Shown in pieces: positions 1 through 64,000 of a stretch of 64,000 nt of DNA. Numbering within the stretch: the stretch's first letter is position 1; every line of letters starts with the position of its first letter. The stretch is from Gigantopelta aegis (Eukaryota; Mollusca; Gastropoda; Neomphalida; Peltospiridae). The stretch covers positions 1 to 64,000 of the forward strand of contig NW_024533058.1 of assembly GCF_016097555.1 (NCBI RefSeq), read 5' to 3'. The notes beneath the pieces are model-generated. The model was not told the origin of the DNA. It made no database searches and worked only from the letters and a program-made list of their open reading frames with translations. Made by a program: the position numbers and the translations under genes.

Positions 1-1545
1 AAATTTGTGCTTGGTTATATTGTTTTAGGTATTCTGATTTTGATGCTAGCTTAGAACTTAATTCTGATGGTACTTTACAAACCTGATCCAGCACGAATAC
101 ACGCAAGGTTTATACTCCATCAGATAGAACATATCATATATACCAGTGGGAACTATTGGGTTCAAATCACCTGAAGGTTAATTCATATGATTGGTAACAG
201 TGCTGGGTCCATGGCCACCATTACCAACTAAAGCAAACCTATTCAGGTATACTACAAAATTCAGGCTGGGCAGGTTATAAATGTTCGGTATCGTGTTTAT
301 ATACAGTGTGTCTTTTCCCGATTGTCAAATGGAACATATGTTTGCACAGACACCAACCGTGTTTTATTTGTAAAGACCCAACCTCAAACATTTAAGGCGG
401 GACCATTACCGTTGTAGAGTGTTTAGTTGAATGTGTCATTAAACTGCTATGAATTAGGAGGACCAAAAGTATTTATCTCAGTATAGTGTAGGGGGTAATA
501 AATAATCTAAATGGATATTAAATTGGATGTTGGGGGGACTTATAAGATGGGTGTAACTCTTAACTAGGCTATGGAACCAGAGAACTGGGTCCTAGGAGTT
601 TCTAATGACCCTCCTCTGTATTGAGTCAAGTGACTATAACTGACAGTGATATACATGAAATATTACCAGTATGCCCTAATATAATAAGAATTGTTATACT
701 CTCTATATATACCTCTATCGGTTTCCGCCTTTCTCTAGATTGGAAGATTTAAAAAAGAATTTAATGATATACCCTTCTCTTATTAAATTATGATGCGATG
801 TTTAGAAGTTGATCCTAGAAAGAGAGCATCAGCTTATGAATTATTAGGTCAGGTACTTATTTTACCAGAAATGAAAGGGGATAGCTTAGCACATTATTAA
901 AACTTAACATTTCCTCTATTATTTAACTATTGCTATTTATTCCTTTGTTAACGATAATTTATTATTCATTTAGTGTTTTTGTTATAACTATTAGGATTCT
1001 TGTGTTCTTATAATGCGTTGAGTTGGATCTTGTGTTTTTTTAAGTATATGTGAGTAAAGTGTACTACTTGAATCCGATGTCTCATCAACAAAACAGAAAG
1101 TCAAGGTAATTTATAGAGTATCTTGTTACTCTAATATTAATTCATGTACTAATATAGACAAGTGTAGTAGCCCAGTCAATATGGAATGATAGAACTTAGT
1201 GCTACAGTTAATATACTTGGAAGTGAGTTCAATTATTACTATTTTTACAATACAATATTATGATAGTATATTTAGTCATTTAATTGGTTTTATTGCTATC
1301 TATCTACAGATGAAGATGATGCCATAGTCCCTTCACTAGCACATTATGATGTTAGTACAGAACAAGCTACAGAAGAGATGCTTTTGATTTTGAAAATAGT
1401 CAAGTAAGATTTCACCTTATAAATCAAATTTACATATTTATATTATTTCAATTACTATATGCAGTAGTACCATATTATGATGTTAATGCAGAACAAGCTA
1501 CAGAAGAGATGCTGTTTGATTTTGAAACAAGTAAATTTTAGCTAA
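1..1545 (+). pseudogene. Protein kinase, 3' half (left-arm copy)
   Basis: Exons read like the C-terminal part of a protein kinase domain. Near position 40 is SDFDASLELN, a DFG-loop equivalent with DFD. Around 140-250 is GTIGFKSPE, the activation-loop end and APE-type motif, better preserved in the right-arm copy. Around 790-850 is RCLEVDPRKRASAYELL, the usual last helix of the domain. Two short exons at about 1,309-1,400 and 1,464-1,540 both encode AEQATEEMLFDFE-like peptides (the first has TEQATEEM), so the tail contains a duplicated exon. The N-lobe lies outside the window. Small frame breaks make this copy unreadable as one chain; the kinase subfamily cannot be told. Confidence 0.55.
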
Positions 1546-1739
1546 ATTTTTGTATTTTTTGAATGGTGTAGTAGAATTGTATTACTTCACAATGATAGAC
1601 TCCATACAGAGTTAATGTATTACTAGATTTTGGAATTTCCGATTAAAATCTTTCACTTGTTTCTTAATTTATTTATTAGTTCTCACAACACGTGCTCCAC
1701 ATTGGTATCTGTTACATATTATAGTTCATACCACATTCA

Positions 1740-2640
1740 TAGAGAATATGGCTAATATCAAGTGTGCACCCTTAGAATTCATAACGGAGGTAAGTATTTA
1801 CTACTATGTGATTATACACATATTATTTAAATTATGTAGATCCCCCTAAAACTATGTACTTTACTAATGTCTTTAACGATAAAGATGATACTTGTAAGTG
1901 AGCAATCTGTTGTATTCTCTTATTGTCTTACGTACTTGTTTAGACCCACCTACCTCTTCTCCAATTCAGGTTGAGATGGATGGGAGTTATACTTTTGTTG
2001 GAGTTCAAAGGTTCATATTGAAACTGCCTGGATTGCAGTACAAAAAAAATTAAACAGCATATCGCTGTAGCTTGTGTCGATATTACTCTGTAATCTACAT
2101 GATACTATTACATCATAGGCTTTTCGTTGAGTTAGTTTTTTTCAAATTTTTGACAATACAAAGCAAAAGTTTTGAACTGAAAAAGACATGTAATATAATA
2201 TATTTTATGATGAAGGTACAGAGTACTAAGGTTTCCAGCTGGTACAACAAATAAGAATCCTAACACCAGGGCTCCCCATTTGACTCGCTGTGTCTGATAG
2301 ACACTAGTCCCAGATAATAAACACTAAAGACCATATTAACAGTCCAAGAAGAGAGGGCAAGACGTACCATCTAAGTTTGAGTGGATTGTCCTTTAAAAAA
2401 ATTCTCTGAAAAACCAGACACTGTTAATTAACCAAATAAATGGCAATCCAAAACAACCAATATGAAACTAACGTCGACAGATCTTTAACTTTTCTTCTGG
2501 AGACACGTTATTGAGATTCATAGCGGTTGTATGTAGCTTTACTCAAAACAAGCAAACGCCCATAATTATTGGAAGGTGTGGTTTGTGAGTCACCACACCG
2601 CCAACGTGTTTCAAAAAACGTTGTAAGTACGAAGTGGTGC
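1740..2640. other. Gap between kinase tail and EFTUD2 (left arm)
   Basis: A short plus-strand exon-like piece near 1,751-1,793 begins MANIKCAPLEF and ends at a GT donor; it is kept in the right arm near 34,790-34,832. I cannot assign it to a family. The rest, to the EFTUD2 start at 2,645, is AT-rich with no convincing coding pattern and presumably holds the EFTUD2 promoter. Confidence 0.3.
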
Positions 2641-2644
2641 TGAA

Positions 2645-5600
2645 ATGGATGGCGATTTATATGACGAGTTTGGTAACTACATAGGACCTGAGTTAGACAG
2701 TGATGAGAGTGAACAAGAAAGGGAACATTCTGAGGGGGTGGTATGGTCTCCTTGTAATAATCTTCTCCATGTGACCTTGTATAGGATGATGAGAGAGAAG
2801 GTGATGAAGAAGTTATGGAAATTGGTGAAGATGCTCTTGCTTTACAAGCACCCGAGACACAAAACTATTGTATTACATGAAGATAAAAAATATTATCCAA
2901 CAGCTGAAGAAGTGTATGGACCTGATGTTTTGAGGTAGCATTAATTAGAATATTGCCTTATTTGGGCATATTTTAGACGATAATACAAGAAGAAATATAC
3001 AAACCACTTACTGGTTAGTTTATGTTTGTTACCATAGTAACCTGACCACACCTCTTAGAACCATCATTCTCCTGTTTAAAAAGCGAAAGTTTCTCTACCA
3101 AGAGAAGGAGTTACCAACAACAACATATAAAATAGAGTGAGTTAAACAGGTTTGTAAATCCTGTTTAACTTGTATGGCAGGTTTTTAGCTGATTTAATGG
3201 ACAGTCCAGAGTTAATCCGAAATTTGGCTATTGCAGACATTTTCATCATGGCAAGGTGAGTGTTACATATCAATATTTTACATGTTTACATGTTTTGTTT
3301 GTAGACAAGTTTTATAGATAATTTAGTTGAGCAGACTCATCCTGATGTGTTTTAGTAGAAGAAAATAAAAATGTGAGTTATATAATTGTATTAATAACTA
3401 CAGGGTTTATCTCATTATTAGTTGAGATATACAGATACACTGTTCACAGAACAAGAGGTTTGTACGTCAGGACTCCACACCCTCAACAATTAACATCCTA
3501 TATCTAGCGGAGAGTTAGTATAAAGAGTAGACCCCTCTCATTAGTTCTACCGGATTCTAAAGACAAGTCATATCTCATTAATTTATACGATACTCCAGGT
3601 CAGTAATGAGTGGGTGTGGTTATTTGATCAGCATGATGTCATGGTCAATATATAGCACTCTCTGACTATAATTATAATGACCTACCAAATAAGGCTAATA
3701 TTAATATCATCAGATTAATTATCACGGTATTAATTGTTATGTTGCATGTGACAGTCCACCGATATAACATGTTGTTAATATAATAGTCACATGACTTGTC
3801 ATTTATAGGCCATGTGAACTTTTCTGATGAGGTTGACAGCAGCTTTCGTCTCTGTGATGGTGTGATAATAATAATCACTCCACTAATATACTCTAATTAT
3901 TAATATATTATCAGGTTATGATGAATACAGAGAGATTATTAAAACATGCGTACAAGAGAAGTTAGCTATTACAATATGTGTGTGTGTGAAGGAACTCAGC
4001 CTCACGAAGGAGCCTTTGTGAGTCTATATGTTTCCTAGTATATTATATGTTATTGTTTGTGTAGATTGATTGACTGATATTGGAACTAAAATTGCCACCT
4101 CTTGATGCTTATTATAAACTCAAACATACTTTCTATGAAATAAACACTTTATTAAAGTTAGTTAATTTATGAGATGACTCCTGTTATTAGTACATTTCAT
4201 TAGTTTGTACTCAGAGTCATCAGAAAGTCTGATCATTTCCCTGTTGCTAGGCAACGTCTGTTTTGGTTCCAGTCAATATGGCTTTTGTTTTTACGCTCGA
4301 ATCTTTTGCTAAACATTTATGTTGATATGTATGGTAAGAAGGGGGTGTGGTTTATAAGACATGTACATTTGTACAGGTGGAGGTTTCTCAGCAGTGGAAT
4401 TTGCTAAGAGACTCTGGGGAGATATTTATTTTTACAAAGCAAAGTTAGTTATTATAAACACAATGTTGTCATAATATGATATTTTAGACATACATTTACA
4501 AAGAAGCAGCCTTCAACTGACTCACAAAGAACATTTGTTGAATTTATTTTGGAACCTCTGTAAGTCATTAGTGTGTTGCTATGGTAACTGTCATGTGACC
4601 TTATGTAGATACAAGATATTTGCTCAGACAGTAGGTGATGTTGATACAACATTACCTCAAGTTTTAGACGAACTTGGTAAGGAACCATTGATCATGTGAC
4701 TTTAATTAAATGGGTGTGGTCTTATAGGTATATATTTAAGTAAAGGAGAACTCCAGATGAATATTAAGCCACTATTACGTTTGGTATGTCAGCGATTCTT
4801 TGGTGAGGCCAGAGGTATGTTAATAGATTACATCTGTAATATAATTATTAACATGTTATCAGGTTTAATTGATATGTGTATTAAACATATCCCTTTACCA
4901 GTTGATGCAGCTAAGACAAAAGTATGTATCCATTACATTATTATGTGTCCATTTACTTTGTTGTGCATCCATTTCTTATAGATTGAGCACACATATTCAG
5001 GTGTTCTTGATGAGGAGTTAGGAGAAGCCATGTTGTCATGTGATGCTGATGGACCTCTTATGGTACATATCACTAAATTATATCCTACACAAGATGCTAC
5101 ACAATTCCATGCTTTCAGACGTGTCATTAGTGGAACATGTAAGTGATCATGTGACTGTCATATGACTGATATATGCTCTAGTATATAGCGGACAACAGGT
5201 AAAGGTTTTAGGTGAAAACTATACATTAGAAGATGAAGAAGACTAGGGTGTGTCCTGTAGGACGTCTTTAGGTTACTGAGGCAAGGTGGGTGGAGCTATT
5301 TAATTGATGTTGTTTTTATTATTGTGGTAGATATTCTATTGAAATCAATCGAGCCCCAGCTGGTAATTTTGTTCTAATTGAAGGAGTTGATGCTACAATA
5401 ACTAAGACAGCAACGATCACACAAATCAGTGATTGTGATGAGGTCAGAGGTTTAAGGTCATATTGCAATAATATTAATTTATTACAATAGGCCCAAATAA
5501 ATTATTAAGATAGCTGTTGAACCAGTAAATCCATCAGAGTTACCTAAAATGTTAGATGGATTAAGAAAAATTAATATGAGCTATCCTTTACTTGTTACAA

Positions 5601-6120
5601 AGGTTAGTATATAATTATTATTATAATGAATGTCTTTGTGTCTTTAGGTGGAAGAGAGTGGAGAGCATGTGATATTAGGGACGGGAGAATTGTACTTGGA
5701 TTTGTGATGCATGACTTGCGTAAAATGTATTCTGAAATTGGTATGCTCCTCCTTCTCCTAATTAATGAGTCATGCCCCTCTCATTAGATATTAAAGTGTG
5801 CTGATCCAGTTGTTGTATTTTGTGAGACAGTTGTAGAAACCTCATCTTTAAAATGTTTTGATATGACGCCAAACAAGAGGTAACCCTGTTATCATGTTGA
5901 TTAATCAGTTACTGATATAAATATAGAAAACTTACAATGATAGCAGAACCTTTAGAGAAAGGATTAGCTGAAGACATTGAGGATGAAGTTGTCCAGATCA
6001 CATGGCCAAAGTATGTAATATTTGACCACACCCCTTCATTAAAACATTGCTTAGAAAACGATCGGCAGAGTTCTTTCAGACAAAATATGAATGGGATTTA
6101 TGGCGAATGCTTCTCTCTAG
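2645..6120 (+). pseudogene. EFTUD2: EFTUD2/Snu114 U5 snRNP GTPase, 3'-truncated (left-arm copy)
   Basis: EFTUD2 is the EF-2-like GTPase of the U5 snRNP that controls spliceosome activation. The chain starts [20 protein letters not shown] at 2,645, almost identical to vertebrate EFTUD2. Later exons give the DTPG loop (G3) near 3,590, RLWGDIYF near 4,410, IKPLLRLVCQRFFGEA at 4,760, [14 protein letters not shown] near 5,020, [16 protein letters not shown] near 5,530 and [20 protein letters not shown] near 5,945. The last recognisable exon, [11 protein letters not shown], ends near 6,105; the following conserved block and roughly the last 300 of about 970 residues are absent. Many small indels also break the frame. 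Introns are short. Likely non-functional as it stands, because domains IV-V are missing. Confidence 0.85.
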
Positions 6121-6290
6121 ATGAGTGAGATGAAGGAGCCACCTGTGTTGAGTAAGCCATTTGAGATGAAGTGACATCCATGATATTTGTAGCAGACTTT
6201 GTAACATGAGGAGTATCTCCACAATAAACAGCAGCAACATTATTAACATTTTTCTGTTGACTGTATGATAATGAAGTTTGATGGACAATT
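6115..6290 (-). pseudogene. Opposite-strand exon at EFTUD2 break (left arm)
   Basis: Directly after the EFTUD2 break the open frame runs on the other strand. It includes TKSATNIMDVTSSQMAYSTQ, Ser/Thr-rich, followed by VAPSSHSS. The better copy is at 30,340-30,456 on the plus strand. I do not recognise the family. The join of two head-on exons suggests a rearrangement junction rather than a normal gene neighbour. Confidence 0.35.
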
Positions 6291-7254
6291 TCCTATTTGG
6301 GAGTCAGGTTGAGTTATTAGATGTTCTGAATTATCTATTGAATTAGATGAAGAAAGGTCTCCTCATAGTCAAAAGACTCATAACAAAATTTTACGAAATA
6401 GTCATGTAAGTTAATATCTATTCAATATTGTAATTATAAATAACTTTTATAGAATGCAACAAATTTAAATTCATTTAAACATATGCTTACTTGCATATAT
6501 ATTTCATACTTGCAATTGTTTTTTTAAATACATTTGAAGGAATTTTAAAACTTTAATGTCATATTATAATACTTATTTGTATACCCTATACGTGTACTTA
6601 TGTACTGTATGTACTCAAGATGTATATTGATCTTTATCTGACTTTAGGTTGTTGATCTATTGGTGGCATGTCTAACTGTGGATGACCAGTAAGTTACTCC
6701 CTATTTATAATAAACTGGATTAATCCTGAACAAGCCCCTCATTACTTTAAATTTAATATTATTTTACTATATATATAAACCTTCAACACATGCCATAAAC
6801 ACATTAACTCTTTTAATTATCTATTTTATACACAAGACATTTGTATTGTCCAAAATTGTCAAATAGTGTATAATTACTTATTTTCAAGATTTGAGTGCTA
6901 ACATTAAGAGAATTTATAATTTGAAGGCTCTGATAATTGTAGAAATTTTCTTTTACTTATAACATCATTTGCTAATTGAAACAAGACTATAAAAAATTGT
7001 CCTAACATTTTGAAGTATTATTTGATAATGTTTTTGGCTTGTTGTTATAAAGGATTTGAATACTTCTATGTTCTATAAAAATTTTGGTCATTTTAAATAT
7101 AATCGATTAAAATACATATTCTCTTATAGTACATTGAATGTTAAAATCTATGAAGTGTTAGAAGTATTTGCTAAAGTGCCAAGTTCTCGATGTCACATGT
7201 ACCTAGCTCAGGCTAATTTCTTACACATTTTCTTTACTAAGGTACAACATGTAT

Positions 7255-7325
<71 letters not shown>

Positions 7326-7420
7326 ATATATATATATATACTGGTTTATATTCTTATACATAGCTTGTACTGGTATTGGAGTTGACGAGGTGATCAGTAC
7401 ATTAGTTAAAGATGAAATGT
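6290..7420 (+). pseudogene. Unrecognised multi-exon gene fragment (left arm)
   Basis: At least four exon-like blocks with splice sites lie on the plus strand: ELDEERSPHSQKTHNKILRN near 6,340-6,405; VVDLLVACLTVDDQ near 6,648-6,691; TLNVKIYEVLEVFAKVPSSR and the following AQANFLHIFFTK near 7,130-7,242; and CTGIGVDEVISTLVKDEM near 7,366-7,420. A (TA)n tract sits in the intron before the last block. The same blocks occur in the right arm, so the reading is probably real coding sequence. I do not recognise the protein. The last exon is the final part shared by both arms, so the gene is probably cut at the duplication border. Confidence 0.45.
7259..7341. repeat. (TA)n microsatellite
   Basis: Nearly pure TA dinucleotide tract in an intron of the left-arm gene fragment. 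The matching right-arm tract is at 29,184-29,292 and is longer and more interrupted. Confidence 0.95.
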
Positions 7421-7579
7421 AAGTATTAATATACATAATGTACTAGTGTGTTTTTTGAGTAAGGATGTTGTTGTTCTAAGTTAGAGCAGGGAATTAGAAG
7501 TCAGCATCTTTACTTGCAGTTTTTGTAATGTTAATTTTTTTTGCTTTTCAATAAATCATTAAACACACCTTTTATAAAT

Positions 7580-8480
7580 TGACCATCTGGAGCAAACAAT
7601 AAAATATTACAGAGTTTAGTTTAACACAAGGTACAATGGGTTTACTCCAGGCTATGTTTAAGCTATGTCTTCTCTGACAAGTTTGTTTTTTTCTTGCATC
7701 TCTGTAGCTATTTTGCTAAACTATCTTCTTGAGTTTCAACTCTTTAACAATGCAAAAAATTCACATCACTGGCTTATTATAGTTAACCCTGTTTGATTAA
7801 AATTGGAAAATAGAATTGGAATATCTGTCCTCGGCTTTCGTAATTTCCAGCTTAAGCAGAAACGTTCATAAAATGTGAATAGGAATTACAATGTCCATCC
7901 TTTGCTTCAGTACTTTAATAGTTTGAAAAGCTTCAGTATGACTCACCAATAACTTTGCCATTACAATGTCACACCCAAGTTAGCTCAAGATGAACAGAAT
8001 ATATTATGAAACAATTGAGCCCAACTAAGTCTTGACTTAGCTCATAATCATTGCCCACTCATCTAATGGACAAACTCAAGTTACTCAACTACCCCCTAAC
8101 TGCAACATTAGTTGCTTTGTCATAACACAAAATCAAATTATGACAACTTGTAGTAACAGTTTCTTAAAAAATAGTAGTCTATATCTGATTTTACTACAAG
8201 AAAATCCCAGTTTCTGATTGAGTTTGGAACAAATGATTGATGCATGTAGTTGCTTTGGTTAACGACTTTGTGGAGATAATTGTGTTACTTTCATAACATT
8301 TGTCAAAATGTGAAGGGACATACTGAACACACTCTCCGGGAAATCATAGAAAGTAGTGTGAATTGAGGAGAGGGAGGTTTAGACAAAAACATTGTTGATG
8401 TAAGCTTGAAATGTCGGTAAGAAGGGAAAAGGTCATCATAGTTACAATCCCATCAACGTTTAATGTGAGAAGTAACTAAG
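7580..8480. other. Non-coding stretch inside the left arm border
   Basis: AT-rich DNA between the inner arm border and the repeat family at 8,486. No open frame with a recognisable domain, splice pattern or tandem repeat was seen. Confidence 0.4.
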
Positions 8481-8485
8481 AGGTT

Positions 8486-8666
8486 TTTCTATTTGTCCAT
8501 CCCAGGAAATGGATGTACTATATATCACTTAAGATGTATTGAAAAGTAACTATGAATTAGGGAAGGTTAATAATTTGTACTGACAACTAACAGATACAAA
8601 TATTGTGTCCTTGAATTTTATTAAGGCAATATATGATTATGACATCATATAGCAATGTTAAATTAA
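8486..8666 (+). mobile_element. Dispersed repeat segment, inverted copy at 26,370-26,525
   Basis: From 'tctatttgtccatcccag' onward about 180 bases match the reverse complement of 26,370-26,525, including the block around 'gtactgacaactaacag'. The same start motif, tctatttgtccatcccag, recurs at 8,872 within the next element. This looks like part of a DNA-transposon end. The MULE-like protein remnant at 26,080-26,290 lies next to the other copy. Confidence 0.6.
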
Positions 8667-8791
8667 TGTATATGTCCATTTTTATATCTATTGATCCATT
8701 ATTTAATTAGAGTATTATAAGCATATTCATGACACTATAAATATATTTATAACATTGTCGCAATAACAAGATTTGTCTGGACATATAATAC

Positions 8792-9405
8792 TTGCTATGA
8801 ATTTTGTAATATGGTTAACTTGTCAGATTACCTTTTGAGAAGGTGGTCACATGTTTTTCACATTGTTTTTTCTATTTGTCCATCCCAGTGGTTTAAATGT
8901 TCATTATGGGTAGCTCAAAGAATGCTATTTCTATAAACATATTCCAACCTTAATAGACTATACTTTTATGTTAGTATTGTTAAGAGATCTTTCCATAAGT
9001 TCAGGTTTTGATTATTAAATCTTATTTTTGTCTAACAACTGACAAAGATATTAAAGGGGAATTCTTTATGTGTAAGTTACATTAGCAGATGTATGACTTG
9101 TTTTACACTAAAGTATTAGTATGGGACTAGAACAAGTGTCCTCAATATAGAGGTTGTATAATACACTAAAGTATTAGTATGGGACTAGAACAAGTGTCCT
9201 CAATATAGAGGTTGTATAATACACTAAAGTATTAGTATGGGACTAGAACAAGTATCCTCAATATAGAGGTTGTATAATACACTAAAGTATTAGTATGGGA
9301 CTAGAACAAGTATCCTCAATATAGAGGTTGTATAATACACTAAAGTATTAGTATGGGACTAGAACAAGTGTCCTCAATATAAATATTGTATTAATACACT
9401 AAAGG
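8792..9405 (+). mobile_element. Minisatellite-bearing repeat element, copy A
   Basis: About 300 bases of unique sequence (8,792-9,100) are followed by five units of a 58-bp tandem repeat beginning 'tacactaaagtattagta' and ending near 9,405. The unique part is repeated almost exactly at 26,614-26,910 (same strand) and 28,690-28,945 (opposite strand). Units in copy A are nearly identical. The arrangement of conserved end plus subterminal tandem array resembles a DNA-transposon terminus. No coding capacity. Confidence 0.8.
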
Positions 9406-9538
9406 AGAAGACTACTATGAGTCAGAAGAAATGAGAGAATATAAAGAGAGCAATGCAAAGGAAATTGAAGGAAATGAACTATTAAAGCTTTTTATTTCTA
9501 ACTCTGAAACTGTCTATGAGTGGAAAGAAGACAACAGG
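9403..9538 (+). CDS. Possible orphan exon before SRCR gene A
   Basis: An open block reads SEEMREYKESNAKEIEGNEL, then LLKLFISNSETVYEWKEDN, and ends at a good GTAAGA donor. It is acidic and polar with no known domain. A short following block near 9,590-9,663 (LLLVNWYNILNNDKD) could be the next exon. It may belong to SRCR gene A or to a captured gene; not recognised. Confidence 0.25.
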
Positions 9539-10149
9539 TAAGATAAAACAAATAACAATTATATTAGTTAATGCACATTATAATTATATAGGGGCTCACT
9601 ATTGCTAGTAAATTGGTATAACATATTAAATAATGATAAGGACATACTTAATAAAGGTTTATGAATGTCATATTGGTAATACATTATATATTATCATACT
9701 TCATTATATTATATTACAATGTATATCATCTAATGATAGGGCTCACCAACTGTTTTTCGAATAACATCCATCATTTCTTGTATTTTGATAACTACCAATT
9801 CAGCAATATCACTGTAAAGAATAACAAATTCAGTGACCAATATATATAGTACTCTTTTTTATGTATTTTAGTTTTATTGTTCCAATGAAAACGATAATGC
9901 ATGCACTAAATCTAATATTAATATATGTTTCCATTAGTTGTATAAATGTTAAGTCAGTCTTAGAAAATAACAGATACACTAAAAATGCTTATCAGTTTAC
10001 TTAGATATCACATGTAGGCATGTCATAGACAATGGTCATGGTATAGTTAATATATGTGTATGTTACTATGGCAACAGTCATTGGGTGTTAACTATGAAGC
10101 CACACATGTACACACTAAACTGGTACTTAAGACCTGCTAAATGAGATAG

Positions 10150-11671
10150 CAGGCAGTTTTGTCACAATGGAAGGTAGTGTTGAATTAGAATCAGATCTTG
10201 ACAGAGAAGTGCTACTGATGCCAATACTATCTGTAAACAATTAGGATATACTGGATATGTTAGATATGATCATTTAACACTGTAAGTAGGAGACTTTTAA
10301 ACTTGCACAGTAATTATATTTTCATGCAGACCTGGATCTTCTCGTCAACCTATATGGTCTACATACATGAGCAGTAGTTCAAATGATAGATGTTTTGGGA
10401 CAAGTAATTCATGTCCTAGATCTAGAGTGACCAGCTGTACTCATTCTGAAGATATCACTGTCTCTTGTAGTAAGTAACATTGCTGACTGTTTACTGTTAG
10501 TTATGATATAATACTTAGCATATTCACAATATTCTACTAATGACATTACAATTGGATTCTGTTCAACTTCATCAGGTAGAATCACATTGTCCATTTATAA
10601 TATTTATAATATACTTCTGTTACTCTACAGTTATTGGTCCTGTTGTTGGAGGTACTTTAGGTGGTGTTGTCATTCTTATTATTATCATAGTTATAATCTC
10701 CTCTGTTTTCTGTTGGTACAAACATATTGGTATATGTGCTAACTACACAAAAGGAGAAGACCACGTACAACAGATAGAGATCAAAATGATGAGATTGAGT
10801 TAGATTCTTTGGTACATAATTCCAAACCAATGGGCACAACCTCAAATACCAACACTATGCAATCTACATCAACATCTCATCAAAACACTTTACCAAGTAC
10901 CACTGTAAACACAACACCTCGTTATACTGGTAATACTTTACCTAATGTGGTACCTCAAGCTACTCCTAATCCACACGTCCAATATACTACTCTACCTACT
11001 CAAGGTGGTCACAACCCTTCACCTTACTACTATGTCCCACCTACTAATGTAGCTTTTAAGAATCGTCAACCTACTACATATATGCCTCATCCATATTCAC
11101 AAGTTATATATCCACCCCAACAACACATGTATCCCAGTACATATATGGTACCAGGTCAAACTCTACCTCAACAATTTCACCAACAAATAATGATCCCACA
11201 GCAACAATATTTGCAACTTCAGTTGCAACCAGTGACTACTCAACAGTTAACTGGCTCCAACATAGCTCCAACTCCTCAACAAGTGACTCCACAGTCAACT
11301 ATGTCCAATACAGCTCCAATCATTACTGGTTCTCCAACTCCTCAACAAGCAGCAACAATTCAAGATGCTCCTACACAAAACCCACCACCCCAAAGTGGGA
11401 CTTCTGCTACTGCAGTTACTGGTGGTAGTTCAACTATACCAGTAACAAGGAGTAATGAAGCAATTATTTCCATTCCTTCAACAATGACAACAACAACTAC
11501 TAATATTTCTACTAGTAGTAATGAGGCATATGGAGCAAGCAATCCCCTCCTGTTGGTTCAGAGGAGACATACGATGTGGTGGGTGGACCAGCAGTTAATG
11601 AAAACACAGTTTATGAAGTTGTGAAGTCTGAAGGAGCTCCACCTTCATATTCTGCTAACAATACTGAATAA
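10150..11671 (+). CDS. SRCR-domain type I membrane receptor A with long Gln/Pro/Thr-rich tail
   Basis: Exons near 10,195-10,280 (TICKQLGYTGYVRYD) and 10,331-10,470 (IWSTYMSSSSNDRCFGTSNS; then CTHSEDITVSC) form the C-terminal part of a scavenger-receptor cysteine-rich domain. The exon at 10,630 starts VIGPVVGGTLGGVVILIIII, a single membrane segment, then basic/polar WYKHIGICANY. The tail (10,809-11,671) is about 280 residues of Gln, Pro and Thr and ends TVYEVVKSEGAPPSYSANN. TVYEVV fits the immunoreceptor switch-type pattern TxYxxV, and PPSY is a PPxY WW-ligand. A one-base loss in a C run near 11,548 shifts the last 40 codons. The N-terminal part and signal peptide were not found. An extracellular recognition role is inferred from the SRCR family. 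Confidence 0.7.
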
Positions 11672-11779
11672 GTCAGTACCATTTGTAATTATGTAATTAT
11701 AGTGATTGTATAAGAATTTTTACTGCTGTTGTTAATTTGTTAGCGTTTTAACTTTTAATATACATTATATTTTGATGGT

Positions 11780-12268
11780 TTGATGGTAATACCTCCTACT
11801 TATTCACAAGTTGCATATTTACCTAGACAACAGATGTATCCCAATACATATATGGTACCTCAACATATATGACCTCACAACACCTCAGTAGATGAGCCTA
11901 CAGTCAATAGGTCCACTACTACACAAAATATTGATTCTAGAGTTCCCAAGGAGCCTGTAACAATTCAAGGTACTCCTACTCAGAACCTTACCACCTTAAA
12001 GTGTGTCTTCCACATCATACTGGTAATTCAACTACACTAGCATCAAGGGAAAATAATACATCTATAGTTGATATTTCATCTACTTCAACCCAACTCCACA
12101 AGTTCCAATAATCATTTTCCTCCATAATTACAATTTCTATTAATAATTCTCATGTATAGTAAGGCACTGTGAAGTTGTGAGTGGACCAGTGTGTTGACCA
12201 TAACGATGTCTATGAGCCTGGAGGAGGTCCATTTTTATATTCTGATCTTTATGATAATACTGATTAAA
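11780..12268 (+). pseudogene. Decayed second copy of the SRCR tail exon
   Basis: Sequence repeats the receptor A tail in degenerate form: YSQVAYLPRQQMYPNTYMVP here against YSQVIYPPQQHMYPSTYMVP there. It ends EPGGGPFLYSDLYDNTD before a stop near 12,266, where the intact tail has SEGAPPSYSANNTE. Stops and shifts interrupt the middle. It is a tandem duplication of the last exon; the PPxY motif has been lost. Confidence 0.6.
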
Positions 12269-12269
12269 T

Positions 12270-12890
12270 TAGTATTGATTTTGGATTTTATTTTTCGCAG
12301 AAATGAAATTATCTGTTTTTTATTGGGTTTTTTTGATTTGTTATTATCATATTATTAATGTCTGAATGGTGTTACTATTACAGAATGTTATTATTATTTT
12401 GTTATCATGTTAGAACTTGAAGACATTTCTTTAACTTAGAAGCTTGGAATTTAACAAAATTCATCATTGAAACAATTCTCACTGGCATAAAGTGTATTAG
12501 AAAAGATATATAGAGATGATAGAACATTTCAGACTTTATATTTGTCTGTACAACCAATACTAAAAATCAATAAAAAAACCAAGCTATATATACAACACAA
12601 CAACCAATCAATACATCTAATGAGTCCATAGCAACAGCCAATGAAATAGCTGGAATAGAGTCCTCGACAGATGATAATTGGTTGAAATGAGCAAGGTTGT
12701 TTCGATCTTCTAACCGGAGATCTAACCGGAGATCTCATCTCTCCTATGAAGAACACACGTGAGCAGCATGTTATAGTAGACATAGAAATGTCTATAGACT
12801 AAGTTACACTCACTTACTATGTGTAGTTTGTTATGGCTATAAATATATTCCACTTACCATACAGTGAGGTAAAAGCCTGACTTAAAATAA
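12270..12890. other. Non-coding stretch with short repeat
   Basis: AT-rich; a 12-base repeat 'taaccggagatc' occurs twice in tandem near 12,712-12,735. No gene recognised. Confidence 0.4.
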
Positions 12891-12980
12891 CAACTAACTA
12901 TGGCTGAACAGAGTGAAGACCACACTACATCAGTTTTAAAGTTGATGTGGTCTTTTCTGCTGTTCAGCCATAGTTAGTTG
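12891..12980 (+). ncRNA. 90-nt hairpin, candidate small-RNA precursor or fold-back element
   Basis: The first 21 bases (12,891-12,911) are the exact reverse complement of the last 21 (12,960-12,980). Inside these, GACCAC and ATCA pair with TTGAT and GTGGTC across a 5-base bulge, leaving a loop of about 9 bases. The size and the perfect 21-bp stem base fit a miRNA-like precursor. It could equally be a tiny inverted-repeat transposon relic. No target or expression evidence can be seen here. Confidence 0.4.
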
Positions 12981-12999
12981 GTCATCAATCTCTTAAAAT

Positions 13000-13930
13000 C
13001 TCAATCTTCAAACCTCATGCAATGTATGTGATATATAATTGTGTATTAAAAAGTATAGTACATGTTGGTTGGTAACAACATCCTGAAAAATAGATCATTT
13101 TAACTGATTTCTGGTCACAGATTGTTTGTTTTAACTCATTTATAGTCAGTCACATTGGTTATGAGCTTAACATAGCACAAACATAATATTTCTATCACAA
13201 GTAATAGCATTATTCCTAATAAAATTATTAATATTATTTAATTGTTAAAAAATTGTGTTGCTATATTTTCAATTAACAGTCATTGCATTTTAAAAATAAG
13301 TGTACATTTATTATAACTATATGTGTGTGACTATATAGCAAGATAAGTTGTTCAGTATATTATATCTTATACATACACAGCTTGTTTAGAAAGTTATTTC
13401 AGGTCATCTACCCACCACAAGATAATCACACCACATCAAGAATAAATTAAATATCTATATCACATGGTATGCACATGTAACCTGTAGGTTTTCTTTATGG
13501 GGAACCTCCTTAGTAAATTACACAGTAAATTAAGTGGTTATAATAACAATTGTTAAAGGACTTGCTCACCTGATGATACCAATATCATTGTGTAGGGAAA
13601 TATCAGTATACTGAAGTACATTCACATTTCAGTTAATTATAATGTCTAGTAGGTATTAAATGAAGTACTCATTAATCTTCGCAATTAAATGTTACCTTTA
13701 TATAAGAGTTTAACTTTCAGTTACTCATAACCCACAGTCATTACTTCAATAACAACAAAGCAGAAAAATATCTTGCCCAAGTGTTCTTGATAATTAGTGT
13801 ATATCTTTTTAAAGCTATACTACTTCAATAAAAAAGGTGACTGAAATATTTTAGTTTTTTCTATTATTGTGTAATACAAAGAAACAGCTGATATTTGGCA
13901 AAGTTTGACTATGCTACTTATACCTTCTCT
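13000..13930. other. Intergenic, nothing recognised
   Basis: AT-rich DNA between the hairpin and the fold-back element. No gene, tandem array or splice-rich coding block was seen. Confidence 0.4.
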
Positions 13931-13934
13931 TATG

Positions 13935-14215
13935 ACTTAGTGATTACAATGTAAAAATTGATTGGTTAATATATTGTTATATATAAACAAACTTAGCATA
14001 ATGTAAAAAGTAAATATAAATCTTTTTTGGTCACTAATGTACTACTATTTATGTAGCTAAATAAACAGTAGTACAATAGCAATCAAGAAAGTGTTATATT
14101 TAGTTTCATACATTATACTAAGTTTGTTATATACAACCTGTATAACAATATATTAGTTAATTTTAACCAATCAATTTTAACAGTGTACTTAAATATTATC
14201 ATTACTTAGTTATTG
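13935..14215. mobile_element. Fold-back (MITE-like) element 1
   Basis: The left arm (about 13,945-14,005, with 'aaaattgattggttaa' and 'aaacaaacttag') is the reverse complement of the right arm (about 14,108-14,185). The central part carries its own palindrome, 14,039-14,074, based on 'gtactactatttatgtag'. The whole unit can fold into one long hairpin. It has no coding capacity, and target duplications are not obvious. It lies just upstream of SRCR gene B. Confidence 0.65.
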
Positions 14216-14280
14216 TGGTGAACTAAGTCTATCAGACTTTCTATGTGCATTAAAAGATGTTTTGTTTTTATCTTCATTAG

Positions 14281-15550
<1,270 letters not shown>

Positions 15551-15938
15551 AAGTCAGTACCATTTTGAACAAAGTTAATCTGCACGATGACGTCAAATTA
15601 GATTATTAAAATGATCTTGCTTTTACTGTTATCACTTCATAGAGTTCACGTTTTATCAATTCATTTTAGACAATACATAGTAAAAGGCCAGATATTCACT
15701 GTATGATAACAAACCAATGAAAAACTATATCATAACCAAAACCATCTGGTTCTCTTACAAGTAGTGTATACTGTTTTCATAATAGAATTCACTGTTTACA
15801 ATATACCTTGTTGTTTGTTCATCACTTTTGGAACTAGTGAATTACTATAATAATGTACCATGTGATTTAAAACATTTATAAAAATAGATATACATTATAT
15901 ATTTATATGTATCTATATACGTGACCTGATTTGCAATA

Positions 15939-16149
15939 AGGGACCACTTTTTTCAAAAGATTTGTGACCTGATTTGTGAAATGAGACCATTGTTAAAACA
16001 CCTAAAAAGCAGTTTTTGTATGGATACAGCTATCATGAATAGTTGTGTATATATAGTAACTGTATGTGTACAGAACTGTTTTTTGAGATGTTTTTAACAG
16101 TGGTTCCTTTTTGTAAATCACATCAAATGTTTTGGCAGAAGTGGTCCCT
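15939..16149. mobile_element. Fold-back (MITE-like) element 2
   Basis: The ends are inverted: 'agggaccactt' at 15,939 and 'aagtggtccct' at 16,139-16,149. The inner arms also pair ('gagaccattgttaaaacacc' against the reverse complement around 16,085-16,105), so nearly the entire 211 bases form a palindrome centred near 16,045. 'gtgacctgatttg' occurs twice, at 15,921 and 15,964. No coding capacity. Confidence 0.7.
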
Positions 16150-16600
16150 CATTTAGACAATTTATAGTTTTTGAATAATGCCATTTGAAGCATGAAATAT
16201 TGTTTCTTTATAGATACCTCAAAAAATACCTCGTGTTTTTATACTCATCAAATATAATTCTGCTTAAGCAACACATTAGATCAAGTGGGCTCACCTTGTG
16301 GGTCAAAAGTATCAAACAGACTAGTTAATAAGCTGTCTGTTTATACAGCAAACAGAGTACGAAAGCTTATCAAGAGTCCATATGCTTCTCCTAACACAAC
16401 ACCAGTTTGAGAAGTAATCAATGTTCCTCTGATAAGCTAACCACATCCACTACTGATCTAGAGATTTAATGGCTTCACATTCTGTGTTTACAGAGATATA
16501 CATCATTTGAAGACTCTCTCATCTATTTTTAAATTGAATTAAATTGTCGGCAAATTTGCTCAGTACCAAAAGTTACTAGTATTTATAGATTCTAAAGTGT
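16150..16600. other. Intergenic, nothing recognised
   Basis: AT-rich DNA after the second fold-back element. No open frame of note. Confidence 0.4.
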
Positions 16601-16607
16601 TCTTTAA

Positions 16608-16768
16608 TGGACATATAAAATATAAAATGGACACAACTGGTATTTAAAAATGGACATATAAAATATGAAATGGACATAACTGGTATATATTAAAATGGAC
16701 ATATAAAATATGAATTGGACATAACTGGTATTTTAAAAGGACATATAAAATATGAAATGGACACTGGA
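16608..16768. repeat. 44-bp tandem repeat, about four units
   Basis: Units begin 'tggacatataaaatatgaa' and end 'ggacataactggtat' with slight length changes. A minor array, otherwise featureless; a minus-strand open frame over it is a by-product of the repetition. Confidence 0.85.
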
Positions 16769-17329
16769 CAGTACTTTTGAAAGGCAATGAGACTGTCCCA
16801 TCATTTTCTTTGCAGTCTACACATATATAAGCTGACATATGTGTTATTTCCTCTTTACAAGCAAGCCAAGCTAATGTGTCTGCTATTTCCCACTTACAAA
16901 ATGCCATTGACTTACCATATGTTATTCCCTTGATAATAACTGACAGCTCAACAACATTTTACTCCAAAGGTCAAGAAATATCTAATCATAAACTGGTTAT
17001 TAAGTTCTATATTGTCTGACTATAGGCTTTAATAGTACATTACAATCATAATTCTCCTGACTTGACATTTGGTCCAACCTGCTATGTAAATTGGTTAGGA
17101 AAAGGTTTAGAAGTTTATAGTTGGTTTGCATACAAAAAATTGTAACATGAGCACTCAGGCTTGCTCTATTTCTGTGGAAACCTCAAACCCATTATTTAAT
17201 CTATATCACATGGCCAAAATATTATAGAACTACCTGGAGCACTTTGAGTACTAAATTGTAGATGATTGCAAGATGTTTGTAATTACTTTTAAAAATTATA
17301 ACTATATTATTAATAACTGATACAATAAC

Positions 17330-17700
17330 ATGTTTAAACATTGTTTCTACTTGTGGTTTTTAATTATTATCTTATTTATGGTACTAGGTTTATCAAATGG
17401 TGCTCTGAGGCTATCTCGTTATGGATATAGCTCATCATCCTATTACTATGGTATTGTGAGGATCTATTATAATTATGGATGGGGTAATATCTGTTATGAT
17501 TCCTACTACAGTTCTACTGAAGCTAATGTCATCTGTCATCAGTTAGGATATACTGGAGCCTCTAGTTACTCTAGAGCTGGATTAGTGAGGTTAGAATTAT
17601 GTAATAATCAAACTTTACATTATCTCTGTCTAGTTTATGGCACTGATTCCTATTCTATGAGGATGGATGATCGTATCAGTCAATTTGACTGCTATGAAAT
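17330..17700 (+). pseudogene. SRCR protein C, N-terminal part cut by a hAT element
   Basis: The frame starts MFKHCFYLWFLIIILFMVLG, a clear signal peptide with cleavage near LSNG/A, and runs into an SRCR domain: ALRLSRYG, then GIVRIYYNYGWGNICYD, VICHQLGYTGASSY and a short Cys-containing stretch. After about residue 115 it passes into unrelated Lys/Cys-rich sequence belonging to the end of the transposon remnant at 17.7 kb. The rest of the receptor (second half of SRCR, membrane segment) is missing. It is in the same orientation as receptors A and B, so it is the third member of the cluster. Confidence 0.7.
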
Positions 17701-19105
17701 AATATTAAGAGTCAAAAAATTTTTTTCAAAATGTAAAAATGCATGCAATATGTTAAAATGTGAATGTTATGAGTTACATTGGAAAATTCTGTGTTGTCTT
17801 GTCGATTTATACATTGACAAAGCTCGAGAAAAATCAAAATGTTCAATAGCTTTTCCTTCCAGTGAGATTCTAAGTAAAGTATCAACTGTATCTATATGTA
17901 ACTGATTACATAACCTTGTCTTAATTCTATTTGAAGCACTAAAACCTCTTTCACAGGGTACGGAGGTAACAGGAATGACTAAAATTATTTGAATTAACTT
18001 GGCCATCTCAGGAAACATATCAGAGTGAAGTTGTAGAAATGTAGTGGCAAATTGATCAAACTGAAAATTCTGAAAATTGCGAATTATGAATGGTTGAAAT
18101 AATTGATATTCACTTCTTAGTTGAGAAGAATCAAGTGGAGGAGGTAAGGAGCTGGATTCAGAGGAAGAGGGACAATAATGTTCAATGATGACTTCTAATG
18201 CCTGCTCTCCAAACTGTTCTGAGCTGCATGCAGTAGAAACTGAGGGTGGGTAGTGCTTAGGGTAAACTATCTTAAATGCACTTAGCAAATCAGTGTCTAT
18301 AAATCTGTTAGATAGATTAATTTTAAGTGCATCAATGAACTGCCTCCTTGCTGTATTAAATGATGTTATAAAGGATGTAATCACCATTGTCATGTGCTGT
18401 TTTGAACTGTTTGAAGAAAGGACCATCTTTTTGTCTTCATGTTATCTAAAGCATCAACTGCTGCCAATGACCTTTGGTTGAATAACAGACATGTCAATGT
18501 CTGTTAACTGAAATGTTAGAGATAGTTTAGTTAGTATAGAGAGAATATCCTTTACAAAGTGAGTAATGGTGAGAAATTTGTAGGAACAGATACAGCTATG
18601 TATACCGATTGCCGTAGGATCACCTTGCTGTGCTTCATGTTCAAAGAAGGTCACTAAAGCTGGAATAGATCTCAGAACAGCATCAACAGTCACATCAAAA
18701 CTAAGCCATCTGACTTGATACAGGCGTTTCATTTTAATTTCTGGTTCTTCTAAAATTCTCTGTACCTCAGTCAGACCTTCAGTATGTACACTGGAATGAC
18801 TAAAATAAGTATAAATTGCTGAAAGACTCTTCTGGTACTGTGCAATTGCTGGCACTTTTTTGGCAGCTTGTGAAGAAGCCAGAGCTAATTTATGTGCTGC
18901 ACAATGCAATGAGAGAAGGTAAGGATTTTTTCTTTTTTAGTAAAGCAGCCACACCATTGTCACACCCTGTCATTACACTGGCCCCATCAGACCCAAACCC
19001 AAGACAGTTAGTATGGTTTAAATCATAGTTCTCTGTTACACCACCAAGTGATTCTTCAATGGACACTGCATCACATTGGGCTAGCTTAATATACCCCAAA
19101 AACCT
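17700..19105 (-). pseudogene. hAT-family transposase remnant (ZNF862/KIAA1586-like)
   Basis: Three overlapping minus-strand blocks follow the order of a hAT transposase. At 19,099-18,890 is LGFGSDGASVMTGCDNGVAA, the RNase H-like Asp region. At 18,909-18,454 is MHCAAHKLALASSQAAKKVP, then YQVRWLSFDVTVDAVLRS. At 18,426-17,767 is the dimerisation region with IPVTSVPCERGFSASNRIKT, then LLRISLEG. The N-terminal zinc finger and first catalytic region are absent, and the blocks are in different frames. It separates SRCR protein C from the LRGUK-like exons, and the chain breaks off exactly where the LRGUK sequence begins near 19,105. Dead copy. Confidence 0.85.
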
Positions 19106-20270
19106 GGTCTTTCTTTTCCCGTATTATTTTAATGACAGAGTGTCCCACACAACACGCCCACAACAATCAAAGGAGAGTCATGGTCGTGATTATTATTTTA
19201 TCAATGAAACCACTTTTAAAAGAGCAGCTGATGCAGTACGTCACTTAATTAATGATGATGTCATACTTATGTCATGATCAATAGGGTGAATTTATTCAAA
19301 CATGTCAGATATCAAGTTATTGGTATGGACTAACAATGGCTGCTATAGAACAAGTAGCTCAACAGGGACTAGCTTGTGTCACTCATATGACATTAGAGGC
19401 ATGTCCCTTAGTAATTAATTAATAATTAACTATATATTACAGGGAGTATTGGAATTGAAACAAAGCCACTTTGAACCTCGGTATATTCTTACAATGCCAC
19501 TGACTACACAGGTAAGCTATGTCATAATGATGTCATAATATTGTTGTAGATTCATGAGCAAAGATTACATACTAAAGATTATTTGACTGATAGTGATATA
19601 TATGAATCTCTCAATGATGTTCAATATTATCGAGAATATCATCAAGAGAAACCAGGATTCTTTGATGCTACCATTAATACAGGTTTGTTAACATTAAGGA
19701 TGCCCCTGTTATTAAGTCATAATTAATTACAGATAATCTTCATGATGGATACAATATCTTATGAAGTGTAGTAATGCCATATGGAGGTATATCTCCAGAA
19801 ACACCTCTCACACTATCTCTCTCTGCCTCTTGTCCAACCACTCAACAGAGCTCAACTTCACTTAGTACATTTGATATTCATGATAATCCAACTACACAAC
19901 CAACTACAGCAGTGGCCAGTACTTTAAATGTACAACCATCTAACAGTAGTCCCATTCCCATACTTCTAGCACAGTCTTGGTCTCGGCCTTCTAGTACTAG
20001 TTCTACTAATGAACGACCACAACTGAAGAAAGTAAGACACATTACTAACTCATGACCACACCCTTTCTTGTTAGTTTGTATCAGATCAAGGGAGGCAACG
20101 TGAAGACATCCCTGCAGCAAAGGATATTGTACCCTTGGCAGATAGGTATGTGTGTGGTCTTAGATACATTATGCAGTATCTGTTGATGTAGTAAGGTACA
20201 AGATGTTGTCATAGTAACCGAAGAGAAAGACCAGGAAAGTGGTGAAGAAAGCCAAGAAGATTTATTATAG
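19106..20270 (+). pseudogene. LRGUK-like guanylate-kinase gene, 5'-truncated
   Basis: Exons encode most of a guanylate-kinase-like domain of the LRGUK type (leucine-rich repeat and guanylate kinase protein, linked to sperm tail and cilia in mammals): VSHTTRPQQSKESHGRDYYF, YGLTMAAIEQVAQQGLACVT, then LELKQSHFEPRYILTMPL, which matches the family's FEPRYIL signature, and ending KPGFFDATINTDNLHDGYNI. A Ser/Thr/Pro-rich tail (19,774-20,055) and short acidic exons end at the stop at 20,268. The P-loop end of the domain and all leucine-rich repeats are missing: the coding match starts at the hAT border. One or two small shifts are present near 19,275 and 19,750. Confidence 0.7.
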
Positions 20271-20511
20271 ACACCCTTTTAATTAAATGAGGGGGGTTCC
20301 TCATTAAGTGGGAGTGTCTTTTGTTAAATAAAGATTCACTGTTTATTATAGTCACGTGCTATTATTTTGAGTTAACTTTAGCTGAAAAAGAGTTTTCTTA
20401 GAAAGTGGTGAGTTGAGGGACAGAAACTTAAGTATTAGCAACAGAAAATGAGTTGTAGTGACTTCACTTCCTTTTAATTGACTCCACCCCTTTTTTTCTC
20501 CAGGGACCAGC

Positions 20512-20577
20512 ATGTTTGCATTTTTCAATAGAATTATAGAATGGTTTAAAAGTCTCTTTTGGAAGTCAATATGTGGA
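20512..20577 (+). pseudogene. ARL8 exon 1, detached
   Basis: An ATG at 20,512 starts MFAFFNRIIEWFKSLFWK, an almost position-by-position match to the amphipathic N-terminal helix of ARL8 (MLALFSRLLDWFRSLFWK in vertebrates), the lysosome-positioning Arf-like GTPase. The next residues do not continue as ARL8, and the following sequence is ARIH2. The remaining ARL8 exons are 5 kb away on the opposite strand (25,165-25,787). The P-loop exon is not found in either place. Confidence 0.7.
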
Positions 20578-20625
20578 GGTATTATATATAGTAATATATG
20601 TATAATATATGTACCCCTTTATATA

Positions 20626-21909
20626 GAGCCATTATTTGTTACGCTGGTGTCCTGGAAAGGATTGTAACATGATATTTCATGTAAAAGAGTATCTCCCAAA
20701 ACGTGTTCAATGTACATCATGTGAGTCATTGACTTGGTAAGTTAAGTGATAGTGTGGTCTTAAAGTTATCTCTATTGTAGTTTCAAATGTGGTGAAGAGT
20801 ATCATAGTCCAACAGGTAAATTCTTGTTAGAGATGTTATAATTAAAGTTAATTAAATTGTGAGACATTTAAAGAATGGCTAGCAAAATGTGAAGATGATT
20901 CTGAGACTGCCAACTACATTGCTGCTAATACTAAAGATGTAAGACTTTGTATAATATAGTGTATCTCTATATGACCTCAAATATAGTGTCCTAAATGTAC
21001 CACTGCTATTGAGAAAAATGGCGGCTGTAATCACATGGTAAGTGTTACCTAATTATAGTCTAGATAACACACTCTCTTTTCTCCACAAACTAGCACTGCA
21101 CTAAATGTAAACATGGTAAGTCTATAATTTCTTTCTCTCTGACTTTTGATTTTCTCTTTATTAGATTTTTGTTGGATGCGCATGGGAGGTTAGTATAATG
21201 TTAGTTTAAAGTTCTATTGTTCTATAGACTGGTCTGCTCATAATACTGAGTATTATGAATGCAGTCGTTACAAAAGCAATCCTGATATTGGTAAAGAAAA
21301 AAACTTCTGCAAGAGCAGCACTCAAAAAATATCTTTTTTATTATGAAAGAGTAAGTGATAATACCTCCCTTCATAAGTGATAATTTATTGTAATAATAGT
21401 GGTATAATCATCATCGTAGTTTGTTACTTGAAGAACAAACTCTACTTAAAATTCAAACTCATATTCATGAGAAGGTGGCCTGTGGTGAAGGGACTTGGAT
21501 TGACTGGCAGTATTTAGTAAAAGCTGCTGATCTATTAAGAAAAGTATATAATCTATTTATATTATATACTTAAATTCTCTCTCTCTCTGTTAGTGTCGTT
21601 ACACTCTAAAATATACTTATCCAAGAGCATATTGGATGGAAGGAGACAATAAGCAATTAGTGAGTGTGTCAAGTAGCCATCCATTTTAACTCTATGTATC
21701 CATTAGTTTGAATACCAGCAGGCTCAATTGGAACTTGAAATAGAAAATCTCTCATGGAAAGTAGAAAGAGCCAATATCACAGATAGAGCAGTAAGTATTG
21801 TTATAAATATATTATAATTTAGTGTACATCATGAAAGGACTTGGAGCAACAGATGAATATCACAGAAATACGTCACGTTACATTACTAAGAGATTTTACT
21901 ATACAATAA
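20626..21909 (+). pseudogene. ARIH2: ARIH2 (TRIAD1) RBR ubiquitin ligase, 3' half
   Basis: Eight or so small exons give the C-terminal half of ARIH2, an RBR E3 that works with neddylated cullin-5 ligases. They run from the IBR (CPGKDCNMIFHVKEYLPKRV, then FKCGEEYHSP), through RING2 with the catalytic cysteine (CPKCTTAIEKNGGCNHM, then HCTKCKH, DFCWM), to the Ariadne domain ([60 protein letters not shown]) and the end DLEQQMNITEIRHVTLLRDF. The acidic start, UBA-like region and RING1 are missing, replaced upstream by ARL8 exon 1. The exons present are well conserved, with few shifts, so the loss is recent or the 5' half lies elsewhere through rearrangement. Confidence 0.85.
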
Positions 21910-21970
21910 TAAAACAATAATTTTAATAGGGAAAATAAAATTATGAAAAAATATATTATTGTTAGTTTCA

Positions 21971-24395
21971 TTAGTAATCTCTATTTGATAAATATATTAT
22001 ACAAGTCAAAAATAATGCTAAAATAAATGCAATAATATAAACAATGGCTAATAGAACTAAAATATATGTACCATCATCCCAAGAAGATGGTATAAAAGGA
22101 GGTGGTGCACTTGATAATAATACAGTTGATTTAGTGGTTTGTGTGACAACAGATGGTCTAATATCTATAACAGTCAATAGTGCTGTGTGGTAGTCCATAC
22201 CTATTGTATTTTTAGCAGTACATATATAAATACCAGCATCTTGTCTTGTCACATTATATAATGTTAATATTCCTTCGTGTTTTAACTTCACTTCACCAGC
22301 TATGGGTAATAATATCCTATTATCTCTACTCCACACAATAAGAGGAATTGGTTCTCCAATTGCTAGGCAACAGAGATCCACTGACCCTCCAAAGACAGCA
22401 GTATAGTTATGAACAAATTTTGACAATTTTTGGAGCAATTGTATCATTAGTAGCTACAGAAAAAACAACAATGTTATTATCTTATGTAGATAGAATGACA
22501 AACTCACCTTTCTCACTAAAAGATAACAACACCTCTTTAATATGTGTAGCTTGAAGATTATAAGCCTCACATTTGTATATCCCACTTTGTCTTACAAAAA
22601 TGTAGTCGCAGAGTTGAGTTTGGTAATATTGAATACAAAGATGTATTGAAAGATAATGGTATATTATTAAAAGACCACTTGAAATAAAACAAGTCTCCTT
22701 CAATAACACAATGTAGATCGCATGAAGTATTGACTGGGACATACTGTGCTACCGTAGGATCTAATATTAAGACTTTGACATTAGCTAGTGAGAGAGAGTT
22801 AAAGTACTATTATCTACTGAGCTATCCATACCTAGTGATAAATTCTTGTGATGTGATCCCATATTCATTATGTACTTTGCAATAAACATTGGCTGTAATA
22901 TTTTTAGTACTAACTGGTACTAATTTTATATCACGAAATAGCATTATTTCCTTGTCATCATTGACAGTATTATCATACCAATGAATAGACAATGGATGTG
23001 TACCAATACATTCACAATATACAGCAAAAGAATAGTCAGAAGAGCTCTTTGTAAGTGACAACGAGACCACGTGACCTTTATCTAATAATTGTAAAATGGA
23101 TTATACTACTGACAAGATATACTTACTACCACATTTAGTTTTAGCTTTATTTAAGACTGTTGAGTTGCTGCAACTAACACATTCTGTTTTGCCAGTTTTA
23201 CAACTGATTTCTGCACAATCTTTAAATTGAGTATCATAAAGACAACCTTTAGTAAAAATACTGTCTCATGTTATCTCATGTCATCAATTCTTACAAGAAT
23301 GTAGTGTAGAGTTGAAGTCGCTCGAACATAACAGGTCAGGACCAGACCAACGTCTGTCCTGCATGCATGTAACATTCAAACTATCATATTGACAAAGAAT
23401 GGTCTCAGATCCTACAATGTCCACTTCACCACAGCACTCTGCACAAAATATATAACTATTATGTCAATAATCTATTACCTTTGCATATGGGCACATGAGG
23501 CTTTATAGCAGAAACATGAATTAATGAAAGTCCAATTACTTGATAACCTTGTATACAAGAATATTCAATCATTCCATCTATTTCGATGGCATATCCATTG
23601 TCTAGTGTCTCTGTGCATGAAATACATAACATATTATCATGATCTTATCTATGTGAACGTAGTATGTCATAACATAGTCACTGTTATTAGCATTAATAAG
23701 CAGCTAATGCCTGCATAACAATCAATTCAGACTCTATTAAGGAGTTGTTTTAGAGGATGGGTGAAAATTACCACAAGTCAACAACTCACCCGATATGAGA
23801 CAATATTCTACTTCCATGTATACCCTCTGAGACAAACAGAACATTATGACGTTTACTTTAAAAACACAGCTACTCACTGATATCCCTTCTTTGTAGTCCA
23901 AATAAATGCCTATGTAGAAATTGTTGGTGGTAGTGTTGGTGAAAATGTTTCCATAAATCCTTTCATATAAGATTTATTACATTCAGTAGTGACATACCAA
24001 TCATTAGGAATATGACTACAATAAAGTGTCCATATTCTTTCTCTACTGCTGATTCTTATAGTTTTTAAAACCAGACCAGATGTGGTTGGGACCACAATAG
24101 TATGAAATAGAGTCTCCAGTTTTTTGTTTCTAACCAAAATCCAGAAGAGAATAATATAGTGTCGTTCTCCTCTTGACAATAAAATCTCCATTCTATTCTG
24201 TCAGTAAAATAGAGTGAGCAAATATGTCTCTATATTTTCTTACTTTGATTGTAGAACTATTTCTTCCATTTTAATAATAGGCGTGAAGTTAGAACAAATA
24301 AATGTTGCATTACTATCTGATGATATATTAACTTGTTGTGCTGACCAATATTGCTGCTGTGCATATAATTTAAGTAGAATTACCAGTAAGATCAT
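21971..24395 (-). CDS. Sushi-immunoglobulin type I membrane receptor
   Basis: The start at 24,395 gives MILLVILLKLYAQQQYWSAQ, a short signal peptide, then an Ig-like first exon ending at GTAAGA. Next come Cys-rich modules that look like sushi/CCP domains: DNGYAIEIDGMIEYSCIQGY near 23,590-23,530 and CCGEVDIVGSETILCQYDSL near 23,435-23,375 with W and C at family places. Then Ig domains: SFAVYCECIGTHPLSIHWYD at 23,020, SGIYKCEAYNLQATH at 22,590, and a terminal I-set domain (GSVDLCC, IVWSRDN, RQDAGIYICTAKN) at 22,390-22,170. A Pro-rich stalk and the membrane segment YILVLLAIVYIIAFILALFL follow, with a tail of about a dozen residues. No signalling motif is seen in the tail. Likely an adhesion or recognition receptor or a partner chain; ligand unknown. 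Confidence 0.7.
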
Positions 24396-24499
24396 TACAG
24401 AACAATACATGTGCATGTCTGGAGTGAAGGAAACAATACCTTAGAGATTCATCACCCACTTTAAACACTTATATAATTATTATAGCTAAGTACTTGCTA

Positions 24500-25160
24500 T
24501 TTGCATTATCTATCAACTCACTTTGCTCTTTGCCCTGGTGTTGTTGCATGCATTCTGCAGTCTTCTAGCTCCTCCCAACATCTTTGTACATAGGAACATA
24601 TGGTCAAGCATATGTGAGAGAGGTTTGACTAAGTCAACTGTTGGAAAAGGCCAGCCTCAACACAATCAAAAGACTTCATGTATAATGTTTTAATTAGTAA
24701 ATAATTATATTAAAAGTTAAAGACTTCTCTGTCAATATAATACAAAAACTTGTTTTCATAAACTATTTTTTTAAAACAAAGTTTAAAAGTTTTCTCTTAT
24801 GAATAATAACAATAATGTACAATACTACATAATAAATCTATAATTTACAGTTAATTCATATCATGAGGTTTCTAGTAACAGTGCGCCTTTTACTGAAGAA
24901 ACAAAAGGTCTCCCAAGAGACCATTCAAAGCCCACAACATTTATACTAAAACAAATTAATTATTGCTGACATGCAGTTCTTGTTGTGAAAAGTTTATCAA
25001 ACACCATCTCATATTACATTAAAACCTCCTCTTGTAACACCCTCAACACGTCAGCATATGTTTTTATTAAAAGAATACACGCACCTGAATCTTGTGTACA
25101 TGTATTATACTCAATAATTAATACATAATACATGTAGGAATAATACACCCACACACAATT
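24500..25160. other. Intergenic, nothing recognised
   Basis: AT-rich DNA between the receptor start and the ARL8 3' end. No conserved block seen. Confidence 0.4.
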
Positions 25161-25164
25161 ATTA

Positions 25165-25787
25165 TTAATTAATCAGCATAGTCGTTCCTAAGATCGTAGC
25201 TTGTTGTATAAGCCATTGCAAAGTTATATCTAATATAGTTCATAACATTTAAAGGAACAATACTATAATGATTACCTATGTTTTCTCGCTCTTTACAAGA
25301 GATGGAATAGCAACAAATTTCGCGATCTTTAATCTCACTTAATCCCCTAGAGATAAAAGTGTATCATTCATCCAATTCTTTCTCAAAATATGTATCCATT
25401 TGTCAAACTATACATCCATTCATCTTATTTGTTTTATTATATCCCATCCATTCTTACATTCTCTCTATTACTTCTCTTTCCCTCAATGCATTGGGTAAAT
25501 CAACTTTATTACCCAAAACAAGTACCTACAATAACATAATCGTCAAAATTACAAGATAATTTGTGGGTGTTGCTTATAGGTATACCAGCTAATTGTGGCT
25601 TATCAAGAAGACTATGTAGCTCATTTTTTGACGCCTCAATTTTTTCATGGTCTGCAGCATCTACCATATAACTGAGAGAGAACTACAAATTAATAGCAAT
25701 AAACAACATACACAATAGCTGTGACACCTCTGCAATATCAATCCCACATGCTACGAAATCTAGGCTGACCGCCAATGTCCCAGAGCT
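25165..25787 (-). pseudogene. ARL8: ARL8 3' exons
   Basis: Minus-strand exons encode the C-terminal two thirds of ARL8: LWDIGGQPRFRSMWD (switch II with the DxGGQ motif), [45 protein letters not shown] (the NKxD guanine-specificity motif), IKDREICCYSISCKERENI and DITLQWLIQQ, with a stop at 25,165. The exon with the P-loop and switch I is missing; upstream of the splice acceptor at 25,787 is repeat DNA. A premature stop-like shift occurs after SMWD. Exon 1 is at 20,512 in the opposite orientation. Confidence 0.85.
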
Positions 25788-26049
25788 AATAAGAAGAGGG
25801 AGTGTTCGTTTGAGTTAGTACGGGTTCGCCTACTCTAATTTTAACACAAAAGTACGGTTTTGCCTACGGATACCGTAATTCTAATTAATTTTTTTTATTA
25901 CTAAAATGCCAAACATAGCAAGAAGTGATAATAGTATATATACAGTATTATGATAAATAAATAAATAAATAATAGAAGTACATATTATAGATACTTATAT
26001 GATATGATGTTTTGAATTTTTCATTGAATTAACATTCATAAAATTTAAT

Positions 26050-26290
26050 TAAATCTCGTTGTTAACTGTCTACGGCGAGTAGTTGGTAAATCCCATCCAA
26101 ACATCTTCGAATGTGTTGAGGTATTTCAAAGAGAACAAGTCAGCACAGAGGTTTCGATACAGCAGCTTGCAGCAGGTGCACGTCCACTTCGTCAGAAAAG
26201 AAAGCTATAGAGAAAGATTAACACATTAAGGAACTCAAAGAAAGATTTAGCAGTAATGTAATCTCTTTATCAGACTATGTAGTAGGCATG
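26050..26290 (+). mobile_element. MULE-like transposon protein remnant
   Basis: An open stretch reads VGKSHPNIFECVEVFQREQV, then STEVSIQQLAAGARPLRQK. The pattern (HPNI, hydrophobic helix, QxEQ, IQQLxAG, basic run) is the C-terminal region seen in FLYWCH/MULE-type transposon proteins of many invertebrates. That family link is from memory of such proteins, not a search. It lies between repeat segments shared with 8.5 kb, which may be its terminal sequences. Confidence 0.45.
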
Positions 26291-26613
26291 TCTCAACACA
26301 TTAACTTATAATTCTTTAATCTTTACTTTTCTAACATTAAATTGTACACTCTTTACTTATCATTTAACATTAATTTAACATTGCTATATGTCATAATCAT
26401 ATATTGTCTTAATAAAATTCAAGGACACAATGTTTCTGTTAGTTGTCAGTACAAATTATTAACCTTCCCTAATTCATAGTTAGTTTTCAATACATCTTAA
26501 GTTATACATAGTACATCCATTTCCCGGCCTTATCTTTTTTTAATATCTTAAGACAATGCTTTTATATGAAACTAATTTAAGTATGGTGCTCTTGGAAGTA
26601 ACTACCTTATACA

Positions 26614-27345
26614 TGCTATGAATTTTGTAATATGGGTTAACTTGTCAGATTACCTTTTGAGAAGGTGGTCACATGTTTTTCTATTTGTCCATCCCAGTGG
26701 TTTAAATGTTCATTATGGGTAGCTCAAAGAATGCTATTTCTATAAACATATTCCAACCTTAATAGACTATACTTTTATGTTAGTATTGTTAAGAGATCTT
26801 TCCATAAGTTCAGGTTTTAATTATTAATCTTATTTTTGTCTAACAACTGACAAAGATATTAAAGGGGAATTCTTTATGTGTAAGTTACATTAGCGGATGT
26901 ATGACTTCTTTTTATACAAACTCGGATATTAAGGACACGTGTTCTAGACCCATACTAATACTTTAGTGTATTATACAACCTCTATTGTTCTAGTCCCATA
27001 CTAATACTTTAGTGTATTATACAACCTCTATTTTTCTAGTCCCATACTAATACTCTAGTGTATTATACAAACTCTATTGTTCTAGTCCCATACTAATACT
27101 TTAGTGTATTATACAACCTCTATTTGTTCTAGTCCCATACTAATACTTTAGTGTATTATACAACCTCTATTGTTCTAGTCCCATACTAATACTTAGTGTA
27201 TTATACAACCTCTATTGTTCTAGTCCCATACTAATACTTTAGTGTATTATACAACCTCTATTGTTCTAGTCCCATACTAATACTTTAGTGTATTATACAA
27301 CCTCTATTGTTCTAGTCCCATACTAATAATACTTTTAGTGTATGA
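26614..27345 (+). mobile_element. Minisatellite-bearing repeat element, copy B
   Basis: The unique part (26,614-26,910) matches copy A in the same orientation. The tandem array that follows is made of about nine units of 46 bp that lack about 12 bp ('attgaggacact'-like) present in the 58-bp unit. It also runs in the reverse orientation relative to the unique part when compared with copies A and C. So both unit length and array polarity have changed in this copy. Confidence 0.8.
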
Positions 27346-28280
27346 CATTTACACACACTGCTTCATTACATTTTATTACACAATAGGCTATGATTATGAT
27401 ATTAATATAATTGGTAATCTGATGTAGTCTTTAAAACCTTTCTTCTTGTTTTGTTGTACAGGTAAATCTCCACCACTTTTGTCTGATGTACCTCTATTTA
27501 TTAACTAACTCTTAATGAGGTAAATATTTATATTAATTTTTCAAAAATAAATACAACTGCTCTGTAAATTGAAATTAACTATTGGTTTTACAAAGTAAAG
27601 GAACAAGTTTTAGAGGATTGTGGTATGTTAGAAGATTTTATCTTTGCACAATTTTTCTAACACTTTCTATTAGCAGCCATCTCGTTCCAATTACAGACAT
27701 AGTGTCAATTGTTTACAGAAGCCTTTTTGCTTTTGTTTGTGTTTGTATTCTCATGAATAAATCAAACAAAACAGCCATGTCCACCTTAAATGCTAACACC
27801 ACAACGTAACATGTGGTACCCAATGTGTAATAATGTTCATGTAATAATTTTTCGTACATCATCCAATGTTCAAATTTTTTTAATAACAAAACTTTCCCAA
27901 TCTACAGTAATTCTATATCATCATATTCATTATTTGGAACAATCATGCCTTTAGTAGGTTGGCAATACTTCATAAATTTAGCATACATTTATAGACAAAT
28001 ACCATACCTAACCTTTACATAGTTTAGTCTTCTTATCAAGATTTGCTTTAGTGCTTACCATCTCTCCATACCTAAATGTTTTAACAGACAGAAGGCTGAC
28101 CATAGAATGACTTGTCACTTGACCAATTAGTGCTAAGAATAGGATCAGTGAATTCATAGCACTGCGTCAAACTTCTGTATCAACCTGATGTCATAGAGGT
28201 CAAAGAAAAAATTAAAGAGTATTATTAGTATTTACTAATTTGGTGTTTGTGTTCCAATTAGGCAGTCTTACTGTCTGGAA
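27346..28280. other. Non-coding stretch between repeat copies B and C
   Basis: AT-rich, with a few short open frames lacking known motifs. May be the interior of a transposon whose ends are the flanking minisatellite elements, but nothing recognisable is encoded. Confidence 0.3.
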
Positions 28281-28389
28281 AAACAATGTGAAACATGTGA
28301 CCACCTTCTCAAAAACTTTGTCTAGACATACAACAAACTAATGAAAGAAAGTTAACTTAATTGTCATTCATTACATGTGCATACTTACT

Positions 28390-28950
28390 AATACTTTAGT
28401 GTATTATACAACATTTATATTGAGGACACTGGTTCTAGTCCCATACTAATACTTTAGTGTATTATACAACCTCTATATTGAGGATACTTGTTCTAGTCCC
28501 ATACTAATACTTTAGTGTATTATACAACCTCTATATTGAGGATACTTGTTTCTAGTCCCATACTAATACTTTAGTGTATTATACACAACCTCTATATTGA
28601 GACACTTGTTCTAGTCCCATACTAATACTTTAGTGTATTATACAACCTCTATATTGAGGACACTGGTTCTAGTCTCTACTAATACTTTAGTGTAAAAAAC
28701 AAGTCATACATCTGCTAATGTAACTTACACATAAAGAATTCCCCTTTAATATCTTTGTCAGTTGTTAGACAAAATATAAATTTAATAATTAAAACCTGAA
28801 CTTATGGAAAGATCTCTTAACAATATACTAACATAAAAGTATAGTCTATTAAGGTTGGAATATGTTTATAGAAATAGCATTCTTTGAGCTACCCATAATG
28901 AACATTTAAACCACTGGGATGACAAATAGAAAAACATGTGACCACCCTTA
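28390..28950 (-). mobile_element. Minisatellite-bearing repeat element, copy C
   Basis: Reverse-complement copy. The 58-bp array (about five units) lies at 28,390-28,695 and the unique part at 28,695-28,945, ending against the right arm of the inverted duplication. A further short piece of the unique part lies at 28,283-28,330, also inverted. Copies A and C have the same internal polarity. Confidence 0.8.
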
Positions 28951-29099
28951 AAAGGTGTGGTTTAATGATTTATTGAAAAGCAAAAAAATTTAACATTACA
29001 AAAACTGCAAGTAAAGATGCTGACTTCTAATTCCCTGCTCTAACTTAGAACAACAACATCCTTACTCAAAAACACACTAGTACATTATGTATATTAATA

Positions 29100-29211
29100 C
29101 TTACATTTCATCTTTAACTAATGTACTGATCACCTCGTCAACTCCAATACCAGTACCAAGCTATGTATAAGAATATAAACCAGTATATATATATATATAA
29201 TATTATATATA

Positions 29212-29292
<81 letters not shown>

Positions 29293-30250
29293 GTACAATA
29301 CATGTTGTACCTTAGTAAAGAAAATGTGTAAGAAATTAGCCTGAGCTAGGTACATGTGACATCGAGAACTTGGCACTTTAGCAATACTTCTAACACTTCA
29401 TAGATTTTAACATTCAATGTACTATAAGAGAATATGTATTTTTAATCGATTATATTTAAAATGACCAAAATTTTTATAGAACATAGAAGTATTCAAATCC
29501 TTTTATAACAACAAGCCAAAAACATTATCAAATAATACTTCAAAATGTTAGGACAATTTTTATAGTCTTGTTTCACATTAGCAAATGATGTTATAAGTAA
29601 AAGAAAATTTCTACAATTATCAGAGCCTTCAAATTATAAATTCTCTTAATGTTAGCACTCAAATCTTGAAAATAAGTAATTATACACTATTTGACAATTT
29701 TGGACAATACAAATGTCTTGTGTATAAAATAGATAATTAAAAGAGTTAATGTGTTTATGGCATGTGTTGAAGGTTTAATATATATAGTAAAATAATATTA
29801 AATTTAAAGTAATGAGGGGCTTGTTCAGGATTAATCCAGTTTATTATAAATAGGAGTAACTTACTGGTCTCCACAGTTAGACATGCCACCAATAGATCAA
29901 CAACCTAAAGTCAGATAAAGATCAATATACATCTTGAGTACATACAGTACATAAGTACACGTATAGGGTATACAAATAAGTATTATAATATGACATTAAA
30001 GTTTTAAAATTCCTTCAAATGTATTTAAAAAACAATTGCAAGTATGAAATATATATGCAAGTAAGCATATGTTTAAATGAATTTAAATTTGTTGCATTCT
30101 ATAAAGTTATTTATAATTACAATTATTGAATAGATATTAACTTACATGACTATTTCGTAAAAATTTTGTTATGAGTCTTTTGACTATGAGGAGACCTTTC
30201 TTTCATCTAATTCAATAGATAATTCAGAACATCTAATAACTCAACCTGAC
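29100..30250 (-). pseudogene. Unrecognised multi-exon gene fragment (right arm)
   Basis: Minus-strand twin of the gene at 6,290-7,420. It has the same exon blocks: GVDEVISTLVKDEM near 29,115-29,160, the AQANFLHIFFTK block near 29,310-29,345, and SPHSQK..NKILRNSH near 30,150-30,215. The (TA)n intron tract is longer here. It ends at the inner border of the arm near 28,955. Function unknown. Confidence 0.45.
29184..29292. repeat. (TA)n microsatellite
   Basis: AT-alternating tract in the right arm, the counterpart of 7,259-7,341, with several 'taatat' interruptions. Confidence 0.95.
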
Positions 30251-30264
30251 TCCCAAATAGGAAA

Positions 30265-30454
30265 TTGTCCATCAACTTCATATCATACAGTCAACAGAAA
30301 AATGTTAAAATAATGTTGCTGCTGTTTTATTGTGGAGATACTCCTCATGTTACAAAGTCTGCTACAAATATCATGGATGTCACTTCATCTCAAATGGCTT
30401 ACTCAACACAGGTGGCTCCTTCATCTCACTCATCTAGAGAGAAGCATTCGCCAT

Positions 30455-30456
<2 letters not shown>
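30265..30456 (+). pseudogene. Opposite-strand exon at EFTUD2 break (right arm)
   Basis: Right-arm twin of the exon at 6,115-6,290. The open stretch reads GDTPHVTKSATNIMDVTSSQ and continues Ser-rich up to the EFTUD2 junction. No family recognised, no membrane segment or catalytic motif visible. It may be one exon of a gene cut by the same event that truncated EFTUD2. Confidence 0.35.
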
Positions 30457-33933
<3,477 letters not shown>

Positions 33934-35044
33934 TTCAGCACCACTTCGTACTTACAACGTTTTTTTGAAACCACGTGGCGGTGTGGTGACTCACAAACCA
34001 CACCTTCCATAATTATGGGCGTTTGCTTGTTTTTGAGGTAAAGCTACATACAACTCGCTATGAATCTCAATAACGTGTCTCCAGAAGAAAAGTTAAAGAT
34101 CTGTCGACGTTAGTTTCATATTGGTTGTTTTGGATTGCCATTTTATTGGTTAATTAACAGTGTCTGGTTTTTCAGAGAAGTTTTTTAAAGGACAATCCAC
34201 TCAAACTTAGATGGTACGTCTTGCCCTCATCTTCTTGGACTGTTAATATGGTCTTTAGTGTTTATTATCTGGACTAGTGTCTATCAGACACAGCGAGCCG
34301 TCAAATGGGAGCCCCTGGTGTTAGGATCTTATTTGTTGTACCAGCTGGGAAACCTTAGTACTCTGTACCTTCATCATAAAAATATATTATATTACATGTC
34401 TTTCAGTCAAAACTTTTGCTTTGTATTGTCAAAATTTGAAAAAACTAACTCAACGAAAAGCCTATGATGTAATAGTATCATGTAGATTACAGAGTAATAT
34501 CGACACAGCTACAGCGATATGCTGTTTAATTTTTTTAGTACTGCAATCCAGGCAGTTTCAATATGAACCTTTGAACTCCAACAAAAAGTATAACTCCCAT
34601 CCATCTCAACCTGAATTGGAGAAGAGGAGGTGGGTCTAAACAAGTACGTAAACAATAAGAGAATACAACAGATTGCTCACTTACAAGTATCATCTTTTCG
34701 TTAAAGACATTAGTAAAGTACATAGTTTTAGGTGGATCTACATAATTATAATATATGTGTATAATCACATAGTAGTAAATACTTACCTCCGTTATGAAAT
34801 TCTAAGGGTGCACACTTGATATTAGCCATATCTCTATGAATGTGGTATGAACTATAATGTACAAGATACAATGTGGAGCACGTGTTGTGAGAACTAATAT
34901 AAATAATTAAGAAACAAGTGAAAGATTTTAATCGGAAAATTCCAAAATCTAGTAATACCATTAACTCTGTATGGAGTCTATCATTGTGAAGTAATACAAT
35001 TCTACTACACCATTCAAAATACAAAATTTAGCTAAAATTTACTT

Positions 35045-36520
35045 GTTTCAAAATCAAACAGCATCTCTTCTGTACTTGTTCTGCATTAACATCATAATAT
35101 GGTACTACTGCATATAGTCAATTGAAATAATATAAATATGTAAATTTGATTTATAAGGTGAAATCTTACTTGTACTTATTTTCAAAATCAAACAGCATCT
35201 CTTCTGTAGCTTGTTCTGTACTAACATCATAATGTGCTAGTGAAGGGACTATGAGCATCATCTTCATCTGTAGATAGATAGCAATAAAACCAATTAAATG
35301 ACATAAATATATATCATAATATATATTGTAAAAATATAATAATTGAACTCACTTCCAAGTATATTAACTGTAGCACTAAGTTCTATATCATTCATATGAC
35401 TGGGGCTACTACACTTGTCTATATTAGTACATGAATTAATATTAGAGTAACAGATACTCTATAAATTACCTTGACTTCTGTTTTGTTGATGAGACATCTG
35501 ATTCAAGTAGTAACACTTTACATCACATATACTTAAAAACACAAGATCCACCTCAACGCATTATAAGAACACAATAGAACTAATAGTTATAACAAAACTA
35601 ATGAATAATAAATTATCGTTAACAAAGGAATAATAGCAAAGTTAAATAATGAAGGAAATGTTAATTTTTAATAATGTGCTAAGCTATCCTATTCATTCTT
35701 GTAAATAAGTATTATGACCTAATAATTCATAAGCTGATGTCTCTCTTTCTAGGATCAACTTCTAAACATCTCATCATAAATTTAATAAGAGAAGGTATAT
35801 CATTAAATTCTTTTTTAAATCTTCCAATCTAGAGAAAGAGGAAAGATAGAGATATATATAGAAGTATTACAATATTATTATATTAGGGCATACTGGTAAT
35901 ATCTATGTATATCATTGTCAGTTATAGTCACTTGACTCAATACAGAGCGAGTACATTAGAACTCCTAGGACCAGTTCTCTGGTTCATAGCCAGTAAGAGT
36001 TACACACCCATCTAATAAGAACATCAATTAATTCTCATTTATTATATTAATACACTATACCTGAGATAAATACTTTTGGTCCTCCTCATTCATTAGCAGT
36101 AATGACATCACGAACCACATTAACACAGGTAATGTACCAGCCTTAAATGTTTGAGGTTTGCTATTACAAATACAAGTTTTGTGTCTATGAACATATTTCC
36201 CATTGACAATAGAACAGACACACTTTTATAACCATATACCGAACATTTATACTGACTAGTGTATTTTATTATTACCTGAATATGTCTGCTTTAGTTGTTA
36301 ATTGGTGGCAATGACCATCAGCACTGTTACCAATCATATGAATATAACCTTCAGGTGATTTGAACCCAATAGTTCCCACTGGTGATATATGATATGTTCT
36401 ATCTGATGAGGTATAAAACCCTTGCAGTGTATTACGTGCTGATCAGCGTTGTAAAGTCCATCAGAATTAAGTTCTAAGCTAGTCATCAAAATCAGACATA
36501 CCTAAAACAATATAATCACA
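35045..36520 (-). pseudogene. Protein kinase, 3' half (right-arm copy)
   Basis: Minus-strand twin of the kinase fragment at 1-1,545. It keeps GTIGFKSPEGYIHMIGNS and TTKADIF (activation segment and the DxxxxG region start) and the CLEVDPR...AYELL end of the domain near 35,740-35,830. The repeated tail exons with EQATEEMLFDFE lie near 35,060 and 35,190. No catalytic-loop or glycine-loop exon is present here: the sequence upstream of the DFD exon (36,530 onward) is not recognisably kinase. The 5' half of the gene may therefore be absent from this arm. Interpreted as a partial gene carried by the duplication. Confidence 0.5.
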
Positions 36521-36529
36521 AGTCACATA

Positions 36530-37200
36530 TATCTCTATCTCACTCTCACTCATCTTAGTGTACTGTTTTATAGGAGATTGTATTTACTGGACGGCTGGAG
36601 GTATGAAAAATGAACGTCATTCTATCCCTAGTTCCCCCTCAAAAGGAAACAGTGAATATCCCTTAAAGTTAATGAAATCAATATAACTTCTTCACCTAAA
36701 TGTTTATACTGTCAGACTTCATGAGATTCTGTATTCAAAATTTTTAATGCTCACGTAGACAGAATTACTCCAACACCTCACACTCTCTAAAAATTTAAAT
36801 TACCAGCTGTCAAATGACCATGACTCAGTCACAGTGTCCTATGTTTGAAAACAGGCATCTATAGGGTTAACTAGAACATGGCTTCATACCACATGTTATG
36901 CATAATACTCCTCAAGTATCCACAAAATATTGCCAGTAGGTCCATGAGGATGGAATGGATGGTTGAATCAATGGATAATTGAATGGATGGAGGAGGGATA
37001 TAGGAAATATACTACTAGCATACATTTTATGTAAACTTAAAAAGTTGGTTGTACATTAATATAAAAATTTGTATCTGAGTTCGGACAGATGGTAATGGTA
37101 TAAAGCAGATCGCAAGTTAAAAGACAGAACTTTTTTATGTTCCTATAATAGTATACTCTTAAGGAGATGTTAAAAAACAAATTTTAAGAAATGTAAGCAT
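36530..37200. other. Non-coding stretch beyond the right arm
   Basis: No gene recognised. A short run of 'atggatgg'-type repeats occurs near 36,950-37,000. Confidence 0.4.
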
Positions 37201-37239
37201 TTAAAATCACAATCATTATAATTTTTAAATTTAACAGGT

Positions 37240-38890
37240 TATGATCAGTCATCAGCGTGATTCAGATCATATTATGTTAGATTTATGTGATGGAATTATT
37301 ATTGCTCTCATCCTTTGTTCAATGAAACAAATCAAGCCCTCCAAATTTCCTTACACTTAGATGAACTTAAGGTATGTAACCCATTAGGATTTGAAACGAA
37401 GTATTCACAAAAATAGGTACTGTTACTACACCTTTATATGAGATATTTTAAACCAATTTTTTCTTTATGCTTTAGGTGCTTTCTAGTTTGTTCTTGGTAC
37501 TATTGAACCAAAGCTTCGTCAATGTTGTGGATAATATCAAATTGTTAACCTTAGTTAAATCCTCTGTAGTGAAAGACATGGAATGAATAGGATTCTGGAT
37601 GTTTTTGATTTAAAGATTTGAAGATATTGGAATTTATACATACATAATATTGATTATTAATTGTTTATTCCTTACATAGGACGTTTGTTTTTGATGGTAT
37701 TGCTTTTGGCCTTTAAAGGGAACTGTCACCATTTGTTCTGCTGACAATCTTGGTAACCAAGAGCTAGGTGGATTTAAATTAGCTGGATCTTCATTTAGGA
37801 TATGTAGACATTGTCTTGGTACTGAATCTGACATTCAGTCGAAAGTAAGGTTAATATGTAATAACACTATGTATGCCAAACTATAACTTTTAGTTTCGAG
37901 ATTGTGACTTTATTCTTCGCTCATCAGAGCAATACAATCACGATTGCAATCTAATAGAAGAAAATCCTCAACTAAGTAGCCACTATTCAACAACATTTGG
38001 CATCAATTATCGATCATCATTGGAATCATTAAATTTTTTAGTGTTGCTGAAGGTGCAATGATTCCTGATATTTTTACATGACATTTTTTTAGAGGGTGTA
38101 CTACCTCTTGAATTAAATTGATATAAAAGGTATTGAAATAATTATTTTGTAATTTTTCATGTAGATAAATTATTACTCAGAACTTTATACTTGAAAACAA
38201 GTTCTTCTCCCTAAGTGATGTTAATGAGGGCATTCGATGTTTTGACGAAAATCATCCAAGTCCACTTGATCACTCTTGCTTAGTTGATGCTCACTTAAAC
38301 AAAATGGTGAGCCATAATTTCAGCTGCATTGTACACGTAATTATAATAACTTACAATACAGGTGTAAGTATACCATTTTTTGTACAGCATCACAAATGTG
38401 GACCATTGGGGAGGTTTCTTCCTGTTACAATTGCACATATGACAATGAGTATTGGATCAACTATCCTCAGACTTTTGACAATAATGGACATTTTATTTGC
38501 ACCTAAAGTCAGTAAAGAAGATTGCAGTTACTTTAGAAACATTAATATACGAACATCATTACATGCTGAAGTTGCTATACCCAAAACTTCATGTTACACC
38601 AAAGATACACTATATGGTACACATGCCAAGATTAATGTTAAATTTAGTGAATTGAATTTGTTTGAATTGACATAATTATGTTAGATATGGTCCTTTGGTT
38701 CAACATTGGACCATGCGTTATGAAGGAAAGTATCGTTACTTAAAACACACAGCCTCTGTCATTGGAAATTTTACTAATATCTGTATTCTTTGTTACTTCC
38801 GTCATCAGTTACATCATGTTACTTAAAACTTAAATAAAACTGGATTGCCTGGAGAGAAATATAGAAATGGGACCAGGTACAACTTTTTCT
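37240..38890 (+). pseudogene. Transposase-like remnant (large unclassified DNA-transposon protein family)
   Basis: Conserved blocks appear in order over 1.6 kb: DHIMLDLCDG near 37,256; TVTICSADNLGNQELGGFKL and CRHCLGTESDIQSK near 37,720-37,845; FILRSSEQYNHDCNLIEENP near 37,910; a DI-HDI-LEGV-PLEL type block near 38,070-38,120; and WTMRYEGKYRYLKHTASVIG then NFTNIC near 38,710-38,785. The SxDNLGxxxLGGF, HDxLEGVxPxEL and WxMRYEGK motifs are those of a repeat-associated protein family with many copies in sponges, cnidarians and fish. I cannot give its superfamily with certainty (EnSpm/CACTA-like is one possibility). Numerous shifts and stops; dead. Confidence 0.5.
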
Positions 38891-38994
38891 TTAATTTTGT
38901 AATGTTTATTGTGTTAAGACACTGTAATGATTTTATACTTATCAGTCAAGTTTCGTAAGCTAGTTAACTATTTTGATTCTTATGTTCTTTCTGC

Positions 38995-39231
38995 TAGATT
39001 CACCACCTTTTGAGACTGTTTCTGAGGATAATTTTCTCACCACCTCTAGCAGAGGCTACACCCTCTCCTAGGTAACTATGGAAACATTACATATGATGTA
39101 TTTATGATCATCAATTTTTTGTAGAAATCCCAATAGCACTGCTATAGATCAAACAATGCTATACCTAGTACCCCATCATTAGAAGATATGGAAACACAAG
39201 GTTTGTCTGTGTTTCTCCCACATAGACAGTA

Positions 39232-39283
<52 letters not shown>

Positions 39284-42200
39284 TCCCTCTCCCCTCCCTC
39301 CAGTTGTTGACAATGGTGTGTTTTATCTTCTCAACAAGAACTATTTCAAACAGTACACGACTCTCAATATGAAATGGCCATCCAAGTATGTCTACACACA
39401 ATAATCATGTAAATTATAATTTCTTTCTTTAGCTTCCTCGTTGGATGAAGCAGAGGATGAATTCATGGATGAGGAGACAGTGTCCCCCAGGAGGTACCAA
39501 GAGAGCTCGTTTAGATAGTAGTTCTAGTAGTATTAATTCTTCACGTCTCATCGTCACCTATGAAACCACCTACTAAGAAAACCTCGTCAAGACACATCAC
39601 CTGACCTTAATGATGTAAGTTGTATCAAATGACCACACCCACTGATTACACATAGATTATATTCAATGAAAGGGTTGTACTAATAACCAATGTTTATTTC
39701 ATTTAGCCCCCTCAATGGGTGAGAGATAAAGTAGAGCCCACAGCACCCTCTTCCTCAAAAGTAAAATCCCCAGACCCACTAGTTCCTTCTCCCAAATCAA
39801 AATTCTCAGACCCTATACTTCATAATCCAAATAATACATCTAATAATATGAATCCAAGATCTTCAAGATCACCATCTAATGATCTGTCACCTCAAACAAC
39901 TCAGAATCAAAGTTTAAATACCAGCTTTAAAAATTCTATTCAGTCGAGCTACTCGAGCCTCAAGTCCACTATAGTAGTGGTTATCTAGCTAGTTCATCCT
40001 CACTTACATCAACAGCGGGATCTTTTTTCTCCTCCTCCCTCCATCCCCCGGTTCTTTTTGATGTATGGAACCTGTAATAGAAGATAGTACAGGTGCTACA
40101 TTAATTATTAGTCCCATCAAAGGGGGGTCCAGAAGAACAAAAGGGAAAACCTATCAATTTCATTGACCTCTGAGACTGAGACCCATAATAGTAATAACAA
40201 TAACAGTAGTGAAAAGTCTAGCACTCAAAGTGACAAAAGTGATGGAGGAGAGGGAATGGGGAGGAGATGGGAACAATAAAAGTGAAGGAGAAGGAGGGGA
40301 CAAGAGCGATAAGGGTGAGGACAGAGGTGGAAATGGGACAAGGTAGTAGTAAGAAGGATGAAGAGAATGAGGTAATCATCCAATCAGACCTTTCCGATAA
40401 CAGCTCAATAACGTCATCTACTAATTACACTACATTCCAGCTGTCTTCTCCACGTTCTCTAGTATGTACATCCAATGTCACACAAGATGGTGATACTAAC
40501 GATGGTTACAACAATTGCCTCAACTCAGCAATGCTCAGCAATCATTTCATCTCCAATTGTCTCCTTCTTAGCCTCAGAGTTCAGCAATAGAACAGCCTGG
40601 AGACACGTGTGATCCAATACTGCTGTTATCTAGTAATGATGACACACCTGATGTAGTCCTGTAACTAAAATTGCTATAAGTTCTGTTGAGAACATGTCAA
40701 ATTTAAACCCATCTTGTGAAACTAATTTACCATCTGTTTTCAGCCCTGTTCTTGTACCTACCCTCCTCTGATGACATTCCTATACCAAATTCACTTGACC
40801 TCGTTCCCATACTAGCTGCTCCCATTCCCATGACACCTAGTCCTGTTCCCATACCACCAGTACCAACTTATGAAAAGTATTCAGTTATCAAATTCTGAGG
40901 CTACAGTTACAACACAACAATCCATGATTATAGTGATAAGACTACACATGAAGCCACACCCTCTTTATGTACCTCTCAATGACAATACAAATAGCAGTCT
41001 TAACAAAAAGGGTGTGGTCAGTAATACTGTTTCCCAAGACCCATCTCAATTTACATCATCAGGTTAGTGTTTCTTGAGATGGTAAGTTTTTGAGTCTCTC
41101 TTCTTAGGAGATCATTTTCACTTTTTCAACTTCCACAAGGAACCCTGCTCCGCCCCACGTTTACACATAACTCCTCCTCCTAGCTCACAAGAGAAATCTC
41201 TACACAATGAGTTGGATGATGTAATTATAATTGAACAGGAAAAAACTCAAGACAAAGAACGACAAAGAATTATTAATAGTAAGTGACTTCTCCTCTAAAT
41301 ACTAAATAATAGTTTATAATTATAGTTAATAATAATAGTTAATAATAGTTAATAATAATAGTAATAATGGTTTATAATAGTAGTTTTATAATAATAGTTA
41401 ATAATAATAGTTAATAATAGTTTTAAAATAATAGTAATAATAGTTTATAATAATAGTTAATAATAGTTTATAAATTATAGTTAATAATAATAGTTAATAA
41501 TAGTTTATAATAATAGTTAATAATTATAGTTAATAATAGTTTATAATAATAGTTAATAATTATAGTTAATAATAGTTTATAATTATAGTTAATAATTATA
41601 GTTAATAATAGTTTTATAATAATACATGTATTAATAATAGTTTATAATTGCTCTGTTATTAGACTCTAATATAGCAGAAGTTTTCCCCTTGTCCTCCGGC
41701 TACTGACACACACCCCAACTGGTTCTATGGTTTACCCCTCTTACACCTGGTAGACTATCTCGATCTCCTCACAAATCTCTATCTCTCCCGACGTCAACGA
41801 AGCACTAGTGATAGTGATTTTAAAAATCTCCACCTAAAAAAGAAAGAAGCAAGATGACGAACAAAATGAGACTGAATCTAATGTAAATACTCTACCAGAG
41901 CATGAAGGTCCCATCTCTGAGTCTCATTCTCAGGAGAACAGGACTGATTCTCAGATCAGAATGGGAGTCTGAGATAAAGAAGGATGAGGCTCAGGAAAAG
42001 ATAACTGAGTCTCAAGACAACAAAACAGAGGCTCAGGAGAACAGGACTGAGTCTCAGGTAAATGAGAATGAGTATGATATGGAAACTTCAGATGTGCCCG
42101 AAAATGAGTTTTCTGTGCCTGAGGATCAGACCAGAATGAATCCTCTAATATACAGACTGGGAATGAGGATGCCATCCATCATGAGTCCAACCCTGTTGGA

Positions 42201-43425
42201 AATAATCAACTTATCTTAGTCACTGATCAAACATCCCAGGAAAAGTTTTTGTTCCTCATTTGTCATCAATTTGTATTAGGAACAGTTAGTGGGAGAACAA
42301 GAGGAGGAAGGGGTGATCAATTTAATGACAGCTGTCAATTTTGAAATGCCAGTTATCTCAGCTATTGTTGAAAGTGAATCTGAAATATCACAGCTATCAA
42401 CTTTTGACTTTAATCTTCAAAGTAAAGTCACTATTAATATTGTTTATCTTGTGTTTTTTTATTATTTATTGCCATTTTTGCAACTTTTTCAGAGCCTGAT
42501 GTAGCTAAGAGCTCTGTTGTTGTTCCTCCTGTAAGTTCTTCACGAACAGTTCCTCCATCTTCAGCTCTGTTTGCTCGCCCAATGCTCATACCATCTTCTG
42601 GAACAAGGACACCAATTGATGAGGAGAAGGACAAGTAAAAAGAACATAAAATAATATATATATGTGTGTGTGTGTGTTTGTTACTTTCTAGAGAAACGAC
42701 CCATATGAGTTTCATTCTGAAGTACCCTTACATATGCCTCTGAGAAGAAGACATATCTCTAATTCTAAGCATTCATCTCAAAACGTATTGTCTACTGAAG
42801 AACCTAATTCAGAAATTTCTTCAGATAAGATTATACTTATTGATAGTAGTGAGGATCCCTTGGGATATGGTACAGCAATGGAGACAGTAAGAGAGAGAGA
42901 TGAGACTCGTGAGAGAATGAAGACGGATAGTAACAATGCAAGTGATATGGACATCAATGAAACAGCCCCTCCTACTGTTGCTCCTCCCCCTTCATCTATA
43001 ATGCTGCCGCTTTCTTCATCAACTCCCCCAGAACTGAACAAGCTGATTCTCAACTTTCAGATCCCAGTATTTCTTCAAGCTTTAATGAATTAAACAGACA
43101 AGTACAGTCAATAGTCACCATGGCAACATTTCATCAGTAGGTGTTGCTCTTAGTGGACCTATGGTTGGTAACAGATCAGAAAGACAGACCACACCTACTT
43201 GTATTCCTCCTTCACCTATATCACCAAGCCAATTTTCTTTTTCTTCACCTACATCACATTTGACACCACAGGCAATGAGAGAATTGTGTTCTGCCCATTC
43301 TACTTCACAATTTGTCTGTTTTCGTCGTGTTAGCCCCTCCTACTGTTGCTCCTCCCCCTTCACCTATAATGCTGCCGCTTTCTTCATCAACTCCCCCCCA
43401 GAACTGAACAAGCTGATTCTCAACT
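38995..43425 (+). CDS. Large Ser/Thr/Pro-rich disordered protein, identity unknown
   Basis: A run of exons in one direction with shared composition: acidic and Ser/Pro-rich blocks such as ASSLDEAEDEFMDEETVSP near 39,432, KVKSPDPLVPSPKSKFSDP near 39,762, EKSLHNELDDVIIIEQEKTQ near 41,195, a Q/E/S region at 41,900-42,175 and SDKIILIDSSEDPLGYG near 42,823. No folded domain, membrane segment or catalytic motif is visible. The style resembles DNA-damage mediator scaffolds such as TP53BP1 or MDC1, and a short GDHFHFFNFHKEP block is faintly like a TP53BP1 segment. That is weak, and no Tudor or BRCT region is found. The 3' end stops at a retroelement fossil at 43.43 kb. Several shifts; exon joins uncertain. 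Confidence 0.4.
39236..39300. repeat. (TC)n microsatellite
   Basis: Pure TC tract in an intron of the disordered-protein gene. Confidence 0.95.
41320..41650. repeat. TAATAG/TTTATAA low-complexity tandem array
   Basis: About 330 bases of repeated 'ttaataatagtttataataa'-like units of variable length fill an intron of the disordered-protein gene. Confidence 0.9.
42960..43063 (+). repeat. 100-bp direct duplication, copy 1
   Basis: Coding segment giving APPTVAPPPSSIMLPLSSST; repeated nearly exactly at 43,332-43,425. Confidence 0.85.
43332..43425 (+). repeat. 100-bp direct duplication, copy 2
   Basis: Second copy of 42,960-43,063, out of frame with the preceding text and ending exactly where retroelement sequence begins. 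Confidence 0.85.
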
Positions 43426-43429
43426 CATT

Positions 43430-46017
43430 CTTATTCACTTACTACCTGTCGTAACATTATTTGGCGACAAGGGTAAAACATATCAGATGGTGACACATGA
43501 CAAAATCTCTTTTTTCATGCTGGCACAGAGACTTGGAAATCGTACTTGGAATGACACAAGTTTTTATTCAGTGCAAACGATGTTGAGGATCCAGAAAGAA
43601 GCGATCCATACTGCTGACTGTATGTGGACCATCCACATACCAGCTCCTCAAAAGTCTCCTGCATCCAGCCAGTCCTGTAGACAAACGTACGACAAACTAG
43701 TTCAGGGACCCTGAACAATCATTTCAGTCCTGCTCCTTCTGCCATTGTCGAATGTTTTAAATTTAATACGAGAATTCACAAATCTGGTGAATCTGTTGCA
43801 ACTTACATTGCTGAACTTAAGCTCTCGGAGAAACACTGTGGATTTAGAGAGGAACTAAATGAAATGGTACGAGATTGACTCGTGTGCAGTATAATGATAA
43901 CCACATACAACAGTGTTTGCTACAAGAAAGCGAACTAAAACATACAGAAAGCTTGTTGTATCCTCTATGTTTATAACAAATATTATTAAGATACTCAGAT
44001 GATAAAAAATACTACAAAAATCAGAAAAGTCAAGACTGCTTATAGGGTACTGTAATTAGATTCATATTACTAAATAAACAAAGGATGTAAATAATTTCTT
44101 ATCATGTGGTAACAATCATGTCTCAAGTATTTTGTTGTTTTCCACAGGATGAATGTCATAATTGTGGCAAAGGTGGCTGTATTGCAAAGGTTTGTCCCAG
44201 TAAAGCAAAGAAGGTGGCATCAAAGAAGACCTCAAAAGGTCAAGCCACACATGCTATACTTACCCCTTCAGACAAAGTGTCTCCACTGCAGTAACTTGTT
44301 CCCAGTCAAAGGCAAGACCAACCCAATTGTTTTGACAGTTGTGTGTAAAAACAAGGCAGTCCTTCCCTTGGAATTAGACTTGGGACTTAATTATCAAAGA
44401 CACTTATAAATCCATTAGTACTGTTTAATGACAGTTGAAATCTACAGATGTTTCCCTTTGTCCTATACATGTCCAAGTGTAGGTGTCCCAGTTGAATATG
44501 AGTCACAAGCACTTATCCTTCCATTAATTGTTGTGAAAGGGCATGGTCCAAGTTTATTCCGACCGAACTGGCTTGAGAAAATTAAACAAAATTGGTCTAA
44601 TATTCACACTGTCACTATCTCATCTGCTTTAGATAACTTATTACAGAAACATCATAATTTTTTTCATGATCGTCTCTACGAGGGTTTCATGCTCGATTAC
44701 TGTAGATCCTACAGCTCAACCTCTTTTTTCAAATCTCGACCGGTACCATATTACTCAAAGAGAAAGTTGAGAAAAGAGTTAGCACGGTTGCAAAATCTGG
44801 GTATTATTGCACCAGTATAATTTTCAGATTGGGCTACTCCAATTATTCTTGCTGTAAAAAGTGACACTAATATTCGTATTTTTGATTGTTTCAGTATCAG
44901 AGATTACCTTTTGGCATTTCACTGCATCAGCATTGTTTTCTACAAGGACTAACAAAAGTATGTGTCTATATAGATGATATTCTGATTGCAGGTGTTTATG
45001 AAGAGGATCACTTACATAATTTAGGCCAACTTTTGGAGCAATTTGAATCTGCTGGACTGTCTCTGAAGAGGTCAAAATGTGTCTTTATGACAAAATCAGT
45101 GGAATACCTTGGTCGTGTCATTGATGCTAGTGGCCTTCACCCACTGAGCAGTAATTTAAAAGCCATTAAAGAGGCTACAGAGCATACTAATATTACTGAA
45201 TTCCAAACAGGGTGGACTATAAGTGACCCCTGGTCCTGATATTCGTCCTTACTTTCAATGGTCACACAGAATTAAGTATTATAGATGGTTGTATACTTTG
45301 GGGATCAAGGATGATTATTTCCGTGGAAGGGAGAAGAAACATCGTTAAACAGCTGGATGAGACTCACCCAGGAGTGAGCAGATGAAAAGTTTAGCTCATT
45401 CATGTGTATTGATCGCCTGGTTTAGACTCTGACATTGAAACTGAAGTTCAACAGTGCAAGATTTGTCAATTGCATCGTTCAATGCCAAGTAAAGCTCCTC
45501 TCCACCTGTGGGAATATCCCAGTCGACCATGGGGAAGATTACATATTGATCATATTGGTCCTTTTTTAAGAAACTTGTCTCTCTTACTAATTGATGTCTA
45601 TTCTAAGTGGATGGAGGTCCATGTTGTTCTTTCAACATCTACTGAAGCTACCATTAAAAAACTCAGAATTATATTTTCTATTCATGGAATCCCTGACCAA
45701 TTAGTATCTGATAATGGGTCTGGGTTCACTAGTCAGGAATTTTTCACTCTTCATCCACTACCCTCCTCTCTTCAGCATTCTAATAGAACCCGGAAAGCAG
45801 TTGACTGTTACGCACCTTGTATTTCAATCTAGAAGGGGAGGAATGTTGTAACTTATTTCTCATGATTATTATTTCTTGTGATTATTATGTGATATGTAGA
45901 TATAATTATAGTTGGTAACTTCCTGTTTATTATGTAGTTTTTTGTGTAAAAATTATTATTGTCATTAGTTCTTGTTCAGTATCTCATGGATCATTCCTCT
46001 TCACTTACTACATAACA
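43430..46017 (+). mobile_element. Ty3/Gypsy LTR retroelement fossil
   Basis: Parts recognised in order: Gag capsid-like region (from 43,430, the start of the element being absent), a CCHC zinc knuckle near 44,155-44,200, the flank of an aspartic protease region, reverse transcriptase with a YIDD-type site near 44,970, and integrase with a zinc-binding part and a catalytic-core part (45,350-45,800). A polypurine run at 45,830-45,843 is followed by a probable 3' LTR. It belongs to the Gypsy group common in marine invertebrates (K02A2.6-like). It is clearly broken, with on the order of ten or more interruptions and missing segments, so it is a fossil of moderate age. It sits at the 3' end of the disordered-protein gene. 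Confidence 0.85.
45844..46017 (+). repeat. Probable 3' LTR of the Gypsy fossil
   Basis: Starts TGTTGTAAC right after a polypurine run and ends in TACTACATAACA, the TG...CA form expected of an LTR. No 5' LTR was found, so the borders are inferred. Confidence 0.55.
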
Positions 46018-46227
46018 GCTTATATATATAGAATATATTATACTTATAATATACTAATATAATTATACACTAGAAATAATTAATACTAGTGGCATTGCTA
46101 AGCAAATGACAATATCAAAAACACACAGATACTCATTTAGACTATATTACATGTAAAAAAATTTTCCGAATGTTTATATATTTAAGTCATGACCACATAC
46201 AATTTGAAGGTGCCCCTCAACAGACTT

Positions 46228-47832
46228 GTGATCTGAATGTGTCCTTTATAATATAATAGTTGGAAGTATGATGGAATATAGCATAAACTCTAAGTCTATT
46301 ATATCCAATTTAGTTTACTCTATTGCTTTTCTTTTCATATACATGATACTGTTATTACTTGTGATCTGAACATGTCTTTTACAATATAATAGTTTGTAAG
46401 TATGATGAAATATAGTATAAATTCTAAGTGTATTTAAATCTAATGTGTTCCTTTTATTTACTTTATTCCTTTTATATCCATATATATGATACTGTTATTA
46501 CTTCTGATCAGAATGTGTCATTTATAATATAATAGTCTGTAAGTGTCTATTTAAATCCAATGTGTTCCTTTTTATTTACTCTATTGCCTTTCTTTTAATA
46601 TATATGATACTGTTATTACTTGTGATCTGAATGTGTACTTTACAATATAATAGTTTTGTAGGTATGATGAAATATAATATAATAAATTCTAAGTATATTT
46701 AAATCTATTGTGTTCCCTTTTTTATTTATCTATTGCTTTTCTTTTCATATTTATGATGCTGTTATTACTTGTGATCTGAACGTGTCCTTTATAATATAAT
46801 AGTCGGTAAGTATAATGAAATATAGTATGAATTCTAAGTGTATTTAAATCAATTTGGTTTACTCTATTGCTTTTGTTTTCATATATATGATACTGTTATT
46901 ACTTGTGATCTGAATGTGGTCTTTTACAATATAATAGATTGTACGTATGATGAAATATAGTATAAATTCTAAGTGTATTTAAATCCAATGTGTTCTTTTA
47001 TTTAATCTATTGCGTTTCTTTTCATGTATATGATACTGTTATTATTTGTGATCTGAATGTGTCATTTACAATATAATAGTCGGTAAGTGTGATGACATAA
47101 AAATAGTATAAGATCTAAGTGTATTTAAATCCAACGTGTTCCTTTTTGTTTCCTCTATTGCTTTTCTTTTCGTATCTTTGATGCTGTTATTACTTTGTAC
47201 ATGTGATCTGAACATGTCCTTTACAAATATAATAGTCGGTAATTGTCATGAAATATAGTATAAATTCTAAGTGTATTTAAATCCAATATGTTCCTTTTTG
47301 TTTACTCTATTGCCTTTCTTATAATATATATGATAATGTCATTTCTTGTAATCTGAATGTGTACTTTACAATATAATAGTTTGTAAGTATGATGAAATAT
47401 AGTATAAATTGTAAGCCTATTTAAATCTGATTTAGTTTACTCTAATGCTTTTTTTTTTCATATATATGATACTATTATTACTTGTGATCTGAACGTGTCT
47501 TTACAATATAATATTCGGTAAGTGTGATGAAATATAGTATAAATTCTAAGTGTATTTAAATCCAATGTGTTCCTTTTTACTTACACTATTGCTTTTTTTT
47601 CCATATATATGATACTGTTATTACTTGTGATCTGAATGTGTCCTTTACAATATAATAGACGGTAAGTGTGATGAAATATAATATAAATTCTAAGTGTACT
47701 TCAATCCAATATCTTTCATTTTATTTACTCTATTGTTTTTCTTTTTTTCTGGTGTTATGATGCTGTTATAACTTGCGATCTGAATATGTCCTTTACAATA
47801 ATTTATAATAGTGTGGTAAGTGTGATCTAACA
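46228..47832. repeat. Satellite of about 12 units of 141 bp
   Basis: Each unit contains 'tgatctgaatgtgtccttta', 'caatataatagtcggtaagt', 'gatgaaatatagtataa', 'aagtgtatttaaatccaatg' and a T-rich run. Unit starts fall near 46,228, 46,361, 46,503, 46,621, 46,771, 46,908, 47,049, 47,200, 47,348, 47,486, 47,627 and 47,776. Divergence between units is moderate, so the array is not freshly expanded. Confidence 0.92.
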
Positions 47833-47834
47833 TT

Positions 47835-50370
47835 TCTACACAAGTTTGTCATTATGGTAAGAAAGTATTTGTTGTATTTGGTCTGTTTGAATTATGAATA
47901 AATATTAAATTTTGTTGGAAGCTTTGTCTTAGCTCATTCTCTATACTACTAAGAATATATTATTAGTAACATTTGTTATTACTACACATTACTGTTAATT
48001 GTTAAAATTCTATTATAATAGTTTGTCTATAAAAGTGTCTATTATGACGCAATGATTATGTTTTGTATTGCAAAGAGTTATTTGTATTAGTAACATTATT
48101 TCTAAGAATTGTTGAGAGTTGCTTTTTATCTTAGTTTTGCAAAGTTACTAGCATAGTGATGCAATACATTATAACATTGATAACATATATATCATATACA
48201 ACTGTTTTGATATGTTGTGTTGGTTCAGATTAATGGTTTATTATAATATATTTAGGTGGGATCTACTCCAGTCATGTTAGCACCAAACAAAAATATATAA
48301 CAAGTGTCCTTTTTAAGTTATTGTCATATCTGTATTTCAATATGACTCACTCAGTTTGTTACTCACAAGTAAATAAGAGATGGTACTTTTTTAAAAGACT
48401 ATCCTTTAAATTATGGAAATAGCAATAAGTATGCCAAGTATAGAGCTGACCAATATACCAGTACTGTTATCATATCAACACTTAATTATTCAATATCATG
48501 CAATGTATTGTAATTTTTAAATACTGCCTCATTTAAGTTTTAATACAAATGGGCCTCTATAAATGACAGGAAGGATATTTAGTTATTGTATTGTTTGATA
48601 ATAGTTCAGCTGGAGTAGAAGATTTTTTAGATTTGTATTAAATCAAACATGAAAACCATTAAACATTCTTAAAAGTATTACAATTTAAAAAGGAAAGGCA
48701 CTTTGTTACACCTGATATATTTTTAAAATAAAGATTTAATACCAAGACAGATAATTATAGTTATGACTCAGCTTTTAATACCAATGAAATAACAAACAAA
48801 AGAAGAAGTTTGAACAATATAATAACAACACTTAAGAAACTAACACTAACACAACAGAAATGTATCACTTCAATGAAAGGGATGAAAGAATCAATTAATA
48901 ATTACTATTAACAACGACCAACCTTCTACTATCTACAACATCATAAAGAAACCTAGAAGGAACCTGTTCCTATGAGGCACAGATCTTTTCACTAAATTTA
49001 GAGGTTCTATAATCAGTTCAAGTCACTCTGTACCATTGCTCCTTCATTATTGTACCAACAATGTACAAAATTATGAAGTTATTTGACAGTGAAAATGAAT
49101 ACCTCACTTTTTTCATTTATTCTACAGAGGTACTTTACTTACGTTTCATTAGCTACTGCATGGAAAAAAACAATGAAGAATGAAATATGGTAGTCCATAA
49201 ATGAAATCTTCGAGACTTAACCTGTACTTATATTATAGTCTCTTCTGATATAAATGTAGCTTCATTTTTATATATGAATTCCAATTCAAATCAGTTCTTT
49301 TCACTCTTGATACATTTCACATATTTGCATATCAACTCACATTCAGCAAAACCGCCTCTTAGGGTGTTTAATACACAACGTTTGTAATGTACATTTGAGA
49401 GCATGTGAGATAATGTGAGACAATTTAAATAGATGAATCATATTAATTTTAATGTATATTGAGTTTTCAGTAATATAATGCATCTTGCAATTCCATAACG
49501 AATATTTTTTGCCTCATATCATCAACTATGAATATACTCATGCTCTATCCAAAGTAAAAAAAAATCATTAGTGTGCTTCAAATTTTTGGGTAATTTATTA
49601 AATGAAATGCTCAATAGTTTTATTCTATTATAAGTTTATGCAGTTAATTCAAAGAGTATGAAACATCAATGGGTAGCTTAAAAACTGTCTAGTTACACAT
49701 CTTCCTTGTTTGGTAAAGTCATGATAGCCAAACTGCCTCAGTTACTTGGTTTTATTACATTATAAATACTGAAAAAAGTGACAATAATGATTTAAGGTGA
49801 CAGGATACTGAATTATGTTATTGTTGTATTATCAAAGTACATACTAAGGCTAATTTTCAAACACCAAGAAGCTAATGATGTATATCAAAGTATAATGCTT
49901 ATTAAGATTCACTAGCTGTTGAAACTACAAGAATGTGCTTTGTACAGTTAGCAAGATTCATTTTCACCAAAAAGTTTAATGGTTGAGTTTTTTTTCACAC
50001 AAAGATTTCCATGATGAAATAGATTGAAATCAGAAAACATCAAAAGAAATTAATGGAAGCTTTTTGCAAGTTCGTCTATACTGTGCAGGGATTTCGCCTT
50101 CCCGGTAATTATTAATAATCGCTATTAATAAAAAATTATTAATTATTATGATGCATGTAGTCTCTTTGGTTTGTGTACGTCATCTTTTTGGTAACGATGT
50201 GTCTTTAGCGAGATTATTTGTACTTTGACTCGATAACACTCGATCCCAGAACTCTGGATCATCTGAGAGAGAGAGAGAGAACATTAATAGTGTCATAGTG
50301 ATTGAAGTACATGACCAGGACTCTCCTTTTTGGAAGGGACTAACTACTGCTAACTTTGCTCACAAATGAA
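47835..50370. other. Gene-free AT-rich region
   Basis: About 2.5 kb with no convincing exon on either strand. One short inverted repeat of 'attattaat' type sits near 50,108-50,150 and a (GA)n tract at 50,264-50,282. Confidence 0.5.
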
Positions 50371-50374
50371 ATAT

Positions 50375-52328
50375 TTATAGAGCAAGAAACAATGATGAAG
50401 TGATGTATATAACAAATCTTGTACTAAGTTCAACACACAAAGGACAAACATTGTCACATTGTTCACACATTGTAGTTATGATGTAAGTATCAATTCTACA
50501 AACCCATAGAAACTCCTTACCATCAGTGATAAGGTCAAGATATCGGCAACAGGTTTCTTCATCTTCAGCTACTCCCTCTTGGTTAACACGACAAGTTTCA
50601 CTTTCTGTTTTTGTTGATGCTTTTGCTGCCATTCTAGTTTTTTTAGCTTTTGCTTAGCTAAACGTAACTTTCTATTATCCTCTGCAGAGTTATTCCATCC
50701 ATCTTTACTCATTGGAGTAGCTACATACACATTTGGACTTGTTTCCTTTCCAGTTGGAGTTCCTTTATCAGCACTGGTTAATGAGGTAGCCCCTTCACTA
50801 GACGACCTTATTGAATTAGGTGTTTTGTGATATACAGGAGTTTGCGGTTTTCTTGTTTCAAAGATTGAATAACTTTAGTGTTACTTGATGTGCTATTAAG
50901 AGATGTAGAACGGTTGGCAATGAAGTCTTAGCATCCACATCTGAACTGCTCTGCCCACTATCCAAACAATTGTTTGCTTTCTTTTAATAAACTGTTCATT
51001 ACTCTCTTTCTTTTTTGCTGGCAATATCCTTCAGCTTTTAAAGCATCGATTAAAGGGGTACAACCCACACATGAGTCTGGGTGGTGTCTCCATTTGCTGG
51101 GACTCTGATGTAGTGGCATGCATGAAGTTGGAAGGATGAGATGGAGAAGATTATGAAGACGATTGTAACGATATTCAAGTAAAGAAGGATGAAGTTCTCC
51201 CATGCACGTTTTAAGTTTTGTTGTTGTTGTATTTCCTTAGATTGCTGTTCCAAAAATGAAACCATCAATAACTGATGCTAATTTGTTGATTATGTTATTA
51301 CCTGTCTAGGTTGTTTTTGAACTACTTTCAGGAAGTTTTTATCAGCAAGACAATTCCCTAGCAAGTTACCAAAGCTCCTGATAATAAAAAAAACAATATA
51401 CAACAATATATAGCATCTGTGGTATAACTGAACATAAGCTCAACATATGTGTTTGCTGTTAACCTGACTAACCGTCAATAACAATTTGTATAGTAATAAA
51501 TATCATTAATACACAATACACTGCTAATTGTAACATTCATGTATCATAGATTACCTTAGAGCTCTCTTCATACCATCAGTCACTGCCTCTTTCCTAGCTT
51601 TCTCAAGTGACAAACCTTTTGATTTCATTCCTTCACTAATACCATATCCAACTGTCTTCATGGAAGGCACCATTTTTAAGTTGGACTTTGACAAATGCAC
51701 TGACTCCAACATAGTACTTATCACCAACTTGATCAACAAAGTCTGAGGAGGCAAATGTGTCATTAATGTAAAACATTATCTGTCTGGGAGAAACCTCCCA
51801 GCTTCTAAATATCAATGATAAGCACATCATGTAAATATGAACAACTTATAACTGTAGAATACATCCCCATATCTATTCTATGGGCAATATGGTGGACACA
51901 TAATATAATGTAACATTGCTGTGACTAATGCCAGACATACTCACCGATATTTTGTTGAGTAACTGAATGAGACCAACCATTAAATCCGAATGTTTCGTTA
52001 GCTAAACTAATTAATTGGTGTCCCTCAATATATGCCAACTGTAATGGAACTAGTCACCATTACACAAGAAAATATTCATACTTTTTTGTCCTCCGGTCCA
52101 GGTCTCTGACTAATATACTCTGGTCCCAGACTTTGATCTAATGCATATCGAATTGCCTCTTCTTCTTCTACTGAATAGGAGCTCTAAGTGTAATGGTGAC
52201 ATGAAAAGATATGTAGAGGAATCATTAGAGATATCAGAGCAAATTATGTAAAGACTGTGTGTAGAACTGGATTTGGTTTTTACTGTCACGTACTTGTCCG
52301 AAGGCAACTCCAACTGAGGGGGCTGCAT
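50375..52328 (-). CDS. RAD52: RAD52 recombination mediator
   Basis: RAD52 anneals complementary single strands during homologous recombination. Exons from 52,328 downward give the conserved N-terminal ring domain: [40 protein letters not shown] then [30 protein letters not shown] with [23 protein letters not shown] then [10 protein letters not shown], and [17 protein letters not shown]. All align with vertebrate RAD52, including the basic [16 protein letters not shown] stretch. The C-terminal half is Ser/Gln-rich, with exons near 51,200-50,380 ([37 protein letters not shown]); the last exon is uncertain. Two or three single-base shifts occur (near 51,650 and 50,950). It is head to head with LIN37. 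Confidence 0.9.
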
Positions 52329-52461
52329 ATCGCTTCTGTTTTAGATTTCCCGCAATTTTCTAGTAGGAGGGATTTTATGTTTGAAACGAGTTCCAGTGAT
52401 TTCCTGAGAACCCGTTGATCAGATTGCACCGTATTACCACTTATTGGTTGTGTTTAAATAG
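52329..52461. promoter_or_regulatory. Divergent RAD52/LIN37 promoter with E2F-, CHR- and CCAAT-like sites
   Basis: Only 133 bases separate the two start codons. Within them are TTTCCCGC at 52,346-52,353 (exact E2F consensus TTTSSCGC), TTTGAA at 52,380-52,385 (the CHR core bound by LIN54) and ATTGG at 52,443-52,447 (CCAAT on the other strand). E2F and CHR sites are the two DNA contacts of the DREAM complex, of which LIN37 is a subunit. TTTGAA and ATTGG are short and can occur by chance; the E2F match is the strongest. Confidence 0.5.
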
Positions 52462-53842
52462 ATGGTACAGAGCAAACAGCTGTATAAAATCATCGAACAG
52501 GTATTTCACATTTTAGTAAAATATTGTAATCAATGTCTGTTTGATAGGCCGTACTCAACTTCGTGAGTCTTAGATGATCTAGTCTCACAGAGGAAAGATA
52601 GGTGAGTTTATTAAGTTCACACAATATTGTCAAATCAGTCATTTAAAATGTTACAATTAGAGAACTGTCAAATGTAGAAATAGATGAAGATGTAGAGGAG
52701 GCAGCAAGAGATCTGTGAGTTTACTTTGATATATTGTTATTGCATGAAATGGACAGAGAACTGATATAATAAGGGAACACCATACCTTCAATGTAAAATC
52801 AATATCAATATTTTGGTTCCAAGGTTTAGTATTAATTTCCCAATGAAGTCCGAACCCATGACTGGTTCTTGTCTAGTGTAACAAAGTTGTTATTTCATTT
52901 GGTTTAAGTATATCAAGGATTTGGGGGTTTAATCAGTATTGATTTGTCAATACACAAAATTATTTCATTTAGTTCAATTTTAACAGACTGTTTATAATGT
53001 AGGATAAGAGTATTCATCTCCAAGGAAACGGACTTATAAACAACGTAGGAAAAGAAAAACGAGCACAACGAGACAGCATATCAGACAGTAAGGAATTAAA
53101 TATATCATCAAACTAGTAATTGTCTTCCGGTAGCTTTTAGTTGATGAAGAAAAAGAGTCAAGGTGAAAACAAAAGCTATAACAATTATTATCATGACATG
53201 TTTAGTTCTAGTGAGAGTCATTACTATATATGGTCGTCATTTAAAATTTGTCTCGTCTGGGTAACACTCCATCACTTTACTCAGTATGCCGTGAATGGGT
53301 TGTAAACGATCCACTTGGACAGGGTCACTGTTCATTCTTTGTCCTTCAATACCCATCCTATGGTATGTTGTTATGAACAACAATAAGGATTTATTATTAT
53401 CACATAGGTGACTGTACCAGACTTAAATGTATACAGGTATACATGATCATTATAGCACGATATTGTACGCTTGTTCTTTCTCTTACTAGTCTACCATTTC
53501 CTGAGGTATCAGACACATATCATACACAGATGATAGGCCATTAGTGGATACTGATAATATGGACCATTGTTTAGTAAGTGGAGTATTTTATGATGTTTTG
53601 TCATTATTGTGCTAGGATGTTGGTTTGACTAATGATGAAATGGACCCACTTAAAAGAGACTATCTTCAGAAATGGAAAGATGTTCGAATAAAGTATGACT
53701 TACTACCTGTTAGATTACTATTTGTCAATTTGATTCAGGTGGAAGAGATTGTCTAAAAAATCTCAACAACGTCACTCAGAAAGTTATAAATATTACAAGA
53801 ATTGTGTCAAAGATAAAAATAATCTCATCAGCAGATTTTGAG
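52462..53842 (+). CDS. LIN37: LIN37, MuvB/DREAM complex subunit
   Basis: LIN37 is a MuvB core subunit needed for repression of cell-cycle genes by DREAM. The chain can start MVQSKQLYKIIEQ at 52,462. A basic exon (SSPRKRTYKQRRKRKTSTT, 53,020) corresponds to the family's nuclear-signal region. The best block is SRLGNTPSLYSVCREWVVND at 53,255-53,310, matching the family motif NTPLYPxCRxWxxNxP. The C-terminus LKRDYLQKWKDVRIK, then WKRLSKKSQQRHSESYKYYK, matches the conserved W..IR..WK....RN..RYSESMK ending. Introns are short. At least one shift (near 53,525) breaks the frame. It is divergent from RAD52. Confidence 0.85.
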
Positions 53843-53879
53843 CATAAAAAACAATTGAATTCTATTTAATTAGTAATTA

Positions 53880-55301
53880 TTAACGTAACATTGGGTAGAG
53901 AACAGCAGTAGAATGAGGTGCAATACCAACTATGTACATGTAGTCATTTCCAACAAGTATAGGTGGCTGAATAATGGAAACATCTTTCCTACCAGTATAA
54001 CTCTTAATAAGTGAACCATCTTGACTGGAGAGAGCTAGGATACTTGTCTGATTAATAGTTACATAGTAAACAGTGCCATCTGGATGAATAGACACAGGAA
54101 GATGTGAAGGTAAGTCTGATAACCATATACAGCTGAACGCCACCGTAGTTTGCCATCAGGTGTCACTGAGAACACCTGATTACCACAACTACAAAGAATA
54201 CAAATAAAAACAACATCAATTTTATAATAATATGTTACCTATAGTATCCATTTCCAGAAGAATCTGCTGAGGGTTGTCATCACTTGAGAGGCATTAGTAC
54301 AGTAGCCTTCTCCATTGTAGAGTATTTTCCCAGTCTCTGCTTCCAGTATTATGATTTGTTTTGCCATGAGCAATATCAGGAAACAAACCAGTGCAACCAT
54401 AAATGATGCCTGTGGGAGATATTGCAAAGCTTCCATCCTCATTAAATCCCAATGTCTGTTGCCATAACTCCATTCCAGTGACTGGATCAAGAGCAATTAA
54501 GATTCCATTATTCACTCCTGGGACAGGAGGGAAAAGAAGGACTTCTTTGTTTTGTCCACATTGAACTAGATAGAGTAGCAGTTTAAGAGGAATAGGCCAA
54601 TCTAAATCAGAGGGCTAGAGATTTGGACCAAATTGTGAACCTCTTTGAGACTTAATGCAACAAGTGCTTTGCCAGTAGCAAATGAAAAGTGACTCATGAG
54701 TCTCAGAAAGCACGAGTGGGATGAGAAAAAGCATGCATGCTATCAGTTTGCCAGATGACATGATCTGCAGTGGGATCCAAGCTGAAAGACGCGAGAGCAA
54801 TTTCGACCCTCTTGCTGTTGTGTAGAACCATCTGCAAACACTATCACCATTTTGAGTTTCTCAGAGTACAAAGTGTTACTCGTTCTCTAGGTAGTATTCT
54901 GCATCTGTCTGTTGCACATCATATTCCCTTAAGACAAACACCTTCAGGAGGGAGAGACAGCTATCACTCGTGATTCCAGTGGGTAGAAAACAAATCCCCT
55001 CCTCAGTTGTACAAGGATTTCGTGGGTGACCTATATCTTGTGAGGCTCTTTGTGCAATGTACCACCATCCTTGATTGATAAACGCCTTTAAAAGGAACAA
55101 AACTGGTAGAACCATCGTCTCCATATTGTTTGTTCCAAGAGGCTTGTGTAAAATGAATAGAAGACAATGTAAGAAGAGCAACACCAGGACTGTAGCCATC
55201 TCTAACAAACAAAGATGGAGGATCTCATTTACACGAGGGTGGAGCTCGTTTTCGCTTCTTATTATGAATAAATGACATACAAATAATACTAGAATGTACA
55301 T
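53880..55301 (-). CDS. Secreted or membrane PQQ-type beta-propeller protein
   Basis: The start at 55,301 gives MYILVLFVCHLFIIRS, a signal peptide. The chain then reads SWNKQYGDDGSTSFVPFKG (55,130), a BamB/PQQ-like first blade. It continues with repeats of the PQQ type: NNGILIALDPVTGMELWQQT, then FAISPTGIIYGCTG (54,515-54,400), and HPDGTVYYVTINQTSILALS then QDGSLIKSY (54,090-53,990), where each blade has the GxVYAL..xTG..W layout. The final part is LVGNDYMYIVGIAPHSTAVL, and the stop is near 53,880. Frame shifts near 55,000, 54,690, 54,350 and 54,140 split it. The substrate is unknown; eukaryotic members are poorly characterised. Confidence 0.65.
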
Positions 55302-55333
55302 AGAGTTCAGTTACTATATAGGTCACACAACTG

Positions 55334-56427
55334 TTATAACTTATTTCTAGGATCATTGTGAACAAAACGAGGCCATAGAACGACACTGCCACGGAATAGG
55401 TTCCAGTAGGCTCGTAAATACTTCCAGCAGTCTTTCAAGAAGAGAACTGTGGGTTTAGGGAAGCAGCTTGTAGTGGTGTCCCATTATCGCCATCAGATTT
55501 TTGATAAGTTGGAAAGAGTATGTGTAAGATCGTGTCATATAGGAAGCTAGTGGGCCTTTCAAAATTGCTACATCACCACTTACAATAGCAACAGGTAACG
55601 TTTTTGCAGTCTCTTCAACCGACAACAACAACACAACTTCATAGGCCAGACTACTCACTACATGATATATAAGACTAGGTATTATTCCTGCATAAAATCC
55701 TCGTATGCCATCACTATTGTAGATCTCCTTAATTGCAGTAATCAAAATCCATTGTACATAGTTTCTTGTCCTAACATGTTGCGCCATTGTTCGAACGGTG
55801 ACCACATGAAATGGATGTATTAAAACTTCTACAAGACAATTGGTGACAGACAATGTTATAAACCCTTTTGTAGCTCGGACCAATGTAGCTCGTGTTGTGG
55901 TCAAGTTGTCAACATTATCAGGAGTTTCATCTCCTGGTACCTCTTTTAAGCGGAAGAAGAGAGTTGACAACGAACTGACTAATGGTCTGACTAAATCATT
56001 TGCACTTCTCCTGCAACATCTTCTATAATAGCTGGTCCAACTCCACGATACAAGCTCCTCCAGCCTCTCTCATTAGCAATACACTACGACAATAGCCTAA
56101 AAACCCTGGATAATAATAAAAATACTGACGAACCAAAAAGCTGTATTTTCTAGTAGGTGGAGCTGGCCTCATAGCCAAACTGTATGAGAGTTGTGACAAG
56201 TTTGAGCGGGTGTACTACTGGAGCACGTATTACAGCAAACAGCATATGGTCGAGAAAAGATCTCTCTTTAGTATGCCTAGAACTTAAGGACAAATTATAA
56301 CACAATATTGACATTATAGAATATTACAAACTTACTCAAAAGAATTTCCTAAGGCTGCATTGATCATATTTGACGCATTTCCCAATTGTCTTTCCAACTG
56401 TTCTTCATTCCCTTCATTGGCTGCCAT
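55334..56427 (-). CDS. Mitochondrial carrier homologue (MTCH1/MTCH2-like)
   Basis: MTCH proteins are atypical SLC25 members of the outer mitochondrial membrane that act in membrane insertion of tail-anchored proteins. The start at 56,427 gives MAANEGNEEQLERQLGNASN. The first carrier half has VVHPLKLVTTLIQFGYE. The second has VEVLIHPFHVVTVRTMAQHV, the family's HPFHVxTxRxM signature that replaces the PxDxxKxR motif of true carriers, followed by GIRGFYAGIIPSLIYHVVSS. The end is IKNLMAI then WNLFRGSVVLWPRF and a stop at 55,334, comparable with GNxSRGxxLFFR in vertebrates. Length about 300 residues, normal for the family. One or two shifts near 56,140 and 55,490. Confidence 0.85.
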
Positions 56428-56829
56428 TTGTAACAGTGAGTTTTATAAAAGCAAACACGTGTTTGAGACCACAAAACGTCCCACCGCCCAGTAAGCATTT
56501 TCCATAATTATTCTGTATTGATATTGACAGTGTTTGTACAAGCTTCCCTCTCTTGCATGTGCAAAACATCTGCTTCTGGACTTGACTCCTGCAAATGATG
56601 AGCTAAGTCTAGGCATGTACTGAGATTGGGGGCATTTAGTAAAAATCATTTTGCTCATTTTAGGATATAGATTATTGTCCACACCCAGTTCCATAAGACC
56701 ATATAGAGATTTTTAGAATAATGACTACAATAGTCATTTTGGCCAGCCTTAAACCCAAAAACAACACCACAGAAAGTGTATAAACGTCGCAGTTGATAAG
56801 AACAAGTTTATATTGCTCCTGATGTAAAG

Positions 56830-58480
56830 ATGTCAGTGATATTGTTAATGTCTTTTGTCTGTTTGTCTACTCTTACTATGGCTCAGTTTCCAGTTACTGA
56901 TGGAGTTTAATGATTATTTTGCAGTTTCTCACACAATGGCCCATTTCTCCTCGTACCCATCAAAAAAGTATGACACTAATCATGAAATACCGGTCCATTT
57001 GATGTCTCTGTTACAGTCAATATTTTTGTTATCGCACTAAACATGAGAATGATATCAGGCTTCACACTCTGTGATCCAGTTTTTGTACGTCGAAGAAATC
57101 TCAGCATCTTAGATCGCTCTGACACACATATCCTGTACTTTCTCAACACTCCTGGTCGCCTACGTGGAGCTAATCATGTCAAACAGGTATGAAATAGTTA
57201 TAACTGAATTGTCTTGAAGCTCTTTGTCACAGGTTGATGTGTAGATGGCACATTCGATGTCCAGCTGGACAACTCATGTACTATGATATTCCTGAACATA
57301 AATTACAAGATCCAGTAATAAGTCCGTTCTTTCCGTGATCCCATTTGTCTGGATTATCTAGTATATCAAGAGATTTTGGTGATCAGATCACATGTGGCAC
57401 CTTAAATCCTCAAGGCGACTTGGAACCTTCTCGTCTACTGTTGAATTCCGAAGCAACAAGTCCATTAGAAGACCAGGTTTCCGGATGCATGCAGTTTGTT
57501 TTGATCCCAAGAGTCAAGATGTTGATGGATGTACAACTACTAACTCAAAGAGAGATGCCACGGAAAATGATATATTTGTCCAAAGGTATATAAAACTTAG
57601 ACATTAATTTCCTGTATATGTATAGTTTGGGTAGGCAGTGTGGATAATATTTGTATAAATGATTTCACTGTTTGTAGGTTGAGTGTACTCAACACTGCCT
57701 TATATTGATGGTATATTTGTTGTAGGTATCTCATCAAAGAATTGAAGAAGTTTATAGCTACTATGCCATAGGGATATAAACGCAGTCAACCTAAAAGTCG
57801 CTTTGAACAGAGAACATTGGACGTGAAGCTGTTGGTGGTTTACAGTCGCAAGACAGTCATTGTCTTCAAATATGACTATGTTTTTTTTCACTTTCAACGA
57901 CATTACATCATTTCATACATACAATGAGTTTGAGGGTGTCACTAGTTTTTATGATATTGGTAACAATACTAAACAATTTCGTGGTTTTGGTTAGTACATA
58001 GTATAATAACATTTTACGAATTTTGTTTACAATGTAGGAGTATTAACTATAGTGGATGAGACAGGATACTATGTCATATTTGGTGTTGATCCTAGGTAAG
58101 TTAACCCAACCCCTTGATAATCTGTATCTATTCTTTATTCAGTTTCTTCCTAATACTCAAGAGCGTAAGATGATTAGTACTTTGTTAAATGCTCAAGAGG
58201 CAGTAATAGCCATTGATGATGATCCAATACCAGAGGAACAAAGAAAACAAGGTACAATAGTGACATAATAACAACAATTGTCAGTTGATTATAATAACTA
58301 GACCCAACTCGTAATCATGGAAAAAAAAGATGTAATGAACGCATTGTATAATATTATATCATTAATTAAATTAATATAGCTACTGATCAAAATAACATTG
58401 GAAAAAGACCAGGTGAGATGTTATGTGTTGAGTGAGGTCATTTTATATTTTTTTTTTCCTATAGTATGCTGGACAGACTA
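56830..58480 (+). CDS. Secreted CUB-domain protein
   Basis: The ATG at 56,830 starts MSVILLMSFVCLSTLTMAQF, a signal peptide. Later exons give SHTMAHFSSYPSKKYDTNHE, VRRRNLSILDRSDTHILYFL, and a CUB-like domain near 57,240-57,520: CRWHIRCPAGQLMYYDIPEH (C-x-W-x-I-x-x-P-x-G-x core) and VEFRSNKSIRRPGFRMHAVC (the F-x-S-N/D...GF ending). A further part includes FTFNDITSFHTYNEFEGVTS and TIVDETGYYVIFGVDPR near 57,890-58,095, without a known domain, and an acidic end NAQEAVIAIDDDPIPEEQRK. No membrane segment was found after the signal. Several shifts; the end is uncertain. It is divergent from the MTCH gene, 400 bp away. Confidence 0.5.
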
Positions 58481-58523
58481 ACAATATATCTCCTGGTGGC
58501 AATAGCCACCAGCTCAGTCTGTC
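58472..58523 (+). other. Short hairpin at the end of the CUB gene
   Basis: GACAGACT pairs with AGTCTGTC and CTGGTGGC with GCCACCAG around a four-base AATA loop. Possible mRNA 3'-end structure; function unknown. Confidence 0.5.
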
Positions 58524-58759
58524 AATAATTCATGTAATGCTATATTGAAGGCAGTTATCACAAGCTCTTTTAAAAATGCTGGAGTGTAAAGTGATTACTG
58601 TTATTATGATACTTGTATATTTTAGTGATATTATTGAAAACAACAAAAATTATTTACCAGGGTCACTTATCACTCTTGCTATTTTTTCTTGCTTAAATGG
58701 AAATGGTTTCAATAAAAATATTCCTTAACCATTACTAAATATAGAGTGTATTTGTTTGT

Positions 58760-61814
<3,055 letters not shown>

Positions 61815-61825
61815 TTGGTAGTTAG

Positions 61826-61838
61826 GTTGCTAGGTAAC
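61826..61838. promoter_or_regulatory. RFX X-box upstream of the ODAD1 start
   Basis: GTTGCTAGGTAAC is an inverted-repeat match to the RFX X-box (GTNRCC-N-RGYAAC, with one half-site change). It lies 12 bases upstream of the ODAD1 ATG. RFX factors drive ciliary genes through such proximal X-boxes. An E-box CACGTG follows at 61,843-61,848. Confidence 0.6.
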
Positions 61839-61937
61839 GGATCACGTGATTTACGTGCCACCACCCGGCCGGGTTGTCCGCAAATTCAGATACAGATTTT
61901 ATTATAAAAGCATTACAATATAATTGTTAGTGATATA

Positions 61938-62096
61938 ATGGTTGACCAATTTATGAACAGACTATGGCACCCACAGCACCAAGTGTCTCCTTTTCATAAG
62001 GAGAAAGATGATGAAGAAGAGATGGGAAACAAGGTTGTTGAGATAGCTCAGTTAAATAGTGCACAAGATGAGACTATAACAGAAAATAAATTGTAA
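61938..62096 (+). CDS. Small 52-residue open frame, unrecognised
   Basis: ATG at 61,938, stop at 62,094-62,096. The peptide starts MVDQFMNRLWHPQHQVSPF and then becomes acidic (KEKDDEEEMG). It lies between the ODAD1 promoter and the importin-9 3' end, in the opposite orientation to both. Head-to-head spacing with ODAD1 (123 bp) fits a small divergent gene. No homologue is known to me; it could be the 5' exon of something longer or a chance frame. Confidence 0.35.
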   Translation: MVDQFMNRLWHPQHQVSPFHKEKDDEEEMGNKVVEIAQLNSAQDETITENKL

Positions 62097-62099
62097 ATC

Positions 62100-64000
62100 A
62101 TTAATACCAGGGACATCCTCTCACATGTAAGTCAACTTTAAGGAGAGCTTCATCCTTCAAATCAGGATCATCTGTTTCATCATCCTCAAAATTTACTTGG
62201 TTTCCTAGTAACATTTCTAAAGTATTAACTGTATCATCAGAATCAGATAACCAAGGTTCATCCACCTGGGAGAAGACATTATAATGTTATACTACAACCT
62301 TAATTAACCTCATCATCTTCTACATTATCTTCCATAATATTCTCAATTTGAGTACGTAATTCTTCTATTAATACCTTCAACAATTTCACTGTAATGGAGT
62401 CTGTGTCCATCTCTGTCCTGAGGAAGCTTTCTTACTTCGTGTTACAATACCTGACACATCAAAAACAGAATAGTTACTTATAAAATTGGAAACCTCAATT
62501 ACCATCACTAATGCAGAGACTTCCTCTTCAACTACAATGATATTATTTAATCTTTGATCTCCAGTATTGACACAGTGCGAAAGAAGCAGACAGAGGGCCA
62601 TTGTACTCACTCGTTGTTCATAAGTACCAAAGAAAAAGGACTACAAGATAATAAATAAACACATTGTTTACTATCCTAATACTTACATGTCTAACACACC
62701 ACTCAGTAACAACATATTCTAGTGCTGGTCGACCAGATGGATCAGGAACTTGAGAGAGAAAGGACAGAAGTCCTTCTAATTGTTTGATTGGATGCTAAGT
62801 GAGCAAAGACAACAAGAAGAGACTGCATGACACTGGATGTCTGAGCCTAAAGAATGAATTCATATCATGTGGAGTAATTAATCTCTTTTGTTTTGTTAGA
62901 ACAATTCATTTGTCATTTCTTTACTGTCACTCAATTACTATTATTATACTCACTTGTTGCATTTTGCTTAGAACTGAGCGTAACAACAGCTCAAGGTAAT
63001 TCCTAGTGCACTACCTACCTACAACAATGTTATATAACTTAATTTGCTGTGATGTGTTTACCTTCTTAACAAAAACAATAATGAGCTTGTAAACAAATGC
63101 AGCTGAATATTCTGGTCTAGCAGGATCTAATAAATGCATCATAACTTCAGCAACATATTGTAGTCCAGACCGTCCTGATTCATCCACCCTAATGAGTGTG
63201 AGTGTGAGTGTGTGTGTGTGGTGTGAGAGAGAGAGAGAGAGGGAGTGTGAGAGAGTAAACTCGTTAGTCAAGGCACCTACCATTCCATAAGCTGGTTAGC
63301 TGCCACAGATAAGTATGCTCTCACACATTCTCCACCACTCTGAGGGGATAATTCAAAAATAATTATATTTAATCAACATTTAATTACTTGCAAGATTGCA
63401 GGATCTTCAGATGTTAATATCTTATGAACGACAACCTTGAACAATTCATTCATGAACAAAGGTGGAAGAGGAGGGGTACACCCTCTAATAATGATCATTC
63501 TAATATATCTAGAGTAGACTGTTAAAAAGATTACAAGTAAACCAATGTATTAACTGATAGTCTTACCGACACCATCCCTAGTGGTATCTGTGACTCTGTA
63601 GCTGATAACAATTCAACAGCAGTAGGTAAAAAGGCGACTATGGAGGAGAGGATGACAACCTCTATTATTTTTGATAAACATACAAACAAGTCCTCAAGAC
63701 AAGCACTGATAGAAGGATCTAGAAGAATGAATGACCTTCAGTGATCCAGCTGTTAGTCTCTGTAGCATCTGTCCATCCATCTGCCTGTATATCTATTCAT
63801 CTATCCATTGATATATTTATCCGTCCATATTACCATGAGAAAACTTGAGGAACAATGCCAAACTTAGCGGTATCAATCTCTCAACATGAGCAGCTGTAGT
63901 AACTTCATCAATCTTATAGATCTCTTGATACAATAGTTCACAAAACCACTTTCACTAACCTGACAAACTTGTTGTAATGAGTCTACAATAACAAACAGTA
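62100..64000 (-). CDS. IPO9: Importin-9 (karyopherin beta family), C-terminal part
   Basis: Importin-9 carries histones H2A-H2B, actin and other cargo into the nucleus. The gene runs off the right edge. HEAT-repeat exons: ESGRSGLQYVAEVMMHLLDP, then EYSAAFVYKLIIVFVKK (63,180-63,062); HPIKQLEGLLSFLSQVPDPS, then GRPALEYVVTEWCVRH (62,795-62,690); and YEQRVSTMALCLLLSHCVNT (62,615-62,555). Then come GIVTRSKKASSGQRWTQ (62,455-62,400, cf. vertebrate GIRTRSK...ERWT), KLLKVLIEELRTQIENI, and an acidic end WLSDSDDTVNTLEMLLGNQV and DDPDLKDEALLKVDL, which corresponds to the vertebrate DDPDALKDPLYQIDLQ. The final vertebrate helix (YLTDFLCQF...) was not found; the frame appears to stop soon after KVDL. Confidence 0.88.

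What the first reader, a model, noticed from the sequence alone, without database searches (positions are those of the whole stretch)
1..36520. Inverted duplication with arms of at least 7.5 kb around a 21-kb receptor-rich spacer
Both arms carry the same kinase 3' half, the same truncated EFTUD2 and the same unknown gene, introns included, with very high identity where I compared them. The spacer holds three SRCR genes or fragments, a sushi-Ig receptor and several broken host genes. Inverted repeats of this kind can keep themselves alike by gene conversion, can flip the spacer by recombination between arms, and in other animals accompany fast-evolving immune or allorecognition loci. Two joined haplotypes in an assembly are the main alternative.
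Basis: partly seen in the sequence, partly recalled or inferred. Interest (0 to 1): 0.78.

Follow-up and report, generated by a model that had tools for sequence, protein, structure and literature searches.

The report
Near-identical inverted arms at receptor cluster
The start of this contig carries two almost identical 7.5-kb copies of one stretch in opposite directions around an immune-receptor-like gene cluster; they look alike most likely because the rearrangement is recent (or because one locus was printed twice), and the contig probably belongs to a sponge-like animal sequenced along with a mollusc-like host.

Summary
The inverted duplication is in the sequence: 12-7574 matches 36518-28949 on the other strand. 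The window opens a 121,885-bp contig, so arm A is cut by the contig end; the outer limit of the arms is not a biological edge.

The 95% identity misleads. Gap openings outnumber mismatches 194 to 100; over 4500-7574 there are 2 substitutions in 3,060 bases. The differences look like unpolished long-read error, worst at the contig end. The best candidate allele (C1581, from 46.2 kb on) differs by 1.92% substitutions, so ordinary joined haplotypes fit poorly.

A relative, C2003, follows arm A past 7574 to 7785 but leaves arm B at 28948, so arm B's inner edge is the derived one: either the joining point or a later 1.27-kb deletion. A tail variant shared by the two inner arrays favours the deletion.

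I favour a young inverted duplication in cis (0.42) over a mis-traversed heterozygous inversion (0.22), a chimera (0.20) and gene conversion (0.09, one weak hint). RAD52 also occurs, diverged, on a large contig, so this contig is probably a cobiont's. Reads are needed to decide.

The parts
12..7574 (+). Arm A; its outer end is the contig end, not a breakpoint
28949..36518 (-). Arm B, inverted copy of arm A; similarity stops at 36518 because the contig starts at base 1 on the A side
28948..28950 (.). Derived edge: arm sequence joined to the body of element E3. Either the joining point of the rearrangement or a later deletion of the 1.27 kb present beside arm A. A 7-base string found in both parent sequences lies beside it (by eye)
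7575..8787 (+). Sequence next to arm A and absent next to arm B; relative C2003 stays collinear with arm A up to 7785
8788..9404 (+). Element E1: body plus array of 58-bp units (a satellite found on 22 other contigs)
26367..27343 (+). Element E2: third copy of the body, its array in the opposite orientation
28386..28956 (-). Element E3: truncated body plus array. Lacks E1's 13-bp duplication and sides with E2 at one base, with E1 at two others; shares with E1 a variant last array unit not seen in 8 satellite loci checked
2627..2935 (+). EFTUD2 N-terminal exon in arm A
   Evidence: PF16004 E 4.8e-21
5308..5487 (+). EFTUD2 middle exon in arm A; its copy is in arm B at 31090-31317 (-), read by eye
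14475..15105 (+). SRCR domain exons in the spacer
17321..17902 (+). SRCR fragment in the spacer
17770..18936 (-). hAT transposase remnant (dimerisation region matched in 17770-18441); related copies on C992 and C2271
21974..22453 (-). Ig-domain exon with a transmembrane-like tail (tail read by eye)
46224..53515 (.). Stretch with a candidate allele on contig C1581 (46225-53515, 93.5%; 1.92% substitutions over 47900-53515)
51551..52041 (-). RAD52 exons; a one-base frameshift splits one exon, while the C1581 copy gives one longer hit across that place

Best explanation
A very recent inverted duplication in cis. A break-and-rejoin or template-switch event placed a reversed copy of the arm at the far end of an SRCR/Ig receptor cluster. 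Its inner edge is either at 28,949 (one junction, between pre-existing inverted elements E1 and E3) or at the array ends 9404/28386, followed by a 1.27-kb deletion in arm B. The arms are alike because they are young, not because conversion maintains them. Arm A ends with the contig because reads anchored in the sequence inside 7575 reach only about that far, and further out the copy cannot be told from arm B. Shown: the arms, near-zero substitution divergence, which inner edge is derived, the error gradient. Inferred: that both arms lie on one chromosome, their age, and the mechanism.
For: Arms carry 2 substitutions in 3,060 bases over 4500-7574, against 1.92% for the candidate allelic contig. 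The least diverged 1.5 kb of that pair predicts 12.4, P = 0.0004. C2003 is collinear with arm A through 7785 but meets arm B only from 28948. E1 and E3 share a variant last array unit seen in none of 8 other satellite loci, as a duplication reaching 9404/28386 would give. Private indels are similar in both arms against C2003 (10 in A, 8 in B over 6298-7240), and the arm-arm gap rate outside the first kilobase (1.57-2.64%) is not above that of the allelic pair (2.97%), so there is no sign of one locus's reads split in two. Inverted blocks also occur on C1733 and C2003.
Against: No read data. The contig end falls inside arm A. No third, allelic arm copy turned up (covering 1000-3000 and 4500-8870) and no contig carrying the other end of a longer arm (36530-46200). 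Consensus error is only an indirect guide to depth and is blind to shared read sets. Outgroup counts are uneven: arm A is worse over 729-1338, while arm B has twice as many private indels as arm A (42 to 21) over 1308-4417. E1/E3 differ more than the arms do. A heterozygous inversion needs only the two arm copies that are seen.
Confidence: 0.42

Rival explanations
1. Heterozygous inversion in trans: one haplotype carries arm-7575...28949, the other has this 21.4-kb segment inverted, so the same arm abuts 28949. The assembler entered the shared segment from one haplotype and left it on the other, printing both alleles of one arm in inverted orientation. No duplication exists.
For: Explains the derived edge at 28,949 and the apparent 1.27-kb loss with one clean inversion; the searches found exactly two near-identical arm copies; substitution divergence rises with distance from the breakpoint (0.07% inner, 0.84% further out, 1.92% at 47.9-53.5 kb). 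C1733 shows an inverted block within the spacer.
Against: Predicts contigs joining an unknown far flank to near-identical spacer ends; no long match of 97% or more turned up (only the best candidates are scored there). C1733 and C2600 look like separate, 2.5-7.4% diverged versions of spacer parts, so the spacer may not be collapsed. The array tail shared by E1 and E3 then needs an older local inverted copy. The outward rise is mixed with read error.
Confidence: 0.22
2. Chimera: a false join at 28,949, from a chimeric molecule or a low-coverage assembly step in a minor-organism contig; the second arm is the same locus printed twice.
For: Near-identical arms; unpolished contig with raw-read-like sequence at its end and a one-base frameshift in RAD52; arm A ends with the contig.
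Against: Not a missed-adapter foldback, because 19-21 kb of spacer without a long inverted repeat separates the arms. Random ligation would rarely join two places of one 36-kb stretch (inference). Error in the inner arms is not raised. Repeat confusion at E would have kept 7575-8787, which arm B lacks. E3 is not an exact copy of E1.
Confidence: 0.2
3. Older inverted repeat kept alike by gene conversion at a fast-evolving receptor locus.
For: SRCR/Ig spacer; inner arms nearly free of substitutions (2 in 3,060) beside an E1/E3 pair with 5 in 538 positions and a 13-bp difference, a patchiness that conversion tracts could leave.
Against: 4 of those 5 substitutions lie in a tandem array, where slippage and misassembly are expected. 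No sign of age: no inverted arms were seen on the related stretches fetched, which are short.
Confidence: 0.09
4. Ordinary haplotypes of one locus joined end to end.
For: Heterozygous organism: C1581 against C895 differs by 1.92%, with some 500-base bins as low as 2 substitutions.
Against: Arms differ by 0.07% over 3 kb (P = 0.0004 against the least diverged allelic 1.5 kb); the simple form does not explain the inverted orientation.
Confidence: 0.05

Closest known systems
Inversions flanked by inverted duplications through staggered breaks (Drosophila mojavensis 2h and 2q, PMC3355041, passages seen)
   Same: Kilobase-scale inverted copies of formerly single DNA at the ends of a segment, about 1 to 7.1 kb there
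   Different: There both breakpoints and the uninverted parental order are known; here one inner edge is seen in both states and the second arm is cut by the contig end
Polymorphic inversions mediated by inverted repeats in humans (PMC3961182, search listing only)
   Same: Inverted repeats next to the breakpoints
   Different: Here both orientations of the spacer are not shown, and recombination within E1/E3 alone would have kept 7575-8787, which arm B lacks
Tandem SRCR receptor clusters of the sponge Amphimedon (PMC10855680, passages seen)
   Same: SRCR genes in clusters; that paper counts 158 of 296 in tandem arrays
   Different: The passages seen speak of tandem duplication; inverted duplication was not looked for in the rest of the text

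Membership tests
Inverted segmental duplication in cis | Two inverted copies well above chance | tested here: met
Inverted segmental duplication in cis | Both copies on one molecule | not testable with these tools
   no reads; contig linkage only
Staggered-break inversion | Formerly single-copy DNA in inverted orientation on both sides of an inverted segment, with uninverted order known | tested here: inconclusive
   C2003 gives the older state of one inner edge only
Joined haplotypes | Arm divergence equals allelic divergence | tested here: not met
   0.07% against 1.92%; that C1581 is the allele is inferred from collinearity and identity
Long-read foldback artefact (missed adapter) | Palindrome without spacer | tested here: not met
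   19-21 kb between the arms, with only short local palindromes at 13.9-14.2 and 15.9-16.2 kb
Gene-converted palindrome | Arms older than their divergence, shared by relatives | not tested
   no genome of a relative was searched
Sponge SRCR cluster | SRCR domains in a repeated family spread over many contigs | tested here: met
   many related stretches on C1744 and C1187
Sponge SRCR cluster | The organism is a sponge | tested here: inconclusive
   a COX1/NAD1 piece on C1045 reads sponge-like from memory; no animal database was at hand

The most novel reading that the evidence does not exclude
The SRCR/Ig segment 7575-28949 is an invertible cassette whose orientation has flipped repeatedly among haplotypes, helped by local inverted elements and a 58-bp satellite, so that individuals carry differently arranged receptor clusters and the arms are re-homogenised at each flip.
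Probability: 0.06. Interest if true: 0.7.

Novelty: new member of a known kind. Interest (0 to 1): 0.3.

Why it matters
If the junction is real it shows a very young inversion-type change at an SRCR/Ig cluster in a sponge-like animal, a natural test of whether structural change feeds receptor diversity. It also warns that such contigs inside another animal's assembly can be unpolished and of another species: percent identity and 'broken genes' there must be read with care.

Tried and rejected
Palindrome or foldback at the spacer centre: only short local palindromes at 13.9-14.2 and 15.9-16.2 kb. No tRNA and no Rfam match in the window. Phage collection with 3500-7000: no match. The kinase label could not be confirmed. 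A global MAFFT count (267 mismatches) gave more substitutions than BLASTN (100), because neighbouring opposite indels were set as mismatches; I used the BLASTN counts. Outgroup assignment of arm differences was mixed: arm A is worse over 729-1338, arm B has twice as many private indels over 1308-4417 (42 to 21), which fits no simple depth story. Resampling of allelic bins (0 of 200,000) is not a real test, since its lowest possible sum was 12; I rely on the Poisson figure. The body substitution counts are distorted by E1's 13-bp duplication and were not used. A survey of other contig ends for foldbacks was planned and dropped; only C2600 was read whole, and its self-comparison lists no inverted repeat over 150 bp. 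Paper searches gave nothing I used. The SSU rRNA and EFTUD2-family genome searches did not complete. One search ran but printed nothing, through a wrong BLAST setting, and was redone.
Full report
What was checked. The window is bases 1-64,000 of contig C895 of an unnamed assembly of 1,149,253,464 bases in 5,216 contigs; C895 is 121,885 bp long. Self-comparison confirms the inverted pair 12-7574 / 36518-28949, 95.2% over 7,700 columns, and a second inverted pair 8867-9404 / 28934-28394, 96.7%. The contig starts at base 1, so arm A is cut by the contig end, and the outer limit of the arms at 36518 is only where the comparison runs out.

What the identity means. BLASTN counts 100 mismatches but 194 gap openings. 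The differences rise steeply towards the contig end: 69 of the 100 mismatches lie in the first 1 kb. Over 4500-7574 there are 2 substitutions in 3,060 aligned bases (0.07%) with 48 gap openings; over 1000-4500, 29 in 3,449 (0.84%), many of them neighbouring pairs that are likely misaligned indels. Indel-rich differences with almost no substitutions are what unpolished long-read consensus gives (inference). The interior of the contig is also affected: a RAD52 exon (51551-51845, minus) is split by a one-base frameshift, the two frames matching adjoining parts of a solved RAD52 chain, while the RAD52 copy on contig C1581 gives one longer hit over that place, with one TGA listed. A frame break in genes of this contig is therefore no proof of a pseudogene.

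Alleles. C1581 (34,289 bp, first 10 kb read) is collinear with C895 from 46,225 to 53,515. Over 47,900-53,515 it differs by 106 substitutions in 5,525 bases (1.92%) with 164 gap openings (2.97%); 500-base bins hold from 2 to 33 substitutions. I take it as the other allele; a close paralogue is not excluded. The least diverged 1.5 kb of that pair predicts 12.4 substitutions in 3,060 bases, against 2 in the arms (P = 0.0004). So the arms are not an ordinary pair of haplotypes, unless this stretch happens to be identical by descent.

Which inner edge is derived. C2003 (2.5 kb read; 5.1% substitutions from either arm over 6298-7249) is collinear with arm A across 7574 and on to 7785, but with arm B only from 28948 outwards. 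So the A side is the older continuation and arm B's edge at 28,949 is derived. There, arm B meets the body of an element of which this contig holds three copies: E1 (8788-9404), E2 (26367-27343) and E3 (28386-28956, minus). Two forms are open. (a) E1 and E3 are older separate copies and 28,949 is the joining point: for this speak a 13-bp duplication in E1 that E2 and E3 lack, and one base at which E3 sides with E2. (b) The inverted homology runs through the element to 9404/28386 and arm B later lost 1.27 kb: for this speak two bases at which E1 and E3 agree against E2, their closeness over 8867-9404 (5 mismatches in 546 columns), and a variant last array unit shared by E1 and E3 and found in none of 8 other satellite loci, several of which overlap on one contig. 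I lean to (b). The array is a satellite: the search listed it on 22 other contigs; the body was listed only on C895, on C1582 at 81% and as a 76-bp piece on C598 at 78%. A 7-base string present in both parent sequences lies beside the edge, though the join is not exactly within it (by eye).

Readings. Near-identical inverted arms with one derived edge fit a young inverted duplication in cis, a heterozygous inversion of 7575-28949 that the assembler traversed from one haplotype to the other, or a chimera. The error gradient in arm A is what reads anchored inside 7575 and reaching outwards would give in the first two cases alike. Private indels in the two arms against C2003 are similar (10 and 8), and outside the first kilobase the arm-arm gap rate (1.57-2.64%) is not above that of the allelic pair (2.97%); this speaks weakly against one locus's reads being split. 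Against that, arm B has twice as many private indels as arm A over 1308-4417 (42 to 21) and arm A is the worse over 729-1338. Against cis: no third allelic arm copy (12-1000 and 3000-4500 were not searched) and no contig with the far end of a longer arm. Against the inversion: no contig with near-identical spacer ends joined to a new flank. Low coverage could explain each absence. Gene conversion gets one weak hint, the E1/E3 pair being more diverged than the arm beside it.

Surroundings. The spacer holds SRCR exons (4 of 6 SRCR-looking ORFs matched), an Ig exon and a hAT remnant. Of four homologous stretches fetched from other contigs, two keep C895's order (C2600, with additional SRCR copies and a 3.7-kb extra stretch; C1581) and two have a block inverted: C1733 (24206-25811 followed by 20565-19122 reversed) and C2003 (9530-9837 reversed against its arm part). 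This hints at a structurally restless locus, but contig errors in those cannot be excluded.

Whose contig. Matches to C895 lie almost only on contigs with no position above 0.24 Mb; those listed on the large ones are a simple-repeat stretch, an AT repeat or under 100 bp. RAD52 is found on C3 (a position near 36 Mb; diverged, hits 1.7 kb apart) and on C895 and C1581 (hits about 0.25 kb apart). COX1 is found on C6, reading like a mollusc's, and in broken form on C1045, reading like a sponge's; both readings are from memory. I infer that C895 belongs to a sponge-like animal sequenced along with a mollusc-like host. SRCR expansion in tandem arrays is known in a sponge (PMC10855680, passages), and the Halichondria panicea transcriptome held more than 600 SRCR genes, most receptor genes being expressed in some individuals only (PMC8242945, passages). 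Inverted duplications flanking inversions are a known product of staggered breaks (PMC3355041, passages).

Verdict.

Noticed in passing
window 9104-9404; 22 other contigs: The 58-bp tandem unit is a dispersed satellite, e.g. hits along C2899 from 3,872 to 11,192.
   Followed up: partly
window 1000-6300: EFTUD2-bearing arm sequence has relatives at 65-89% on at least nine other contigs (C2787, C1373, C1120, C3095, C2217, C1079, C665, C1659, C2191), several times over on C1120: an amplified segment family.
   Followed up: partly
window 6298: Relatives on C2003 and C1921 begin, and those on C1341 end, at this very base, so the truncated EFTUD2 is followed by an older junction shared by both arms.
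   Followed up: no
C1733:1-3330 against window 19122-25811: Inverted block order, suggesting a further inversion of about 20.6-25.8 kb between versions of the spacer.
   Followed up: partly
window 43425-46224: C1581 loses similarity to C895 left of the tandem array at 46.2 kb; C895 has a retroelement remnant there, with a reverse transcriptase match and an integrase match below Pfam's cut-off.
   Followed up: partly
contig C895:79800-99850 (L012-L014): A cluster of direct repeats, about 67-91% alike and up to 1.9 kb long, not identified.
   Followed up: no
C1045:51008-51428 (L026): Broken COX1 with a neighbouring NAD1-like fragment that reads sponge-like under code 4 (from memory): mitochondrial insertion or unpolished mitochondrial sequence.
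   Followed up: partly
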